Source: Ignavibacteriota bacterium
Lineage (GTDB): Bacteria; Bacteroidota; Ignavibacteria; UBA10030
Assembly (NCBI GenBank): GCA_003170475.1
Contig: PMZI01000013.1
Span: forward strand, 34,886-98,885
DNA: 64,000 bases
Direction of reading: 5' to 3'
The notes under the pieces are model-generated. The model was not told the DNA's origin. It saw only the letters and a program-made list of their open reading frames with translations, and did not search any database. The stretch's first letter is position 1. Each line of letters opens with the position of its first letter. The translations under genes were made by a program, and so were the position numbers. This document shows positions 1 through 64,000 of this stretch, piece by piece.

Positions 1-2
1 TT

Positions 3-596
3 GAAGAAACTGTCGGAGCAATGGCCGATCTGGTTCGCGAAGGGAAAGTGCGATACCTCGGTCTTTCAGAGGCAGGAACGGTGACCATTCGAAAGGCAGT
101 GAAGGAACACACGATTACCGCATTGCAGACAGAGTACTCGTTGTGGACGCGGGATGTTGAAGCCGAGATACTCCCCACGTGCCGGGAGCTCGGTATTACC
201 TTCGTGCCCTACAGTCCGCTCGGAAGAGGCTTCCTGACGGGAAGGTTCAAATCTACCGCAGATATGGACGAGAACGATATCCGGCGCAAGACGCATCCTC
301 GTTTCCAACCCGAGAATCTGGAGAAAAACCTCCGTATCGTGCAGGCGGTCGAGCAATTGGCGGCGGAGAAGAAATGCACGCCCGGTCAGTTGGCGCTTGC
401 CTGGTGCCTTTCTCAGGGGGAAGATGTTATCCCCATACCGGGTACGAAGAGAATTCAGTATCTTCGGGAGAATGTGCAGGCGGTCGATGTGATCCTGACG
501 GCTGATGATCTTCGAAAGATAGACGAAGCGATTCCGAAAGGCGCTGCTTCTGGTGAACGGTACATGGCAGCCCAGATGCTCAGGGTGGGGCGGTAA
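3..596 (+). CDS. aldo/keto reductase, C-terminal part (cut by window edge)
   Basis: This is the C-terminal part of an NADPH-dependent aldo/keto reductase, a cytosolic TIM-barrel oxidoreductase. The reading frame is open from the first bases, so the true start lies outside the window; the Met at base 21 is internal. Family features seen are [14 protein letters not shown], the YSLWTRD segment, [12 protein letters not shown] and the cofactor-binding stretch VIPIPGTKR followed by LREN near the end. These match the AKR13/YajO-like group rather than the aldose-reductase group (family knowledge). The active-site Tyr and Lys lie upstream and cannot be checked. The substrate is unknown. Hairpins follow the stop codon. 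Confidence 0.9.
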
Positions 597-646
597 GTTC
601 CCAGGGGGAAATTCAAGTCTTGAACGTAAAAAACACGCGGCCTACT

Positions 647-673
647 ATGTAGGACAGGATGACTTCCTGTCCT
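647..673. terminator. hairpin after the aldo/keto reductase gene
   Basis: GTAGGACAGGA pairs perfectly with TCCTGTCCTAC around a 5-base loop. There is no clear T-run, so this may be a repeat element or a weak terminator. It lies in the stretch that a longer reading of the CHASE2 gene would translate, which argues for the later start of that gene. Confidence 0.55.
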
Positions 674-708
674 ACGAGGCCTCCCTCGATCTTGATTCTG
701 TCCATCAC

Positions 709-731
709 AGACGGAGCGCACGTCCGTCTTT
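709..731 (+). terminator. second hairpin upstream of the CHASE2 gene
   Basis: AGACGGA pairs with TCCGTCT over a 7-base loop and is followed by a short T-rich stretch. It sits 20 bases before the preferred CHASE2 start codon. It could end transcription of the reductase gene or belong to the same hairpin family as those at 8703 and 48325. Confidence 0.4.
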
Positions 732-751
732 CATGTCTCACATACTCATAC

Positions 752-3364
752 ATGTCGCGTAAGTACATCACAGTCATAGGCATGGTCATTGTGCTGCTCG
801 TCTTGATGCAGCTCGGTTCAAAACCGATGCACAAGCTCGAGCAAGGACTCCTGGACGTCCGCTATCACATGCGTGGACAGGTCGCGGCCGACACCAATAT
901 TGTGATTCTGTACTTCGACAACGACGACATCGCCTCTCTCGGCGGCTGGCCTCTCAAGCGCAATTATTACGCCCTCCTTCTCGACGTCTTGACGAAAAGT
1001 AACGTTCGCGCGATCGGGCTCGACATTTTCTTCGGCGAGCACAACCTCGAATATCCTGAGCACGACGATCTGCTCGCAACGAAGGCAGCGGCATCGGGAA
1101 AGCTCGTGTGCTCAACGTACTTTCGCCGCGTCGAAAGCACGGAGCTCTCCTCTCCGAGTCTGACGCCGGATCATTTCCCGGCTCTCGGAAAAATGAGCGA
1201 TCCCCTGCTCTACGGTGCGCAGATACAACTGCCATTTCGGGAATTGCTCGATTCGGCAGCCGGCATCGGACACACCAATGTCACAAAAGGAGCGGCGTCT
1301 CAGCTTCCGTTGTTGATTGACGCCGGCGGCCGCACTGTCCCGGCCTTTGCGCTCGAAGTACTTCGATTGTACAGTCAAGTCGATCGTTCACAGGTGCAGC
1401 TTGCAGGCCATTCTGTAATCCTGCATTTGAAAGAAGGGGAAATTCGAATTCCCATCAGTGGCGACGGAACGACCATGCTCAATTTTCCGGGGGCACTCTC
1501 GTCGTTTCGTCGATATCGTTGCGTCGAAGTTCTTCGATCGTTTCTTTCCGGACCGTCCAATCTCTCAAGTTTGCGCGACAAGATCGTCTTCGTAAGCGTG
1601 ATTGGAGAAGGGCGGGGCGAGTTTTTCGAAACGCCTTTTGACGCACAGTTCCCTTCCGTCGGCCTCCAGGCCACCTTCATCGACAATGGGTTGAACAACC
1701 GGTTTCTCTCGACCGTCTCACCGTTCGTCGGAGAGATCCTGATCCCTCTCGCCCTGAACCTCTGCTTTCTCTTTCTGATGGCGCAGTTCGGCAATTTTCG
1801 CGGGGGAGTGTTCGGTGTCTTGCTCGCCCTGTTCTATCTGTCTGCCAGCCAGCTCATATTTGTGACGGCTCACGTGGTTCTTCCCGTGCTCGGACCTCTC
1901 GTTCTCCTCTTTGTCGGATGGCTCGGGCCCGTTCTCTACGACTACTTTGTTGTTGGGAAGCATGTCGCGCGGCTCGAGTCAGACAAACAACTGGCAGAAG
2001 GCAAGCTTCGGGAGAGTGAATTGAAGCTGCAGATGCTTGAAAAGGAACTTCTCGACCAGAAGGTGCCCGCCCGATCGACGCGAGGGTCTGAACTTGTCGA
2101 TGAGATCAAGCGCTACAAAGAGGAGATCAAGACCCTTTCCGCTCAAGTGAGTGACATGGTGGAATTCGAGGCCGCAGAGCTCGAACCGAAAAGCGAGGTC
2201 GGTGTTTTTGAGGGGATTGTGTATCACACCGCGGGCAAAATGAAGGGCGTGGTCGATCTTATCAGGAAGATCTCTGCAAGCGATGCGAATGTCCTCATCC
2301 TCGGAGAGAGCGGAACGGGGAAGGAGCTTGTTGCACAGGCAGTGCATAACCTGAGCGATCGGCGAGGCAAGGTGTTTGTTGCTGTCAATTGTGGCGCGCT
2401 GACGGAAACGCTTCTCGAGAGCGAGCTCTTTGGACATGAAAAGGGATCCTTCACGGGGGCAATCAAGGACAAGATAGGACGTTTTGAACATGCGAATGGC
2501 GGAACGATCTTCCTCGACGAAATTGCCGAGACCAGCGAGATGTTTCAGATAAAACTTCTTCGGGTGGTGCAGTCCGGAGAATTCGAGCGCGTCGGTGCCA
2601 ACACGACCATGAAGACAAACGCTCGGATCATCGCCGCAACGAACAAAAATCTGCGCGATCTGGTGAGTGAGAAGCGCTTCCGTGAAGATCTCTATTACCG
2701 ACTCAACGTCTTCTCGATCGAATTGCCCCCGCTGAGGGAACGGAAAGGCGATATTCCACTGCTCGCGCGAAGTTTTGTGAAGGCGGAAGATGGGTCATTG
2801 TCCCTCTCCTCCACGGTCATGGACGCGTTTCTACAATATCGGTGGCCGGGAAATGTTCGCGAGCTTCAAAGTGCAGTCACGCGAGCAAGTATTTTTGCCC
2901 GTTCTGACGGCCGGACGCTCATTCAGCTCAGGGATTTGCCGGAGGAAGTTGCTGCGGCGACGAAGGGGCAGGTTGACATCGAAGATCAGATTCTTGAGAC
3001 TCTGCGCTCCAAAAAGTTCTCCCGTAGTTCCATCTCAGAGACGGCGGAAGAACTCGGTGGATTGAACAGAGGGACCGTTGCTGAGTATTACCGGGGCATT
3101 TGTTTCAAACACTTCTTTGAGGGCGTTTGGGACGTAAAGAGTGCTGTTGAAGCGATCGTGAAGGACCAGGACGCCGACTCCACCGAAAAGGTTCAGAAAA
3201 AGCTCCGTGAATATCTCGGGAACGTCGTTGAAGAGCTCACTCCTGGTCAGGATTTCGATTCCACCAAAATTTCTCTCCGCCCGAAGTACAAGAACCTTCC
3301 CCAGCGGTACCATACTATCCTGGACGAAGTCGTCCGGGCCTACCTAGACGGCAAGTGGAAGTGA
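752..3364 (+). CDS. CHASE2-domain membrane sigma-54 activator
   Basis: This is a 870-residue predicted bacterial enhancer-binding protein anchored in the inner membrane. From the N-terminus it has one membrane segment (YITVIGMVIVLLVLM), a large CHASE2 sensory domain expected to be periplasmic, about three membrane helices, a coiled coil, and a sigma-54 AAA+ domain. Walker A GESGTGKE is at about 518-525, the sigma-54 contact loop reads GSFTGA at about 565-570 (GAFTGA is commoner), and Walker B is GGTIFLDE. The C-terminus has a helix-turn-helix-like stretch (ISETAEELGGLNRGTVAEYY) followed by about 100 residues I do not recognise, instead of a short Fis-type end. An open frame extends to 659, but that extension has no membrane-protein character and covers hairpin DNA, so the ATG at 752 is preferred. 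It probably senses an envelope signal and drives sigma-54 promoters; the targets are unknown. Confidence 0.88.
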   Translation: MSRKYITVIGMVIVLLVLMQLGSKPMHKLEQGLLDVRYHMRGQVAADTNIVILYFDNDDIASLGGWPLKRNYYALLLDVLTKSNVRAIGLDIFFGEHNLEYPEHDDLLATKAAASGKLVCSTYFRRVESTELSSPSLTPDHFPALGKMSDPLLYGAQIQLPFRELLDSAAGIGHTNVTKGAASQLPLLIDAGGRTVPAFALEVLRLYSQVDRSQVQLAGHSVILHLKEGEIRIPISGDGTTMLNFPGALSSFRRYRCVEVLRSFLSGPSNLSSLRDKIVFVSVIGEGRGEFFETPFDAQFPSVGLQATFIDNGLNNRFLSTVSPFVGEILIPLALNLCFLFLMAQFGNFRGGVFGVLLALFYLSASQLIFVTAHVVLPVLGPLVLLFVGWLGPVLYDYFVVGKHVARLESDKQLAEGKLRESELKLQMLEKELLDQKVPARSTRGSELVDEIKRYKEEIKTLSAQVSDMVEFEAAELEPKSEVGVFEGIVYHTAGKMKGVVDLIRKISASDANVLILGESGTGKELVAQAVHNLSDRRGKVFVAVNCGALTETLLESELFGHEKGSFTGAIKDKIGRFEHANGGTIFLDEIAETSEMFQIKLLRVVQSGEFERVGANTTMKTNARIIAATNKNLRDLVSEKRFREDLYYRLNVFSIELPPLRERKGDIPLLARSFVKAEDGSLSLSSTVMDAFLQYRWPGNVRELQSAVTRASIFARSDGRTLIQLRDLPEEVAAATKGQVDIEDQILETLRSKKFSRSSISETAEELGGLNRGTVAEYYRGICFKHFFEGVWDVKSAVEAIVKDQDADSTEKVQKKLREYLGNVVEELTPGQDFDSTKISLRPKYKNLPQRYHTILDEVVRAYLDGKWK

Positions 3365-3825
3365 TGGGTCCGTTGTTGTGGATCGGACCGGCCAATCTGG
3401 TTCCCTGACAGCAGATTCCCCGCCTCAAACTAGAGCGTTACGCAGAGGGACACAGAGGAGCACAGAGGGACTCTGAGCAGGTTAAACGATTATCTCTGTT
3501 GAACTCTGGATCTCTGTGTCCCAAACAAGGGCGTCACACGGAACATCTTGTCTGCGGCGGTGCCCACGAAATCCTCTGGGCTTTGTAAGAACTACACGCT
3601 TCAGCGCCGGTACAGGTTCATTCCGGCAGTACACCCACGGAATTCCAGCACTTCTTTCCCAGCAGTTGATAACCTCCGGACAACCGACAGTGCCTAACTC
3701 GTTGAAAATCAACTTGTTGCGATGCCACGCGTATCAGGTTCCTTTTCGCACTCATGGCATAGGAGTTGGATACAGTAGGGCAAGTGAAGTTTTCGAATTT
3801 CGTTCAAAAATAGCCTGACAGGGCA
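3365..3825. repeat. non-coding gap with CACAGAGG-type inverted repeat
   Basis: This gap holds no convincing gene. Near 3433-3475 there is a purine-rich stretch with repeated CACAGAGG/GGGACACAGAGG, and near 3500-3523 its inverted counterpart CTCTGTGTCCC. This is a degenerate dispersed repeat that can fold back on itself. A 100-codon open frame at 3516-3818 looks random in composition and is not called. Confidence 0.6.
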
Positions 3826-4677
3826 ATGTTGAACCCGAAAGACAGAGAATACTTGGAGATGGTGATAGCGAACAATGAGCTGCTCAACAGCGACATTGTG
3901 CCGCTCGATGATGGGGATGCATACTCATCGGACTACTCCGGCGGTTCAACGAAGATCAGCGATCGTGGGTACCCGTTGCGGTGGGGGAGAATCATACATC
4001 GTGTGACGAAGTCAGTGGGATTCGACGAAGTCAGTGACGATTGTGTGATAGCGACGGTTACCCGAACGATTGACGGCATCTTAAAGATCGCTGCGCCTTA
4101 CCAGTTGAGCACGAGAATGCGTCATTCTCTGATCTCAAAACCATTTACCGAGAACAGCATTCGCAAGGCTCAATTCCTTCGTGTCGCTTCCACGAAAGAC
4201 CTTTCCAGGAACTGGAAGCTGAATGGGATTTCGCATGTGAACGGTGGGACGAAGGAAGCAAATGTTTCGATCAGCGAATTCATGCTGCGCTCACAAAATG
4301 GTGAGACTGTTTCACTGAAATCCCCGGAAGACAACCCATGGCCGTTTGGGGCCAATGGAACCCGCCATCTCGCGACGGTGACGGGAAATTCTGATCTCGA
4401 GGTAAAAGTGAAGCTGCAGACGAGCGAAGTAGAGCCAAACACGGTCGTTCTGCGGTCAGGTTTTCGAGGGAAATGGGGACTGCGGTCATTGCTGCCGTTG
4501 AAGCTCGAGAATCGGATTGGCGATCATTATATTCACACGTATGAAAACACTGTCCGTCCGTTGACACGTCCGGGAGTGTTTCATGCAGTGGTTGAGGCGA
4601 TCTCCAGAGAAACACTCTGTGATATGGAGGCGCCGGTTTTAACAAAGTTTTGGGGCATCCCGTATACGGTGCAGTAG
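3826..4677 (+). CDS. hypothetical protein
   Basis: This 283-residue protein is not recognised. It has no signal peptide or membrane segment, so it is probably cytosolic. It is rich in polar residues with predicted beta-strand character in the second half. Striking sequence points are the acidic/Ser-rich stretch near residues 24-45, a central VNGGTKEANVSISEF region, and WPFGANGTRH. The ATG is the first in frame and no strong ribosome-binding site precedes it. A terminator follows at 4701-4737, so it appears to be a single-gene unit. The coding call rests on frame length, a normal amino-acid composition and the clean flanks. Confidence 0.6.
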   Translation: MLNPKDREYLEMVIANNELLNSDIVPLDDGDAYSSDYSGGSTKISDRGYPLRWGRIIHRVTKSVGFDEVSDDCVIATVTRTIDGILKIAAPYQLSTRMRHSLISKPFTENSIRKAQFLRVASTKDLSRNWKLNGISHVNGGTKEANVSISEFMLRSQNGETVSLKSPEDNPWPFGANGTRHLATVTGNSDLEVKVKLQTSEVEPNTVVLRSGFRGKWGLRSLLPLKLENRIGDHYIHTYENTVRPLTRPGVFHAVVEAISRETLCDMEAPVLTKFWGIPYTVQ

Positions 4678-4700
4678 ATGTGGCGTGAAAGGATCCCCAC

Positions 4701-4737
4701 CTGGCTCCTGCTCCGGGGAACAGCGGGAGCCAGTTTT
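4701..4737 (+). terminator. rho-independent terminator
   Basis: CTGGCTCC (4701-4708) pairs with GGAGCCAG (4726-4733), with extra GCT/AGC pairing inside, and is followed by TTTT. It ends the hypothetical gene at 3826-4677. Confidence 0.8.
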
Positions 4738-4751
4738 GTCTCTGGCTTCAA

Positions 4752-4775
4752 ATTATTGCCATTTTGGGCAATAAT
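4752..4775. promoter_or_regulatory. inverted repeat upstream of lipoprotein gene, possible operator
   Basis: ATTATTGCC and GGCAATAAT form a perfect 9-base inverted repeat with a 6-base centre, about 70 bases before the lipoprotein start at 4844. It lies just after a terminator and so may be a repressor site or an mRNA hairpin. No known binding protein is implied. Confidence 0.35.
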
Positions 4776-4843
4776 CACTTGTGATAAGGGATATTTCGAA
4801 ATGCGGAGGAATTCAGTATATTACGGACGGATGGTGATGGCTT

Positions 4844-5761
4844 ATGCGTAGGTCTGGCTTCATTCTTGCGGTTGTGAGTCTGTTCTGGCTCGTTGGATGT
4901 CAGGAGAATTCTCCTGTCCAACTGGCGTTGGATCAGAGCACGCCCGCGCTAGAAGTGAAAGTCCTTCCCGCCATTGATTCCACCCTGATCGTCGATGCCT
5001 CCGTTGATACTTCTGGAGTAATGCAGCAGGAGGAGCAGTTGTATCCTGCGACCTTCCTTGTGAACGGGGTAAAGACCGATGTAGGAGCTTCCCGGAGTTC
5101 GTTTTCCTATTCGAGGATTCTCCTCAACGACAAGCGCAGTCCGATTAGTGAACTGGGCAAAGTGATCGGGTACCTGGGACTTGATGTCGGGACAGCGAAG
5201 GTCAACACGGTTGATCTTCCGAAGACCCTGAGGCCGTATAGGACGTGGACGACTTTCTCCCCCGATTACAATGCGGGGCGAGCCTATACGTTGGTCGATC
5301 AGGATAATCAGCCCATTGGGAATTTTGCCTACGCAGCAGGCCAGACCTATCGGTTTGTCGCCGATGGTCGCGGTTCTGTTACTCCGTTCGAGCTAGCAAT
5401 CTCGAGTCCGGAAGAAATCACCGTCCTTGAGCCGAGAGCCGGTTCGGTCGTCCTCAAAGACGACGACCTTCAGGTCCGCTGGAGCGGCACCGTCGGTGGT
5501 ACTTTCCGTGTGTTGATTAGCTCATACAGTGCACGATCGAACGTCCCCGTCAAGCCCCTCCTCCAGATCGATGTCAAAGAAGGTACGAATTCTCTTACGC
5601 TGCCGGCGAAGGTCTTGAAAAGCCTTCAGGCGAACAGTGATGGTCGGTATCTCTTCTCGTTCATTTCGATGAATCGAAGTGTGGCGAGTATTCCGGGATA
5701 TACCGAAAAAGTTCTTGTTCAAGCAGCATCCATTCACAACATCCAACTCTGGGTGAAGTGA
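4844..5761 (+). CDS. putative lipoprotein
   Basis: This 305-residue exported lipoprotein has an N-terminal signal ending in the lipobox LVGC (Cys about 19), so it is probably anchored in the outer membrane. The mature part starts with a Gln/Pro/Thr-rich linker. A segment near residues 60-180 mentions no known motif. The C-terminal half (ITVLEPRAGSVVLKDDDLQVRWSG onward) resembles Ig-like/fibronectin-like beta sandwiches found in surface proteins. The next two genes encode a PorV-like/transglutaminase protein and a FecR-domain protein, so the three probably form one envelope unit. The exact role is unknown. Confidence 0.7.
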   Translation: MRRSGFILAVVSLFWLVGCQENSPVQLALDQSTPALEVKVLPAIDSTLIVDASVDTSGVMQQEEQLYPATFLVNGVKTDVGASRSSFSYSRILLNDKRSPISELGKVIGYLGLDVGTAKVNTVDLPKTLRPYRTWTTFSPDYNAGRAYTLVDQDNQPIGNFAYAAGQTYRFVADGRGSVTPFELAISSPEEITVLEPRAGSVVLKDDDLQVRWSGTVGGTFRVLISSYSARSNVPVKPLLQIDVKEGTNSLTLPAKVLKSLQANSDGRYLFSFISMNRSVASIPGYTEKVLVQAASIHNIQLWVK

Positions 5762-5863
5762 ATCGGGTGGCCGCGCCACGGCTCAACGACACTCAACACA
5801 ACAGTAGTTTTCATGGAGAGATTGTCACAGCTTTGAGATGTCTCACGGCGCCTAGAATCTAGC

Positions 5864-7894
5864 GTGTTCCCCACGAAGCTTAGACTCTACAACTTACGCC
5901 GGGCAGTCATACTTCTCCATATCGCTACATTTAGTGTCTTTGGGCAGCATCTGAGTTCCGTGCGCGGTTCTGCGCTCGGGGCATTTACGGCGCTGTCGGA
6001 TGACATTGGAAGTATCGATTGGAATCCTGCCGGCCTCGTTTCGATTCGAGATTGGGATCTCACATCGTCGATCTATGGTTCATTTCGACGGGATGTTCCT
6101 TTGAAAGGTCTTTCTCTGTACACCGCTGGCACTGCGAAGCGGTTTCTTGACGTCCATGTGATCGCCGGAAACTATTCGCCGGGACTCGACCTCGAGTTTG
6201 TCGTTCCGAGCTCGTTTCAGTTTCCCGACGGCGGTCCAAAGATCGATTACGACAAGCGCATCACGTATCGTGAGCAATACGCTCTGGGATATGGATACCA
6301 GATCACGCCGACGGTCGGACTAGGCCTGAGCGCAAGATTCAGAGAACAGTTGATCACGGATGCTCAATTCGTAGCTGATCTTGGGACTACGGGAAGCATC
6401 AAAACATCGACTTACACGGCGAACGGCTGGAACATTGACATCGGGCTCAACTGGAAGCCCTCTTCCGAGTGGAGCTTCGGTGTCGTTGCGAAGAACCTCT
6501 TCCGCTTGACTGAAAGCGAGCTTCCGGAAGGAGTTCTCGAATACGGACTGCGAAATGTGAAGACGCTGCGGGTGGGAGCAGCGTACCAAGCCAGTTCGAT
6601 GACGACGGTGGCAATGGATTTCGACACACAGGCGATGGGGGGAGCGGGGACGGAATGGAATCTCGGTGATCGATGGGCACTCCGCCAGGGGATTCTGTTC
6701 GGTGGCCATTCGACGCAGTTTGTTGCAGGGATTTCGGCTGGAGTAGGATTTGCGTTTGGGCCGGCGAAATTGAATTTCAGTTACATTCATTTTCTGAATG
6801 AGTCTTCACGATCACAGCCCACTCTCGATGCGTTTCTCGATAGGGGTGTACAAGATCTCGGGTACAATGCCTTCACCCCGAGTCAGCTGAATCTCTCGGC
6901 GAGTTTTTCGCTCGGCAGGACTCGAGAGACAGTGGCCAAGATCGAGTATGTCCAGATCTTGAGCGAGGTATATCCCTCGTCGTACCAGGTGCATGCGGCA
7001 AGGCCGCTCGGCAAGGCGAGAGTCAGAAATGTGTCGGCAAAGCCGATCTCGGTAAAAGTCTCGTTCTTCGTCGAGCAATACATGGATAGTCCGACAGAAT
7101 CACCTCGGGCGGTCTACCTCGAACCGAACACCGAAACGGATGTTCCTTTTTATGCGATATTCAACGAGGCGATCAGGTTCGTTCCGTCGATGGTCTTGAG
7201 AGCGGCGGATGTCTTCGTCAAGGCGTCGCCGGCCGAAGATTACGACGACAAGAGCCAGACCCGACTTATTATCAGGGGGCGCAACGACTGGGATGGAGAT
7301 GCCCTGACGCTCCGCTACTTTGTGACATCCGCGGACGCCGACGTCATGCGGTTCACGCGTAACGTGATGAGTCAATATAAGGACACCATCGCTGCGGTCG
7401 CGAAACAGTTGGAGAAATTCCGATCGGCCCGGTTGCTGTTTAATGAGTTTGCGTCACGATTGACGTATGTGAACGACCCGAAGGCAAGCAAAGACCGGGT
7501 GCAATTTCCGACAGAGACGTTGGCGTTGCGCGGCGGAGATTGCGATGACATGACGGTATGTTTCTCGTCGCTGCTGGCGAGTATCGGGATCAACACGGCG
7601 TTCATTGATGTGATACCGCCGCAACGTCTGGATGATGCGCACATTTTCATGATGTTTGACACGGAAGTTCCGGCGAGCCAGACAAGCATCATCAGTGACA
7701 ATCCGAAGCGCTACATCATCCGGAAGAATGAGCGGGGCGAGGAGACCATCTGGATACCGGTGGAAACAACGGCGATCACCGATGGATTCCAGAAGGCGTG
7801 GGAGCTGGGCGCAAAAGAGTATTTTGACGACGTCGAGGTTGGTCTTGGAATTGTGAGGGGGTGGGTTCGTCTCGTGGATGTGATGCCCCAATAG
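5864..7894 (+). CDS. PorV/UPF0164-like outer-membrane barrel fused to a transglutaminase-like domain
   Basis: This is a 676-residue exported protein. After a signal peptide (VILLHIATFSVFGQ), residues about 30-350 match the PorV/PorQ/UPF0164 style: SSVRGSALGAFTALSDD, the SIDWNPAGL motif, and alternating aromatic/glycine beta strands. Residues about 350-470 form a linker domain. Residues about 500-676 look like a transglutaminase/cysteine-protease fold: Cys560 in RGGDCDDMTVCFSSLLASIG, His593 in DDAHIFMMF and the WIPVETT...GFQKAW ending. The start is a GTG, since no ATG lies nearby. Barrel plus transglutaminase in one chain is unusual. The globular part may cut or cross-link a surface or periplasmic partner, but this is inference. 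Confidence 0.8.
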   Translation: MFPTKLRLYNLRRAVILLHIATFSVFGQHLSSVRGSALGAFTALSDDIGSIDWNPAGLVSIRDWDLTSSIYGSFRRDVPLKGLSLYTAGTAKRFLDVHVIAGNYSPGLDLEFVVPSSFQFPDGGPKIDYDKRITYREQYALGYGYQITPTVGLGLSARFREQLITDAQFVADLGTTGSIKTSTYTANGWNIDIGLNWKPSSEWSFGVVAKNLFRLTESELPEGVLEYGLRNVKTLRVGAAYQASSMTTVAMDFDTQAMGGAGTEWNLGDRWALRQGILFGGHSTQFVAGISAGVGFAFGPAKLNFSYIHFLNESSRSQPTLDAFLDRGVQDLGYNAFTPSQLNLSASFSLGRTRETVAKIEYVQILSEVYPSSYQVHAARPLGKARVRNVSAKPISVKVSFFVEQYMDSPTESPRAVYLEPNTETDVPFYAIFNEAIRFVPSMVLRAADVFVKASPAEDYDDKSQTRLIIRGRNDWDGDALTLRYFVTSADADVMRFTRNVMSQYKDTIAAVAKQLEKFRSARLLFNEFASRLTYVNDPKASKDRVQFPTETLALRGGDCDDMTVCFSSLLASIGINTAFIDVIPPQRLDDAHIFMMFDTEVPASQTSIISDNPKRYIIRKNERGEETIWIPVETTAITDGFQKAWELGAKEYFDDVEVGLGIVRGWVRLVDVMPQ

Positions 7895-7918
7895 AGAGTG
7901 AATTGAAAGGACAGACTA

Positions 7919-8608
7919 ATGCGTATTCGAATTCTATGGATTGCGATGCTGAGTCTTCTCGTGCTGCCGTTGCTGGCTTCGGATTTTGCCGTGAAAGCGG
8001 TGAAAGGATCCGTCGAGGTTCGTCGCGGAGTAATGGAGGAATGGAAAAAAGTCAAAATTGGAGACCTGCTGAAACCCGAGGACAGTATGCGAACGGGTCC
8101 GGGTGCCAGCGCCACCATTGAAATCGACAAGCGGAAACTGGTGGTTCCTGAGTTGACAATTCTTGATATCTCCGACGTTCGTCAACTCACCCAGGAGGAT
8201 TTTCTCCTGAAGCTTGCGATGGAGAATATCTTGGCAGTTCCTCCGAGGGAAAAGGATGAGCTTGCGATTCCGTCGGCCACCGTTCTTCACGGGGACAACA
8301 AGTCGAAGACGGACCTTCCCGTATCGTCAGACGGAAGAGTCGGCGAGATGCAACTTCACGGGGCGCGCGTATTGTACGATAATTCCTACTTTGCGACGTC
8401 GATTCTGAAATCTAAAGAAACCTTGAGGACGCATCCCGAGGTTCGCTCGAACTATGATGCGCGATTTACCGTGGCGATGGCATTCGAAAAAATGAAATTG
8501 ACAAAAGAGGCGATCACGGAATACTCCTTGCTCTCAAAGGAGGATCTCCCGGCTCCGCAGGCAAAGAAAGTGCAGAGCGCGCTGGACAAACTGAAGCAGG
8601 GTAAGTAA
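7919..8608 (+). CDS. FecR-domain exported protein
   Basis: This 229-residue protein has an N-terminal signal (ILWIAMLSLLVLPLLAS) followed by a FecR-like domain: VKGSVEVRRG, then the W-KVKIGDLL and MRTGPGASATIEI pattern typical of FecR beta repeats. The C-terminal 70 residues resemble a TPR-type pair of helices (ALKSKE..., FEKMKLTKEAITEYSLL). FecR domains of this group occur in envelope-associated proteins and not only in iron signalling. It lies 24 bases after the PorV/transglutaminase gene and is probably cotranscribed with it. A terminator follows. Confidence 0.8.
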   Translation: MRIRILWIAMLSLLVLPLLASDFAVKAVKGSVEVRRGVMEEWKKVKIGDLLKPEDSMRTGPGASATIEIDKRKLVVPELTILDISDVRQLTQEDFLLKLAMENILAVPPREKDELAIPSATVLHGDNKSKTDLPVSSDGRVGEMQLHGARVLYDNSYFATSILKSKETLRTHPEVRSNYDARFTVAMAFEKMKLTKEAITEYSLLSKEDLPAPQAKKVQSALDKLKQGK

Positions 8609-8652
8609 CGCGAATGGTGCCACCCCTGGTGGGTGAAAGCGAAAATGTGTGA

Positions 8653-8682
8653 CAACGCCGTGGCGGAAGCCGCGGCGTTGCT
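8653..8682 (+). terminator. terminator after the FecR-domain gene
   Basis: CAACGCCGTGG (8653-8663) pairs with CCGCGGCGTTG (8670-8680), with one G-T pair and a 6-base loop, and is followed by CTGTTT. It is 45 bases past the stop codon. Confidence 0.7.
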
Positions 8683-8702
8683 GTTTCCGGGGGGAGAGAA
8701 AG

Positions 8703-8747
8703 AAGTCCGACTTCTGTCCGGGGTTTGACTCTAGCGAAGTCGGACTT
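8703..8747. repeat. AAGTCCGACTTC inverted repeat
   Basis: AAGTCCGACTTC (8703-8714) is the exact reverse complement of GAAGTCGGACTT (8736-8747). Each arm is also partly palindromic. A close relative lies at 48325-48374, so this is a dispersed intergenic element. Confidence 0.75.
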
Positions 8748-8856
8748 GCAGAAGGTTCCATCTTGGAAATTCCCAAAATAAGCTCTACATTTCCCAAACT
8801 AAAATGTCATTCCACCGTATCATCTTCCCACATCCCGAACTTATCACTGGAATCTC

Positions 8857-9792
8857 TTGACCGGCGAAATCATCCTTCAGACGAAAAATCTGGGAAAACA
8901 ATACAAGCATCGATGGGCGGTTCATCACCTCGACCTTGAGGTCTATCGCGGCGATGTTTTTGGTTTTCTTGGACCCAACGGAGCAGGGAAGAGTACGACC
9001 ATCCGGATGCTCCTTTCCCTGGTCCGTCCAACGGAAGGAGAGGTCTTTCTGTTCGGGAAGTCATTGGAAAGAGAGCGCGAAAAGGCGCTCGAATCGATTG
9101 GGGGCATCGTCGAAAAGCCTGATTTCTACGGCTATCTCTCTGCCCACCGAAACCTCGAGATCGTCGGAGCTTTGAACGGCGGCGCAACACGAAAACGCAT
9201 CGAAGAAGTCCTTTCACTCGTGGGATTGTCGACACGCGCTCGCGACAAGGTCAAAACCTTCTCGCACGGCATGAAGCAGCGTCTCGGCATTGCTCAGTCC
9301 CTCTTGGCAGATCCGGAATTTGTCATCCTTGATGAACCGACGAGCGGACTCGATCCTCAGGGGATGAAAGAGATCCGCGAGCTCATCCGTCACCTTGCTT
9401 CCGATCAAAATAAAACCGTGATGCTCTCCTCTCATCTGCTCAACGAGGTGGAGATGGTGGCGAACCGGATGGCGGTCATCAGCCGCGGGGAACTTGTGAC
9501 CCAGGGTGAAGTCGCTTCTTTGCTCGAAAAGGGAGAGAAGTCGGTTGCTCTCCGCGCGAGGCCGAGAGAGAAAGTGAGATCCGTGCTTTCCGCTCACCGG
9601 GGGATTGACAAGGTCGTGGAGACGGGGGAGGAATTCCTGGTGACAATGCCATTCGAAGGTATCCCCGAGTTGGCGCGAGCACTTGTGCGTGAACAGGTCG
9701 ATATCGAGGCGTTGGTGCCGAGGCGATCGTTGGAGGAATACTTCCTGTCGATTACAGAGAGCGACGGTGCAAGCGATAAGGCCAAGTCATAA
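8857..9792 (+). CDS. ABC-2 type transporter, ATP-binding protein
   Basis: This 311-residue protein is the ATPase of an ABC-2 type exporter. Walker A is GPNGAGKST (39-47), the signature motif FSHGMKQ (135-141), Walker B FVILDEP (155-161) and the H-loop His193. The C-terminal 80 residues match the extra domain found in gliding/bacitracin/NatA-like exporter ATPases. The start codon is TTG; no better start is in frame. The permease gene follows after 110 bases that contain a degenerate AT-rich repeat. Substrate is unknown. Confidence 0.92.
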   Translation: MTGEIILQTKNLGKQYKHRWAVHHLDLEVYRGDVFGFLGPNGAGKSTTIRMLLSLVRPTEGEVFLFGKSLEREREKALESIGGIVEKPDFYGYLSAHRNLEIVGALNGGATRKRIEEVLSLVGLSTRARDKVKTFSHGMKQRLGIAQSLLADPEFVILDEPTSGLDPQGMKEIRELIRHLASDQNKTVMLSSHLLNEVEMVANRMAVISRGELVTQGEVASLLEKGEKSVALRARPREKVRSVLSAHRGIDKVVETGEEFLVTMPFEGIPELARALVREQVDIEALVPRRSLEEYFLSITESDGASDKAKS

Positions 9793-9902
9793 ATCCGAAA
9801 TACGAATATCGGAATATGAAACAAATTCTAAACGACAAAATCGAAACTCACAAACCCGATAGGTCACCATTTTAGGATTTCGAATTTCACTTTAGCTTGA
9901 CT
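9793..9902. repeat. GAATATCGAA-family AT-rich repeat
   Basis: This spacer contains ACGAATATCGGAATATGAAAC and ends with TTTCGAATTTCAC, and is a degenerate copy of the element seen at 37015, 37272, 37846 and 37987. It separates the two genes of the ABC exporter without an obvious terminator. Confidence 0.5.
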
Positions 9903-10739
9903 ATGCTACGACTCATTTACTACGAACTCCTCAAGACGTTCCTGAAGAAGCGGACGTATATCGGTTTCGCTTTGGTCGCGGTCATTGTACCGCTGGCCGA
10001 GGTCGCTATGAAGCTTGAGGGAGGGAGATTTCTTCAGTTTTCGCTCCGAACACTTCAGCAGGATTTCCTTTTCGTCGGTAACCTCTTCAATGGGTGGTTC
10101 GTTGCGCACAGCATGATGAACGCCCTCTGGGTTCAGATTCCCCTGCTGATCACATTTGTCGCAGGCGACCAGCTTGCCGGAGAAGCGACCGCCGGAACGT
10201 ACCGGCTGATACTTGTTCGCCCGGTTTCCCGCACACGGATTTTTCTCTCAAAATTTTTTACGACAGCCATCTATACCATTGTCTTTGTGGGGTTCCTCGG
10301 TGTTCTGAGCGTAGGACTGGCCCTCACGCTCCTCGGCCGAGGCGATTTGGTCGTCATGCAGAGGGGAATCCTCATCCTGTCCGAATCGGACGTAGCATGG
10401 AGGTTCCTGGTTGCCTATTTCCTTGCTGCCTGGGCGATGCTGACGATTGCTTCCCTGGCTTTCTTGTTTTCATCGTTCGTGGAGAATGCAATTGGTCCCA
10501 TTATCGGTACGATGGGAATCAACATTGTGTTCCTCCTCATCACCGTGATCCCCGTGGATTTGTTCAAAGACATCAAGCCGTACCTTTTCTCGAATTACAT
10601 GAACGTATGGCAGCAGGTGTTTGAGGATCCGATTCCCTGGGATTCCATCGGCAACTCTGTGGCCATTCTCGGAGCGTATTCGATTGGCTTCGTCTTCATC
10701 GCGTGGCTGATCTTCCGCCGTAAGGACATTCTTTCATAG
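9903..10739 (+). CDS. ABC-2 type transporter, permease
   Basis: This 278-residue inner-membrane protein has about six membrane segments in the ABC-2 permease layout. It starts MLRLIYYELLKTFLKKRTYIGF, has a large loop after helix 1, then a GDQLAGEATAGTYRLILVRPVSR motif between helices 2 and 3 typical of ABC-2 exporters. ATG at 9903 is preferred to the TTG two codons earlier. With the preceding ATPase it forms a complete exporter. Possible substrates include peptides, ions or drugs; nothing in the sequence decides. Confidence 0.88.
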   Translation: MLRLIYYELLKTFLKKRTYIGFALVAVIVPLAEVAMKLEGGRFLQFSLRTLQQDFLFVGNLFNGWFVAHSMMNALWVQIPLLITFVAGDQLAGEATAGTYRLILVRPVSRTRIFLSKFFTTAIYTIVFVGFLGVLSVGLALTLLGRGDLVVMQRGILILSESDVAWRFLVAYFLAAWAMLTIASLAFLFSSFVENAIGPIIGTMGINIVFLLITVIPVDLFKDIKPYLFSNYMNVWQQVFEDPIPWDSIGNSVAILGAYSIGFVFIAWLIFRRKDILS

Positions 10740-10772
10740 TCACTCCACGACACCATCCATAAGGGAGAATCT

Positions 10773-12050
10773 GTGGACATCCGGGCAAGTCTCCGAAAGG
10801 TTCGAAGCGATTTTCATCCGACATTCTGGGTTGCGAATGGCATGGAGCTGTTTGAGCGTCTGGCCTACTACGGCCAACAAATTGTCTTCATGATCTACAT
10901 GCGCAACAAGCTCGGATTTACGGAAGCGGAGGCGGGGCAGCTTTCCGGGATGTTTGGTGGATTAATCTACCTTTTGCCGATTCTGGGCGGCACTCTTGCT
11001 GATAAGTGGGGCTTCCGAAGGGCCTTCAATATCGCGTTTTCCGTTCTGGCGTTGGGCTACTTTCTCATCGGGTCGATGGGAATGAGTGCATTCTCAGGCA
11101 TCTACGGCGGAGCGCCCCAATATTGGTTAATGATGGCGTTTCTGATTCTGACGGCGTTCGGCGGGTCGTTCATCAAGCCCTCCGTCCTGGGAACAGTCGC
11201 AGCGGCCTCAAAGCCCGAAACGAAATCGTTCGGCTATGCCATTTACTACTGGCTGGTCAATGTTGGCGCGATGATAGGACCGACCATCGCCTACTTTGTC
11301 AGGGACAGCTTCGGCAATGAGTTCGTCTATCTGGTGTCATCCCTGAGCTGCTTCGCGATGATCATCGTGAACCTGTTGCTCTACAAGGAAATCAAGCCGG
11401 AAAAGACGGAGGTTGTAGAATCCCTCGGCAAGAAGATGGAAAATCTCTTTGTGGTGCTGGGGAATTTCAAATTCATGATCTTTCTCCTCATCTACTCTCT
11501 CTACTGGATCATTTTCTGGCAAGAGTATATCATTATTCCATACTACGTCACAGATTTTATCGATAAGAATTACCCCTACGAGATTCTTCAATCGTGGTGC
11601 GGCGCGGGAGCGATCATCCTCCTCCAGATTCCCATCAACCGCCTGACAAAGAACATCAAGACTCCCAATGCCATTCTTCTTGGATTCGCGACCTCGAGTC
11701 TCATTTGGATTATCATCGGTATTTACCCGAGTGTCTTCACCATCGGAGCGGGGATTGTCGCGTTTGCCATCGGCGAAATGACGCAGGCGCCGCGGTACTA
11801 CGAATACATTTCGGAAATAGCGCCTCCGGGACAGCAGGGATTGTATCAAGGATATGCATTTCTTCCCATTGCCATTGCGAGGTTCGTCGGTGATCCGATT
11901 GGAGCATGGCTCTATCAGACCTCGAGAGCTGCGGGCAAACCCGAACGTGTCTGGTTCGCGCTGATCGGCATAGGCGTTGCAGGAGCGCTTCTCATGTGGC
12001 TGTACAATGTGATCGTGAAACGAAACGAAACAAAAGTGGCGAGGGCATGA
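10773..12050 (+). CDS. POT/PTR family proton-coupled peptide transporter
   Basis: This 425-residue, roughly 12-helix major facilitator is in the inner membrane. The hallmark ELFERLAYYG near residue 25 is the ExxER...YYG motif of proton:oligopeptide symporters, followed by a GGTLADKWGFRR loop of the MFS type. It probably imports di- and tripeptides with protons. GTG start with a good ribosome-binding site (AAGGGAGAA, 4 bases upstream). The stop overlaps the next start (ATGA), so the LolA-like protein is translationally coupled. It is somewhat short for the family (often 450-500). Confidence 0.88.
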   Translation: MDIRASLRKVRSDFHPTFWVANGMELFERLAYYGQQIVFMIYMRNKLGFTEAEAGQLSGMFGGLIYLLPILGGTLADKWGFRRAFNIAFSVLALGYFLIGSMGMSAFSGIYGGAPQYWLMMAFLILTAFGGSFIKPSVLGTVAAASKPETKSFGYAIYYWLVNVGAMIGPTIAYFVRDSFGNEFVYLVSSLSCFAMIIVNLLLYKEIKPEKTEVVESLGKKMENLFVVLGNFKFMIFLLIYSLYWIIFWQEYIIIPYYVTDFIDKNYPYEILQSWCGAGAIILLQIPINRLTKNIKTPNAILLGFATSSLIWIIIGIYPSVFTIGAGIVAFAIGEMTQAPRYYEYISEIAPPGQQGLYQGYAFLPIAIARFVGDPIGAWLYQTSRAAGKPERVWFALIGIGVAGALLMWLYNVIVKRNETKVARA

Positions 12051-12790
12051 TGCATCGGTCGACTATTGTGCTGATAGTTCTTCTCTTCTGTGCTTCGACG
12101 CTGACGCTGTTGGGGCAGAAGAAAACTCAGACATCTTCGGGTGCTGGCATTTTGCAGAATGTGGCCAAAGGATCTGAAGGAGTTCAGGATTTCGTGGCAA
12201 CTATCGAAGCCAAGGTTGACATGGATCGGCTCCGCGTCCCGAAGATGAACGCCACGTTGTACTTCAAGAAGCCGGATAAGGTTCATTTCGATTCGCCCGG
12301 TTTTGCGATGTTGCCGCGGGAGGGAGTCCTTCTCAATGCCGCAACCTTGCAGGCCCGCTACGACGCCGCGGTGATCGGAGAGGAAGGCACTGAAGGGAAG
12401 AAACTGATGAAGCTTCAACTGACAGGGAAAGAACAGAATATCCGCCCCCACCAGCTCTTTCTGTGGGTCGACCAGACTTCGTGGACGATCGTAAAGATGG
12501 AGTCTGTGCCCTATCAGGGGCGCATCCTGCGGCTTGAATTCACCTACTCGACGCAACCCGGTGGCTTCATCCTCCCGCAGACGTTGAAGGCATCATTCGA
12601 GTCCTCCGGCCGTGACTCGACGCAGCGCCCGCTGGATCTTGATCTGCCGAATGCGCCACAACTCAGTGAGCTGAATCAGCGAGTACCTCGCAGCGGATCT
12701 ATTACCGTCAAGTACCTTGAATACAAGATCAACGTCGGACTGTCGGATGGTATTTTTGAAAAGAAAGAAACTCCGGCCAAGTCAAACTGA
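12047..12790 (+). CDS. LolA-like outer-membrane lipoprotein-sorting protein
   Basis: This 247-residue exported protein has a signal peptide (TIVLIVLLFCASTLTLLGQ) and a LolA/LppX-like fold: the FVATIEAKVDMDRLRVPKMNATLYFKKP stretch, the VHFDSPGF segment and LFLWVDQTSWTIVKMES near the middle. Such proteins bind lipid or lipoprotein in the periplasm. The start overlaps the transporter stop by four bases; a longer open frame upstream overlaps the transporter gene and is rejected because the signal peptide begins here. Role relative to the peptide transporter is unclear. It ends 24 bases before the converging kinase gene. Confidence 0.8.
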   Translation: MMHRSTIVLIVLLFCASTLTLLGQKKTQTSSGAGILQNVAKGSEGVQDFVATIEAKVDMDRLRVPKMNATLYFKKPDKVHFDSPGFAMLPREGVLLNAATLQARYDAAVIGEEGTEGKKLMKLQLTGKEQNIRPHQLFLWVDQTSWTIVKMESVPYQGRILRLEFTYSTQPGGFILPQTLKASFESSGRDSTQRPLDLDLPNAPQLSELNQRVPRSGSITVKYLEYKINVGLSDGIFEKKETPAKSN

Positions 12791-12814
12791 GGAGAGGAAG
12801 AGAGGTGGCGACGC

Positions 12815-13915
12815 CTAGAGAGCCGCAGGTCGCGGAATGTGGACAGTAACAACGGTGCCTTTTCCGATTTCGCTCTGAACGGCGAGAGTGCCGCCGTAGA
12901 GTTGACTCATTTTCAGTGCGATGGCCAGCCCCAGGCCTGAGCCCTGCTGCTCACGGGCCTTGCGCTGAAATTGTTTGTACGCTCCGATTTGAGCAATTTC
13001 CTTCGATTCCATCCCGACTCCGTGATCCTTCACCGTCAGTACCCAGAAGTCGTCAACTGCTTTTGTGGTTACCTCAATCGACTGTCCCCGGCTTGAGAAC
13101 TTGAAGGCATTGTCAACCAACTCTTCCACAATGCGCTTTCCACTCTGTGTCGAGATCGAGGCATCGGCCCCTCCCAAGGACAGCACGACATCCTCTGCTC
13201 GCGCATATTCCTTCCCTTTTTTCTCAACAATTTCCTCGACGTGCAGATCGAACATAACGGTGGTGTCTTTGCCCACGAAGGCCATCGGCGCAGATGTCGC
13301 TGCGAGCATTTCAAGCTGAGCGAACGTGAGGAAGTTTTCGACCATATGACCGAGTCGCGTCGCCGATTTCAGAATGATCTTGGCCATTTCCGAAATCTCC
13401 TCGGGACCCAGCGATTTTACATCGTCTCTGAGAACTTCCGCGAAGCCAATGATGCCGCTGAGAGGAGTCCTGATCTCATGAGGAAGTGACAGGCTCAGGT
13501 TTACACGGAGTTCGTCTAGTTTGCGTTCCGTTTCTTGTTTGACAAGTGCGTGCTTCTGAAGTCTTGTGCGGATTGCGGCTACGAGTTCCCCGATCATAAG
13601 GGGTTTCGTGAGAAAATCATCTGCACCGAGCACCATTCCCTGTCGCATATCGCTTTTTGTGGCTTGACCTGTCAGAAAAATAAACGGAATCATAGCTGTC
13701 GCTGGGTCACCCCGCACGGCCTTCAGGGTCCCGTAACCGTCCAGATTCGGCATGACGATGTCGCAGATGATGAGATCGGGCAGGTGAGTCCTGGCCGCCT
13801 CAACTCCTTCAGTGCCATCGAGAGCGCTCACTGTCTCAAATCCCTCCAGCTGGAGGGACGAAGAGATCATTTCACATACATGTTCATCGTCGTCGATGAC
13901 GAGGATTTTTGCCAT
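12815..13915 (-). CDS. cytosolic response regulator-histidine kinase hybrid
   Basis: This 366-residue signalling protein begins with a receiver domain (acid pair DDD at 8-10, phospho-acceptor Asp52 in LIICDIVMP, Lys104) and continues with HisKA (His146 in LPHEIRTPL) and HATPase_c (N-box Asn269, G1 DHGVGM 297-302, G2 GSGLGL 325-330). There is no membrane segment, so it is cytosolic and probably takes its input as phosphate at the receiver or from a partner kinase. No output regulator is adjacent. It diverges from the metal-transporter gene across 210 bases, which may hold both promoters. Confidence 0.93.
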   Translation of the reverse strand: MAKILVIDDDEHVCEMISSSLQLEGFETVSALDGTEGVEAARTHLPDLIICDIVMPNLDGYGTLKAVRGDPATAMIPFIFLTGQATKSDMRQGMVLGADDFLTKPLMIGELVAAIRTRLQKHALVKQETERKLDELRVNLSLSLPHEIRTPLSGIIGFAEVLRDDVKSLGPEEISEMAKIILKSATRLGHMVENFLTFAQLEMLAATSAPMAFVGKDTTVMFDLHVEEIVEKKGKEYARAEDVVLSLGGADASISTQSGKRIVEELVDNAFKFSSRGQSIEVTTKAVDDFWVLTVKDHGVGMESKEIAQIGAYKQFQRKAREQQGSGLGLAIALKMSQLYGGTLAVQSEIGKGTVVTVHIPRPAAL

Positions 13916-14125
13916 GAGTTTTCTGTTTGTCCAAGGTATCCTTCACAAAATATAGAGAAAGTTGGCAGAGAAACAAGACACAGAATGCCAGTGCATAACC
14001 GAATTACCCCCGCCCGTCGGAACGACTGCGCGGAAATGCAATCGGTATTGATTCTCCGCTTGCCGTGCTCTATATTGAGGCACACGGCCACCGCTTTGAA
14101 GCAACGCTCCTCTGAAAATCAGCCA

Positions 14126-16003
14126 ATGAAAAAGCCGCATCAACCAAATCGAGCCGGTGTCTCGCTCGCCGAGGTGCATGGATCGGTAAAGGTGCCCCAG
14201 ACCGCAGGGATGGTCAAGCGGCTCCTGGCATTTGTCGGCCCTGCTTATCTGGTCAGCGTGGGATACATGGATCCGGGTAACTGGGCCACGGACCTTGAGG
14301 GAGGGGCGCGGTTCGGCTATCAGTTGATTTGGGTTCTCCTGATGTCGAACATGATGGCTATCCTTCTTCAAACCCTCTCCGCCCGCATGGGGATTGTCAC
14401 AGGCCGCGACCTGGCGCAAGCATCCCGCGACAACTTTCCGAGACCAATTTCGTACATCCTATGGGTTTTGTGCGAAGTTGCTATTGCCGCATGCGATCTC
14501 GCAGAAGTCCTTGGTACCGCCATCGGACTGAACTTATTGTTTGGACTCCCGTTGATTTACGGAGTCATCATCACGGGATTCGATACGCTGCTGCTCCTCG
14601 TCATTCAGCAGTATGGCATCCGAAAAATGGAAGCGCTCATCCTGGTCTTCATTGCGACGATAGGAATAAGCTTCATCATCGAGGTCTTTCTCGCCCAACC
14701 CGCCTGGGGCGAAGTGGTGACAGGATTTGTTCCACGCTTGAATTCCGAAAGCCTGTACGTCGCCATCGCCATCATCGGGGCGACCGTGATGCCGCACAAT
14801 CTCTATCTCCACTCTGCTCTCGTGCAAACGCGCAATGTTGGCGACACGGAAGAAAGCAAGCGGATTGCCTGCAAGTACAACCTGATCGATACATCGATTG
14901 CGCTCAACGGTGCTTTTTTTGTGAACGCAGCGATCCTGATTGTCTCGTCAGCAGTGTTCTTTTCGCGTGGCATTGTGGTGACGGAAATCCAGCAAGCGCA
15001 TCAATTGCTTAATCCGTTGCTCGGGACGGCCCTGGCCGGGACGCTGTTCGGTGTTGCGCTGATCGCAGCAGGCCAGAGCTCGACGTTGACCGGCACCCTT
15101 GCAGGGCAGATTGTGATGGAGGGTTTTCTCAAGCTTCGGGTTCGTCCGTTCGTGCGCAGACTGATTACGCGTCTCCTGGCCATCGTGCCAGCCATCATCG
15201 TGATTACCTGGAAGGGTGATTCTGGTTCGTACGATTTGCTCATCCTGAGTCAGGTCATCTTGAGCCTGCAGCTTCCATTCGCTGTTATACCGCTTATCAG
15301 GTTCACGAGCGACAAGCAGATTATGGGTGTGTTTGTGAACAAAGGTTGGGTGAAGGTGCTAGCCTGGATTGTCGCAGGCGCACTCTGCTACTTGAATTCG
15401 ACACTCATCGTGAACCAGATCTCGACTTGGATCGCGTCGGCAGGTTCTGCCGCGATTTGGCTCTGGATAACTGTTGTGCCACTAGCCATAGGGGGCGCAG
15501 TGCTACAGATTTATGTGTCTCTGCCAAAATCCTGGAAGGTCTGGCGCAAGCCGGTACCTCCAGTTCCCGAAACCATCGAGCTCGTGCCGCAGCGGTTCTC
15601 CAAGATCGGCGTTGCGATCGATTACAGCAATGTCGACGCCAAGGTCCTCTCGCACGCACAGACGCTCGCAAAAGGATACGGCTCAACGTTGTATCTCTTC
15701 CATGTGGTAGAAGGAGTGGGAGGGCAGCTCTTCGGCTCCGAGGCGTATGACGATGAAGCGCGTCATGACAAGGAGCAGATTGAACTGTTCGCGAGTCAGA
15801 TCCGCAATACGGGTGTCGAGGTCTTCGTGCTTCTGGGGTACGGACGCGTTCCGGAACAAATCGTGAAAATGTCCAAAGACAGCGGCGTCGATCTCCTCAT
15901 CATGGGGGGACACGGACACCGGGGGCTCAAAGACATCTTCTTCGGCACATCCGTTTCCAAAGTGAGGCACGGAATTTCGATTCCGGTGCTGGTGGTGCAG
16001 TAG
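14126..16003 (+). CDS. Nramp-family metal transporter fused to a universal stress domain
   Basis: This 625-residue protein joins an Nramp/MntH transporter (about 30-470) to a UspA domain (about 490-625). Nramp metal-site motifs are DPGN at 49-52 and MPHNLYLHS at 222-230, on about 11 membrane helices, so it should import Mn2+ or Fe2+ with protons. The Usp part carries the full nucleotide-binding pattern G594-x2-G597-x9-G607-T608, so it could bind ATP and gate transport in response to energy state (inference). The ATG at 14126 is chosen over the much longer open frame because the Nramp N-terminus starts here. A terminator follows at 16116. Confidence 0.93.
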   Translation: MKKPHQPNRAGVSLAEVHGSVKVPQTAGMVKRLLAFVGPAYLVSVGYMDPGNWATDLEGGARFGYQLIWVLLMSNMMAILLQTLSARMGIVTGRDLAQASRDNFPRPISYILWVLCEVAIAACDLAEVLGTAIGLNLLFGLPLIYGVIITGFDTLLLLVIQQYGIRKMEALILVFIATIGISFIIEVFLAQPAWGEVVTGFVPRLNSESLYVAIAIIGATVMPHNLYLHSALVQTRNVGDTEESKRIACKYNLIDTSIALNGAFFVNAAILIVSSAVFFSRGIVVTEIQQAHQLLNPLLGTALAGTLFGVALIAAGQSSTLTGTLAGQIVMEGFLKLRVRPFVRRLITRLLAIVPAIIVITWKGDSGSYDLLILSQVILSLQLPFAVIPLIRFTSDKQIMGVFVNKGWVKVLAWIVAGALCYLNSTLIVNQISTWIASAGSAAIWLWITVVPLAIGGAVLQIYVSLPKSWKVWRKPVPPVPETIELVPQRFSKIGVAIDYSNVDAKVLSHAQTLAKGYGSTLYLFHVVEGVGGQLFGSEAYDDEARHDKEQIELFASQIRNTGVEVFVLLGYGRVPEQIVKMSKDSGVDLLIMGGHGHRGLKDIFFGTSVSKVRHGISIPVLVVQ

Positions 16004-16115
16004 AGAAGATGTGTCTTTGTGGGACAAACATTTGGCGAAGCCATCCCTTCGGGACCTGATTGTCCTGCAGGTCTGACGTACCATGGGTGGACTTGTGGCG
16101 AAATATGTGGACGAA

Positions 16116-16146
16116 AAAGGCCCGGTGCAGGTTGCGCCGGGCCTTT
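16116..16146. terminator. bidirectional rho-independent terminator
   Basis: AAAGGCCCGG (16116-16125) pairs perfectly with CCGGGCCTTT (16137-16146), giving A-run and T-run on opposite sides. It lies between the + strand metal transporter and the - strand amidase, and can serve both. Confidence 0.9.
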
Positions 16147-16215
16147 CATTTGAACAAACAGGCTTAAGAGTGTCTGTGCGCGTTCTTGGTTTCATGAAGC
16201 AGGTAGATTCTTCCT

Positions 16216-16249
16216 GCCCGCCTCGAAGATCCACCGAGAGCAGGCGGGC
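16216..16249. repeat. GCCCGCCT inverted repeat
   Basis: GCCCGCCT (16216-16223) and AGGCGGGC (16242-16249) form an inverted repeat between the terminator and the amidase 3-prime end. A related GC hairpin occurs at 36981-37008. Confidence 0.5.
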
Positions 16250-16297
16250 GTCCCAAGGAACAAAATCGGGACTCAGGATGACGACTGAAACACGTCG

Positions 16298-18829
16298 TCA
16301 CTTTGCCAGCACCAACTTCTTTGTTTGCACATAATCGCCAGCGTGGATCTGGTAGAAATACACGCCACTGGGGAGCGATGAGGCATCCCAGCGAACCTTG
16401 TACAATCCGGCTGGACGCACTTCGTTCACGAGCGTGCCAATCTCTCTTCCGAGGACATCGAACACTCTCAGAGTTACTAATCCGGAATTGGCGATTCGAA
16501 ACTCGATGTTCGTCGTCGGATTGAACGGATTCGGATAATTCTGCAGAAGCTCAAAGGCGACCGGCACCGCTCCCGGGATCGGCTCCACAGCAGTAGCGGT
16601 ATTCTTGGCGAGCTGTAATTGAGCGACATAGATCGCACCGGATTTGACCTTTGATCCTGCCGGGTATTTCAACTGAAAGCTGTCGAATCGCAACAATCCC
16701 TCAAGTTTTCCATTCCCGAGCCATGTTCCCAGAGAATCATTGTCGAAATCCCATTCCACAAGTCTCCAACCGACCCAGTCGATTGGAAGCCATTGATTGA
16801 CCTCGTGATTTGCCGTTGTTCCCGCGGGAAAAGCATCAACGCTATCGTCGACAGCAAACCGAAAGAGCGTGCCGCTTCCGTCACCATAGACATATGCTTG
16901 CAATCTGGTCCCTCGCTTGTTCCATGTGATGGATCGGCCTGCTCCGCCGCTGAGGTATTCGCGAATCAGCCAATCGGTCGCTGTCGTGACATTCCAAGTG
17001 TACGAAAGTCGGGCTGAACGAGAACTGCTCGGGAGAAGACTCAACGTTGTGATCGTATCTCGAGTGAAGGCTCCGCTGTCGGCACCGACTGTCAAGCTCC
17101 CATTTGTGAGGGGTTGAAACCATGAAGCAACAGAAGTGCTGAAGTCTTCGATTGTCGTGTATTGATATGATTGAGGTCCGACAGAGAAGCTGTAGATCGG
17201 ACTAGTGGATGGTATGGCGTTGCCCCCGACACTTTTCAGCCCACTCAGACGGACCTTGTACGTCTTGCCAGGCAGCAGACCTCCCTGCGGGAAAATGTTC
17301 AATCCGCCACGGTTGTTTCTTGTGTCGTATTGGAAAGTGAGTTGCCGATTGCCGGTACCAACTTCCTGTACGGCGATAATCGTGGAATTGACAGAACTTG
17401 GATCGAGCGGCCTGTCGAAAGTAAAATTGATGACGCTGTTCGACGCTACCATGGACAAGGAGTTCGATGGAGATGCCGCGATCATGAAAGGATAGTCCAC
17501 TTGCCGCGTCTTGAACTTCAGTTGATACGCATCTCCCGGAGTGCCGTCACCGTTGCCATCAAACTGCAATCCGCTCTGTGACCGTGCCAATCCTTCGATG
17601 CGGACTGTAAACGATGTATAGAATGGCAGGACAACCGAATCGGGTTTGAAGGTAAAGACAGTATTGTTATTGGACCACATCAGACTCCCCTTGACAGGAG
17701 GGGTGATGGAGAAATTGCTACGGACCGAAGCAGTGTCCATGACTTGGGAAAACGTGAATTGTATCTGTCCGTCTGCCGTGTAAGCAGTATCGTTGTTCGT
17801 CGGTGTGCTGGCGATGATAACGGGGGCCAACGTCGACTCAATCGCACGGTCAGCAAATATTGTCGATCCGATTCCAACATTGACCTGAACGGAATCCCTT
17901 TTGTATCCCGGCGTTTCAAATCTCACTAAGTGTGTTCCCGCCTTTAGGCCATCAAACATGTAAAAGCCGTTGTGGTAGAGATCCCCGGTGTAGACAATGT
18001 TTTCCGGAAGAAGTCGGACTTGAACCGCATCAACCATCTTTCCAGTGCCTATCTCGGAAACTATGCCAGCAACAATCCCGAGGGAGTCTGGCGGTACGCC
18101 ATAGAAGGACAGGAATGCGTCACGGATAGCGTATGCTTCCATTTTGCAGAAGCTGAGGTTCATGAGGCGCCTCGTGACGGGGAAGTAATCGTGAAACTCG
18201 CCCTCCGAAAGTTCACCGGGCATGTTCAGGCCGCGTAGCACTCCGAGTGTGTAGCCGCCGTTGCTTCCGCCGTAGAAGGTCCAATCCAGATACTGTATGT
18301 AGTTCGTTGTGCGCATCTTGGCCATGATATTGGGACCAATGATCTTCGAAATATTCCAGGCGGAGTCTGTTTGAGGCTTGCCTGTGCCGGGGCCATAAAC
18401 GGCATCTCCCCCTGGTACGATCATTTCCCTTATGAGCATGAGCGTGTAGTTTGTCCCATTATTCGCTGATGCAAGCGCATTGCTGTGAATCGAATGAAAC
18501 CAGTTGACGTTATTGGAATTGGCTGTCTGAACTCTTGCAGCAAGCGACGGCTCATCGTCAGTCGGGTAGTCGTTCGTGTAGCGAGTGAGAATGACAGTTG
18601 CACCCTTTGCCTCCAAAAGAGCTTTGAGGTGAAGCGCCTTCTGGAAGTTACTTTCAGACTCGTAATAGTTGGTACCCGGATCCGGGATCACGTGCCGGTC
18701 CGTTGCGTCGGAGTGACCTCCATGCCCCGGATCAATGCAAATCTTGATGCCTGACAAATTAGCCCTCTGCGAAAAGGCACATGTTGTAGAAAAGAACACA
18801 AGGATAAGGAGAGCAGTGAGTCGTTTCAT
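16298..18829 (-). CDS. T9SS-exported N-acetylmuramoyl-L-alanine amidase
   Basis: This 843-residue protein has a signal peptide (LLILVFFSTTCAFSQ) and then an Amidase_3 domain with the zinc-binding pattern DPGHGG (His36), a Glu near 57-59, SIHSNA (His115) and GELSEGEF; it should cut the amide bond between MurNAc and the peptide stem. Next come a carboxypeptidase-regulatory-like module (about 250-330), two bacterial Ig-like Big_5 modules (about 335-545), a beta-rich module (about 560-745) and a T9SS type A C-terminus with LLQNYPNPFNPTT. It is therefore predicted to be secreted or surface-bound, so more likely to act on foreign or shed wall material than in its own periplasm. The start overlaps the upstream TolB-like gene by four bases. 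Confidence 0.88.
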   Translation of the reverse strand: MKRLTALLILVFFSTTCAFSQRANLSGIKICIDPGHGGHSDATDRHVIPDPGTNYYESESNFQKALHLKALLEAKGATVILTRYTNDYPTDDEPSLAARVQTANSNNVNWFHSIHSNALASANNGTNYTLMLIREMIVPGGDAVYGPGTGKPQTDSAWNISKIIGPNIMAKMRTTNYIQYLDWTFYGGSNGGYTLGVLRGLNMPGELSEGEFHDYFPVTRRLMNLSFCKMEAYAIRDAFLSFYGVPPDSLGIVAGIVSEIGTGKMVDAVQVRLLPENIVYTGDLYHNGFYMFDGLKAGTHLVRFETPGYKRDSVQVNVGIGSTIFADRAIESTLAPVIIASTPTNNDTAYTADGQIQFTFSQVMDTASVRSNFSITPPVKGSLMWSNNNTVFTFKPDSVVLPFYTSFTVRIEGLARSQSGLQFDGNGDGTPGDAYQLKFKTRQVDYPFMIAASPSNSLSMVASNSVINFTFDRPLDPSSVNSTIIAVQEVGTGNRQLTFQYDTRNNRGGLNIFPQGGLLPGKTYKVRLSGLKSVGGNAIPSTSPIYSFSVGPQSYQYTTIEDFSTSVASWFQPLTNGSLTVGADSGAFTRDTITTLSLLPSSSRSARLSYTWNVTTATDWLIREYLSGGAGRSITWNKRGTRLQAYVYGDGSGTLFRFAVDDSVDAFPAGTTANHEVNQWLPIDWVGWRLVEWDFDNDSLGTWLGNGKLEGLLRFDSFQLKYPAGSKVKSGAIYVAQLQLAKNTATAVEPIPGAVPVAFELLQNYPNPFNPTTNIEFRIANSGLVTLRVFDVLGREIGTLVNEVRPAGLYKVRWDASSLPSGVYFYQIHAGDYVQTKKLVLAK

Positions 18830-19746
18830 GGCCGCTCCTCGTACTCAAGTACCAGGATGCCGCCATCGCTTGTGCTGCAAATGATCTTGTTTTCCGTTGG
18901 AGAGCAGTGCGGGTCCAGCTTCATGACGGAGGGAGTCGATGTAAGCTGAACCGTCGTCTTTCCGTCCGTAGAAACCGCAAACAGGTCAGACGAGAGCAAC
19001 TTGTGTCCATCATCTTTATCCTGCATGTAAATAATCCACTTTCCCGTCCTGGACCATGAGGGCGCGTCTCTGCGGCCGAGCATCGATTGAATTTGCCCTG
19101 TGAGGTCGCACACAAACGTGCCTTTTCCCATCTCGTACGCGACCAGCTGCTTTTTGTCAGGGGAGAGCACGGGCCAAATGTAGCTCCCGTTGCCGAGGGG
19201 ATCCATCAGAACTTTGTTCCCGTTCATATTCAACACAATCTTCATGTTCTCAATACCCAGAACGGTTACGTCGTTTGATCCCGCAATCTTGGCGAGGCCA
19301 ACCGTTTGAGTTCGAATTGAATATATCGGGGTGTTCTTCGAGAACGTGGGGATTGAGACGTCGGATCCTGACGCGAGAATGGAGTTGGTGCCCTTTGCGA
19401 GATTTGTCAGAACGATGTCTTGTTTCCGCCCGAGCTTTGATTGGTCCTGCTGCGTCCGGCGGTAGGCGAGGCTCTTCCCGTCAGAGGAAACGCTGAAGGA
19501 CAGTCCCGATTTTGGGTCCGCAGTAATCTGCTTTGTCGTGCGGCTCTTGAGGGAATACTCCCATATTCCGTTGCCGTCAACATCGGTAAAATAAACCGCC
19601 GCGCCGGTTGGGGAGAACTGTGGATGCGACCACGAGTGCGTTCGGGGGAGGGCCAGCTTGTCAGAGCGTGTGACTTTGATTTGTGATTGCCCGATCGATG
19701 CAAGAACGATCAGCAAGATGGGTAGTCGGATCCAGAAACGAATCAT
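18826..19746 (-). CDS. TolB-like WD40/PD40 beta-propeller protein
   Basis: This 306-residue exported protein has a signal peptide (ILLIVLASIGQSQ) and repeated beta-propeller blades of the TolB/PD40 type: FSPTGAAVYFTDVDG, SVSSDGKSLAYRR, LSPDKKQLVAYE and APSWSRTGKWIIYM. It is probably periplasmic and may bind protein or glycan. Its stop overlaps the start of the amidase gene (ATGA), so the two are translationally coupled. Confidence 0.8.
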   Translation of the reverse strand: MIRFWIRLPILLIVLASIGQSQIKVTRSDKLALPRTHSWSHPQFSPTGAAVYFTDVDGNGIWEYSLKSRTTKQITADPKSGLSFSVSSDGKSLAYRRTQQDQSKLGRKQDIVLTNLAKGTNSILASGSDVSIPTFSKNTPIYSIRTQTVGLAKIAGSNDVTVLGIENMKIVLNMNGNKVLMDPLGNGSYIWPVLSPDKKQLVAYEMGKGTFVCDLTGQIQSMLGRRDAPSWSRTGKWIIYMQDKDDGHKLLSSDLFAVSTDGKTTVQLTSTPSVMKLDPHCSPTENKIICSTSDGGILVLEYEERP

Positions 19747-19894
19747 AAAATACTCTCGATGTTCTTGTGAATGATGATGAATTGCCTCAGAATAAAGTAA
19801 GTCAAGAATCCCAATGAATCAACGCTTTTCCCCGGGCACACTGCTTCTCAACGGGAGGAATTGGTCCAATGCGGACTGAAAGAATCTGTCGATC

Positions 19895-20032
19895 TCACTT
19901 CTTCTTCGTTGACCCGGAGAGAAGGTCCTTGAGATCCTGCACTCCGACAACGGTGATCACAACGGCCGTCCCGAAGAAGAGAAGCGTTGCGATGATGAAG
20001 AGAACAAACCAAATAAGTACGCTGGTATCCAT
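19895..20032 (-). CDS. 45-residue single-helix partner of the sodium:solute symporter
   Basis: This short gene encodes a 45-residue membrane peptide starting MDTSVLIWFVLFIIATLLFF, with a hydrophobic helix of about 25 residues and a basic tail ending STKKK. It starts 4 bases after the symporter stop, with AAGGAG as the ribosome-binding site lying in the symporter end. Position and form match the small accessory proteins often found next to SSS-family symporters (family knowledge). It probably binds and stabilises the symporter (inference). Confidence 0.75.
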   Translation of the reverse strand: MDTSVLIWFVLFIIATLLFFGTAVVITVVGVQDLKDLLSGSTKKK

Positions 20033-20036
20033 CGCT

Positions 20037-21527
20037 CTATGCTCCTTCTTCTTTTGGTTTCAGCACAATCGGGGGGTGTGATCGCTGAGTGGCAAGCGAA
20101 CCAAGAATCATTCCAAGCGCAGCGAGAACAAAGCTCATAAACCCGGCAACGTTGACATCGATGAGAAAGAGCATTGATGAAGGAAGAATTCCTTTCAGTT
20201 GCTCAAGGACCAGGAAGCCGATTGGTGCCACGGCTCCGAAACAAAGCGAACAATAAGCGCCGACGATATTCGCGCGCTTCCAGTAAAGCCCGAAGGCGAC
20301 GCACCCGAACGCGCCTGCTGCGTACATTGCTCCGGTAATGGCAATGTATTGAAATGCCGTTGCCGGAAGTTCATAGAACAGGCCGAAAATTAAAATGAAG
20401 ATCCCGATGAGCGTCGAGATAATCTTGCTTAATCGCATTGTTGTCTTCTCGGAGAACTCCTTTTTGCTTAACGGCTCGATGATATCTCGGGTAGCGACGG
20501 AGCTCCATGCGAGCATGTATGCGCTATACGTAGACATCGACGCGGCAAGCATGCCCGCGATCATCAGTCCGAGAAAGCCGGATGGGACGACCGTCCCGAG
20601 AAGCCGGGGCATCGCCGTCGTTGGATTCATGTTTGGTCCGAACATCGCAAGGGCGGCGATTCCCCAAAACATTGGGATCATGTATCTCCCTGCGAGCGTG
20701 ATCCCGGTGTAGAGGAACACCTTGCGGCCGACGGCAGGGCTTTCCGAAGCGAACGATTTCGACACGGCGGGCTGATTCAACGCCGAAATTGCCACGCTTC
20801 CGATCATCATCCATATCAGGAATGTCCAACCAAACCTTGGGTTGACGAGAGGATTGACGCCCGCTTCTCCGAATTGCTTCAGGACCACGGCCCCAACGGT
20901 CGCAAAGTTGACGTGGATGAGGACGAAGGCAGTCGCAATCAACATGCCGAAGGCAAGAACGACAAACTGGATGAAATCGGTAATGACGACCGAGAACATC
21001 CCTCCGAGTACCGTGTAGCTGATGACGATCAACAACATTACGCTCATGACGATCGCCAGCACATTCGGACCGAAGCCCATCGTCTCGGTAAGAAAAATAC
21101 CATCCATCCTGAGGAAGACGCCCATGTTCAGCACGCCGCCGAGAAACAGCAGGATGCCACCCAAGAGGCGCACATTCTTGCCGTACCGCAACTGGTAGTA
21201 CTCCGGAATCGTGATGATTCTGAGCTTCCGAAGTCCCGACACGATGAAGCCGGTTTTGCCGATGACCATATAGCCGATGAATCCGATGATCCCGAGAATA
21301 AAGCAGGAGAACCCGGTCACGTAGCCAAGTTCGGCGAAATACATAAATGTCACCACGCCGATCTCGGTAGCGATCAGTGTTGCAGAGCCCAGGGCGACCT
21401 TGACTCTTCTTCCGGCGACGAAATACCCTTCCATATTCTCGACGTACTTTTTTGCCCAGATGCCGACAAAAATGGAAAGGCCGAGATAGGCGACAAGAAT
21501 GATCCAGTCAATCAGATGAAAGTTCAT
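20037..21527 (-). CDS. SSS-family sodium:solute symporter
   Basis: This 496-residue inner-membrane transporter has about 13 helices of the LeuT/SSS fold. The family signature region GGMFSVVITDFIQFVVLAFG is near 190-210, and EYYQLRYGKN, GVLNMGVFLRM and MLAASMSTYSAYML fit SSS proteins. It is predicted to import a solute with Na+. Its place just after the NagX-like and NamZ-like genes suggests an amino sugar, N-acetylmuramic acid or a sialic-acid-like compound (inference; the sequence does not fix it). The 45-residue partner follows directly. Confidence 0.92.
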   Translation of the reverse strand: MNFHLIDWIILVAYLGLSIFVGIWAKKYVENMEGYFVAGRRVKVALGSATLIATEIGVVTFMYFAELGYVTGFSCFILGIIGFIGYMVIGKTGFIVSGLRKLRIITIPEYYQLRYGKNVRLLGGILLFLGGVLNMGVFLRMDGIFLTETMGFGPNVLAIVMSVMLLIVISYTVLGGMFSVVITDFIQFVVLAFGMLIATAFVLIHVNFATVGAVVLKQFGEAGVNPLVNPRFGWTFLIWMMIGSVAISALNQPAVSKSFASESPAVGRKVFLYTGITLAGRYMIPMFWGIAALAMFGPNMNPTTAMPRLLGTVVPSGFLGLMIAGMLAASMSTYSAYMLAWSSVATRDIIEPLSKKEFSEKTTMRLSKIISTLIGIFILIFGLFYELPATAFQYIAITGAMYAAGAFGCVAFGLYWKRANIVGAYCSLCFGAVAPIGFLVLEQLKGILPSSMLFLIDVNVAGFMSFVLAALGMILGSLATQRSHPPIVLKPKEEGA

Positions 21528-21592
21528 TGCACCAGTCTATGGGATGAATGTGGTCCGTAGGTCAGCCATGAATGTCCGACCCGCAGCTGGAG

Positions 21593-22795
21593 TTAGTAGA
21601 TTAAATACTTCGATCGAATTTGTCCGAATGCCGTGAGCTCCCGGGCCCATCCTTCACACACTTCATTGGGATGAACACCGCGCTCCAGCATTTGGCGCAC
21701 GTTTGTGTTTCCTGTAAGAATGTCAAACCTTCGATTCCGGAAGATCGTTTCGGCGGAATGAGCCCTCTTAAACGCCGCCAGAAGAGAGATGCCGAGGTGA
21801 ACCGGCTGCACCGCATCCCGATCGACAACAGAAATTCGTATGCCGTGGCATGCGCAATTCTCGAATTTCGGCTGGCTGGCGATTCCGGGGATCTCCTTCG
21901 GAATAAAATCCACCTCCGAGCATTCCACGCCGCTTATATCGAAACCCGACAGATGCTTGAGAATTCTTTCAGGATCAGCCCAGGGAGCCCCGATGATCTG
22001 GAATGGTTGCGGTGTGCCACGCCCCTCCGAGACGGAAGTGCCCTCCACAAAACAGAGGCCGGGGTAGATGATTGCAGTCTCGAGTGTCGGCATATTCGGC
22101 GACGGAGCAGTCCATGTCAGGCCCGTTTCGTCAAACCACATCTGCCGTTCCCATCCCTCCATCGCGACGATTTCAAGATGAGCCTTGACTCCGTTGGCTG
22201 ACCACCCCTCCTCGTTCCAGAGTCGGGCCAGTTCACCAATCGTCATTCCATGCATCACGGGGATTGGCATCCAGCCTACAAATGACCTCAGCGAAGGGAC
22301 ACGGACGGGGCCGTCAAAAGCGAGGCCGCGAATCGGATTTGGCCGGTCAAGAACGACGAACGGGATTGACTGTTCCGCCGCCGCTTCCAGCGCCAGAGCA
22401 ACCGTCGAAATAAACGTGTAGAATCGCGCGCCAACGTCCTGAATGTCGCACACCAAAATGTCGACCCCTTGAAGCATTTCCGGCGTGGGTTTGTGCGTCT
22501 TTCCATACAGAGAGTAGACCTGGACGCCGTAGCGCGGATGCAAGGCATGATCGACGACTTTGCCATCAGGCGTGTCGCCGGCAATGCCGTGCTCCGGACC
22601 ATAGAGGGACTGAATGGTGCAGATGCCCGAATCCGCAATCGCGTCGATGATCGACCGACCGTCTGAAAGACGCCCGGTGTGATTGGTCAATATCCCCACC
22701 CGTTTTCCGGCAATCAGCGATGACGAATCGCGCAAGAGCCGGTCGGAGCCGAGTTGCACTGTTGCAGTTGTTGGTGAATCCGATGGTTCAGTCAC
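21593..22795 (-). CDS. namZ: NamZ-like exo-beta-N-acetylmuramidase (DUF1343)
   Basis: This 400-residue protein belongs to DUF1343, whose characterised members (NamZ) release terminal N-acetylmuramic acid from peptidoglycan chains. Family motifs are GILTNHTG (34-41), SLYGPEHG (63-70), DIQDVGARFYTF, LDRPNPI, the VEGT...GRGTPQPFQIIGAPW stretch and the EVDFIPKEIPG region. The frame stays open far upstream into the NagX-like gene, but the family homology begins near base 22795, where a GTG lies 5 bases after the previous stop. Unlike many Bacteroidota NamZ proteins this one shows no signal peptide, so it may be cytosolic and act on imported fragments. Tightly linked to the upstream NagX-like gene. 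Confidence 0.85.
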   Translation of the reverse strand: MTEPSDSPTTATVQLGSDRLLRDSSSLIAGKRVGILTNHTGRLSDGRSIIDAIADSGICTIQSLYGPEHGIAGDTPDGKVVDHALHPRYGVQVYSLYGKTHKPTPEMLQGVDILVCDIQDVGARFYTFISTVALALEAAAEQSIPFVVLDRPNPIRGLAFDGPVRVPSLRSFVGWMPIPVMHGMTIGELARLWNEEGWSANGVKAHLEIVAMEGWERQMWFDETGLTWTAPSPNMPTLETAIIYPGLCFVEGTSVSEGRGTPQPFQIIGAPWADPERILKHLSGFDISGVECSEVDFIPKEIPGIASQPKFENCACHGIRISVVDRDAVQPVHLGISLLAAFKRAHSAETIFRNRRFDILTGNTNVRQMLERGVHPNEVCEGWARELTAFGQIRSKYLIY

Positions 22796-22800
22796 AAGTA

Positions 22801-23901
22801 TCAGACTTTCAGAAAGAGTTTCCGCCGATACATCCAGTAGCACATCAGCCAGCCGATGAGAATGATCATCGTCGAGTAGAGCAATGATCCGATGGGGGGG
22901 CCCGCGAAGGATGCGAACGATTTGTAGAAATATCCTGTGAGCGAAGTTGTGGCGCCGTTGTAGGGCACTTTCCAGGAGAGCATCACCCAGCGTACGAAGA
23001 GTCCGGTGAATACATACAGCGTAATGGCATTCATGCCGTAGACAATCAACGGGAATGCGAGCGTGTGCAGTTTCTTCACCTCGATCACCCAATAGAAGAG
23101 GAGAAACACGAGGCACGACCAGCCTGCCGTGTACACCATGAACGACGCTGTCCAGAGGATCTTGTTCAAAGGAACCACGAGATCCCAAAGGAGGCCAATG
23201 ATGATTCCAGCGGCTGCACCCATTGCCAGCATACGCATGACCTGCCTGGGTTCTCTGTGGACCATGAGGAACCGCCCGACGAGCAAACCTGAAAGCACTG
23301 TCGATATGCCCGGTATCATGCTGATAATCGTTTCCTTGTCAGCCGGGACAAGGATAAAGCTGTCAAGGTACTGAGCCGCGTTGACGTCGCGGTCAAATGA
23401 TCCGGGAATAACTCCGGGTCCGTGGACGAACGCGAGGATTGCCCACCAGATGAAAAGGAGTGAGACGCCGATGGTGGCCTGCCAGTGCGCCTTCAAGGGC
23501 AAGAGGAGGTAGACAATGAAATAGAGAACTCCGATTCGCTGAAGGATGCCGAAATGCAGGACCGGCGCATTGATGGAGGAGGACTTGAGGAACGCTCCGA
23601 GGAGGTACAGCAAAAGAGCTCGTCGCGCGGCAATCAGAATCCCTGTCCAGACAGAGACACCATGTTCTTTTCTCTTCGCATCGCTGAACGGCATCGCCAT
23701 GCCGACGGCAAAGAGAAAGAAGGGGAAGATCAGGTCTGCAAATGTGCAGCCATTCCATTCTGCGTGCAGCAGGAGGCGGGGGACAATCGCGGGATCCCAC
23801 GTCCCGGGATTGTTCACCAGCAGCATTCCTGCGACAGCAAAGCCTCGGAATGCGTCCAGCGATTGCAGACGCTGCAGAGGAGAATGTTGGAGGTCGGTCA
23901 T
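22801..23901 (-). CDS. NagX-like transmembrane amino-sugar N-acetyltransferase (HGSNAT/DUF5009 type)
   Basis: This 366-residue membrane protein has about 10 helices. It begins with the family pattern SLDAFRGFAVAGMLLVNNPG and continues to HAEWNGCTFADLIFPFFLFAVG, where His46 corresponds to the proposed acetyl-relay His of human HGSNAT. NagX-like proteins acetylate glucosamine using cytosolic acetyl-CoA (family knowledge). The next gene is the NamZ-like muramidase (5-base gap). The set suggests acetylation of amino sugars released outside the cell. Confidence 0.85.
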   Translation of the reverse strand: MTDLQHSPLQRLQSLDAFRGFAVAGMLLVNNPGTWDPAIVPRLLLHAEWNGCTFADLIFPFFLFAVGMAMPFSDAKRKEHGVSVWTGILIAARRALLLYLLGAFLKSSSINAPVLHFGILQRIGVLYFIVYLLLPLKAHWQATIGVSLLFIWWAILAFVHGPGVIPGSFDRDVNAAQYLDSFILVPADKETIISMIPGISTVLSGLLVGRFLMVHREPRQVMRMLAMGAAAGIIIGLLWDLVVPLNKILWTASFMVYTAGWSCLVFLLFYWVIEVKKLHTLAFPLIVYGMNAITLYVFTGLFVRWVMLSWKVPYNGATTSLTGYFYKSFASFAGPPIGSLLYSTMIILIGWLMCYWMYRRKLFLKV

Positions 23902-23939
23902 TGGAGTTAGAGTTTTGTTAGACGAGTGCGAAGCCTTCG

Positions 23940-25715
23940 TTATTTTGCCGTGGATTGTTCATACACTTCGATTTCCCGAATGGAATATGCTGATATCCCT
24001 TTTGCACCGCGGCTGCCGTCGATTTTCAGATACCGGGCCTGGATATTCGCGACGGCTATTTCTTCCACGCCGCCGTGGCCGTTGGTGACTTCACGGAGAG
24101 TCACCCATATCTTGCCGTCGATAGATGAGAGGAGCTTGTAGTCTGCGCCGAATGTTTCCCCCCAACAGATTCTCACGGAACCGATCTGCTGCATTTTGGG
24201 CCAGACGAGCTGAAACCACTGCGCCTCCTGACCGTTTGATTTGGTCCAAGCCGCCGAATTCCACCGTGTGTAGAGTTTTCCGTCGATCGCACTCGCCGCT
24301 TTGAAATGCGGGCCGATCGTGGAATATGAAGATGCAGTCGGCACTGCCTGTCGAGCAAGATTGATGGGAGGAATTACAGAGTCCCGGTCGATGAGATCCA
24401 TCGCCGTGACCGAATAGGGTGGGACGTTGACCGGGAATCGCTCCGAGTCCTGAGAGATGTCGCTGAGCTGCTCGTATTTTCGTTTCTCGTCCAGAACCCA
24501 GGCCTTTGCCCGCGCATGAGGAGCGAAGTTTTTAAGATCAATTTCCACTGATTTCTGGCTTCGTTTGTCCTTGTTGATGAGAATGAGCGAAAGGGTTTTT
24601 CCGAATCGGCTGGCATATGCAGAGACGGCTGGGTCGCTCGAATTCACTGCAATGAGGTCGCCTTTCAAATGTTGCGAGAGCATGGGAAACACATAGTAAC
24701 TGTAGTATGGCGTATTCGATCCCTCAGACGAAATGTACCCGTAGTCGCCGCCGCGGGGAGGATAGAAATTGTGGAGCGCCCAGAAGCAGGAAATGTCTGT
24801 CCCGAGCCCGGCCATAGTGCCAAGCATGTCGGCCGTCCAGATCGCGTTGATCATCTCGAGTGTTTGCGGACCCGGGGAGTGACTCACAGAATTGTAGCCG
24901 ACGTTAATGAAGAAGATCGAAGCCGCCTTTTGAGGTCCCACGGCTTGTTCAACGTCGCTGCGGAGTTTTGAAACCAGACTTCTGAACTTGCCGACGCTTG
25001 TCAACAGCGTATCGTCGTTTTCCTTCCCCGATGGTTGGGGAAAGAACGTGTAGGTCATCATGTCAACATACTCGCCTGCGGCTTTGAGGACGCGCTCGGC
25101 CCAGTTCTCGGGATGAAGCCCCAGCGGAACGTTCGTGGCAACCTTGATGGTTGGGTCCACGGCGCGCATCGCCTTGACGAAGCTGATGTATTTCTTGGCG
25201 TACTCTTCCGGAGCCGCGTGCCCACGGGCCCACGTACCCCATTGCTCATCTCCGACTTCCCACAATTTCACATGATATCCCTTGAGGATGTTGCAGTAGC
25301 GCACCCATTCCGCTGCGAGGTCGGGCGACTCGTTGAAGTTCACCGTAATGAAGGGCTCTGCTCCGACTTCACGGCACAGAGCGATATACTCATCAGTATT
25401 CATTTCCGAGGCGTTGTTGGCAGCCGAGTTCCAGACGTACTGATCAGCGTCGTTGCCCCCCGGATACTTGAGAAGGGTGACGCCGGAGGCCTTGATCTTC
25501 TCGATCGCATCCCGATCCGCGGTCATTAACATCTCATCGGTGGGGCCCGGAAACAATGATTCATCCCATCGGGCGGTGTTGATACCATAGAGCCATGGGT
25601 TGATCGGGTGCAGGATCTTGTTTGCGTCGATCTGGACCCGGGCTGGTTGAGCCATGACGGTTCCGACGACGAGGAGCAGGGATATGGAAAGCGATGCAAC
25701 AAAGTTCTTGACCAT
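23940..25715 (-). CDS. secreted glycosidase-like protein with discoidin domain
   Basis: This 591-residue exported protein has a signal peptide (LSISLLLVVGTVMAQ), then a TIM-barrel domain resembling GH44/GH51/GH39-type glycosidases, with LKYPGGND, FITVNFNESP, LWEVGDEQWG (Glu157, the expected acid/base) and a C-terminal F5/8 type C (discoidin, CBM32-like) domain at about 455-591. The position where related enzymes commonly show a TEYN nucleophile motif reads NVGYNSV, with Gly273 in place of Glu; this may abolish retaining hydrolysis. The ATG at 25715 is preferred over the longer frame because the signal peptide begins there and the hairpin at 25750-25772 lies upstream. It heads the NagX/NamZ/SSS directon. 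Confidence 0.75.
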   Translation of the reverse strand: MVKNFVASLSISLLLVVGTVMAQPARVQIDANKILHPINPWLYGINTARWDESLFPGPTDEMLMTADRDAIEKIKASGVTLLKYPGGNDADQYVWNSAANNASEMNTDEYIALCREVGAEPFITVNFNESPDLAAEWVRYCNILKGYHVKLWEVGDEQWGTWARGHAAPEEYAKKYISFVKAMRAVDPTIKVATNVPLGLHPENWAERVLKAAGEYVDMMTYTFFPQPSGKENDDTLLTSVGKFRSLVSKLRSDVEQAVGPQKAASIFFINVGYNSVSHSPGPQTLEMINAIWTADMLGTMAGLGTDISCFWALHNFYPPRGGDYGYISSEGSNTPYYSYYVFPMLSQHLKGDLIAVNSSDPAVSAYASRFGKTLSLILINKDKRSQKSVEIDLKNFAPHARAKAWVLDEKRKYEQLSDISQDSERFPVNVPPYSVTAMDLIDRDSVIPPINLARQAVPTASSYSTIGPHFKAASAIDGKLYTRWNSAAWTKSNGQEAQWFQLVWPKMQQIGSVRICWGETFGADYKLLSSIDGKIWVTLREVTNGHGGVEEIAVANIQARYLKIDGSRGAKGISAYSIREIEVYEQSTAK

Positions 25716-25749
25716 AAGTTTCCGTTCTTGTCGAATGATTGCTCTACTT

Positions 25750-25772
25750 GTTCCCACGGTTTCCGTGGGAAC
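25750..25772. repeat. GTTCCCACGG hairpin upstream of the glycosidase gene
   Basis: GTTCCCACGG (25750-25759) pairs perfectly with CCGTGGGAAC (25763-25772) around three bases. It lies 35 bases before the glycosidase start and could act as an mRNA leader hairpin. A related GTTCCCACG...CGTGGAA element lies at 33444-33460. Confidence 0.6.
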
Positions 25773-25823
25773 GGTGATCCGTCCCGCATGCCTGCGCAAA
25801 ACGCAGCTGCGAGAAGCATTGTC

Positions 25824-25885
25824 GTCCCGATATATTTCTGATCGGGACCTCAGGTTTTAGACCCCGACCAGAATCGTGTCGGGGT
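25824..25885 (-). terminator. double hairpin between the GNAT and glycosidase genes
   Basis: GTCCCGAT (25824-25831) pairs with ATCGGGAC (25841-25848), and ACCCCGAC (25861-25868) with GTCGGGGT (25878-25885). The two hairpins follow the last gene of the upstream GNAT/PIG-L group on the - strand. There is no good T-run, so they may be repeats acting as processing sites. Confidence 0.5.
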
Positions 25886-25928
25886 GACATTTCGGTGTGA
25901 AAGTGTCTCTTGGTTTAGAGCGGTGCAT

Positions 25929-26861
25929 CTAATCGAATGACTTTTTCATGATTTCATGACGCCGGAACACTTTGAGGCCGACTTTGTGGTAGAAATCTTT
26001 CGCGCGTCCACTGGTCCAGGCAAGCCAAAGGTTGTGGCGCCCCTTTTTTCGCATTTGCTCTACGGTGTTGTAATACAGCATGGGGCCGAGCCCACGCCCG
26101 ACGTACGCTTCGTCGATTCCGAAAGGTCCGAAGTGCTCCTCCTTAAAGTGACTGAAACCGACAATCTTTTCATCTTTCATGGCTACGAGGATCTCATCGC
26201 ATTCCGGATTCTCGCGCAATCGGTCGAGGGCCACTCGGTAAAGATCGCCGGGGTAGTTTCTTCGCAGGAATTCGAGCAGCAGGAGAGTGTCACGCGGTTC
26301 AAACACTTTCGCAGAGAATCCGGCTTCTTCCAGCTGACGGAATCGTTCAGCCATTCCTTCGGGAATGGAAAAGTCGACGAGTGAGCGACCCATGCTGTAG
26401 ACGCTTTCCACCTTCTTGTATTCGCGATCCCGGAGAAATTCATGGGCATCGGCATACGCATCGAGATCGATGCCCGGAAGGAAGTAGTTGGGTGTATAAT
26501 CTGAGACGTGAACCTCTTTCACCCCCTCCTTGGCAAGGAACCGTTCGGCCTGCTCCATCATCTGTGACGCGATACCCTGGCGGCGCATCTCGGGATGGAC
26601 AAAAAACACGGTTACCCAACCGCGATCTGACTCCATACCGACATCGAAATACGGAAATCGGCGACACAGTCCAAGAAGGAATCCGACAATCTGTTTCTTC
26701 GACGTGGCGACGAAACATCCGCGGGCATCAAAATTCGAATCCAGGATGATCTTCCGGCGAAATGTATTCAGGCTGATCTCATCCCGCGGGAGGCAGTGGT
26801 TCCAAAGAGCTAGAACGGCGTGCTCATCCTCTGCGAGGTAGTTACGGATGGAAGTCGGCAT
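25929..26861 (-). CDS. tandem GNAT acetyltransferase
   Basis: This 310-residue cytosolic protein contains two GNAT folds. The N-terminal one has the acetyl-CoA loop VHPEMRRQGIASQMM near residues 95-110; the C-terminal one has YVGRGLGPMLYYNT near 270. It is related to the protein encoded at 27716-28660: both share the layout, PGIDLDAYADA/PGIDLRTYGPY and HFGPFGI/HFGPFGV. Substrate unknown. The ATG at 26861 starts the recognisable GNAT; the longer frame overlaps the PIG-L gene. It lies 34 bases after that gene and is probably cotranscribed. Confidence 0.85.
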   Translation of the reverse strand: MPTSIRNYLAEDEHAVLALWNHCLPRDEISLNTFRRKIILDSNFDARGCFVATSKKQIVGFLLGLCRRFPYFDVGMESDRGWVTVFFVHPEMRRQGIASQMMEQAERFLAKEGVKEVHVSDYTPNYFLPGIDLDAYADAHEFLRDREYKKVESVYSMGRSLVDFSIPEGMAERFRQLEEAGFSAKVFEPRDTLLLLEFLRRNYPGDLYRVALDRLRENPECDEILVAMKDEKIVGFSHFKEEHFGPFGIDEAYVGRGLGPMLYYNTVEQMRKKGRHNLWLAWTSGRAKDFYHKVGLKVFRRHEIMKKSFD

Positions 26862-26895
26862 GGGAACTTTCTCTTGTCTTGAATACCACCCCGGA

Positions 26896-27606
26896 CTAGG
26901 GAAGTGATTCAACGGTGCGTTTCTTCTCGAATGGGTCGATGTCAAAGGCAACGGCAAAACGCTTTCCGGCTTCGGCTCCGCGAACGCGCGCCAGTGCCTC
27001 ATAGTATTCAAGATAGGGGAAGGAGGATATTCCCCCCTTGATGAACTGATATTGTGTCACGGCCTCCTTCCAGGCTTCCAGTTCCTGAGAGATGTCGACG
27101 TACAGGTACGGCTTGAAATTCTCCGGATCTTCCCAGTTCTCAGCGTAGTAGATCGCACGAATCCCCCTGTGCCGGGGATGAGATGTTACCACGCCCTCAA
27201 GGGAGGCGAGCAGTACTGCATCGTTGACGATCGCGTGGGTCGCTGCGTGATCCTTATGAATACTGTTCCGCCAATGAGTGATAATGTGGGTCGGTTTCAC
27301 CTGTCGAATGATATCGGCAACATAACGTCGTACCTCTTCCGTGTTTGGAAGCTCTCCATCCCGGTAGGGAGCGAAGATCGCCTCGGCTCCGATGAGCCTG
27401 GCTGCGGCCACTGCTTCGCGGCGTTTTTGCTCACCATACGCCTGAGGGGTCATGCTGGGATTGCCGCCCTCTCCGAGGGTAAGGTGAAGGATGGCGATGC
27501 GATCCCCGAGTTTGCGATGCTTTGCAAGGACGGCTCCGCATGTGACCTCCACATCGCCGCAATGTGCGCCGATGGCGAGAATGGTTTTCTGTGATTCCTG
27601 TGTCAT
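26896..27606 (-). CDS. PIG-L/LmbE-family deacetylase
   Basis: This 236-residue cytosolic enzyme belongs to the LmbE/PIG-L zinc deacetylases, which remove acetyl from GlcNAc-type sugars on small molecules such as bacillithiol or glycolipid precursors. The metal-binding motif reads AIGAHCGDVEVTCG, a variant of the usual AHPDDE, and the second His motif is HWRNSIHKDHAATH. ATG at 27606 is preferred to 27642 because the latter falls inside a dispersed repeat (27638-27685). It lies between two tandem-GNAT genes, suggesting that a compound is deacetylated and then re-acylated (inference). Confidence 0.87.
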   Translation of the reverse strand: MTQESQKTILAIGAHCGDVEVTCGAVLAKHRKLGDRIAILHLTLGEGGNPSMTPQAYGEQKRREAVAAARLIGAEAIFAPYRDGELPNTEEVRRYVADIIRQVKPTHIITHWRNSIHKDHAATHAIVNDAVLLASLEGVVTSHPRHRGIRAIYYAENWEDPENFKPYLYVDISQELEAWKEAVTQYQFIKGGISSFPYLEYYEALARVRGAEAGKRFAVAFDIDPFEKKRTVESLP

Positions 27607-27637
27607 TCGAATCTTGGGATAGTGTATGTTCCGGTTC

Positions 27638-27685
27638 GTCATCGACTGAAGTCGACGACGATAAACGATCTAAACCCTCCGGGTT
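27638..27685. repeat. two-part palindromic repeat, copy 1
   Basis: In the minus direction this reads AACCC-GGA-GGGTTT, 12 variable bases, then a 22-base imperfect palindrome centred on GTCGACTTCAGTCGA. The same layout and spacing recur at 33674-33721, so it is a dispersed intergenic element. Confidence 0.75.
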
Positions 27686-27715
27686 CGCGTTGCAATACTA
27701 GTCCATCACCGACTT

Positions 27716-28660
27716 CTAGAACGCTTTCTTCAGTAAAGCGAATCGCCGCGTCTCTTTGAACCCGAACTTGCCGTAGACCTTTGCCGCAAGATCGTCGGTC
27801 CACATCACCCACGCGTCGTGGTGCCCTTCCTGGCGCATTCGTTCGAGTGTCCGCGCGAGGAGCACAGTTCCGATGCCCCTTCCCTGGTACGCATCGCTCA
27901 CCCCGAACGGTCCGAAATGTGATCCTTCAAACTGACAGTACCCGATAATTTCGTCTCCCTTTGTGACGAGGACGACTTGTTCCGGATGAAATCCGCCTTC
28001 GACGATCTTCCTGAGATTGCGCCGCTCGACGCGCACCCAATCGGAAGGCATGGATTTCTCGAGAAACTCCATGAAGCGAACGAGGTCGTTTCGATGGTAG
28101 AATCGGATGTCTATCCCGTCACCCTTCAGCTTCTGCTCGATCTGGACGGTCTTTTCAGGAACTGTGAACAGGGCGATCGATGAATCCATGCTCAGCGCTT
28201 CATGAAAAACGGTGTATCCGTTTGCCTGGAAGAGCTCGAGGTAGGGACCGTATGTACGCAGATCGATCCCCGGTGTGAAATATCCCGGAGGATAACCTGC
28301 AACCCTGCACTCGTGCTTTCCAAGAGCCTTCAACCGCTTCTCTGCTTCTGTAAGAAGGAATGTGCCGATGGCTCGAACATCATGGCCTGGGCGAATTCCG
28401 AGCGCTGTGATCCAGCACCGGTCACCAGCCGGATCGGCATCGCCCAACGGCATCCGTTTCGCGTGGATACCGAGAACGAAGCCAACCAACTCGCCGTTCG
28501 AACGGGCAAGAAGAAATGTCTCTGGATCGAAGTTCTCATCCAGCAGTACACGTGTCTCAAGTGTGTCGAGCGTAACGGCATCCAGAGGGAGGGCGGCGGA
28601 CCAGAGCGCCAGAAGTTCCTCTCGTGCCGCATCTGAATATGGAGTGCTGGAAAGGTTCAT
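27716..28660 (-). CDS. tandem GNAT acetyltransferase
   Basis: This 314-residue cytosolic protein contains two GNAT domains, with the second acetyl-CoA loop DAYQGRGIGTVLLARTLERM near residue 265 and HFGPFGVSD before it. It is paralogous to the protein at 25929-26861. ATG at 28660 with AGGAA as ribosome-binding site is preferred to a TTG that overlaps the PorV-like stop. It follows the PorV-like gene by 17 bases, so it appears to be the fourth gene of cassette A. Substrate is unknown. Confidence 0.85.
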   Translation of the reverse strand: MNLSSTPYSDAAREELLALWSAALPLDAVTLDTLETRVLLDENFDPETFLLARSNGELVGFVLGIHAKRMPLGDADPAGDRCWITALGIRPGHDVRAIGTFLLTEAEKRLKALGKHECRVAGYPPGYFTPGIDLRTYGPYLELFQANGYTVFHEALSMDSSIALFTVPEKTVQIEQKLKGDGIDIRFYHRNDLVRFMEFLEKSMPSDWVRVERRNLRKIVEGGFHPEQVVLVTKGDEIIGYCQFEGSHFGPFGVSDAYQGRGIGTVLLARTLERMRQEGHHDAWVMWTDDLAAKVYGKFGFKETRRFALLKKAF

Positions 28661-28677
28661 GTTCGTTCCTGCGGATG

Positions 28678-29694
28678 TCAATAACTGATGCCCAGTGAAA
28701 TGTGATGCACGGCTCCAAAAATGCCAAACGCCTGGTACGCATAGTCTGCACGAACCGGGAGCCCGCCCGCGTTATAGCGTATGCCGATCCCGGCAGTCAA
28801 CCCTCGTTCGTCGTAGTTTGTGGCATATCCGGCGCGCGCGATGAAGGTGTCGAAGAAATGATATTCGGCCCCCACTTTGAGTTTCTCATTGAAATCGCGT
28901 GGATGTCGGGATTCAAAACTCAAGATGAAGACATCCTGAGGGTTATCCATGAAGAACCGCAACGGTTCGACCGTTGCCCCAAAACTCACGGCAAACGGCA
29001 TTGGAAACGGCTCGTTCTCGTAGGTGATTTCACGGGAGATATTCTGAAGGGTGGCTCCAAACCGAATGCCATTGTACAAGAAATCGTAGTAGGCTCCGAT
29101 ATCCATCGCAAGGCCGGTCTGGGCGTAATGACGAGTGCTGATGGCAAGATTCGCGTCTGTAAGGCTGCTGCCGGTCGGCGCGACCCATGCATCACCGAGA
29201 TCCTGGCTGACGTATTTGAGATGCACGCCGTACGAGAACCGGTCGGTCACCTTTTGCGAGAAGGCGATTCCGGCTGCATACGCCGAAGGGGAAAACGTCC
29301 CCGTCTCGACATATCCCTGCTCGTTCGCAGCGAGCCGGGTTCCGTAGAACGTGCCGTAGTCCATCGACAGGATACTCAGGCCCAGCACACCAAAGCTGCC
29401 GAGACGAATCGCCGCAGACGCCGCATTGTAGTTGATGTCGGCGATTCCCGTGGTGTGACTGACGCCGAGATCCGCCGTCGTCGTAATCCAGCCGAGCTGG
29501 CTGGGATTCCAGAAAATCGAACTTGAGTTCAGAGTTGTCGTCACGCCGATCGTCCCTCTTCCGACGACTTCGGCTGAGACAGGATTCTCCAGGAATCTGA
29601 AACCGACCTGCGCCTTCTTGACGATTTGACCTTCTGCGCTGAAAGCGAAGAAGAGAAGGAAGAAGGAGATCGCTGGAGCTATTCGCTTAATCAT
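28678..29694 (-). CDS. PorV/PorQ-family outer-membrane protein (cassette A)
   Basis: This 338-residue exported beta-barrel protein has a signal peptide (AISFFLLFFAFSAEGQ) and the PorV/PorQ pattern: FRFLENPVSAEVVGRGTIGV, the SSSIFWNPSQLG motif, and alternating beta strands to the C-terminal aromatic residue (GISY). PorV is the outer-membrane shuttle of the T9SS; PorQ has a related role (family knowledge). In this position it probably serves the neighbouring secreted protein and receptor. Good ribosome-binding site GGAGG. It is one of three PorV-like proteins in the window. Confidence 0.85.
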   Translation of the reverse strand: MIKRIAPAISFFLLFFAFSAEGQIVKKAQVGFRFLENPVSAEVVGRGTIGVTTTLNSSSIFWNPSQLGWITTTADLGVSHTTGIADINYNAASAAIRLGSFGVLGLSILSMDYGTFYGTRLAANEQGYVETGTFSPSAYAAGIAFSQKVTDRFSYGVHLKYVSQDLGDAWVAPTGSSLTDANLAISTRHYAQTGLAMDIGAYYDFLYNGIRFGATLQNISREITYENEPFPMPFAVSFGATVEPLRFFMDNPQDVFILSFESRHPRDFNEKLKVGAEYHFFDTFIARAGYATNYDERGLTAGIGIRYNAGGLPVRADYAYQAFGIFGAVHHISLGISY

Positions 29695-29782
29695 TGCATC
29701 CTCCGTAGGAAAAATCCGAAACTCAAAACATCATCCGTACCACGTGTCTTACAAGCCGACGAGGTATCTTTGGTAGCTGTCA

Positions 29783-31906
29783 TCAACGGACGAGGACGAA
29801 CTTGACGAACTGATTGTCCAGGTTTTCGCCATTCAAGCCTTGACACTCTGTCACGGCAAGAATATAGATGCCGCTTGTGACATACTGGTTGTCATCTGTG
29901 CGCTGATCCCATTCATGATCAGCGGTCCCAAAGTGTGAAATCGATTTGACGAGATCTCCCGTTTCCGTAAAAATCTTCAGTGTGCACCTGACAGGGAGAT
30001 TGACAAACAGAATCTTGTTCGGTGTCCCGGAGAATCCCAAACCGCCGGCTGCAACGGTTGCTGGATTTGGTACGACGCGAACCTTGCTGCTTTCACTAAG
30101 CCCTGGCTTGAACGATGTCGCAGGAAGCTGTGACCGCGTTGCGTAGAGTGAGCTTTCGAGCTTCACCCCCATGTCGAGACCGCTCGTGTTCTGTGTGCCA
30201 TTGTCAAGTGCCGTCACGGCGTAGTAATAGTCGACACCACGCTGTATGGATTTGTCAGTGTAGGAATTCTTGGTGCGGTCCTGGGTTTCGTACACGAGTT
30301 CCCATTGAGCACCGCTCCGCTGATCAAGGGGATCGCCGACATAGTACGCTCCCTTCTTCCGGTAGACACGCCATGAATACCAATCGTCGGTGCCGGTCTC
30401 GGGATCCTTGAAGTACCCCGGATCCGGATAAGACCATTGGACAACAATCTGGTCGGGCCCGGATGTGACGCTGATGTCGGGTGGCGGGGGAGGAGAGGGC
30501 ACCGCAAGGCCGTGGCTGATTCTGTCCCACGCCCAGTTTGCTCTGTCGAGCGTTCTCCAGAGAGAATCACGTCCTTTGAGAATCCATGCGTCCTTCTCTT
30601 GGTCGGTAATTTGTTTGTTGAACCAGGCGCGCCCGATGGAGTCCGCCGCCTTCCAGCCGATGCTGCCGGCTCCGACGGCGTACACGAACGTCACTGAATC
30701 ATACCGCCCGATTGCCCGGTTCTTCGTCAGTTGATACGGTCCGACAGTGATAAACCGCATCGGTCCCTTTTGCGGCACGGTCGAGAGACCGGCAGAGATT
30801 GCATCGAGAGGGAAGCGGCCGCGGCTGTCATCTCCGCGATAGGTTTGGAGCAGACCGACGTCTCTACGACCCCAGAGGTCGAGCGTGATGCTTGCGTGCG
30901 GCATAGCGTATGGCTGTTTTCGATCATCGGTAACATCGTTATAGGCCTTGCTGGCATAGAGCAGGGCATATCCCGGGATTTGCGGTGAGTTCAGGGATCC
31001 GGTTACGCGATCTGGGTCTCCCGAATCGTCTTTTGAACCATTCGCGAAGACCTGTGCCTGTTGATAGACGTTATCCCAATAGTATGCGATGTAGAGAGAA
31101 TCACGCGTCCGGTTCTTCACAAGTTCCGACGGTCGGACTATCCAACTGTCAAGGTCATCCTCACCTTCGAACGAAAAACCGCCAAATGTGCTGTATTCGC
31201 CCGCTTTCGAAGGGCCAAAACTGAAGGCAATCGGCCACCAAAACTTAATCGTTTGGTCTGGGAGCGTGTCTCTCGGACTCGTTGCCTCCAGTGGTCGCTT
31301 GACCTCTCCGGTGAATTTGTGCGTGGCTTTCCAAATGAAGCAGTCGGCGAATTTAGGATTGCTGAATGCGTAGACCTCCACGTGGCTACGGATTCCAAAC
31401 TGATTGCAGATATCTTCAAACTCGATCTTGATATCGGATTTCAACGTCGGATCGACGTTCCATCGATAGGGAGGATTAAGTTGCACTCCATCGACGATGA
31501 TGTTTGGCGGTCGATAACGACGCACTTCCATCGACCAGTCATTCGTTCCCGGATTGGTCAATGCTGAGCCGCGAGTGTACATCGGTTGGCGAGCGCCGAA
31601 CTCATCGACGATCCCATTCTCATCGAGGACCAGAGGATTGAGGATCTGATAGAGCATATTCGATTGCCATCGATCCTGAGGCCAGTAGAAGAGCTCGGTT
31701 TTCTGCGGATTCGCGCCGACAAGCATCCAGCTGAATTGCGACTGCAGGCCTCCTTCGCCGTTGAGCTTGTTCATGCTCATGTTGAAGTTGCCGACGTCGA
31801 TCATCATCGGAAACGGATCGTAGTTCCGCTGCTGGCCGATGAGGAGAGTTGTGGCGGCAAACAGAAGAAGAACTACGATCATGAAGGATTGAAGAATGCT
31901 TTTCAT
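29783..31906 (-). CDS. large secreted protein with FN3 domain and sorting-like C-terminus (cassette A)
   Basis: This 707-residue exported protein has a signal peptide (IVVLLLFAATTLLIGQ), a long unrecognised region rich in Tyr and Trp (about 25-480), a fibronectin-III domain (about 480-590, PDQIVVQWSYPDPG) and a C-terminal domain of about 90 residues (VRVVPNPAT..., LKIFTETGDLVKSISH, TSGIYILAV). This end resembles a T9SS sorting domain but lacks the NYPNPFN motif. The homologous gene at 42002-44566 is built the same way. It is probably on the cell surface with the TonB receptor. Start has AGGAG. Confidence 0.8.
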   Translation of the reverse strand: MKSILQSFMIVVLLLFAATTLLIGQQRNYDPFPMMIDVGNFNMSMNKLNGEGGLQSQFSWMLVGANPQKTELFYWPQDRWQSNMLYQILNPLVLDENGIVDEFGARQPMYTRGSALTNPGTNDWSMEVRRYRPPNIIVDGVQLNPPYRWNVDPTLKSDIKIEFEDICNQFGIRSHVEVYAFSNPKFADCFIWKATHKFTGEVKRPLEATSPRDTLPDQTIKFWWPIAFSFGPSKAGEYSTFGGFSFEGEDDLDSWIVRPSELVKNRTRDSLYIAYYWDNVYQQAQVFANGSKDDSGDPDRVTGSLNSPQIPGYALLYASKAYNDVTDDRKQPYAMPHASITLDLWGRRDVGLLQTYRGDDSRGRFPLDAISAGLSTVPQKGPMRFITVGPYQLTKNRAIGRYDSVTFVYAVGAGSIGWKAADSIGRAWFNKQITDQEKDAWILKGRDSLWRTLDRANWAWDRISHGLAVPSPPPPPDISVTSGPDQIVVQWSYPDPGYFKDPETGTDDWYSWRVYRKKGAYYVGDPLDQRSGAQWELVYETQDRTKNSYTDKSIQRGVDYYYAVTALDNGTQNTSGLDMGVKLESSLYATRSQLPATSFKPGLSESSKVRVVPNPATVAAGGLGFSGTPNKILFVNLPVRCTLKIFTETGDLVKSISHFGTADHEWDQRTDDNQYVTSGIYILAVTECQGLNGENLDNQFVKFVLVR

Positions 31907-31914
31907 AGTGACTC

Positions 31915-33258
31915 CTATCGTAAGACAATCATCGTTCGCATCACTGTGACACCTTCGCCGCTTAACCTGTACACATAGACTCCGCTTGGCAGACTCTCGG
32001 AAGAGTACGATACTTGGTAGCTTCCGGGCTGATGTTCCGTGTCGACAAGCTTCTCCACCTGACGCCCAAGAAGATCGTAGACGCGGAGTGAGTATCTGCC
32101 GGCATTCGTAACGACGTATCGGATATGGGTCTGGCCGTTGAAAGGATTCGGATAGTTTTGGAGAAGTTCAAAACTGCGCGGTACACTTTCCGTCCGTTGT
32201 TCCGGAATCCCGGTCGTAAGGCCCAGGCCGAGACTCACGGCGCGCAGAAGCGACTGCTGTCCGGTGTCCTGGCCGAGCGCCCAGATGATCGTGCCCCCAA
32301 TCCCCTGATCCTTCACATATTTCATCTTCTCGCCAATGGAGATGGAATCGTCGTAGCTGACAACCGAGGTTTGAGTGGAGTTGACGAGAAAAGGAACATG
32401 TGCCTTCGCATCAACTGAGCGGGTCCAGCCCTGTTGTGTGAGCGGGGCGATCGCGCTGTATGACTTCTGTGAGGCAGTGGTGCACGCACCGTAAACGGAA
32501 GTAGCGTTGAATTGCCATCCATAAAATGGAGTTCCGATCAGGAGTTTTGAGCTTGAAACGCCCTTGCTCCTGTAGTCTGCGACGGACGCTTGGATGGATC
32601 CCGTGGAGGAGGCGTCGTAACTCCCGTAGAGAGGAGAATTGGGACCTGCTTTCCATGGAGACCAGCTGCCGTAGAAATCATACGTCATCACGCCGACCCA
32701 ATCGAGGAGGCCGTTCATGATCGTCCAGTCATACGCGTTCCCGTCGGTGGACCCCCCCGCAATGCTGAGTGTCAGCGGCATGCCGGCGCTTGAAAGTGCA
32801 GTCCGCAGCGCTTGATAGAACAGTGTCGTGTTTGCCCGTCCTCCTGCCGTGGGATACTCCCAGTCGATATCCACACCGTCGTATTGATACGTGACACAGA
32901 AATCTCTGAGTGCATTGGCGAATCGTGTACGAGCTGCCGGATCTGCAGCAACCTGGGCGAAGCGCGGGGTGCGGGCAACGTCGTAGCCTCCCACAGAAAT
33001 GACAACGCCAACGCCATTAAGATGTGCCGCCTGGATCAGCTCGGGATAGAAGGTGAATCCGGTCAAGTCGAGCGTCCCATCGCTTTGTGGGAAAATGAAT
33101 GCATGGGCGATGTGTGTCAGGTTCCTGAATGGAATGGATGTGTATGGATATGACACTTTGCTCGTCCAGCTTGGATAGTAACCAACAACCAGCTTCGACT
33201 GCGCAAAAGCGAGCGAAGTGGTCAGAAGGAAGAGAAGTATGATCCGAGCCGTTTTCAT
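31915..33258 (-). CDS. T9SS-exported GH18 chitinase-like glycosidase
   Basis: This 447-residue protein has a signal peptide (IILLFLLTTSLAFAQ) and a family 18 glycoside hydrolase TIM barrel with the catalytic DGVDIDWEYP motif (Asp127, Asp130, Asp132, acid/base Glu134), SVGGYD and MTYDFYG. Family 18 enzymes cut chitin or related beta-1,4-GlcNAc chains using the substrate N-acetyl group. A T9SS type A C-terminus (about 360-447, LLQNYPNPFNGQT) shows it is secreted or surface-bound. It ends 8 bases before the FN3 gene, so they are probably cotranscribed. Confidence 0.93.
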   Translation of the reverse strand: MKTARIILLFLLTTSLAFAQSKLVVGYYPSWTSKVSYPYTSIPFRNLTHIAHAFIFPQSDGTLDLTGFTFYPELIQAAHLNGVGVVISVGGYDVARTPRFAQVAADPAARTRFANALRDFCVTYQYDGVDIDWEYPTAGGRANTTLFYQALRTALSSAGMPLTLSIAGGSTDGNAYDWTIMNGLLDWVGVMTYDFYGSWSPWKAGPNSPLYGSYDASSTGSIQASVADYRSKGVSSSKLLIGTPFYGWQFNATSVYGACTTASQKSYSAIAPLTQQGWTRSVDAKAHVPFLVNSTQTSVVSYDDSISIGEKMKYVKDQGIGGTIIWALGQDTGQQSLLRAVSLGLGLTTGIPEQRTESVPRSFELLQNYPNPFNGQTHIRYVVTNAGRYSLRVYDLLGRQVEKLVDTEHQPGSYQVSYSSESLPSGVYVYRLSGEGVTVMRTMIVLR

Positions 33259-33740
33259 CCTAGAGAGTTACGATCCTAGTTTTGCAAATCTCATCAAGAA
33301 AGACCTTATTCATTCCCGCGTACGCGGCCTGCCCGCCTTGTTGGTTCTCACTGGCGAGGCGGGGAATCCGGAACAAAGCACGAAGTCTTGTACTGGACCC
33401 CTTCCTACGAAGGGGTGACCTACCATTTTTTGCCTCCTCGTTCCCACGCTCTGCGTGGAAAAGACCGTGCTTTGCGGCGGATGTTCTGACACATCACTTG
33501 TTCTTTGAGCTTGTTCAGCCAAAGTCAAGATTTCTCGTCTCCTTGAAGCGGAGACTCGAAATGACAATAAAAACGCCATGTCATTTCGAAGAAGCGCCCG
33601 CGTGACCGACCCGATCTTGCAGGCATAGTCGGGCAGGAAGCGACTGAGAAATCCTGTAAGTCCACAAGATAAAAACCCAAAGGGTTTCGTTTTTGCGTAG
33701 TCGTCGACTTCAGTCGATGACATGGACTTTCAGTAGCTCT
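33259..33740. repeat. repeat-rich gap between GH18 and TonB receptor genes
   Basis: No gene is called here. Elements seen are a GTTCCCACG hairpin (about 33444-33460), an inverted pair TCGAAATGAC (33556-33565) and GTCATTTCGA (33580-33589), AAGCGACTGAGAAATC (33638-33653, also at 48424), and the two-part palindrome at 33674-33721. A 129-codon frame and others crossing it look random. Confidence 0.65.
33674..33721. repeat. two-part palindromic repeat, copy 2
   Basis: AACCC-AAA-GGGTTT, 12 variable bases, then the palindrome centred on GTCGACTTCAGTCGA. Same arrangement as at 27638-27685, 6 kb away. Confidence 0.75.
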
Positions 33741-36700
33741 TTAAAGATTCAGCCTCAATCCAACCAACACCTGCATGGGATTCAGGAATATCGGAGCGTC
33801 CCACCAGCCGACCTTGATATGGCCGTCATCAGATTTCCACTGCCCCCATTTATCGCTCCCGCCCTGGAAGGGGAATCGGAGCGATGCTTTGTAGTCATCA
33901 TATTGCGTTCTCAGCATATTGCCGGGAACGAGCCACTTGTTGTTGGTCACGTTCTTGACGGTAACGACGAATTCGAAATTCGTTGGACCTATGCTGAATG
34001 CTTTCGATCCCCGGAAATCGATATTCCAATAGTCCACAACATCGACGTAGATTCGGTTTTTGACGTCGGGTTCCTGCGGATTCCACAGGAGCCGACCGCC
34101 GTACCGCCACTCGAAAAAGAAGTTTAGATAGATGCCATTGAGTACTCTCATCCCCGCGATTTCCGGGCCGAAATCGTACGGAGTGTGGATATTGAGATTC
34201 ATGTTCGCTCGCGGAAGCGGATCCGTCGTTGTAAGATTCGCCGAACGGAGCTCGTCCTTCGCTTCCAGTCGATTCTCGTATACGCGGGCAAGTCCGGACT
34301 GTCCGGCGCTCTGCAGCATATAGTCCAACATTCCGTTGAACGTCACCCAGCTTCCGACCGGCCGCTCGAGGCGCAACTCGACACCGCGGACATCGCTATA
34401 AGCGTCCGGGAAGTATGCGGTGACCATATCGTCATGGTAGTAGTTGATGAACTGGCGGCTGAGCGGCTCGTTGCGGATGTCCTTGTAATACGCCGTGACG
34501 TTAAACAGGAAATCGTTGAAAAACATCTGTTCGTATCCGAATTCGTACGAAACCGTGCGGCCCATGGTGAGGTTTGGTGTCGGTACGGTCACTCCCGCCT
34601 GGTCGACGGTCATGTCGTACATGAATGAAATCGCCGGCCGCTGGTAGAAGTGACCATAGTTGAAATACAGCTTGCTGCTCTCCGTGATCGGGAAGGAGAC
34701 TCCGAGGCGGGGTGAGGCGTAGATCTGCACGCGGTTCTGTGTTCTGGGGAATCCAGGTGGGTTGTCCAGCATATCACGGAACAGCAACCAACGGTCGTAG
34801 CCACCCCATGTGCCACCGAGATTTTGATAGACACTGTTGTACAGCTTTCGATAATCCTCATCGACGGGGATCGATGCGTCGAAGCCCTCTTTCATCGGAT
34901 TGAGGTAATCGACTCGGACGCCTGCGTTCAGGATCATTCCTTCGAATTCAAGCTTGTCCTGCAGGTACAAGCCCATTTCCAACGGGGTGGCCGTGTAGTA
35001 CTGCCACAGGTCAGGAGTGTACGAAATTTGCGACTGCAGCCATGTCCCGGTGTAGACGAAGATTCGCTCGATCCGAGCGGAGAACCCGGCTTCGACCTGG
35101 TGATGCCGCCCGAGTTGAACCGTCAGGTCCCCTTTGAATTGGCCGACGAGCGAATTGGATGAATCGACCCGCTGCAAGCCTCCATAGAGGGCGAACATGT
35201 TTAATGCATCGTACCCGAAGTTCGTTGAGGCATTCGGTGAGCCGAGCGCAGGGCCATTGAGGAATACCTGTGGCGTGCCGTTGGTACCGATGAATGTAAT
35301 GGAATCGGCCGACGTCGGAGTAAAGGAGAATGGTCGCAACCGCTCATCAGTGTAGCCGACCTGGAGATCGAGAGTATAGAACGCGTTTGCGGAAAGCGTG
35401 TGAGTCAGTTTCGCTCCGCCGACAAAATATTGTTGATCATAGTATTGGAGCCGACTCTTGTTGAATATCTGCCAAATATTGTCGCCTGAGAGCAGACTTG
35501 CTTGTCTTGCCACAGAAGAGCCTGTCCCGTTGAGGAAGCCGAAACTGGAGGATTGGTCAACAAGTGCTCCTCCGTAGCTCGTCGTTTGGCCGCCGCTGGC
35601 AGTCTGCACCTTCGCGTAGAGTCCGTTGATCGAAAGCTTAGTATTGTCGCCGAGCTGCGAAGTGAGTTTGAGTTGAGCATTCCAATCGAGATAGTCATTT
35701 CGGGGACCGACGGGGAATGCCAATTGCGAGTCTTCGTATTTGAAACCGAGCAGGAATGTCGTTCGTCCGGCGTAGTCGCCGAAGATGGGGATCTCAGCAC
35801 CGGGCAAGGGGCCTGTGATGCTGCCTTCGAAGAACATGTCGGGTTTGTTAGCAAAATTGTATTGCGGGTGCTGGGCTTTCCAGAGCGCGAGTTTCTGATT
35901 CGAATCGAGGCCTGCCGGCCGTGTGAATCGGCTTGCCCAGCCACGGAAGGCGCGCAGCTCCACCGGTACCGTCGTATCGCCGGTTGGAACGCCGCTGAAG
36001 GCGTACGGGCCGGCAAACACTTTGTAGATCCACGAATCGTCACTCCAGGGATTGGTGCCGAAATACTTTTTCTGCGCCGGGGCAACATCGGCCTTGAGGG
36101 CGAGGGTGTAACGGTCGCGATGACCGTCTTTTGTCACAACATTGAGCAATCCTGATCGGATGCCGCCGTACTTTGCCTGAAAACCTCCGGTGAGGATCTG
36201 GATCTCTTCGATAGTTGTTGAGTTCAACGCCAGGTAGGAGTTTTCCGATCGGGGATCCTGGAGCGATATTCCGTCGATCCGGACATCGGTCTCTCGAATC
36301 GATCCGCCGCGGACGCTAAGTCCATTGCCGTCGGCGCCGCTGACCAGTTGCACGCCCTTCACCCGGCTGACGAATTCATCCAGTCTGTTGACAGGCATTT
36401 GTTCCAATCGGGAGGTCATGATGACTTCCTGAGTACCGGCGACATCGGGCTTGATGGTCTCGCGTCGTGCCGTCACGACGACCCCCTCAATCTCGACCGC
36501 CGAGGTTGTCATTTCAAAGTCGACGGTGATCGTCCGATCCAGGTCGACCCTGACACCCTTCTGGACGACTGGGCCGTATCCGATGACACTCGCTTTCACG
36601 ATGTACGTTCCGGGGGGAATGTTCAAGATGAAGTAGTATCCCGCCGGATCGGTGCCCGCACCCACCGGGTGATCGAAGGGGGCTTCTCTCCCGTCCGAAA

Positions 36701-36878
36701 GAATCAGATGCGTGATCATGATATTGGCCCCCGGTATCGGTTCGCGCGTTTCGCGATCGACCACGCGTCCGCTGATCTTGCCGTTCGCTCCAAGAGCTGT
36801 TGTTGCTGTGAGCACAACGATAAGCGTGAGTAGCGGGAGTACGGAGGAGAGTCTTTGGGCTGAGCTTAAGCGTTTCAT
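33741..36878 (-). CDS. TonB-dependent receptor (cassette A)
   Basis: This 1045-residue outer-membrane receptor has a signal peptide (LLTLIVVLTATTALGA), a carboxypeptidase-regulatory-like beta sandwich (about 35-120, ISGRVVDRETREPIPGANI), a plug domain (about 120-230, with DGISLQDPRSEN and AKYGGIRSGLLNVVTKDG) and a 22-strand-type barrel. This SusC/FecA-like layout imports large substrates with TonB energy. ATG at 36878 starts the signal peptide; the longer frame begins at 36935. No SusD gene is adjacent. It leads a group that contains a GH18 chitinase, an FN3 protein and a PorV-like protein, so chitin-derived oligosaccharide is a plausible substrate (inference). Confidence 0.92.
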   Translation of the reverse strand: MKRLSSAQRLSSVLPLLTLIVVLTATTALGANGKISGRVVDRETREPIPGANIMITHLILSDGREAPFDHPVGAGTDPAGYYFILNIPPGTYIVKASVIGYGPVVQKGVRVDLDRTITVDFEMTTSAVEIEGVVVTARRETIKPDVAGTQEVIMTSRLEQMPVNRLDEFVSRVKGVQLVSGADGNGLSVRGGSIRETDVRIDGISLQDPRSENSYLALNSTTIEEIQILTGGFQAKYGGIRSGLLNVVTKDGHRDRYTLALKADVAPAQKKYFGTNPWSDDSWIYKVFAGPYAFSGVPTGDTTVPVELRAFRGWASRFTRPAGLDSNQKLALWKAQHPQYNFANKPDMFFEGSITGPLPGAEIPIFGDYAGRTTFLLGFKYEDSQLAFPVGPRNDYLDWNAQLKLTSQLGDNTKLSINGLYAKVQTASGGQTTSYGGALVDQSSSFGFLNGTGSSVARQASLLSGDNIWQIFNKSRLQYYDQQYFVGGAKLTHTLSANAFYTLDLQVGYTDERLRPFSFTPTSADSITFIGTNGTPQVFLNGPALGSPNASTNFGYDALNMFALYGGLQRVDSSNSLVGQFKGDLTVQLGRHHQVEAGFSARIERIFVYTGTWLQSQISYTPDLWQYYTATPLEMGLYLQDKLEFEGMILNAGVRVDYLNPMKEGFDASIPVDEDYRKLYNSVYQNLGGTWGGYDRWLLFRDMLDNPPGFPRTQNRVQIYASPRLGVSFPITESSKLYFNYGHFYQRPAISFMYDMTVDQAGVTVPTPNLTMGRTVSYEFGYEQMFFNDFLFNVTAYYKDIRNEPLSRQFINYYHDDMVTAYFPDAYSDVRGVELRLERPVGSWVTFNGMLDYMLQSAGQSGLARVYENRLEAKDELRSANLTTTDPLPRANMNLNIHTPYDFGPEIAGMRVLNGIYLNFFFEWRYGGRLLWNPQEPDVKNRIYVDVVDYWNIDFRGSKAFSIGPTNFEFVVTVKNVTNNKWLVPGNMLRTQYDDYKASLRFPFQGGSDKWGQWKSDDGHIKVGWWDAPIFLNPMQVLVGLRLNL

Positions 36879-36980
36879 ACCAACCCCATGGGTGTTAGGA
36901 TGATTTGGTGCGTGGTCAACTTCGATCTTGTTCATTCAGAATTCGAAATTGGATATTGTTTGAGCGTCGACAATATCCCC

Positions 36981-37008
36981 CCCGCCCGACCGCCAGCGGT
37001 CAGGCGGG
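36981..37008. repeat. GC-rich hairpin upstream of the TonB receptor gene
   Basis: CCCGCC-C-GACCGC (36981-36993) pairs with GCGGTC-A-GGCGGG (36996-37008) with one mismatch and a 2-base loop. Related to the GCCCGCCT repeat at 16216. Position about 100 bases before the receptor start could influence its mRNA. Confidence 0.6.
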
Positions 37009-37014
37009 CGGGAA

Positions 37015-37318
37015 TGATGAATGTCGAACGACGAATATCGAACTACGGATGAAGCGAAGAAGAAAGGGGAGTACGAGGTGAACCAACGCTCGCCTGATTC
37101 CGGCACAGCCTGGTTGAACGGCAAAAGGTGTTCACGGTACCACCTCTAGCATCAGGATGGACATCAGCACGAGCTATGGAGCGCCCATCACTCAACGTGC
37201 TCTTCTCCTTCGGCGATAAATATAGAGAAGGATGGGAGGGATGTCAACAGCAAAAGTTGGGGGCTTTGCCGGAAACGAGAATATCGAACATCGAATAACG
37301 AATGAAAAATGATGAAAG
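37015..37318. repeat. GAATATCGAA-family repeats around the four-helix-bundle gene
   Basis: Copies near 37015-37050 (GAATGTCGAACGACGAATAT) and 37272-37318 (GAATATCGAACATCGAATAA) are related to those at 37846 and 37987. The gap 36879-37345 has no gene that I can support. Confidence 0.6.
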
Positions 37319-37345
37319 CTGGCCAATCGTGGATGCACCTTTGCT

Positions 37346-37735
37346 TCATTTCTCTCTTGCCCGATTGGCTTCGGCGGTTCGAAGGCTCTTCACAAAAATC
37401 GATATTAGCTGGTCGCACTCTGCAACCAGCAAATTGGAGTTGCTCTCATGGCCGCCTGGACTTGTGCGAGCGATTATCTTGATTGCAATACGTGTTTCTC
37501 GAAGTTCCTTGAGAATGATTCTCAACTTGTGGATGAAGTCAGATCGTGATTCAGCACTTTGAGCCTCTCCGTAGTTCAAGGCTGGTGAGGTTCCGCAACG
37601 GATGAGTTGAGATGCAAGATGGCTGCATGATTTCGTGGATTGAATCGCCTCGGCATATCGCACTACACTGACAGCGAAATCTATCAGCCTATCCTCTAGG
37701 TCAAAAGATACCGGCTTCTTGATTTCGAGGGCCAT
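37346..37735 (-). CDS. four-helix-bundle protein (23S rRNA intervening-sequence type)
   Basis: This 129-residue protein matches the small four-helix-bundle family first found in 23S rRNA intervening sequences: FDLEDRLIDFAVSVVRYA, LASQLIRCGTSPALNYGEA, the FIHKLRIILKELRETR core and a final amphipathic helix. Cytosolic, function not established. It stands alone in a nest of GAATATCGAA repeats, a common setting for this family, and may be carried with them. Confidence 0.88.
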   Translation of the reverse strand: MALEIKKPVSFDLEDRLIDFAVSVVRYAEAIQSTKSCSHLASQLIRCGTSPALNYGEAQSAESRSDFIHKLRIILKELRETRIAIKIIARTSPGGHESNSNLLVAECDQLISIFVKSLRTAEANRAREK

Positions 37736-37845
37736 TTTCGCCTCTTGGAAAATGTCTGCGTGAGGCTGAAATTACGAGGGATATTCTGAGGAAGGAAGCG
37801 AATTGTCTTTGCAGAACGACCATGTCCCGGAAGGGAATGAATACT

Positions 37846-37932
37846 GAACATCGAATATCGAATCTTGAATTACGAAGTGTGGTTTCCCACTTCTCCATTC
37901 ATCATTCACTGTTGATTATTCGATATTCTCTT
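37846..37932. repeat. 87-base direct repeat, copy 1
   Basis: This 87-base block is nearly identical to 37987-38073 (spacing 141). It contains an 11-base perfect inverted pair, GAATATCGAAT (37853-37863) and ATTCGATATTC (37918-37928), and a smaller inner hairpin. Not a CRISPR: only two copies, with the terminator as spacer. Confidence 0.85.
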
Positions 37933-37943
37933 CGAGTACATAA

Positions 37944-37978
37944 AAAAGCATCCCGACTTGCGCAGCCGGGATGCTTTT
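37944..37978. terminator. strong bidirectional terminator at the end of cassette B
   Basis: AAAAGCATCCCG (37944-37955) pairs perfectly with CGGGATGCTTTT (37967-37978) around 11 bases. A- and T-runs let it work on both strands. It ends transcription of the cassette B genes, between the two 87-base repeats. Confidence 0.92.
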
Positions 37979-37986
37979 CAAATGTC

Positions 37987-38073
37987 GAACATCGAATATC
38001 GAATCTTGAATTACGACGCGTGGTTTCCCACTTCTCCATTCATCATTCAGTGTTCATTACTCGATATTCTCTT
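37987..38073. repeat. 87-base direct repeat, copy 2
   Basis: Nearly identical to 37846-37932, ending 4 bases before the stop of the T9SS propeller gene. Shares the long and inner inverted repeats. Confidence 0.85.
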
Positions 38074-38077
38074 TACA

Positions 38078-39412
38078 CTACTTCAGCAACATCATCTTGT
38101 TCGTCAGTCTCATGCCGCCAGACGTCAGAACATAGACATATGTGCCGGAAGAAAGCTTCGTCGCATCGAACTTCACGCTATAGGCACCCGGAGCAAGCGT
38201 TTCGTTCACAAGCGTCGAAACCTCACGTCCCATAAGATCGTAGACCTTCAATGTCGTCGCGCCGGACCTGATGATCGAGAAGCTGATCTGCGTTGACGGG
38301 TTGAAGGGGTTCGGATAGTTCTGGGAAAGTGTATAGTCAGTCGGGACGACGCCCTTTACCGGCTCAACGTACGTTGTGCTCTTGGTATAAACCTGTACCC
38401 AAGAAGGCATCGTGCCGTTGAAACATGCCGTGTAGGCCGTGTCACCATTCGCCGTGAAGGCGATGCCGCGAGGCCGAGGATCTGTGCCATACATTGGGAT
38501 CATCGGATCGTACAGCGCAATGCTGTCAACGACCTTTTTCGTGGTGACGTTGAATCCATACCACCTGTAACCAACATACGGAGCATCTGGCATGCCGGAG
38601 GTGATGTTGCCTGAGGTTACCCAGAGGTATCCGGTCTTGGGCTGCCATGTCATTGATTCGATAGCCAACCCTTTCAAAACGGAATCCTTCTTCACATATG
38701 GTCCAAGAGATCCGTTATCAGAGTGGTAGATATACACTAATTTGGTATCGAATCCTGGGACATAAACATCATTACCATCGGATGACACAGCGATGCAGCG
38801 AGCGTAGCCAGCCGTAACATTTAACACGGTTCCAGCGGCGGTGAAGTCGGAATTCAGGATTCCCACTGCGTTTCCAGGAACCACGGGAGCGATGAACACT
38901 TCACCATACTTGTCGGACATCGGAGTGCCAAGCGAACTTGTATAACCTGGGATGGGGGCGAGGTTTCTCACAATCCCTTTTCCCGTCTTGTAATCGATCT
39001 TCCAGATTCTGGCGCTTGGCTTGATTGACAAAATGTTTCCTGTCTGTGCATCCGCCATCAAACCGTATCCACTGCCAGCGAGAGTATCAATCACCGCAAC
39101 TCCCTTTTCGTCCTTGCCCGAGAGAATCTTGATGGGCGAGGCAATGCCTGAATAGAGTGTCCCGTTGGCATTGTACACATTGATCACTCCCACTTTCACA
39201 GTTCCAACACTATCGACGCCAGAAGCATATGCGTACGATTGAATCCATATCTTGCCAGCCGGGTCAACGGCGATTCCGTTGTTGATGCCGCTGGGCCACA
39301 GCTTAATGGTGGTGGTATCGGGGAAATACTTCGCGAACTTCCATTGTGCGTTCGCGCCGACCGAAACGACCAGCACTAAACAAATTGTTAAGAAGAGTAG
39401 CTTTTTCATCAT
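38078..39412 (-). CDS. T9SS-exported beta-propeller protein
   Basis: This 444-residue exported protein has a signal peptide (LLFLTICLVLVVSVGANA), a beta-propeller-like body of YncE/SMP-30 style repeats (GINNGIAVDPAGKIWIQS, CIAVSSDGNDVYVPG, RGIAFTANGDTAYTA), and a T9SS type A C-terminus (about 360-444, LSQNYPNPFNPST). It is predicted to be surface-attached or secreted. Start codon preceded by AGGAGG. It is the last gene of cassette B, ending at the terminator at 37944. Confidence 0.85.
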   Translation of the reverse strand: MMKKLLFLTICLVLVVSVGANAQWKFAKYFPDTTTIKLWPSGINNGIAVDPAGKIWIQSYAYASGVDSVGTVKVGVINVYNANGTLYSGIASPIKILSGKDEKGVAVIDTLAGSGYGLMADAQTGNILSIKPSARIWKIDYKTGKGIVRNLAPIPGYTSSLGTPMSDKYGEVFIAPVVPGNAVGILNSDFTAAGTVLNVTAGYARCIAVSSDGNDVYVPGFDTKLVYIYHSDNGSLGPYVKKDSVLKGLAIESMTWQPKTGYLWVTSGNITSGMPDAPYVGYRWYGFNVTTKKVVDSIALYDPMIPMYGTDPRPRGIAFTANGDTAYTACFNGTMPSWVQVYTKSTTYVEPVKGVVPTDYTLSQNYPNPFNPSTQISFSIIRSGATTLKVYDLMGREVSTLVNETLAPGAYSVKFDATKLSSGTYVYVLTSGGMRLTNKMMLLK

Positions 39413-39560
39413 TGTGCCTCCTATGAGTTAGTGAAATGTGGATCTGTAACTATACTGAAGCAGACAGTTTCTGTTGAATCGAAAAAGAAATCACCTGCCT
39501 TTCGAAGACAGAACGTCTTTGGATTGGGTTCGTTATGTCAAAATCAAAATCTGCAGTTGA

Positions 39561-40769
39561 CTACAGTGTGCTGCCGTAATACGGAGCACTTTTCTTTCCC
39601 CGAATGGTAAACTTCATCAGGATCCCGCTGGTTGAAGTGGCGTACAGATCGTCAGCTGCTCCCCATGCAAATGCTAAGAAAGAGGGACTGTAGATGCTCT
39701 TGTATGCAGAGAACGGAGCGCTAAACGACTTGTTGGGATTGACAACAAGAACCCCATCTGGAGAGTCTGTCCCAATATACAAAATTCCGTCAGAAGAAAA
39801 AGTAATTGCGAGCGGTAAATTGTTCGGGTATGCGGCCCCAAAATCGAAGTAAATTTCAGGGGTTCCCAAGCCGCTTGTTGATATCTGAGCGCGCCAGACC
39901 TTCTCGCCGGCATCCGTTCTGGCGGCAAAATACAGGTATCCACTATAGACCCTCAGCGAATGAACCGCTCCTACAAACGGGAACGGTGTGACCGTCTTGT
40001 CCGATGCGATCCGATAAATATTGGAGTTATTTCCGCCGATCCAGAGGTTTCCGGTTTGGTCAAAATCGATATCGGAAGCGAAAGTGCCTGTCGGCAATGC
40101 CACAAAGAGTGCTGCCGAACTGCCACCGCCCTTTGCAAACGAATAGACGGCTCTGACGTTTCTGGCACCATAGATGAGTCCGCCGGGTCCCATCTTCAGG
40201 CTTGTCCAGGCTGCCACCCCTGCTGTTGCGGGGGCGTAAGCTGATCGCGTGCCGACAGGGACGAATTTCAGGATGCCCGCCTCGGTCCCACTAGACGAGA
40301 AACCGGAATAAAGGTTACCGGCTGCATCCGTGGTGACTGCGGACGCCAATTCGGTGGCGATCAGACCGCCGAATGTGACCACTCCGGCCTTCAGCTTGTA
40401 CAGAGACGTGTTGCTGAATTTGTCTGCGCCGGAGACTGCGACTCTGATGGCAACACTGTCCAAAGCGACCAAAGGCGCCAGAAGTGTGATCTGGCTGGAT
40501 GTCACTTTGAGAAGTGTCGCCGGCGTCGTGTTGAAGTAGACGGTGTTCTCTGCCAGAACGGAAGAGAAGTTCGTCCCTGCGATCACAATCGTGTCCATCC
40601 CGGCAAACGCGGTTCCGGCGGGCGAAACGCTGGTGATCGTCGGCGCGGGATTGCTCGCGGCATTCGGATCATAGAGGCTTCCCGATTTCGGATTGTCGCA
40701 TCCGCTTACGAAGAAGATGACGAGTGCGACGAAACTGAGGAAGGCTATTGTTCGTGGAAAAGTACGCAT
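39561..40769 (-). CDS. TIG/IPT-domain propeller lipoprotein
   Basis: This 402-residue lipoprotein has a lipobox FVSGC (Cys about 24), an IPT/TIG immunoglobulin-like domain (about 42-130, PTITSVSPAGTAFAGMDTIVIAGTNFS) and a beta-propeller-like C-terminal region (TTDAAGNLYSG, DFDQTGNLWIGG, TFSSDGILYIG). Likely anchored in the outer membrane, surface or periplasm side. It sits between the PorV-like gene and the T9SS propeller gene and may help hold the cassette B complex (inference). Confidence 0.8.
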   Translation of the reverse strand: MRTFPRTIAFLSFVALVIFFVSGCDNPKSGSLYDPNAASNPAPTITSVSPAGTAFAGMDTIVIAGTNFSSVLAENTVYFNTTPATLLKVTSSQITLLAPLVALDSVAIRVAVSGADKFSNTSLYKLKAGVVTFGGLIATELASAVTTDAAGNLYSGFSSSGTEAGILKFVPVGTRSAYAPATAGVAAWTSLKMGPGGLIYGARNVRAVYSFAKGGGSSAALFVALPTGTFASDIDFDQTGNLWIGGNNSNIYRIASDKTVTPFPFVGAVHSLRVYSGYLYFAARTDAGEKVWRAQISTSGLGTPEIYFDFGAAYPNNLPLAITFSSDGILYIGTDSPDGVLVVNPNKSFSAPFSAYKSIYSPSFLAFAWGAADDLYATSTSGILMKFTIRGKKSAPYYGSTL

Positions 40770-40795
40770 TGGAATACCTGCTAGAAATTGTCGAT

Positions 40796-40905
40796 TCGTG
40801 ACTGGTTAATTGGTGAATCGTTAATTTGTGATTAGTTAATTTGTGACAAGTTAATTGGTGACCAGTCAACTAATTAACCAATTAACAAATTAACCAGTTA
40901 ACTAA
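40796..40905. repeat. TTAATTNGTGA tandem and inverted repeat cluster
   Basis: About four near-copies of GTTAATTTGTGA/GTTAATTGGTGA lie in a row, followed by inverted versions (TTAACCAATTAAC, AAATTAACCAG), so that the 110 bases fold into a long imperfect hairpin. It lies between the PorV-like and TIG lipoprotein genes of cassette B. Confidence 0.7.
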
Positions 40906-40907
40906 AC

Positions 40908-41969
40908 CTAAAAACCAAACCTCAGCGAGAAGCGCTGGGCGTTGCTGAAGATCCCGAACGGCGTGTAGGCATAGTCCAGACCGAACTGTGTGCCCGCCAT
41001 CGCCAAGTTGAATCCAAGGCCATAGGAAATGCTATGTTCGTCGGCAGGGCCGATATATCCGACGCGGGCCGAGATCATGTGCATGAAAACATATTCTGCG
41101 CCGACTTTGATCTGTTCCGGATAATCCCTCGGGTGTTCAGCGTCGACGGTGATATTCAGAGATTGTGTCTCGCGATCGAATCCGGTCAGATCAAACACGT
41201 TCATCGCAACTCCGAGGCGGAAGGCAAGCGGAAGCTGGAAGCTCTCCTTCTGGTACGTCACTTCACGGGCAAAATTCCTGACGGCCATGCCGATGGTCAG
41301 GCTCTTGAAACCGGTTCGGTACAGCAAGCCGAAATCGAATGCGATCACGTCGAGAGCGTTTTTGTTCGACGCATCAATCGACACGCCTGATACGCTTCCG
41401 GTTGGGTCCAGGATTGGACTGGCCTGAGTCACGCCCACTCCTAAGTCTTGACGCACATACTTCACGTTCGCTCCCACGGAGAACTTGTCGCTCAATGCCC
41501 GCGCGTATCCAAGACCAACTGCATAGGCATTTGGGTGAATGGAGCCGACATCGAGGTAACCCTGCGTGTTGTTCGCAAGGATCGTCGACTGGATCTCGCC
41601 GTAGTCTGAATACTGGAAGGAGAGGCCGATCACACCGTAGTCACCGCTGGCAGGGCTGAATGCGACTGAGGCATACGATTGTTTGATGTCGGCAATCCAG
41701 TTCACCTGCCCGACGGAAATATCGGCAAGCCCGCCGAGACGTGCCATACCGGCAGGATTATAGAACATGGAGGTCGAATTGCCTTCGGAGGCCGTGAACG
41801 CATCTGCGAGCGCAGCTTGTCGCGCGCCCAGACCGACGCTCAGGAATTTCAATCCTGTCTGCGCCAGCTTGGCATCGGTCCGTTCCTGGGTCCTCGACAT
41901 GGATGGAATCAACGTGACCATCATCGCGAGGAGGATGAGGTACTGAGAGAATATTCTGCTCTTACGCAT
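40908..41969 (-). CDS. PorV/PorQ-family outer-membrane protein (cassette B)
   Basis: This 353-residue exported barrel has a signal peptide (ILLAMMVTLIPSMS) and the PorV pattern: TGLKFLSVGLGARQAALADAF, then the STSMFYNPAGMARL motif, ending with an aromatic residue (LRFGF). It is closer to classic PorV than the cassette A copy. It follows the FN3 gene by 32 bases. Predicted to be an outer-membrane shuttle or docking protein for T9SS substrates. Confidence 0.88.
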   Translation of the reverse strand: MRKSRIFSQYLILLAMMVTLIPSMSRTQERTDAKLAQTGLKFLSVGLGARQAALADAFTASEGNSTSMFYNPAGMARLGGLADISVGQVNWIADIKQSYASVAFSPASGDYGVIGLSFQYSDYGEIQSTILANNTQGYLDVGSIHPNAYAVGLGYARALSDKFSVGANVKYVRQDLGVGVTQASPILDPTGSVSGVSIDASNKNALDVIAFDFGLLYRTGFKSLTIGMAVRNFAREVTYQKESFQLPLAFRLGVAMNVFDLTGFDRETQSLNITVDAEHPRDYPEQIKVGAEYVFMHMISARVGYIGPADEHSISYGLGFNLAMAGTQFGLDYAYTPFGIFSNAQRFSLRFGF

Positions 41970-42001
41970 GAGGTGTGCCTATCAAGTGTGTGGTGTGATT
42001 A

Positions 42002-44566
42002 TTATCGGACGATGACGAGCTTCTTGATCGTCTTCTCACCAGTGTCTTTGTTTTCAAATACAACGATGTAGATACCGCTCACGACGACCTGGTTTGCCGA
42101 CGTGATGGAATTCCAGTATGCATCACCGGTACCATCATTGTGAACTATCTGCTTTATGAGCTCGCCGAGCTCGGTGTAGATGCTGATCAAGCAGTTGCCC
42201 GGGATATTGAAGAACGCAATCTTGTCGGGTTCACTAGGGAATCTGAGTGAGTTCTCGCTGGATGAAATGACGTATGGGTTGGGTGCGATGCGTATCGCGT
42301 CACTCGGTTTCGAGTACGGGTTTACTATATCTACCGGCACATTTTGCCGCTGGCCATTCAGAAACATTTGGAGCACGCTCTGTGCCTGGACATCGTACGC
42401 CTGCAGTTTGATGGCCACCGATGCCACTCCCGTTGTATCGAAAACCATTTTGACAAATTTTTTGCTTCCAACTGCTGCATTGTGAAAATCCAACGGCACT
42501 GCGGTGCTGGGAGCAGCGATAACCGTCCTTTCCCCATTTCGCTTCAACAGTACAACGGTCACGTTGGTGATGACGAAGCCCGTGGTTTTTCCGCCAAGGT
42601 TGTCGACGTAGTCAAACTCTATGTTGTTGGTATCCGGGGCTGACTTGATCGCTGACACCCCGGCCGTTACGAGTGCTTCTTGCGGTGGCGGTCCGGCGGG
42701 ACGCTTCAACGTCGCGGGATCGTACGTGCGAGTGTAGAACAAATTGCTCTCAAGTCCCTGAGGCGCCGCGGGTGTTCGCGTAGCGGCATCGCCGGCAAAC
42801 GAGTTTCCGAACGATGTGATATAATAGTAGTACGAGACTCCCCGGATGGCAGAGACGTCGTTGAAGGTGTATGTCTTGGTTGCATCATACTTCACATTGG
42901 GATCGCTGGGTTTCGTCCCGCCGCACTGATAGACCAGGTGATAGGCGCTGTCTGCCCGGCCGGTCGCACGATATACCTTATATCCAGCGAATCCATTTGC
43001 GGTTTCATTCTTGTTCGGATCCCAGGTCAAGGCGATTCGGTCGCCGCCGCCACGTACGTTGAATGTTGCAGGTGGAAATGGCGGTTTGGGGATGTTGAAG
43101 CCGGAATTGAAGTTGGCGACCGCCCGTCTCATCGTTTCAAACAATCTCAGTCGACCATTAAGCACGGAATCGTTCTTAGCCTGAGTGGTGATCGTTCCAC
43201 GTTTGTACTGCAAGCCGACGCTGACGCCTTCGTCAAATGTCAGACCGTTCACGCCTTCCGCCCAAACGATCCTCACGCTTTGGTTCGGGGCGATCGTATA
43301 GGGACCGTAGCCCGATCCATGCGACCATCCGCCCGGAGCGCCGTCGCCGATATTGCCCATCACCGCCTGCTGGTCAAATTTCCCGTCAGGAACAACGAGC
43401 CATGCCTGGCGCGGAGCGTGTCCTTCTGTCATCTTCGAATACTGGTCGTTCATTTGAGATTGATTGAACTGCTTGTCGGCGTTTGACGTCATCGGAGCGT
43501 CAGAAGCCAGAAAACTTGTGGTCGATGGCTGATTGGGGTCGTTCGAGAAGTCTGTGGCAGACTTCGAGGCATAGATCGGGCCGTTCCCGGCGATCTGTGG
43601 ACCGGCGATCCGCCAGTTGGTGTCTGCAGCTTGGATGTAGGTTGACACTCCCGAGATACCTGTGTTGAAAATTGGCTCACCGATATTGTCAAAGGTGTTC
43701 ACGCTTTGCTGGCTCCCTGACCCTGCAGCCGGTTTGGCGGCTGCATTGTGAAAGCCCAGCCATGTGAACAAGAGCTTGACATCATTCTCGGACGACGGGA
43801 TCAAACTGTTGTTCTTGTCGGGTGCAAATCCCCGGGCATCGTTCATGGAGTTGATTCCCCATCGCGCGGAGTTGTTGACCTCATATCCCGGTCCGGGTCC
43901 TCCCGGAGCATAACGGAACTGCCAGTAGAACATCACTCCCGTCAGTGTCTTTGCGGGGAGGGGGGGAGTGAGATCAGGATTACCGGTGTTGGTGAACGTG
44001 TAATCCATGATATGGTAATTGTCGTGATACTGCTGGCTGAACGCGTAGATTCTGCGCTCAATCGTCAAGCCGAGAACCGTCGTCGTTTTGTTGTAGATCA
44101 TCCGGTCCGACTTCAGCGTATCAGTCACGGCTTTGATATCTTCCGGGTTGGCGAACGAAGGGCTGCCGTCCACGAAGACCCGCGGCGGGTCGAACTGGGC
44201 GTACACATCAAACGTCTTCGGAAAGAATTCATTGTCGCCAAGCCACCGTGGTCCGACGACGATGACCTTGGGATTCCAGGTAGTGCCCGTGTTGTCTGTA
44301 AAATTTGTGGCGCCGATCCAGAATCCTTTTGCAGCCTGACCGTCGGTACGGTTCACCAATGCCGGCCAACGCAAACCATACTGCTGTTCGAGAACGTTCC
44401 CCTCTTCCGCTTCTGACCCTTTTTCTGAATACCAATTATGAAGAGAACCGACCTGAAGCCACTTGGTCTGCCCCTGAGCCTGAGCCTGGTCGCTCATGAC
44501 CAGCAGGAGGAAGGCTGTCGCAGTGAGGAAGAAGCACATCGTTGTTATTTTCATACGCTTGTTCAT
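42002..44566 (-). CDS. large secreted protein with FN3 domain and sorting-like C-terminus (cassette B)
   Basis: This 854-residue exported protein has a signal peptide (FFLTATAFLLLVMSDQAQA), an unrecognised aromatic-rich body (about 30-500), a fibronectin-III-like domain (about 505-610, DRIALTWDPNKNE), a beta-rich linker, and a C-terminal domain (APNPYVISS..., ISIYTELGELIKQIVH, VSGIYIVVFENKD) like that of the 29783-31906 protein. It resembles the T9SS sorting fold with a different consensus. Homologous in layout, not closely in sequence, to the cassette A protein. Start has GAGGATCC. Confidence 0.82.
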   Translation of the reverse strand: MNKRMKITTMCFFLTATAFLLLVMSDQAQAQGQTKWLQVGSLHNWYSEKGSEAEEGNVLEQQYGLRWPALVNRTDGQAAKGFWIGATNFTDNTGTTWNPKVIVVGPRWLGDNEFFPKTFDVYAQFDPPRVFVDGSPSFANPEDIKAVTDTLKSDRMIYNKTTTVLGLTIERRIYAFSQQYHDNYHIMDYTFTNTGNPDLTPPLPAKTLTGVMFYWQFRYAPGGPGPGYEVNNSARWGINSMNDARGFAPDKNNSLIPSSENDVKLLFTWLGFHNAAAKPAAGSGSQQSVNTFDNIGEPIFNTGISGVSTYIQAADTNWRIAGPQIAGNGPIYASKSATDFSNDPNQPSTTSFLASDAPMTSNADKQFNQSQMNDQYSKMTEGHAPRQAWLVVPDGKFDQQAVMGNIGDGAPGGWSHGSGYGPYTIAPNQSVRIVWAEGVNGLTFDEGVSVGLQYKRGTITTQAKNDSVLNGRLRLFETMRRAVANFNSGFNIPKPPFPPATFNVRGGGDRIALTWDPNKNETANGFAGYKVYRATGRADSAYHLVYQCGGTKPSDPNVKYDATKTYTFNDVSAIRGVSYYYYITSFGNSFAGDAATRTPAAPQGLESNLFYTRTYDPATLKRPAGPPPQEALVTAGVSAIKSAPDTNNIEFDYVDNLGGKTTGFVITNVTVVLLKRNGERTVIAAPSTAVPLDFHNAAVGSKKFVKMVFDTTGVASVAIKLQAYDVQAQSVLQMFLNGQRQNVPVDIVNPYSKPSDAIRIAPNPYVISSSENSLRFPSEPDKIAFFNIPGNCLISIYTELGELIKQIVHNDGTGDAYWNSITSANQVVVSGIYIVVFENKDTGEKTIKKLVIVR

Positions 44567-44639
44567 AGGATCCTCATTATACTGATACGCACGTCAAGAA
44601 TTTTCGTGTCTCTTCAATTCCCACTGTATTTGCCACAAG

Positions 44640-44728
44640 GGCACTAAGGCGCGAAGAAAAATATCTTAATACAATTGCGTTTAACAGAGCTTTGTGACTT
44701 CGTGTCTTGGTGGCAAGGTCCTTCATCT
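44640..44728. repeat. cytosine/adenine-rich CACGAAG-type intergenic repeat
   Basis: The gap between the receptor and FN3 genes holds GGCACTAAGGCGCGAAG and, inverted, CTTCGTGTCTTGGTGGCAAGG. A related stretch occurs near 51636-51725. It looks like a dispersed repeat. Confidence 0.5.
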
Positions 44729-47700
44729 CTAGAAAACGTCGAATGACATTCTTAAACCGAAATAAAAATCACGCGGGTTCAGGAAATTCCACCAATCCTG
44801 TGTCGGCATGTGGATATAGGCTTTGTCTTTCAGTACTCTGTCCACTTCAGCCTGGTCCGCTTGCTGCCACGCACCGTTTACCCATCGAAGGTATGTCTGA
44901 CTCGTGTATTCGTAATAGATCGGCGAGGCATACTTGGTAGCAACCTCAGTACGGTTCTTCATGAAGACCATGGGCTGATACGCAACGCCGGCTGCACGAT
45001 AGTCACCCGGAGTGTCGTTTCCTGGGATGTCTCCGTAGTACTGATTGAACGAATCCGGCAAGTGCAGGGATTTCATGTATCGGTCGTAGTCCGTTCCGTC
45101 CACAAATCCATAGGTCGTCAACTGCTTGAGATTCAGAACGTTGTTGACATCCATGAAGAGCATGAGATTGACCCGGTCAAACAGGTTGAAGGTCTTGCTC
45201 AGTCGGAGGTCCAGGCCGTACTGGTCTTTCCACTGGAGGTTGTTCGAAACTCCGGGGAATGATCCACCGCCGACATACGTAAAGTAGAAGCCGGCGCTAT
45301 AGTTGGCCAGAATGCTGAGGCGCCAGTCTGCGAGAGGATTGATGCCGGCCATCTTCGGACCGAAGTTTTCCGGCGTGAACACGTCGATGTTCGCTCGGGC
45401 ATACGGCTGGGGAATTGGCTTTGTCTGAACCGGGTTGGTGCGCTCGTAGTTTCGCTGGTCGACGGCGTTCTGATAGTTGACGTCCCATCCGAAGTGTCCG
45501 TAGGTGCTCACCATGTACGTGTAGTTCACGAAGCCCTGAATCCAGTTTCCGCGGTTCTTCCTGAGCGTGATTTCGAAGCCTCGGATATCTTCGTAGAGAT
45601 TGGCTGTGGAGACCGTGTAATCCGGCGTGTTATTGTAGCCAATGTACTCGAATTGGATTCGCTCATTGCTGATATCTTTGTAGTAGGCTGCAATGCGCAG
45701 GAGGAACTGGTCCGCAATATTGTTTTCAAATCCCAACTCGTACGCTACGGTTTTCTCGAGCGGGAGATTGGGGTCCGCCAGGCGGACGATATTCGATGTG
45801 GCGGTTTCATGCCTGACCAGGAACTGATTCTCCGGTGTTGGAATCGAACGGAAGTGCCCGTAATTGAAATAAAGTTTTGCGTTCTCCGTAATGGGGAAAG
45901 CCACGTTCACCCGGGGCATCACGTTGGTGATGTACTTGGTTGGCTGCGTCTGCAGCGATGTGTCGATTCCGAACGACTGCGCGCCGCGGAAGAGCTGCGT
46001 GTAGGGATCGTAGACATACCATTCTCCGCCGGCGTGTGACATGGCAATCCGGACGCCAGCGTCAACGATCATGCCTTCGAATTCCAGTTTGTCCTTTACA
46101 TACGCTTCCATTCGGATGGGGTAGGTTTCCCATTGCGACAGTGATCTGCCTGTGGCAAGTACAAGGTCAACGGAACCATAGTTGACTGCGTTGTCCGTGT
46201 AGCCGAACTCAACACCACCTTTGAATTCGTTGAACCGGTCCAGCTGGCTGGTCAGGTCAAACTTCGCGGTATAGGTGGTAATCTTGCTGCTGTCACGTGC
46301 ATTGCTCATGCCGACTCCCATGCGCATGCCGTCGATGCCCGTGAGGGATGTAACGCCGGGATTCGGGAAGAACCCGTAGGGTGCTTCGTCTAGAAGGTAG
46401 CTGTTCCCGAACAAGTTGACCCGCGATGTGTCGCGCGTCCTGCCGGGGTTAGTGCTGTACTGAGAAGAGAACCTCTGGGCCAGCACTTCGTAAAACGTTG
46501 TCGGGCTGAGAACATGGGAAAGTTTGACGCCGATGATCTGGCGGTTGACGCTATTGGGGGCCCAGTAATCTGTCGTGAATAACCGTGTGTCAATGTAGCT
46601 CACGCGGTTCATAACGTTGCCTTCACTTGCCGCGGAACCAAAGCTCCCATAGACACCCGTCTGGTTGATATCGACGGATTCATTTCGTCCGACGGTTCCT
46701 TCAACCATTAACTTCATGGTCTTTGTAAGGTCGGAAGTGACTTTCAGCGTCGTGCTGTAGTCGCTGTAGCCGTCGCGTGAAAGCGGAACAGCGAACTCGG
46801 CGTTCTGGCTTCGGAATGACGCGTAGAACCGCAGGTTCCCCAGATCTTCGCCTCCGGGAACAGGCCCGCCAAGGCCGAAGTCGATGTCGTAATCAGGCTT
46901 TGTAATGTCAAAATTCTTCCTGTGCTGCCACTTCCATACTTCCTGCGCCGCCGCAGGCGTCAAGTCGTTTGTCGGATCGGCGTCTTTGAGCAAAGAAGCC
47001 GAGACGGCGTTCCAGCCGCCGAAGTTCGCGTACTGTTCCTGCATCCATGGATCCCAGGCTCCGCTGTTGGTCCCTGTCATTGCCACGGCAGGATCCAGGA
47101 ACGGGCGCACCCAGTATGAATTCGCATCGTTGGGAGAAATTCCAAAGTACTTCTTTGTCGGTGGCGAGATGCGCGCCTGGAATCCGACCGAGTACTTTTT
47201 CGTATTTCCTTCCTTTGTAACGACGTTGATAACGCCAGAACGGATGTTGCCATATTCCGCACTGAAACCGCCGGTCTGAATCTGGAATTCCTGAACTGCG
47301 AGAAGGCTGATTGCGGTGTAAGGCTGATTATTGCGTTCATCCTTCATCGTCAGGCCGTCAGCCATGAAAGCGGTCTGTTCAGAACCGCCGCCACGGACCT
47401 GGAGTCCCTGCACGCCAGCCTCGAGTCCGATGATGCTGGAAACCTGGCTTACCGGCAGATTCTCGACTTCCTTTGCCGTGATGTTTGCGCGACTTGCCGC
47501 CACGTCTCGTTCAACGATCGGTCGGCTGGCGATGATGACCACTTCCTGTGCCTGGATGGCCTGTTCGCCGAGTCTGAAGTCAAGGGTGGTCGTTTGGTTG
47601 ATGTTCACCTTGACATTCGACTGTGTCGAAGGGGTATAGCCGACGATTGAGGCGCGAACCCTGTATGTTCCCGGAGGAACACTCAGGATCGTGAAGAAAC

Positions 47701-47875
47701 CCTCGACGTCAGAAGAGGCTCCCTGTTGAGTGCCTTCAATGGTGACGTTTGCGCCAACGAGAGCTTCGCCCGTCCGTGCATCGACTACTTTTCCAGCTAT
47801 CTTGCCTGTTTGTGCGAAGGCTGTTGTCGCTGAAAAAAGGAGTACAAGGCAAAAGAGGTATCTAACGGACTTCAT
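44729..47875 (-). CDS. TonB-dependent receptor (cassette B)
   Basis: This 1048-residue receptor has a signal peptide (LFCLVLLFSATTAFAQ), a carboxypeptidase-regulatory-like domain (about 24-105, IAGKVVDARTGEALVGANV), a plug (about 110-215, RGGGSEQTAFMADGLTMKDE, AEYGNIRSGVINVVTKEG) and a barrel ending in Phe. Same layout as the cassette A receptor, and no SusD is adjacent. Ribosome-binding site AGGAGA. It opens the cassette B operon and is predicted to import an unidentified large substrate. Confidence 0.93.
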   Translation of the reverse strand: MKSVRYLFCLVLLFSATTAFAQTGKIAGKVVDARTGEALVGANVTIEGTQQGASSDVEGFFTILSVPPGTYRVRASIVGYTPSTQSNVKVNINQTTTLDFRLGEQAIQAQEVVIIASRPIVERDVAASRANITAKEVENLPVSQVSSIIGLEAGVQGLQVRGGGSEQTAFMADGLTMKDERNNQPYTAISLLAVQEFQIQTGGFSAEYGNIRSGVINVVTKEGNTKKYSVGFQARISPPTKKYFGISPNDANSYWVRPFLDPAVAMTGTNSGAWDPWMQEQYANFGGWNAVSASLLKDADPTNDLTPAAAQEVWKWQHRKNFDITKPDYDIDFGLGGPVPGGEDLGNLRFYASFRSQNAEFAVPLSRDGYSDYSTTLKVTSDLTKTMKLMVEGTVGRNESVDINQTGVYGSFGSAASEGNVMNRVSYIDTRLFTTDYWAPNSVNRQIIGVKLSHVLSPTTFYEVLAQRFSSQYSTNPGRTRDTSRVNLFGNSYLLDEAPYGFFPNPGVTSLTGIDGMRMGVGMSNARDSSKITTYTAKFDLTSQLDRFNEFKGGVEFGYTDNAVNYGSVDLVLATGRSLSQWETYPIRMEAYVKDKLEFEGMIVDAGVRIAMSHAGGEWYVYDPYTQLFRGAQSFGIDTSLQTQPTKYITNVMPRVNVAFPITENAKLYFNYGHFRSIPTPENQFLVRHETATSNIVRLADPNLPLEKTVAYELGFENNIADQFLLRIAAYYKDISNERIQFEYIGYNNTPDYTVSTANLYEDIRGFEITLRKNRGNWIQGFVNYTYMVSTYGHFGWDVNYQNAVDQRNYERTNPVQTKPIPQPYARANIDVFTPENFGPKMAGINPLADWRLSILANYSAGFYFTYVGGGSFPGVSNNLQWKDQYGLDLRLSKTFNLFDRVNLMLFMDVNNVLNLKQLTTYGFVDGTDYDRYMKSLHLPDSFNQYYGDIPGNDTPGDYRAAGVAYQPMVFMKNRTEVATKYASPIYYEYTSQTYLRWVNGAWQQADQAEVDRVLKDKAYIHMPTQDWWNFLNPRDFYFGLRMSFDVF

Positions 47876-48324
47876 AACATTATCTCCTGATACAATTTAA
47901 GAATCGATAAAGGTAGAATCCGGAAAGGGGGGAAGAAGATGCAGCATGAGTTCCACGCCTGCAAGAGTGAGAGAAAAACCTGCGAGGAATATTGAAAAAG
48001 TTCGGCAGTATGTCAAGTCAAATGAGACACTGTTGCCGTAAAGTAATTTATCATAAAATGGAATGATTGCGGCACAAACCTGCACGATTTGCACGCGGAT
48101 TACCTCATGGCTTTTTCATGTTAGGATGGAGTCCCTGACACCGAAAACGTCTTTCAACTTAACCGGTTTTCTTTGGCGTCAAGAACCATTAATCCATAGG
48201 AGCCCCGTCTGCCTCATGAAATCACAATAGGCGGACAGGCTTTGTGCCTGACACTGTGTCAGATGATTGGAGGTGAAATGAAGAGTGAGGATGCGGACCC
48301 TGTGACGCCTCGGGCAGGCAACGC

Positions 48325-48374
48325 AGAAGTCCGTCTTCAATAAGAGCACGATCCGGGAAAGAAGACGGACTTCT
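48325..48374. repeat. AGAAGTCCGTCTTC inverted repeat
   Basis: AGAAGTCCGTCTTC (48325-48338) is the perfect reverse complement of GAAGACGGACTTCT (48361-48374), with a 22-base centre. Same family as 8703-8747. Confidence 0.8.
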
Positions 48375-48406
48375 TACCTTGTGTGGATGTCCAATAGGTC
48401 GCGTCT

Positions 48407-48479
48407 GTCATTTCGAAGGAGAGAAGCGACTGAGAAATCTGAACAAAATGAAAGATTTCTCCCTGCGGTCGAAATGACA
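48407..48479. repeat. GTCATTTCGA inverted repeat
   Basis: GTCATTTCGA (48407-48416) and TCGAAATGAC (48470-48479) bracket an inner pair GAGAAATCT/AGATTTCTC. The 16-base string AAGCGACTGAGAAATC (48424-48439) is repeated at 33638-33653. Confidence 0.75.
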
Positions 48480-48624
48480 TCGACACTTTCTAGACAACCT
48501 CGCGAGAACCTCCCTCGGTGATGGCACGTCAAGGTCCTAGACCGGGAGGCGAGTTCTATAAAAAGAGGAGGTGGGCTGCGAAAAATAATCGGGTGGGATG
48601 TGCGAGGTTGTTCTTTTTGTTTTC

Positions 48625-50232
48625 TCAGTTCTTTTGAGATTCGTCAACCTGCCCTTCCTGGAGCCTCTCCTCATAAGCGACTTTATATTGCCGGACACCT
48701 TCAAAGAGAGCCTCTGCGATCTTCTTCTGTCCTTCGATGCTGTGGAGAACTTTTTCTTCTTTTCGATTTGAAAGATAGCCGGTTTCGACGAGCACGTTGG
48801 GCATCGATGCTCCGACGAGGACATAGAATCCGGCCTGCTTGACGCCGCTGTTCTGGATCTTCAGCCTGTCTGCCATGATCGCTGAGGCTTTCTCGGCAAA
48901 CAGCTCGCTGTATTTCATATACGCGCTTTGGCGCATCGTCAGGAGGATGAAAAATTCCTCGGTCAATTCTTCATATCGGTCCTTGTTGTCCTCGAACTCG
49001 ATCGCCTGGTTTTCTTTAGCTGCGATGTCGATGGCATTCTGAGTTTTGCCCGGCCTCAAAAGATAAATCTCGAATCCGTTCGCAGGCGAAGGCTTCCGTT
49101 CCGTTGAATTGCAGTGGATGCTGATGAACAACTTCCCATTTGCGTCGTTCGCGATCCTTCCACGCTGATAGAGTTCGATGAAGGTATCATTCGATCGGGT
49201 ATAGACCACCTTGACGTCTTTCAGATTCTCCTCGATCAACTTCCCAAGCTTCAGTGCCACCCCGAGAGCGACATCCTTTTCCCGGGTGCCGGTGACGCCG
49301 ATGGTTCCGGGGTCCTTTCCCCCGTGACCGGCATCGATGACGATGACATCGAGTTTCGCTCGTCCGCGTTGCACCTGGAGCTTGTCACGCAGCGAATCCT
49401 GTTTGGCCTCTCGTGCTCTCCTCTCTGCCTCCGCTTTGTCCATCGAGCTCTTTGTGTGAAGAGCCAGGAGGAGGTTATCCGTCTGAGTATCGACCACCGG
49501 GTCTGCCTGCGCGATATCTGGTGATACCTGAAATGTCAGCTGGACTGATGCAGGATACTGAAAAACCACAATCTTCCTGATGATATCATTGGTCTTGAAT
49601 TTGCTGAGGGCGACCGTGTCCGCTTCCGCCGCATCGACGGTGACGTACAGCCAGCCGTTTCGCAAGATCGTATCGAAGTACCCGAGCTTTCTCGTTGCCT
49701 TGATGGTGAGAAGATACCCGTTGGAGCGGGTTTCGATGCCGACGCCGGTGATGTCGAATCGCGAGGCCGTCACCGCCGGCTCCCGCGCGATCACGCGTGA
49801 CTCTGCCGTTAAGAGAACACCGCTTGGAGCGAGCCGCTCAAGCACGGCGATGAATTCAGAGGCCGGGGCATAGTAAAGACTATCAAGAAACAGGATGCTC
49901 TCCTGAAGTTGCACGACGGAGGAAGTGCTCGTTGCGACATCGGTGATAACGAGGAAGGGATTTCGCGCCGTGGCTTTCACTCGGTGATTGGGGAGTCGAA
50001 GTTCGATCTTCCGTCGTTCGGCGTTGTTCACCCAGGGATAGGAAAGCGCAGCTGCAAAGTCGCGCACGGAAACGTACGCAACGCCCGAACGATCAAAGCC
50101 ATTCACCGAAGTGATGCGGTCTCCCACCTGGACGCGGAGAGAAATGTGCTGCGCAATGACGGGGGATGCAACGGTGAAGCAAGAAAGAAGAAGGGCTGCT
50201 ATGAGAAAACGACGGTCGCGCTGAGTGGCCAT
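48625..50232 (-). CDS. N-acetylmuramoyl-L-alanine amidase with AMIN-like N-terminus
   Basis: This 535-residue exported amidase has a signal peptide (LIAALLLSCFTVASPVIAQ), an AMIN/copper-amine-oxidase-like N-terminal region (about 30-270) that localises such enzymes, and an Amidase_3 catalytic domain (about 300-515) with IDAGHGGKDPG, SIHCNST and VLVETGYLSN (catalytic Glu). It splits MurNAc-peptide bonds during septum or wall remodelling. No T9SS signal, unlike the amidase at 16298, so it is probably the housekeeping periplasmic enzyme. The start directly abuts the YajQ stop. Confidence 0.92.
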   Translation of the reverse strand: MATQRDRRFLIAALLLSCFTVASPVIAQHISLRVQVGDRITSVNGFDRSGVAYVSVRDFAAALSYPWVNNAERRKIELRLPNHRVKATARNPFLVITDVATSTSSVVQLQESILFLDSLYYAPASEFIAVLERLAPSGVLLTAESRVIAREPAVTASRFDITGVGIETRSNGYLLTIKATRKLGYFDTILRNGWLYVTVDAAEADTVALSKFKTNDIIRKIVVFQYPASVQLTFQVSPDIAQADPVVDTQTDNLLLALHTKSSMDKAEAERRAREAKQDSLRDKLQVQRGRAKLDVIVIDAGHGGKDPGTIGVTGTREKDVALGVALKLGKLIEENLKDVKVVYTRSNDTFIELYQRGRIANDANGKLFISIHCNSTERKPSPANGFEIYLLRPGKTQNAIDIAAKENQAIEFEDNKDRYEELTEEFFILLTMRQSAYMKYSELFAEKASAIMADRLKIQNSGVKQAGFYVLVGASMPNVLVETGYLSNRKEEKVLHSIEGQKKIAEALFEGVRQYKVAYEERLQEGQVDESQKN

Positions 50233-50730
50233 TTATCGATAGTTCGCAAATTGCACCGGGAATTTCAAATCGGCTTCACGCAGTATCTGCATCACTGCCT
50301 GAAGATCGTCTTTATCTTTCCCGCTGACACGAACCTGGTCTTCCATGATCTGCGCTTGCACCCGGATCTTTGAATCCTTGATCATTTTGACCACGAGGCG
50401 TGCGTCATCTTTGTTGATGCCGATGATAAGAGTAATGAGCTGGCGCACCGTTGAATTTGCCGCGGGTTCCAGCGCACCATAGCGCAGCGCCTTGAGCGAA
50501 ATACCGCGTTTGACGAGTTTCGATTGGAGGATATCGACAGTGCTCTTGACGTGAAATTCGTCGATGGAATGAATAGTGATCTGTTTCTCTTTTGAATTGA
50601 AATCGATCACCGTTTTGGAATCTTTGAAATCGTAGCGCTGGATGATCTCTTTGCGGGCTTGATTGAGAGCGTTATCCACTTCCTGCAGATTGACGTCAGA
50701 GACGATGTCGAACGAGTTCTGTTGTGCCAT
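50233..50730 (-). CDS. yajQ: YajQ-family nucleotide-binding protein
   Basis: This 165-residue cytosolic protein belongs to YajQ (DUF520), with the typical FDIVSDVNLQEVDNALNQARKEI start and KDKDDLQAVMQ, LKFPVQFANYR end. Some YajQ proteins bind cyclic di-GMP (family knowledge). ATG at 50730 gives the family length; an upstream extension is not used. It lies in one operon with the pilin-like gene upstream and the amidase downstream. Confidence 0.93.
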   Translation of the reverse strand: MAQQNSFDIVSDVNLQEVDNALNQARKEIIQRYDFKDSKTVIDFNSKEKQITIHSIDEFHVKSTVDILQSKLVKRGISLKALRYGALEPAANSTVRQLITLIIGINKDDARLVVKMIKDSKIRVQAQIMEDQVRVSGKDKDDLQAVMQILREADLKFPVQFANYR

Positions 50731-50735
50731 GAATG

Positions 50736-51125
50736 CTAATTGAGGATCTCGATATAGTTCCTTGGTTCCGTGATGCGGATCCTGACACGCACAGAATCTC
50801 CGTTGCTTGCAACAACTTTTCCCACGCCATCGATAATGCACTGGTCTTGCGATGCACTTTCGAGGTAGTATCGTGCGTTATTGTTTTCCGCCAATGGAAA
50901 GATCAGCCGCAAGGTGACGCCCGTGAAACTCTTATTGCCGCCTCCTTGCGTCGTTGGCTTCCAGTAGTATGCATGGGCTCGAGATGCGAATGCATTGAGA
51001 TCCGCCATGATCGCAGTTCGAGAGTTTTCGACAGCGTTCGCCTCGAACATCGAAATTCCCACAAAGATTGCAATTCCCACGAGGAGCACGCCCAGAATAA
51101 CGAGGAGTAGCTGTGTCTGTCCCAT
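50736..51125 (-). CDS. pilin-like membrane-anchored protein
   Basis: This 129-residue protein has an N-terminal hydrophobic helix (LLLVILGVLLVGIAIFVGISMF) followed by NAVENSRTAIMADLNAFASRAHAYYWKP, a pattern like type IV pilins and pseudopilins, but no canonical G-FTLIE prepilin cleavage site. The C-terminal part is beta-rich. Cell-surface or periplasmic, function unknown. It lies 5 bases before yajQ and is conserved with that pair as an operon here. Confidence 0.7.
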   Translation of the reverse strand: MGQTQLLLVILGVLLVGIAIFVGISMFEANAVENSRTAIMADLNAFASRAHAYYWKPTTQGGGNKSFTGVTLRLIFPLAENNNARYYLESASQDQCIIDGVGKVVASNGDSVRVRIRITEPRNYIEILN

Positions 51126-51750
51126 AGGTTAATCCATTTGACTGGTAGAAGAGTTCCCTCTGAAGGGGAGGGACGACGTACTACGAATATTTAGCAAGAT
51201 ACGTGCCGCGTACGCCTGATGAAATCTCGGGCGCTGTGGCAACAAATCACAAGCAAGGAATGCGAGTCGTCCGCAAAATTTTCCACCGACAAGTAAATTT
51301 GTAGCACGCCGGTGCCTGGGATGCGGTTATCCGCATCGATGCAGTAATATTGTCATTCTCAGTGAAAAAATCAATTGTCATACTCTGAAAGTAGTTTCAG
51401 GAGCGTTTCACGCTCTCTCAGGTCTGATTTCGCAATGAAAAGTGGGTTCATTGAGAGGTGGGGCTGCGTCGCGGGCGAGTTTGGCTCGTGAATGAAACGG
51501 ATCATTCAATTCGCTCACGGCGCTGGGGAGAGAAGACAAAAAAAACTCATCTGTCTCAATCTCATCCATTGGACCATTATGAGTCAGTGTATCATTTTGC
51601 TACAACCTGAGTTGAGGCCACCTCAACCATGTCACGCCACGAAGACACGGGGACGCAAACCACCCGAAAATGCAAAAAATGAATTCACTTCCTCAGTGGC
51701 TTGGTATCTTTGTGGCAGAACGAGGGCCTTCATCCGCATCTTTGGCCATA
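51126..51750. other. non-coding gap between ogg and the pilin-like gene
   Basis: This 625-base gap has no supportable gene. The region 51636-51725 holds a CACGAAGACACG-type repeat related to the one at 44640. An open frame on the + strand at 51492-51764 looks random and crosses the repeat. The promoters of the pilin-yajQ-amidase operon should lie just above 51125. Confidence 0.55.
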
Positions 51751-52404
51751 TCATTTGCGGATGACTCCGGTTTCCATGCTCCAGAAAACAAGATCAAGCT
51801 CATCCAGTGTAATGCCGATACGCTTAGAGAATCGCGCAAAACTCCGTTCGAGAGACAGATACTTCTTTCGCGAGATCGAGGTCGGCACAGATCGAATAGC
51901 GCCGTACCGTTTCAGGTTTCTCAGGATGTGGCGATCGAGAATTGCGAGTCCACCGTTGAGGCCGATGTTCCGAAGAAAGTGTGTCGCCTCTTTGTAGCCG
52001 AGCCCCATGACATTGTTCACAAGCCACTCGCGCTTGGCCGGAGGATCCGGATGATTCGCGAGAGCTCTGAGAATTGTGGGAAACTCTTCTTTCAGTCTCA
52101 GGAGGTGTTTCGACTTCGTTCTGTGAAACCGGATGTACGTTGTACGATTTCGGAGAATGGGTTCCGGATCAACGGTATAAGAATGGAACGAGCAGCGTTG
52201 AAGTTCCTCCACGACTTTTCCGGCGCTCTCCGCGCTCGTCTGTGGTGTGAGAAGGCAGTACGCCAATTCGTAAAAGTACTCTGACGGGTCCACCGCTCGA
52301 AACTCCGCGAGGCGGCGGCGAATTGCTTTCCTTTTCGAGGAGTAGAGCGTTCGCAGCTGAGACAATTGTTCATCGTCTGTGGCGGTCTTCACGGGCACAC
52401 TCAC
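51751..52404 (-). CDS. ogg: 8-oxoguanine DNA glycosylase/lyase, Ogg2 type
   Basis: This 217-residue DNA-repair enzyme belongs to the HhH-GPD Ogg2 group. The helix-hairpin-helix and catalytic Lys138 are in VMGLGYKEATHFLRN, with the catalytic Asp157 in ILDRHILRN. The protein ends in Lys217; in Ogg2 enzymes the C-terminal Lys contacts 8-oxoguanine (family knowledge). It removes 8-oxoG and nicks the strand. Its start overlaps the mutY stop by four bases, making it the last gene of a three-gene repair operon. Confidence 0.88.
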   Translation of the reverse strand: MSVPVKTATDDEQLSQLRTLYSSKRKAIRRRLAEFRAVDPSEYFYELAYCLLTPQTSAESAGKVVEELQRCSFHSYTVDPEPILRNRTTYIRFHRTKSKHLLRLKEEFPTILRALANHPDPPAKREWLVNNVMGLGYKEATHFLRNIGLNGGLAILDRHILRNLKRYGAIRSVPTSISRKKYLSLERSFARFSKRIGITLDELDLVFWSMETGVIRK

Positions 52405-53327
52405 TCAGGGAGAGAGACTCTTCTTCGAGCAACTCTACGGATCAATCCATCTTTCTCCAGTCCCCCAAGCAGAGACTCAAACCAACGACGATCCGTCGAT
52501 TGAAAATCAGGTTTGATCCGGAACGCAAGGACCGAGGTCGCAATCGTCTGCCGTGATTTCAATTTTCTCAATGCCTGGATCGTGCGACCACGGAAGATTC
52601 GATTGGGAATGCCCCCGTTTCCTGGTTCGGATTTCCTGACAGCTGGCTTTTTCCGACGCACCTGATGAGCGCTTGGGCAGAGGCTCACAAGAGGACAGTG
52701 ATCGCATTTGGGGAGAGCGGCCGTGCAGATGGTCGCGCCGAGATCCATGAGCGCCTGGTTCCAGTCGTGCGCATGCCGTCGGGGGAGAAACGATTCGGCA
52801 AGTGTCCAAGTTTCTTCTTCCTCCGGCGAACGTCCTCGACCTCCCGGAGGGCAGACTCGTGTCAGTACTCTTCTGATGTTGGTGTCGACGATGGGCACGC
52901 GCTGCCCAAACGAAAAGCATGCAACAGCGTGTGCCGTGTACCGTCCGATGCCGGGGAGCGTCTCCAATTGCTGAATGTCTCGCGGAAGTTTGCCCTGATA
53001 TTTGTCCAGGACCACCTCGGCAAGCTTCTGAAGCCTCAGCGCGCGATTGTTGTAACCCATCCCTTCCCAGGCTTTGATGACATCCGAGGTTTTTGCTTCA
53101 GCCAGTCTTTTGAAGGAGGGAAATCGCTTGAGAAATTGGGGGTATTTCGTCAAAACTCGCGAGACCTGAGTTTGCTGCAACATAACTTCGGATAGGAGGA
53201 CGCGGTAAGGATCATGCTCATTTCTCCACGGCAGGTCGCGGCCGTTTTTCCCGTACCAGCGAAGGACGTTGGATGTGAGAAGCTTCTTGTGTTTCGAGAG
53301 AAGTTCCAATCTACCTCGTTTGCTCAA
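52401..53327 (-). CDS. mutY: A/G-specific adenine DNA glycosylase
   Basis: This 308-residue enzyme removes adenine misinserted opposite 8-oxoG. Seen are LPWR, SEVMLQQTQV with catalytic Glu47, LPGIGRYTAHAV, VPIVDTNIRRVL with Asp148, and the 4Fe-4S ligands C201-x6-C208-x2-C211-x5-C217. Instead of the long C-terminal NUDIX-like domain of E. coli MutY it ends in a short winged-helix-like tail (IFRGRTIQALRKL, LEKDGLIRRV). The gene overlaps mutT upstream and ogg downstream by four bases each. Confidence 0.93.
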   Translation of the reverse strand: MSKRGRLELLSKHKKLLTSNVLRWYGKNGRDLPWRNEHDPYRVLLSEVMLQQTQVSRVLTKYPQFLKRFPSFKRLAEAKTSDVIKAWEGMGYNNRALRLQKLAEVVLDKYQGKLPRDIQQLETLPGIGRYTAHAVACFSFGQRVPIVDTNIRRVLTRVCPPGGRGRSPEEEETWTLAESFLPRRHAHDWNQALMDLGATICTAALPKCDHCPLVSLCPSAHQVRRKKPAVRKSEPGNGGIPNRIFRGRTIQALRKLKSRQTIATSVLAFRIKPDFQSTDRRWFESLLGGLEKDGLIRRVARRRVSLPE

Positions 53328-53716
53328 AGAAAAAATCCTTCATCAAGTTGCGAGACAAATGCTTTATTCCCCTCGAGGATGTCCATGGATTGAAGTTCGG
53401 TCAGTGTCACCCATCGTATCTCCTCAAACACATTGTTTATGGGTCTTCCAGTGAACTTGAGAACAAAACAATATGTGACTTCGAAAACTCCGCCATCGTC
53501 GTAACGATTTACCTGAGACTCCCTGCGCCCAATCGCATCAACTTCGACGGCGAGTTCTTCGCGCAACTCTCGTTTCACGCAGTCCTCCACCGACTCGCCC
53601 GATTCGATCTTCCCTCCCGGGAATTCCCACTTGAGTTCGTATCGAGAGTTCTTCTTCCTCTGACAGACGAGAACTCTTCTGTTCTCCTGAAGTATGGCAA
53701 CTGCTGCGCGTGTCAT
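53324..53716 (-). CDS. mutT: MutT-like NUDIX 8-oxo-dGTP hydrolase
   Basis: This 130-residue cytosolic enzyme has the full NUDIX box: GKIESGESVEDCVKREL and REELAV, starting at Gly35 (a final Gly is Ala56, a tolerated change). The size and the WEFPGGK lead match MutT, which clears 8-oxo-dGTP from the nucleotide pool. It begins the mutT-mutY-ogg operon, so the three main anti-8-oxoguanine activities are coexpressed. It diverges from the TonB receptor gene across 255 bases. Confidence 0.9.
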   Translation of the reverse strand: MTRAAVAILQENRRVLVCQRKKNSRYELKWEFPGGKIESGESVEDCVKRELREELAVEVDAIGRRESQVNRYDDGGVFEVTYCFVLKFTGRPINNVFEEIRWVTLTELQSMDILEGNKAFVSQLDEGFFL

Positions 53717-53971
53717 AGATGCGAAAATATACCGAATGAAGGATGGAAATCCAACGAGCAGCCGCCGTCTGATTTGTGGTTTCCTGATTGCAGCTGGAGC
53801 ATATTCTCTCTATTTTATTGAGAGTCGATCCAACGTTCCTTCTGCAGTGCACCTGGGGTTCTCTGAGGCTCTTTTCGACGGAACTTTGATTCCTCACACC
53901 CGTTCAATTCTACACGTATGACGCTGTATTATAGACTTCAACATTCTTCGGACTCTCGTGCGTGGGACGGG
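53717..53971. promoter_or_regulatory. divergent promoter region between mutT and a TonB receptor gene
   Basis: Both genes read away from this spacer, so it should hold both promoters. No consensus could be assigned. GGGACGGG just before 53972 fits a ribosome-binding site. Confidence 0.35.
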
Positions 53972-56218
53972 ATGAATCGTCATTTCTGCTTTGTGACAGT
54001 ATTCGTCTTGATGATTCTCATTCTATCCGCGCTGACACCATTGTGGCCGCAGGCGAGTATGGGACCCGGGAGAGTCCGGGGCACCGTAACGGATTCGACG
54101 AACGGCCAGCCTATCCCCTCAGCGAATGTGGTTCTTCAGGGGACATCAATTGGGGCGTCGACCAACTCCGCTGGATTCTATCACATATCGTCAGTGCCCG
54201 GAGGGACGTATACTCTGGTTGTCTCCCAGGTTGGCTACCGGACGAAAAACATTGTTGTGATTATTCGGGCGAGCGAGATTCTCCAGGTCAACGTAGACCT
54301 CTTCCCGACGGTCATTCAAAAGGAAGAGATGCTCGTCGTTGGCGAAAAGCCGAAGCGGGTGAACGAAGCGAACCTCGGCGTTCAGAAAATATCGACGAAA
54401 GAAATCTCGTTGGTTCCTGCCGGCGTTGAACCTGACATCTTCCGGGCTTTGCAGACAAATCCCGGTGTAGCGACGACCAGCGATGTCAGTGCGCGTTACT
54501 ATGTGCGCGGGGGAGGGAGCGATCAGAACCTTGTTCTGTTGAACGGGGCGACCGTTTACAGCCCATTTCATACGCTCGGCATTTTCAGTGTCGTCGACCC
54601 TGAAATGGTCTCTCTGCTGGAGTTCCATGAGGGGGGATTTCCTCCATCGTACGGCGGACGGCTTTCTTCTATTCTCAATGTTGTGACGCGAGACGGGAAC
54701 CGAAATCGTTTTCAGGAAACGGCCAGCGCCACCCTCCTCGCGGGCAAAGTGGCTCTTGAGGGACCGATTCCCGGCGGATCGTTCCTGGTGACGGGGCGAA
54801 AAAGCTGGTATGCCGCTGTCATGAAGCAGTACCTGAAGAACCAGGATTCACCGTTCGACTTCTATGACCTCTCGTGGAAGCTTAGCTACGCCAATCCCGC
54901 CATCGACGAAAACAGCCGGTTCGCTTTCCACGGCTTCTTCAGCGGTGATCAGGTCATCAATGACGACCCGCTTCAGGCCGACTATCATATACGGAACAGG
55001 ATCGTCGGTTTGAACTGGCATAAGATCTGGTCGACTCCTCTTTATTCAGTTGTTTCAGTCTCGTACAGCGGTTTCGACGCCGAGCTTTCTCCGAAGCTCA
55101 GTCAGGCAAAGCCGAGGAAAAACAGGGTCTCGGATTTCAGCGCCGATTGGGACTTCACCTATTTGTATGACAGCCGCGATGAGTTTGTCTTCGGGTGGCA
55201 AAACAAAATTCTCGCAACTTCGCTCCAATTGGAAAACATCTATGGAAATCAGATCAGTCTGGATCAGCACGGCGCTGATGTCAGCGCGTACATGGATTAT
55301 CGATTCTACCGCTGGGAGAACATCGGATTCTCCATAGGCGTTCGGCTAAAATTTGCAGCGGTTTCTGTCTATCGTCCTATTCTGTATGAACCTCGCGGGA
55401 GCATCACTTGGCGCATTACTCCGTCGATCTCCCTGAAAGGATCGGTCGGCTGGTACTCACAAGAGATGACGACCCTCGCGGACGAGAGCGAACTGATCTC
55501 TGTTTTTGAGCCGTGGATCATTACGCCGGACTACCTGTATTCCGCCCGCGCAGCGCATTTCTCCCTCGGCACGACAGCGTACTGGACGAGCGTGTTGACG
55601 ACTGAACTCGAGGGATACTACAAACCTATCGCGAACCTCGTCGACGAGAACGACAAAAAATATACTGCAAAGGATCACGACTTCATCAATGTTGATGGCG
55701 AATCGTATGGGCTTGAGTTTCTCGCGCTGTATCAGCCCGGGGCTGTGTATGCAAAGGTTGGTTATGCATTGAGCTGGGCCACGAGGACCAAGGACGGCGT
55801 CCGATACTATCCGCGGTATGACATGCGCCACTCTCTCAACGCGCTCGTTGGTCTTGATCTGGGTTCCGGATGGCAAACGAGTGCAACCTGGGCACTGCAT
55901 ACGGGGATGCCCTTTACACCGATCGCGGGGTACTATGATAGAGTGTCCATTGACCCGTGGTCACCGCCGTACGACTATGGGAACCAAAACCCTGCGACCC
56001 TCTGGGGAAATCGAAACACTGCGCGACTTCCGATGTATCACCGCCTTGACGTAAGCGCAACCAGGCAGTTTCGTTTTGAGGGCGCCAACGTCACCGCGGG
56101 TCTGAGCGTTCTCAATCTCTACGACCGAAAGAATATCTTCTATTTTGATCGAGATACCGGCAAGGAAGTCTACATGCTTCGCATCCTGCCCTCGGTTTCC
56201 TTGAAAGTCGAATTATGA
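53972..56218 (+). CDS. TonB-dependent receptor with carboxypeptidase-regulatory domain
   Basis: This 748-residue outer-membrane receptor starts with a signal peptide (FVTVFVLMILILSALTPLWPQ), followed by a CarboxypepD-regulatory-like domain (VRGTVTDSTNGQPIPSANVV, about 35-110), a plug (about 120-230, RGGGSDQNLVLLNGATVYSP) and a barrel to residue 748. It is smaller than the two cassette receptors and closer to FecA/BtuB-size proteins. ATG at 53972 with GGGACGGG is preferred to 53918. It overlaps the following DUF4249-like gene (ATGA), the usual pairing in Bacteroidota, and is predicted to import a metal chelate or small ligand (inference). Confidence 0.9.
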   Translation: MNRHFCFVTVFVLMILILSALTPLWPQASMGPGRVRGTVTDSTNGQPIPSANVVLQGTSIGASTNSAGFYHISSVPGGTYTLVVSQVGYRTKNIVVIIRASEILQVNVDLFPTVIQKEEMLVVGEKPKRVNEANLGVQKISTKEISLVPAGVEPDIFRALQTNPGVATTSDVSARYYVRGGGSDQNLVLLNGATVYSPFHTLGIFSVVDPEMVSLLEFHEGGFPPSYGGRLSSILNVVTRDGNRNRFQETASATLLAGKVALEGPIPGGSFLVTGRKSWYAAVMKQYLKNQDSPFDFYDLSWKLSYANPAIDENSRFAFHGFFSGDQVINDDPLQADYHIRNRIVGLNWHKIWSTPLYSVVSVSYSGFDAELSPKLSQAKPRKNRVSDFSADWDFTYLYDSRDEFVFGWQNKILATSLQLENIYGNQISLDQHGADVSAYMDYRFYRWENIGFSIGVRLKFAAVSVYRPILYEPRGSITWRITPSISLKGSVGWYSQEMTTLADESELISVFEPWIITPDYLYSARAAHFSLGTTAYWTSVLTTELEGYYKPIANLVDENDKKYTAKDHDFINVDGESYGLEFLALYQPGAVYAKVGYALSWATRTKDGVRYYPRYDMRHSLNALVGLDLGSGWQTSATWALHTGMPFTPIAGYYDRVSIDPWSPPYDYGNQNPATLWGNRNTARLPMYHRLDVSATRQFRFEGANVTAGLSVLNLYDRKNIFYFDRDTGKEVYMLRILPSVSLKVEL

Positions 56219-57201
56219 AAACGCGAACTGCTCTTTCCGTTCTTTGCGGAGCGATTCTCCTGATGTCGGGATGTGACCAGACGTTCGCTCCCAAGACAGA
56301 ATTCCAGGAGCAATATGTGCTTCAGGCATTTGTCCAGGGGGATGTCGGTAAGGCGCCGATGACGATGAATGCCCTGCTAGCCAAGACCTATAACGTCGAT
56401 GGATTTGATCCGTCAGCGAACACCAATGATCCTGCGATTGACAGCGCCTTGGTGACGATCCGGGTGAATGCACGGCAGGACACTCTGAAAGAGCGCCACC
56501 GTGCGGACAAGGATTCGCTGCGGTACGGACCCGTCCAACGGTACTACTCTGGCAGGATCACAACTCCATCGCCGAGTGAGCTCGTGTACATCAGTGCCCG
56601 GCTGCCCAATGGCCGCGTTCTCGCTGCCCAGACGATCATTCCGGTCCCGCGCCCCGTTGTGTCATCGTATGAGTTTCCCCATGGCGTCACAACGCGTGCA
56701 AACCTCCCTGCAGGAGTGCACAGTTGGACGCTCAGTTGGCCGGGTGATGCAGATCCATCGGGTCACGTCTTTTTCCCCCGGCTTCAGATTCTCTATTCAA
56801 AGACCGTGGATACCGTCGAAGTCGTAGGGTCAATCTCCGTGCCAATGACGTTTGCCGGTGGGATTAAGGCTATCTATCCGACATCGACATTTGAGACTTC
56901 CTGCACATTCGACTTTGCGGCGATTGATTCGGCGATGGCGCAAGTCTCCGGTGGCGATCCGCAGAAGAACAAGTACGGAGTTCACAGTGTGGTTTTTGAG
57001 GTACTTGAGTACGATGCGGCACTCTCAAAGTACTACTCCAGCATCAACGGTTCACTCGATCAATTCTCCATCCGCATCGATCAACCGGTCTTCTCCAATG
57101 TCGGCGGAGGCATCGGAATCTTCGGCTCGTCGCTCGACAACAAAGACACGTATGACCTGGATTATGCCTTCGTCACGTCGTTTGGCTATCGTTACCGTTA
57201 G
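56215..57201 (+). CDS. DUF4249-like lipoprotein
   Basis: This 328-residue lipoprotein has the lipobox LLMSGC (Cys about 20) and resembles DUF4249 proteins that follow TonB receptors: ...QEQYVLQAFVQGD near the start, VYISARLPNGRVLAAQT and a beta-sandwich C-terminus. It is probably a surface partner of the receptor. Overlaps the receptor stop by four bases. Confidence 0.8.
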   Translation: MKTRTALSVLCGAILLMSGCDQTFAPKTEFQEQYVLQAFVQGDVGKAPMTMNALLAKTYNVDGFDPSANTNDPAIDSALVTIRVNARQDTLKERHRADKDSLRYGPVQRYYSGRITTPSPSELVYISARLPNGRVLAAQTIIPVPRPVVSSYEFPHGVTTRANLPAGVHSWTLSWPGDADPSGHVFFPRLQILYSKTVDTVEVVGSISVPMTFAGGIKAIYPTSTFETSCTFDFAAIDSAMAQVSGGDPQKNKYGVHSVVFEVLEYDAALSKYYSSINGSLDQFSIRIDQPVFSNVGGGIGIFGSSLDNKDTYDLDYAFVTSFGYRYR

Positions 57202-57294
57202 TACGCCCCTCTCCGACACTTGTCCCGATTGAACGATGATTCCCGTTGCATCGGTGGCGATAACTTCTGAAATTCAGACTCACAAGGAAAGTCC

Positions 57295-60200
57295 ATGCGG
57301 AATCTGAGATACATCATTTTGCTGTGTGTGTTTTCGGCATCGGCACTCTATAGCCAAACGGCAAATCATGTCGTTATCAGCGAGGTGTACGGTGGGGGAG
57401 GAAATAGCGGATCATTCTGGAAGTGCGACTTCGTCGAGCTCTATAATCCGACGAACGCGCCCATCACAATGACGAATTGGTCCGTGCAATACGCTTCTGC
57501 TGCAGGATCGTTCAACACAACAAATCTCCACCTGTTTTCGGGTGTGATACGACCAAAGAGCTACTTCCTGATTCAAGAGTCGCAGGGCTCGGGAGGGTCC
57601 AAAGACCTTCCAACTCCGGATGCGATAGGGGCACTTGCACTCTCCAGCTCGCAAGGCAAAGTTGCGCTGACATCCGGTGCAACACCTGTCAGCGGACCGA
57701 CCGACCCGTCGGTAGTTGACTTTGTCGGATACGGAGCGGCAAATATGTCCGAGGGTCTGGCTGCGCCTCTTTTGACCAACACAACAAGCGCGGAAAGAAA
57801 GGCATCGGCAACTTCAACCGATGTGACTCTTGCAACAGGCGGCTCTGAAGAAAAGGCCGGCAATGGTTGGGATACCAACAACAACGCAAACGATTTTGTA
57901 AGCCAGTCTGCAATTAATCCCCAAAACAGCGCTAGCCCTCAGGAGCCACCACCGGCGATACAGGCAGGGATTGGAACGGTCACGTTCGCGACGCCGGTCG
58001 TTGAATCAGGCAAGGCAATCGAACTGAGGCTTATCCTCCGAGGAGCCTCGTCGGCAACGATCACGGGGATGAGCTTCAAGAAGCATCCGCTTTTCAGCTG
58101 GTCCGCAGCGAGCATTACCGCAAGCTCCACCGGAGGAGCGCAGCCTTCGGTTCGCCTGACTTCCGACAGCGTCAGCATCCTCGGATTGACGGTCTCAGCA
58201 ACGGACAGCGCCCAAGTGCGAATCACAGGACTGTCAGCTCCGGACACGACGCTAAAAATCACTTTCAGTGTGGAAACCGCGGCGGGGAGCGACTCTACAG
58301 CCCCCGTTAAACCTCTTCCAACATTTGTCCTTTTCGGTACTCCGCGTCCGATTGCCGACACCAAAACAAATGATGCGCAGGGTGTTCCGCTCAACTTGCA
58401 ACAACCCGTGACCGTCCGAGGGATCGTCACGGTTGCCCAGCAATTTGGAGGTCCGGCCTATGTCCAGGATGCATCCGGTGGCCTGGCTGTATTCGACCTC
58501 TCATTTGAGAGCGCCGTCAGCATCGGTGATGAGGTGACGATGACAGGCACGGTGACTCAATACAACGGGCTTACGGAACTCGCAAGCGTGACGCTCCACA
58601 AAATACTCGGTCACGGGAATGACATCAATCCAGTCGTTGTGACAGTTGCACAGATCGCTAAAGACGGGATCAATGGTGTTGAGGATTATGAGGGAATGCT
58701 GGTTCAGTTGAACCGGGTGGCGCTTCGTGACGCTCAGGGTCTGCCGATGGCCACGTGGGCTGTGAGCGGATCAGGCAGCAACTTCTGGTTACATGGCGGA
58801 ACGGATAGCGTTCAGGTGCGCATTGATGCAGACGTCAGTAGTCTGGTAAACCAGACCGCGCCGACGGGCGAGTTTGATATCGTCGGCGTCGTAGGACAAT
58901 TCATCTCGACGTCTCCTTACATCGGCGGCTATCAACTCATGCCTCGATCGTATGCGGACGTTATCTCGAAAGGACCGGTCATCATCGTCAGTCCTCTGGA
59001 AGCGAAGATCACGGCGAGTTCATTTGAAATTGGATGGGAGACGGCGAAACCCGGATCAAGCTTTGTCCGATACGGGCGGACAAAATCATACGAACTCGGA
59101 CTCGTCGGCGCTGTGGTGCCGCAGACGCTCCACGCATCGACGATTGCGGGGCTTACACCATCGACTGCATATCATGTCCAGGCTTTCTCCGCAAGTGGAG
59201 TGGACACGAGCTTCGCGGGTGACAGAGTCGTAAGCACAGCTTCCCAGGGATCCACAGGAGAAGTGAATGTGTACTTCAACAAATCAGTCAATTCCAGTCT
59301 CGCGAGAGGCGAAACTGCTCTCGGAAACGCAAACCTGACCGATTTGCTGTTGAGGCGCATCACCGCTGCGCAAAAATCCATCGACTGCGCTCTCTATAGT
59401 ATCAGCGGCCAACCCGGCCTCGCCATCGCGAACGCTCTGCTTCAGGCCAAGAATAGAAACGTGAAAGTCAGGCTCATCGTGGAGCGGGACAACATGACCG
59501 CTGGAACCGGCACCACGGTCAACCAAATTACATCGGCAGGAATTCCCGTGGTGACGGATGACTTCGATGCAGTCAACGCCGGAGCCGGGCTGATGCACAA
59601 CAAGTTCTTCATCATCGATGGACGCGGCGGTACTCCGGACAAAGTGTGGGTGTGGACGGGATCCTGGAATCCGACAGATCCCGGTACGAACGATGACATG
59701 CAGAACTCGATCGAAATCCAGGATCAGGCTCTCGCCGGCGCCTATACGATAGAATTCAACGAAATGTGGGGGAGTGATACGGAAGTACCAAACGCTGCCA
59801 ACTCGCGGTTCGGTGCGCGTAAACTTGACGACACGCCTCACATATTCTCCATCAATGGCATGCGCGTTGAGCTCTACTTCAGTCCTTCTGATCGGACGAC
59901 GAGCCACATCATCAGCACGCTCGACAATGCGCGCAATTCCATCAACATGGCCCTGCTCACGCTGACACGGTCCGACATCGCATCGGAACTGAAATCGAAG
60001 AAGGATGCAGGTGTGAAGATCCGCGGTGTCCTCGATAACAACACTGACACCGGCTCACAGTTTGCCTTCCTCAAATCGGGGGGAGTTGACATGCTTCTCG
60101 ATCCGAACCCGAGTGCACTGCTGCACCACAAATATGGGTTGGTCGATGCGGATCTCTCCACGGCGACGCAATTTGTCATCACGGGCTCGCACAACTGGAC

Positions 60201-60618
60201 CAGCGCCGCAGAAACCTCGAACAACGAAAACACGTTGATCCTTCAAAGCAATCGGATTGCAAATCTCTACTTGCAGGAATTTGCCGCCCGGTACAAAGAC
60301 GCCGGCGGGGCGGACAATGTCGCTGTCCACGTAGAGCGCGTCAACGATCAGGCACCGAGCTCATTTTCGCTGGGTCAGAATTATCCCAATCCGTTTAATG
60401 GAAGCACCAATTTCGAATTTCGGATCTCGGATTTCGGCTTTGTCACGCTTCGGATCTTCGATGTTCTTGGAAGGGAAGTTGCCACGTTGGTTCAAAGGGA
60501 AATGCCGCCGGGCGTCTACACGGTCCATTGGAATGCCGATGTTCCGAGCGGAGTCTACTATTGTGCTCTGCATGCGGGACATTCAGATGCAATCAGGCCG
60601 TTGGTCCTCGTGAAATAG
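57295..60618 (+). CDS. giant secreted LTD/phospholipase-D protein with T9SS signal
   Basis: This 1107-residue protein has a signal peptide (YIILLCVFSASALYSQ), a lamin-tail domain (about 22-170, NHVVISEVYGGGG), Ig-like modules, an OB-fold/DUF5689-like region (about 365-560), a fibronectin-like module, and a phospholipase-D-type domain (about 670-1000) with two HKD motifs: His768-x-Lys770-x4-Asp775 (MHNKFFIID) and His944-x-Lys946-x4-Asp951 (HHKYGLVD). A T9SS type A domain ends it (GQNYPNPFNGST). It is predicted to be a secreted or surface nuclease/phosphodiesterase, for example digesting extracellular DNA. It follows the DUF4249-like gene by 93 bases. Confidence 0.9.
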   Translation: MRNLRYIILLCVFSASALYSQTANHVVISEVYGGGGNSGSFWKCDFVELYNPTNAPITMTNWSVQYASAAGSFNTTNLHLFSGVIRPKSYFLIQESQGSGGSKDLPTPDAIGALALSSSQGKVALTSGATPVSGPTDPSVVDFVGYGAANMSEGLAAPLLTNTTSAERKASATSTDVTLATGGSEEKAGNGWDTNNNANDFVSQSAINPQNSASPQEPPPAIQAGIGTVTFATPVVESGKAIELRLILRGASSATITGMSFKKHPLFSWSAASITASSTGGAQPSVRLTSDSVSILGLTVSATDSAQVRITGLSAPDTTLKITFSVETAAGSDSTAPVKPLPTFVLFGTPRPIADTKTNDAQGVPLNLQQPVTVRGIVTVAQQFGGPAYVQDASGGLAVFDLSFESAVSIGDEVTMTGTVTQYNGLTELASVTLHKILGHGNDINPVVVTVAQIAKDGINGVEDYEGMLVQLNRVALRDAQGLPMATWAVSGSGSNFWLHGGTDSVQVRIDADVSSLVNQTAPTGEFDIVGVVGQFISTSPYIGGYQLMPRSYADVISKGPVIIVSPLEAKITASSFEIGWETAKPGSSFVRYGRTKSYELGLVGAVVPQTLHASTIAGLTPSTAYHVQAFSASGVDTSFAGDRVVSTASQGSTGEVNVYFNKSVNSSLARGETALGNANLTDLLLRRITAAQKSIDCALYSISGQPGLAIANALLQAKNRNVKVRLIVERDNMTAGTGTTVNQITSAGIPVVTDDFDAVNAGAGLMHNKFFIIDGRGGTPDKVWVWTGSWNPTDPGTNDDMQNSIEIQDQALAGAYTIEFNEMWGSDTEVPNAANSRFGARKLDDTPHIFSINGMRVELYFSPSDRTTSHIISTLDNARNSINMALLTLTRSDIASELKSKKDAGVKIRGVLDNNTDTGSQFAFLKSGGVDMLLDPNPSALLHHKYGLVDADLSTATQFVITGSHNWTSAAETSNNENTLILQSNRIANLYLQEFAARYKDAGGADNVAVHVERVNDQAPSSFSLGQNYPNPFNGSTNFEFRISDFGFVTLRIFDVLGREVATLVQREMPPGVYTVHWNADVPSGVYYCALHAGHSDAIRPLVLVK

Positions 60619-60748
60619 ACCTTATCAAAGTGAAACAGTCACCGGGGGCGAACTCAAGGCCGGCCCCGGGATGTGACCCTGCTCAAGGTCCTTCCTTGCA
60701 TTTGGCGTTGCCGTTTGGTACTTTTTCGCATCAAAACAAAGAGGCCTC

Positions 60749-61108
60749 ATGAAAAAGATCTTGATCGTGGATGACGAAGATTCCTTCCGGAAGTCGCTCG
60801 CGAGCCAGTTGAAACTCAAAGGATTTGGAGTGGTTGAAGCGTGTGACGGGTTGGAGGGAGTCGAGATGGCGGCGAAATTCAAGCCGGATGTCATCCTAAG
60901 CGACGTTCATATGGACAACATGAACGGGTTCATGATGGTCGAGGAGTTGCAGCAGTATCCCGCAACCGCATCCATTCCGGTGATCATGATGACAAGCGCT
61001 GCGGCAGCATCCGGAGCATGGAATTCGAATATTGCCGTCGAGTATCTCGAGAAACCGTTTACGATTGTCAAGCTGCTCGAAGTCGTCGGGCAGATCATGA
61101 ACAAATAA
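60749..61108 (+). CDS. single-domain response regulator
   Basis: This 119-residue CheY-like receiver has Asp9/Glu10 acidic pocket (IVDDED), phospho-acceptor Asp52 (ILSDVHMDN), Thr in MMTSA and Lys in LEKPF. No output domain, so it acts by protein contact. No kinase is adjacent; the hybrid at 12815 is one possible partner, by inference only. A terminator follows. Confidence 0.92.
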   Translation: MKKILIVDDEDSFRKSLASQLKLKGFGVVEACDGLEGVEMAAKFKPDVILSDVHMDNMNGFMMVEELQQYPATASIPVIMMTSAAAASGAWNSNIAVEYLEKPFTIVKLLEVVGQIMNK

Positions 61109-61109
61109 A

Positions 61110-61135
61110 AGAGTCACGGATCTCTCCGTGACTCT
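61110..61135 (+). terminator. terminator after the response regulator
   Basis: AGAGTCACGGA (61110-61120) pairs perfectly with TCCGTGACTCT (61125-61135) around four bases, directly after the stop codon. Confidence 0.85.
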
Positions 61136-61185
61136 CTGTTCGTTCGGGCCCACTTGCAGGACCCATTCACTCCTCTTCGCGACAC

Positions 61186-63024
61186 CTACTTCAACAGCAT
61201 CGCCTTTTTCACAAGCTGATTATTTCCTGTCTGCAGGCGGATCAGATACAATCCGCTCGGCATTTCCTTCCCCTGTTGATCTTTTCCATTCCACACCACG
61301 CGGTAGTTTCCTGGAGCCTGAACAGTATTGATGAGTTCGGCGATCTCCTGTCCGAGCAGAGAGAAGATGGTGATTCTCACCTGCTCGCGATCGGGCAGAC
61401 CATATTGTATTGAGGTGCTTGGGTTGAATGGGTTGGGATAGTTTTGCTCGAGAATGAGATCCCGAGGTATGAGCGCCAGATCAGTTTGTTTCTCAACGCC
61501 GACTGCAAGCGAAGAGCGAGTAGCTATGATCGAGTAACTCCCCGGGGTGCCGGTAAACTTGTTGACTCTGAAGTAACATATCTGTCCTGCAGTCGCTTTG
61601 ATCCCTGCTCGTGAATACGTTCCGTATCGTCCATCGAAGACGATAGAAGAGGTCGTGTCCTGCACATACGCTCCCAGATCAACGTCGAGAGTTGAATCTG
61701 ACCAAACGTGGACATAGATGGAATCGGTGGCCGGCGCGACGAGCTTCCAATAGTCATAGGTGTCAGTGAATCCATTTGCGAAGTATCCCGAATGCCCCGT
61801 ACTCGCGACATTGTATGCAAGTGGCGTCGCAGTCGCAAACCAGTCATTTCCTTCGGGATCGTTCGCTCGCGGAGGAGGTGTGTGGATGATTTTCAACGAA
61901 TAGCTGCCACCGTTCCCCTGCCAGCGATGAACCTGCGCGTAAAACGTCCCCGGCCGCAAGTACAACATGCATTGCGAAAACTTCCCGTACTCCCCATCAT
62001 AGATGAGGTTTGAAGTGCCGTTGACATCGAAAATGGAAAGATCCAGATCATAGACAGCATTCGATCGATCGAGTGAATCACTCGTCACCTGAACGACAAC
62101 CTTGCCATCCGACGGCACGATGAATTTCCAGTAGTCATCCATGTCCGTGGCCCCATTGCTGAAGTATCCCAGGTGGCCCGTCACAGTCCCGTTTACTATT
62201 GCCTGCGACGCTGTCGATGGAGAATCGTTGCCCTCGACATCATTGGCGAGAGGGGGGGTGAAGAAGTCTGACTTGATCTGGTAGCTTCCACCACGACCAT
62301 GCCACTTATGTACATCGACATAATAGGTGCCGGGTCGTACAAAGGCGCTCACCTGAGTGAATGTTCCGTACCGTCCGTCATACACCATCGCCGCGGTTCC
62401 ATTGACATCGAACAGTGTGGCATCGAGGTCGAGATAGTCGTCACCACGGGAGTCAAGAGAATCGGATTGGACCTGGACGCGCAACCAGCCATCCTCGGTT
62501 GTGGTGATCTTATAATAGTCATCGAGGTCGTAGGTGCCGTTTCCGTAATATCCCAGGGTGCCAGTCGCCGTGCCGGTCGGACTGAGCGACAGCGCCGTTG
62601 ACCAAACGTCGTTTGTTTCAACGTCTGTCGCCCGAGGAGGAGTCGCAAACGAAGTCGTCATCGTATAGGAACCTGTCGTTCCTGTCCATCGGTGGGCCTG
62701 AACATAGTATGTACCAGGTTTCAGGAAACCGTAAACTTCTGAGTAATTACTTGTCCGGCCGTCAAACATCATCGATGAGGTCCCATTGACATCGAAGAGA
62801 GTGACATCGACATCGATTCCGGAGTCGGACGTTATCTGAACCCGAAGGTAACCGTTCGCCGTTGTTGTCACCTTCCAGAAGTGGTCGATGGATGTATTGC
62901 TCATGCTTCCGCCGGCGCTTCCGTTAGGTGAAACAGCAACAGCGGTCGCAATGCTCGTGCCCTGAGCAAAAATAAAGGTTGATGAAACAAGAATGAGAAG
63001 AATTATCTGAAGAGTTCGTGGCAT
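61186..63024 (-). CDS. T9SS-exported protein with four PPC-like repeats
   Basis: This 612-residue protein has a signal peptide (IILLILVSSTFIFAQ) and four related modules of roughly 110-130 residues (about 22-130, 135-255, 260-390, 395-510), each with D-D(Y/H)(W/Y)K, SDS-LDLD-TLFDVNG and the (F/V)DGRYG(T/K)(F/Y) and PGT(Y/F)YVQVH(R/K)W phrases. These resemble bacterial pre-peptidase C-terminal (PPC) domains that stabilise secreted proteins. A T9SS type A end follows (LEQNYPNPFNPST). No enzyme domain is visible; it could be an adhesin. The start has a strong GGGAGGA ribosome-binding site. Confidence 0.88.
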   Translation of the reverse strand: MPRTLQIILLILVSSTFIFAQGTSIATAVAVSPNGSAGGSMSNTSIDHFWKVTTTANGYLRVQITSDSGIDVDVTLFDVNGTSSMMFDGRTSNYSEVYGFLKPGTYYVQAHRWTGTTGSYTMTTSFATPPRATDVETNDVWSTALSLSPTGTATGTLGYYGNGTYDLDDYYKITTTEDGWLRVQVQSDSLDSRGDDYLDLDATLFDVNGTAAMVYDGRYGTFTQVSAFVRPGTYYVDVHKWHGRGGSYQIKSDFFTPPLANDVEGNDSPSTASQAIVNGTVTGHLGYFSNGATDMDDYWKFIVPSDGKVVVQVTSDSLDRSNAVYDLDLSIFDVNGTSNLIYDGEYGKFSQCMLYLRPGTFYAQVHRWQGNGGSYSLKIIHTPPPRANDPEGNDWFATATPLAYNVASTGHSGYFANGFTDTYDYWKLVAPATDSIYVHVWSDSTLDVDLGAYVQDTTSSIVFDGRYGTYSRAGIKATAGQICYFRVNKFTGTPGSYSIIATRSSLAVGVEKQTDLALIPRDLILEQNYPNPFNPSTSIQYGLPDREQVRITIFSLLGQEIAELINTVQAPGNYRVVWNGKDQQGKEMPSGLYLIRLQTGNNQLVKKAMLLK

Positions 63025-63332
63025 GGCTATCCTCCCTGAGGGAAATCCCTCGATAGCGTTGCGGTGTCTTATAAATGTAAATCGAACACGTTCGGTGCTG
63101 AGGTTCTTTCATAATAGTGAATTATAGAGCAGAATATCAAGCGAGGTACGATTCCTTGTGTGTTCCGTCACAGTAGACGGGAAGCCTCGACGAATATCCA
63201 ACCCTCTCTCGCGCGGGCGGTGAGCTGTGAGCCTTCCATTTCTTGCCTTTCACCCGGCCGTTTCTTACTTTGTTTGCAGTTCTTGCCTGACTTCCAGGAC
63301 TCTCGAGCGCCCCGGCGCATTGGACCTTGTTC
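63025..63332. promoter_or_regulatory. divergent intergenic region
   Basis: This 308-base spacer separates the minus-strand PPC-repeat gene and the plus-strand TPR-like gene and should contain both promoters. An AT-rich stretch (AATAGTGAATTATAGAG) lies near 63110. No gene is seen; frames crossing it on the minus strand look random. Confidence 0.4.
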
Positions 63333-63887
63333 ATGCCGCGCTACACACCCGAAGAAATACGCGTAAAATTCGCAAACTCGACTGACTTCAATGAGCTTTT
63401 CGACGCGTTCGAAGATGCCATCAGTCAGCGCATCGAGGATGTCGAACTCTACCGACTCCTGTTCTGGAACCATTCTCTCGGACCTGACGAACTCTGCCTC
63501 TTCGGCGAGAAGCTGGCCAAGGAATTCAACGGCATCTCCTACGACATCTATATGTGGCTCGCCAGCGTCTTTGAAGTTACCTATTCTTCCTACGATAATT
63601 TCGAACTCGCCATCAAGTACTATCGTAAAGCCGCGGAAGCCCGCCCCAGTGTCCCGGACCCGTACCTGGATGCCTGCGATTGCTATGACCCCGATCTCAA
63701 CATACCACCGGTGGATGTGCTTCTCGAGTTTCTAAAGAGCAGCTTGGAACACGTGAACAGCAAAAAGGTCATTCTCACTCGTCTCTCGCACCTGTATCAC
63801 ATCATCGGAGACGACGAACAAAGCACATACTACCGGGATCTCGCGGATCAATCCGATCGTCCGAAGCCGCCGAATGACCTCAACTGA
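63333..63887 (+). CDS. TPR-like helical protein
   Basis: This 184-residue cytosolic protein is mostly helical, with TPR-like features: NFELAIKYYRKAAEARPSVPDPYLDAC and a final SHLYHIIGDDEQSTYYRDLADQ pair. Function unknown, probably a protein-binding role. ATG at 63333 is preferred over the TTG two codons before. Overlaps the start of the following EamA gene. Confidence 0.75.
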   Translation: MPRYTPEEIRVKFANSTDFNELFDAFEDAISQRIEDVELYRLLFWNHSLGPDELCLFGEKLAKEFNGISYDIYMWLASVFEVTYSSYDNFELAIKYYRKAAEARPSVPDPYLDACDCYDPDLNIPPVDVLLEFLKSSLEHVNSKKVILTRLSHLYHIIGDDEQSTYYRDLADQSDRPKPPNDLN

Positions 63888-64000
63888 CCATTCCTCCACG
63901 CGCGGAATGGTGTTTGTCATTCTTGCGGTATCTCTTTGGGGAGCGTCAGCAGCCCTGGCGAAATACCTGTTCCTCACACGCTACGATCCGCTCATCATCA
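63874..64000 (+). CDS. EamA/DMT-family transporter, N-terminal part (cut by window edge)
   Basis: Only 42 codons are inside the window. The start MTSTDHSSTRGMVFVILAVSLWG leads into WGASAALAKYLFLTRYDPLII, the first helix pattern of EamA drug/metabolite permeases. The ATG at 63874 overlaps the TPR-like gene by 14 bases; a second ATG is at 63907. The rest lies outside. Confidence 0.75.
   Translation, partial: MTSTDHSSTRGMVFVILAVSLWGASAALAKYLFLTRYDPLII

Follow-up and report, generated by a model that had tools for sequence, protein, structure and literature searches.

A recurrent gene cassette of TonB-dependent receptor, exported protein and PorV-family barrel as a candidate SusCD-like importer

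Findings

SusC/SusD is regarded as the standard importer of large molecules in Bacteroidota and their relatives. In a 64,000-nucleotide stretch of an Ignavibacteriota genome, the whole of which is referred to here as the window, two cassettes each encode a TonB-dependent receptor (T), an exported FN3 protein (F) and a PorV/PorQ-family barrel (P). We propose, with a probability of roughly 0.58, that T-F-P works as a SusCD-like importer: its lid would reach the surface by type IX export and be retained there by a PorV-like barrel of its own.

A sequence-only reading of the window had described two receptor/FN3/PorV cassettes on one strand, and the present analysis bears this out: all six open reading frames were confirmed, on the minus strand (Table 1), with matches to Plug and CarboxypepD_reg in the receptors, to FN3 in F (through a profile of the family, which hits 3mpc at E 1.5e-5) and to NF033709 in the barrels. 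The open reading frame of T1 opens at 36935 (33741-36935), and the ATG at 36878 lies 57 bases inside it; this putative start gives an N-terminus that by our reading is more signal-like than the one at 36935. The GH18 gene that lies between T1 and F1 was missing from the earlier list of cassette 1. The window yielded no matches when scanned for Rfam families and tRNAs.

Table 1. Cassette genes and neighboring genes of the window
Feature	Coordinates	Strand	Basis
T2, TonB-dependent receptor, carboxypeptidase-like N-terminal domain, 1048 aa	44729..47875	-	Pfam PF13715/PF13620/PF07715 over cut-off; TBDT fold in AF2 model
F2, exported protein, 854 aa: beta head resembling glycan enzymes, FN3, linker modelled with low confidence, PorZ-like C-terminal domain	42002..44566	-	AF2, VIA, Foldseek, NCBIfam PorZ
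P2, PorV/PorQ-family barrel, 353 aa	40908..41969	-	NF033709
c0, probable lipoprotein, IPT/TIG domain and propeller repeat, recurrent with cassette	39561..40769	-	PF01833 48.6 bits
c1, type A-tailed propeller protein, recurrent with cassette	38078..39412	-	TIGR04183 38.7 bits; weak NHL (Pfam)
T1, TonB-dependent receptor, cassette 1	33741..36878	-	PF07715 40 bits, PF13620 64.6 bits
GH18 chitinase-like protein with type A tail, flanked by T1 and F1	31915..33258	-	PF00704 209.7 bits, TIGR04183 41.4 bits
F1, divergent F protein, cassette 1, 707 aa	29783..31906	-	F profile positions 8-712, 453.3 bits (G000:C39:64671-66788)
P1, PorV/PorQ-family barrel, 338 aa	28678..29694	-	NF033709 170 bits
NagX/HGSNAT-like membrane acetyltransferase	22801..23901	-	PF07786 37.5 bits (passes cut-off); NF046061 150 bits (fails cut-off of 480)
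NamZ-type exo-beta-N-acetylmuramidase	21593..23188	-	PF07075 268 bits, PF20732 152 bits
Sodium:solute symporter	20037..21527	-	PF00474 107.5 bits
PD40 propeller protein	18826..19746	-	PF07676
Amidase_3 (N-acetylmuramoyl-L-alanine amidase), type A sorting tail	16298..18829	-	PF01520 65 bits, Por_Secre_tail 40 bits
AMIN/Amidase_3 protein, immediately upstream of T2	48625..50232	-	PF01520 163.9 bits

Conservation of the cassette

The three-gene order is kept in other phyla, as seen in a survey of 78 named loci (obtained from the best 80 of 111 relatives) and 48 further regions of other genomes. The named loci span Ignavibacteria, Marinimicrobia, Calditrichota, KSB1 and WOR-3, with 23 of the 78 labelled Marinimicrobia or Neomarinimicrobiota; T lies directly upstream in 108 of their 113 F reading frames that have an upstream neighbor, and in all 49 F reading frames (at least 450 aa) of the further regions. 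The source genome itself holds at least 10 F reading frames in the stretches examined, 7 of them with P directly behind.

The lineages of T and F match. When F proteins were typed by distance and 73 of 84 candidate T proteins were aligned, the closest T from another locus went with an F of the same type in all 96 typed pairs, four F proteins of the source genome having been set aside as outliers before this count. The F and T distances are correlated with r 0.90, those of F and P with r 0.70 (49 pairs). T and F are an inherited pair. For comparison of their surroundings, 48 of 50 F places (44 genomes) were set against 32 hand-picked control places from 27 of the same genomes; one control (L199) itself holds a T-F-P cassette, from which come the sole F seen in the controls and one each of their three P and two T. 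The Fisher tests of this comparison treat the places as unrelated by kinship. The adjacency of T and F, their co-inheritance and the contrast between F regions and controls contradict a chance neighborhood.

Relation to SusD and to type IX secretion

As the sequence-only reading had it, SusD is absent from both cassettes, and a search of the whole genome with PF07980, the family used among the SusD-type Pfam families, also found no match at E up to 1, with a positive Bacteroides control. Since the order recurs in other phyla and neither cassette holds SusD, that reading survives the two findings that could have overturned it, an order unique to this genome and a SusD in each cassette. Its further proposal that the FN3 protein may replace SusD is not supported in a strict sense, and the interpretation as a whole is supported in part. 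Long F matches were defined here by a best E of 1e-80 or lower, a threshold chosen because in many of the 119 matching genomes the match covers no more than the C-terminal part of F. SusD is also present in 30 of the 53 sampled genomes with such a match, which contradicts F as a strict replacement: of the 61 genomes in the window's class, 24 have F, 12 have SusD and 5 have both, and among the other 186 genomes 25 of the 29 with F also have SusD. T-F-P would be a parallel solution beside SusD.

By its gene content the source genome has a type IX secretion system, with SprA (1102.8 bits) and PorU (974.9 bits) beside a core PorV. SprA was found in all 53 genomes with F, and in 190 of the 247 sampled.

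The receptor and its partner

Both T1 and T2 carry CarboxypepD_reg and Plug (PF07715) domains over the Pfam cut-offs, the latter marking them as TonB-dependent transporters, and the AF2 single-protein model of T2 (pLDDT 88.1) matches the TBDT fold with Z 30-38 among the best 50 matches listed. In our proposal T would be an energised substrate importer. The receptors score 40.4 and 73 bits against the SusC/RagA model TIGR04056, below its cut-off of 368.25, and among the structural matches listed SusC is no nearer to T2 than other TonB transporters are.

F1 and F2, which share 27% identity, match no Pfam family over cut-off. In the AF2 model of F2 (pLDDT 82.5) the predicted head aligns by VIA with Z about 18 to GH15/GH94/GH116 chains and resembles the N-terminal part of GH94/GH116/GH65 enzymes rather than SusD, of which no chain appears among the 50 VIA matches listed; that absence is in itself no exclusion. 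FN3 domains are common in adhesins, and the receptors match a model of S-layer glycoproteins with 36 and 51.7 bits (cut-off 1400), so that F might be a structural or attachment protein with T and P as its assembly site, in a surface coat or adhesion module that takes up no nutrient. We consider this quite improbable, given the Plug domain and TBDT fold of T, the glycan-enzyme fold of the F head and the linkage to a GHL10 hydrolase described below.

The tail of F

The C-terminal domain of F appears PorZ-like in sequence and predicted structure. Residues 781-854 of F2 match the NCBIfam PorZ model (E 9.6e-7), and Foldseek gives a 106-column match to the PorZ structure 5m11; against the whole-protein model the two F proteins reach 27.6 and 20.7 bits, in the C-terminal domain only and below the cut-off of 260. 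With the type A tail model TIGR04183 (cut-off 23 bits) F2 scores 16.8 bits and F1 has no match at E up to 0.1; neither has a type B tail over the Pfam cut-off. Across the loci, 52 of 107 F proteins were scanned: 26 match the PorZ model, weakly and far below the whole-protein cut-off, with half of those scanned lacking a match, and 11 match the type A model, also weakly. Among 31 secreted controls (29 c1 proteins from the named loci and two window proteins) the figures are 2 for PorZ and 30 for type A. As a group, the F tail differs from the type A cargo tails of the same loci. A lipobox-like motif, searched with one pattern in the first 45, 60 and 75 aa, is found in 8, 16 and 17 of 120 F proteins versus 37, 41 and 42 of 59 c0 proteins.

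PorZ and PorU are reported to keep their C-terminal tails bound to PorQ and PorV (PMC10202324); by analogy, the F tail is perhaps uncleaved and bound to a PorV-family barrel. F could also be type IX cargo of the usual kind, encoded in an operon for glycan use, exported with the aid of P and then cut and anchored or released, with T working alone and F no subunit of it. PorU and SprA are present, other members of the operon have plain type A tails and those 11 of 52 F proteins do give a weak type A match; but the F tail as a group is unlike the cargo tails around it, and T and F are tightly adjacent and co-inherited, which makes this account rather unlikely.

The barrel

P1 and P2 match the PorV/PorQ family NF033709 with 170 and 206 bits (cut-off 90), a family with 13 members over that cut-off in the genome, but reach only 78.3 and 95.3 bits against the PorV equivalog NF033710 (cut-off 250) and lie far below the NCBIfam equivalog cut-offs for PorV, PorQ and PorV2. 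Among 40 type I T-F pairs, 37 have P no more than two genes behind F; among 56 type II pairs, 34 have it on one side or the other of the T-F unit. Both figures are lower bounds because overlap filtering can drop P. In the other 22 type II pairs no P is seen, with both flanks visible in 7, and one T-F pair of the source genome (L051) has none beside it. In the F regions P adjoins F in 47 of 48, including L152, L166 and L223, where P reading frames lie directly behind F; in the 48th (L171) the sequence ends 254 bases behind F.

The sequence-only reading had made PorV the dedicated exporter of the FN3 protein. A PorV-family barrel does stand beside F, and the general SprA/PorU route is also present; since the C-terminal domain of F is PorZ-like, P is perhaps its docking partner, more than an exporter. 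PorV barrels are structurally FadL-like, and with 13 family members in this genome it is conceivable that P is the importer, a channel for hydrophobic compounds to which T and F contribute accessory receptor parts. That P matches a type IX PorV/PorQ family, adjoins a protein with a PorZ-like tail and travels with glycan-directed enzymes makes this very improbable.

Linked genes and substrate

The cassette shows linkage to genes for two propeller proteins, c0 and c1, and for a GHL10 hydrolase. The c0 cluster occurs in 58 named loci and in 41 of 48 F regions versus 0 of 32 controls, and c1 in 35 of 48 versus 0 of 32; GHL10 occurs in 27 of 48 (11 of 16 genome families) versus 2 of 32, and in 14 of the 23 named loci whose sequence extends 6 kb past the last F.

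In the window the minus-strand run of cassette 1 continues into the NagX-like, NamZ, symporter and tailed amidase genes. The true start of NamZ probably lies well inside its reading frame, the first part of which overlaps the NagX-like gene. These neighbors suggest, as a guess, that the window cassettes handle GlcNAc/MurNAc material (peptidoglycan or chitin fragments). NamZ, the NagX-like protein, the symporter and the tailed amidase recur little elsewhere. Four of 48 F regions contain NamZ, and among the matches listed it lies within 15 kb of F in at least 5 of 46 genomes, in both cases all of one family; its mere presence was dropped as substrate evidence because it is near universal (238 of 247 genomes). 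NagX-like genes are in 11 of 48 F regions (three families, nine regions in one) versus 1 of 32 controls. The GH18, AMIN amidase, symporter and PIG-L genes of the window, the last resembling BshB1, recur in 0, 0, 1 and 0 of 48 F regions. The AMIN amidase, possibly a housekeeping gene, is in 1 of 32 controls and stands beside the cassette in L056, L057, L058 and L105, a linkage that is not general. The PD40 propeller protein (cluster c10) is paired with the tailed amidase in the window, L060 and L074.

Comparison with known systems

Like SusC/SusD (RagA/RagB), the cassette combines a TonB receptor bearing a carboxypeptidase-like N-terminal domain with a putative surface partner, in several paralogous pairs per genome and with glycan-enzyme neighbors; unlike it, F is not SusD and usually has no lipobox, the cassette includes a PorV-like barrel, and T falls far short of the SusC model (40 and 73 versus 368 bits). 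BtuB-BtuG and XusA-XusB also join a TonB transporter to a non-SusD surface partner, but these partners are surface lipoproteins, and the titles and abstract openings of the papers mention no type IX tail or PorV barrel. In the PorZ-PorQ/PorU-PorV attachment complex, as described in PMC10202324, the C-terminal domain of a secreted protein stays on a PorV-family barrel and the F tail matches PorZ, but F is like PorZ in the tail only and sits beside a TonB receptor. The same source reports that the gene of a type B CTD cargo usually clusters with its own PorV-like barrel, a cognate PorP/SprF (PMC10202324), an arrangement similar to that of F and P; F1 and F2, however, lack a type B tail over cut-off, and their barrel is of the PorV/PorQ family. 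Among the open-literature papers listed, we found none with a title or abstract opening that describes a T-F-P cassette.

Proposed mechanism and implications

In the SusCD-like importer that we propose, T would be the TonB-dependent importer of the outer membrane and F its surface partner. F would be made with a Sec signal, leave through the type IX translocon SprA and stay at the surface by docking its PorZ-like C-terminal domain on the co-encoded P, in the manner of PorZ and PorQ. Its head, with the fold of glycan-acting enzymes, would bind glycan above T and pass it on, doing the job of SusD for SusC; T-F and F-P contacts would be part of this. The probable lipoprotein c0, the type A-tailed c1 and GHL10 or other hydrolases would act at the surface, and the imported sugars would be used inside the cell.

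A wider reading, which we offer only tentatively and hold to be doubtful, is an FCB-wide class of TonB importers with a type IX-exported, PorV-docked glycan-binding lid instead of SusD, whose conserved T-F-P-c0-c1-GHL10 form is an outer-membrane route for scavenging the peptidoglycan of other bacteria. If true, it would provide the outer-membrane step in bacteria that feed on muropeptides, for example Fidelibacter multiformis, of the former Marinimicrobia (PMC11652737). If the importer reading is right, it would represent a second, independent solution across the FCB superphylum, would couple type IX secretion to TonB uptake and give many PorV paralogues a job, and would offer a direct route to ask how uncultured FCB bacteria import glycans or cell-wall debris.

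The cassettes and their source genome

Both cassettes of the window lie on the minus strand of contig C39 of a 4.08 Mb genome that is 96% complete. Each holds a TonB-dependent receptor (T), an exported FN3 protein with a PorZ-like C-terminal domain (F) and a PorV/PorQ-family barrel (P). The sequence-only reading had correctly placed T1, F1 and P1 in cassette 1 but did not list its GH18 gene. The gene run goes on past P1, with intergenic gaps of at most 290 bases, through GNAT, PIG-L, GNAT, F5/8 type C domain, NagX/HGSNAT-like acetyltransferase and NamZ exo-N-acetylmuramidase genes, followed by a sodium:solute symporter, a PD40 protein and an Amidase_3 protein with a type A tail (the ordinary type IX sorting domain). 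The PIG-L deacetylase resembles bacillithiol BshB1 (108.9 bits, below the cut-off of 182.5). Elsewhere in the window, a separate TonB receptor overlaps a DUF4249 protein at the latter's start, and a 676-residue ORF matches the PorV family weakly, with a sub-cut-off score of 34.3 bits.

Coordinates of cassette genes and accompanying features (window positions unless a locus, L, or sampled genome, G, is named)
Feature	Position	Strand	Remark
T2	44729-47875	-	cassette 2
F2	42002-44566	-	cassette 2
P2	40908-41969	-	cassette 2
c0, TIG/propeller protein	39561-40769	-	behind P2
c1, propeller protein with type A sorting tail	38078-39412	-	after c0
T1	33741-36878	-	cassette 1; ORF from 36935
GH18 protein	31915-33258	-	cassette 1, between T1 and F1
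F1	29783-31906	-	cassette 1
P1	28678-29694	-	cassette 1
GNAT/PIG-L/GNAT	25929-28681	-	directly behind P1
Receptor/neighbour pair	53918-57201	+	receptor 53918-56218; DUF4249 protein 56215-57201
Weak PorV-family ORF	5864-7894	+	
T-F pair	L051 1-4788		contig C41
T-F pair	L052 257-5047		contig C57
c2/c3 small proteins	L068 10261-10950; L070 11826-12857; L115 5435-6031		examples
F-tail-only frames	G003:C1:1276107-1276451; G085:C14:374503-374865		examples

Genome searches gave 30 receptor places (PF07715), 18 PorV-family places, 13 of them over cut-off (NF033709), and no SusD place (PF07980); SprA was found, and PorU adjoins the strongest PorV-family member. At least 10 F ORFs lie in the 16 stretches mapped round matches, with more possible outside them. 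P stands directly behind F in 7/10 (both window cassettes, L041, L043, L045, L045/L046 and L047); L051 is a T-F pair without P, the contig of the L052 pair stops behind F, and in L042 a T-P pair has F some way upstream. Such F/T sets account for eight of the 13 PorV-family genes over cut-off. Six more distant F proteins have overall E-values of 2e-34 to 5e-22 against the F profile, the tail being the best match and parts of head and FN3 matching weakly. The L051 and L052 pairs, both of type II (one of two F groups set by distance), are alike (T 79%, F 73% identical); each runs off its contig end within T, perhaps at assembly breaks.

Conservation and co-inheritance

An alignment built from four F proteins and scanned against named genome contigs (best 80 of 111 relatives kept) yielded 78 loci from Ignavibacteria, Melioribacteraceae, Neomarinimicrobiota, Calditrichota, KSB1, FCB-group and WOR-3 assemblies. 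They hold 121 F ORFs, eight without an upstream neighbour; T lies directly upstream on the same strand in 108 of the remaining 113 (median gap 15 bases). The two F types often stand in tandem. We used 100 T-F pairs with T longer than 700 residues, source genome included, and could type 96; in all 96, T's nearest relative from another locus is of the same F type. F distances correlate with T distances at 0.90, a correlation to which species kinship contributes. Within the 28 named loci carrying both types, the T of type I is nearer to its own type in other loci than to its tandem neighbour 26 times, and the T of type II 28 times. F and P distances correlate at 0.70 (49 pairs). P lies at most two genes behind F in 37/40 type I pairs. 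Among the 56 type II pairs, 12 have P behind F and 27 have it directly before T, five having both; 22 show no P in view (both flanks known in 7).

A long F match (best E ≤1e-80) occurs in 53 of 247 sampled genomes of the phylum. In 48 regions round such genes, from 44 genomes and 16 families (samples within families not being independent), T is directly upstream of 49/49 F ORFs of at least 450 residues and P adjoins in 47; the contig of the 48th stops 254 bases behind F.

Frames of about 1050–1250 residues matching F's C-terminal part only (profile about 578–691) recur in several sampled genomes, some of them without a long F match. In Marinimicrobia and Calditrichota cassettes an extra small protein (clusters c2 and c3), mostly lipobox-bearing, stands between F and P; two that were scanned had no Pfam match.

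Linked genes and candidate substrate

The 48 F regions were compared with 32 controls placed by hand in 27 of the same genomes; one control region (L199) itself carries a T-F-P cassette. The recurrent neighbours c0 and c1 occur in 41/48 and 35/48 F regions versus 0/32 controls each, GHL10 in 27/48 versus 2/32 (11/16 families), NagX-like genes in 11/48 versus 1/32 (3 families) and NamZ in 4/48 versus 0/32 (1 family). Tailed amidase and epimerase-like genes (3/48 each), NlpC and the symporter (1/48 each) are absent from the controls; AMIN amidase and PIG-L each occur in 0/48 versus 1/32, and GH18 is absent from all 48 F regions and 32 controls. The position of GHL10 varies between families, some having it behind c1 and others immediately before T, so its link to the cassette survives rearrangement.

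We take E. coli DigH to be a GHL10 protein. In L063, GHL10, NlpC/P60 peptidase, L-Ala-D/L-Glu epimerase-like and NagX-like genes stand in a row behind c1; in L060, NagA, which scores over cut-off, and a NagX-like gene lie about 1.3 kb and more before T, with GHL10 and Amidase_3 behind the cassette. DigH hydrolyses denuded glycans of peptidoglycan (PMC12288456), and exogenous muropeptides sustain one cultured member of the former Marinimicrobia (PMC11652737). On the basis of these counts, gene sets and precedents, our leading guess at the substrate is GlcNAc/MurNAc glycans, the broad linkage holding for GHL10 only.

Structure models

The F2 model, built on a 107-sequence alignment (pLDDT 82.5, pTM 0.79), has a β-rich head to about residue 440, helices at 444–487, FN3 at about 500–590, a low-confidence stretch at about 628–752 and a C-terminal domain at about 755–854. 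VIA-align matched it to dextran dextrinase 9ju0 (Z 18.4, rmsd 3.5, 260 aligned), cellodextrin phosphorylase 8xi1 (18.1, 3.8, 273), chitobiose phosphorylase 1v7v (15.9, 3.6, 250) and galactose mutarotase 4bze (13.4, 4.4, 218), mostly over the enzymes' N-terminal part. This part is presumably the non-catalytic β-supersandwich domain that precedes the catalytic helical barrel; a helical domain of that kind is absent from the F2 model. Foldseek aligned PorZ 5m11 over 106 columns (E 9.5e-6), its output not locating the match in F2; the PorZ sequence match covers residues 781–854. The T2 model (pLDDT 88.1) has the TonB-dependent transporter fold, and since PirA (Z 38.3, 513 aligned) and BtuB (34.9, 524) score above SusC of the levan utilisome (30.2, 608), T2 is not especially SusC-like.

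Proposed anchoring, export and mechanism

A lipobox-like motif within the first 45 residues is present in 8/120 F and 37/59 c0 proteins; most F proteins thus lack it and need another anchor. Scans of 52 F proteins and 31 secreted neighbours with a cut-off of E 0.01 gave matches to the type A tail model in 11/52 versus 30/31 and to the PorZ model in 26/52 versus 2/31. A review (PMC10202324) describes PorZ and PorU as retaining their tails, which PorQ and PorV bind, and puts forward the hypothesis that cognate PorV-like barrels shield tails from cleavage. SprA is found in 53/53 genomes with a long F match, but also in 190/247 overall.

The proposal that F replaces SusD holds for the cassette but not for the phylum, since F and SusD occur together in 30/53 F genomes. 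In the simplest model, F would exit via SprA and be tethered by its tail to P, and its glycan-enzyme-like head would contact and serve T as SusD serves SusC, with import through T.
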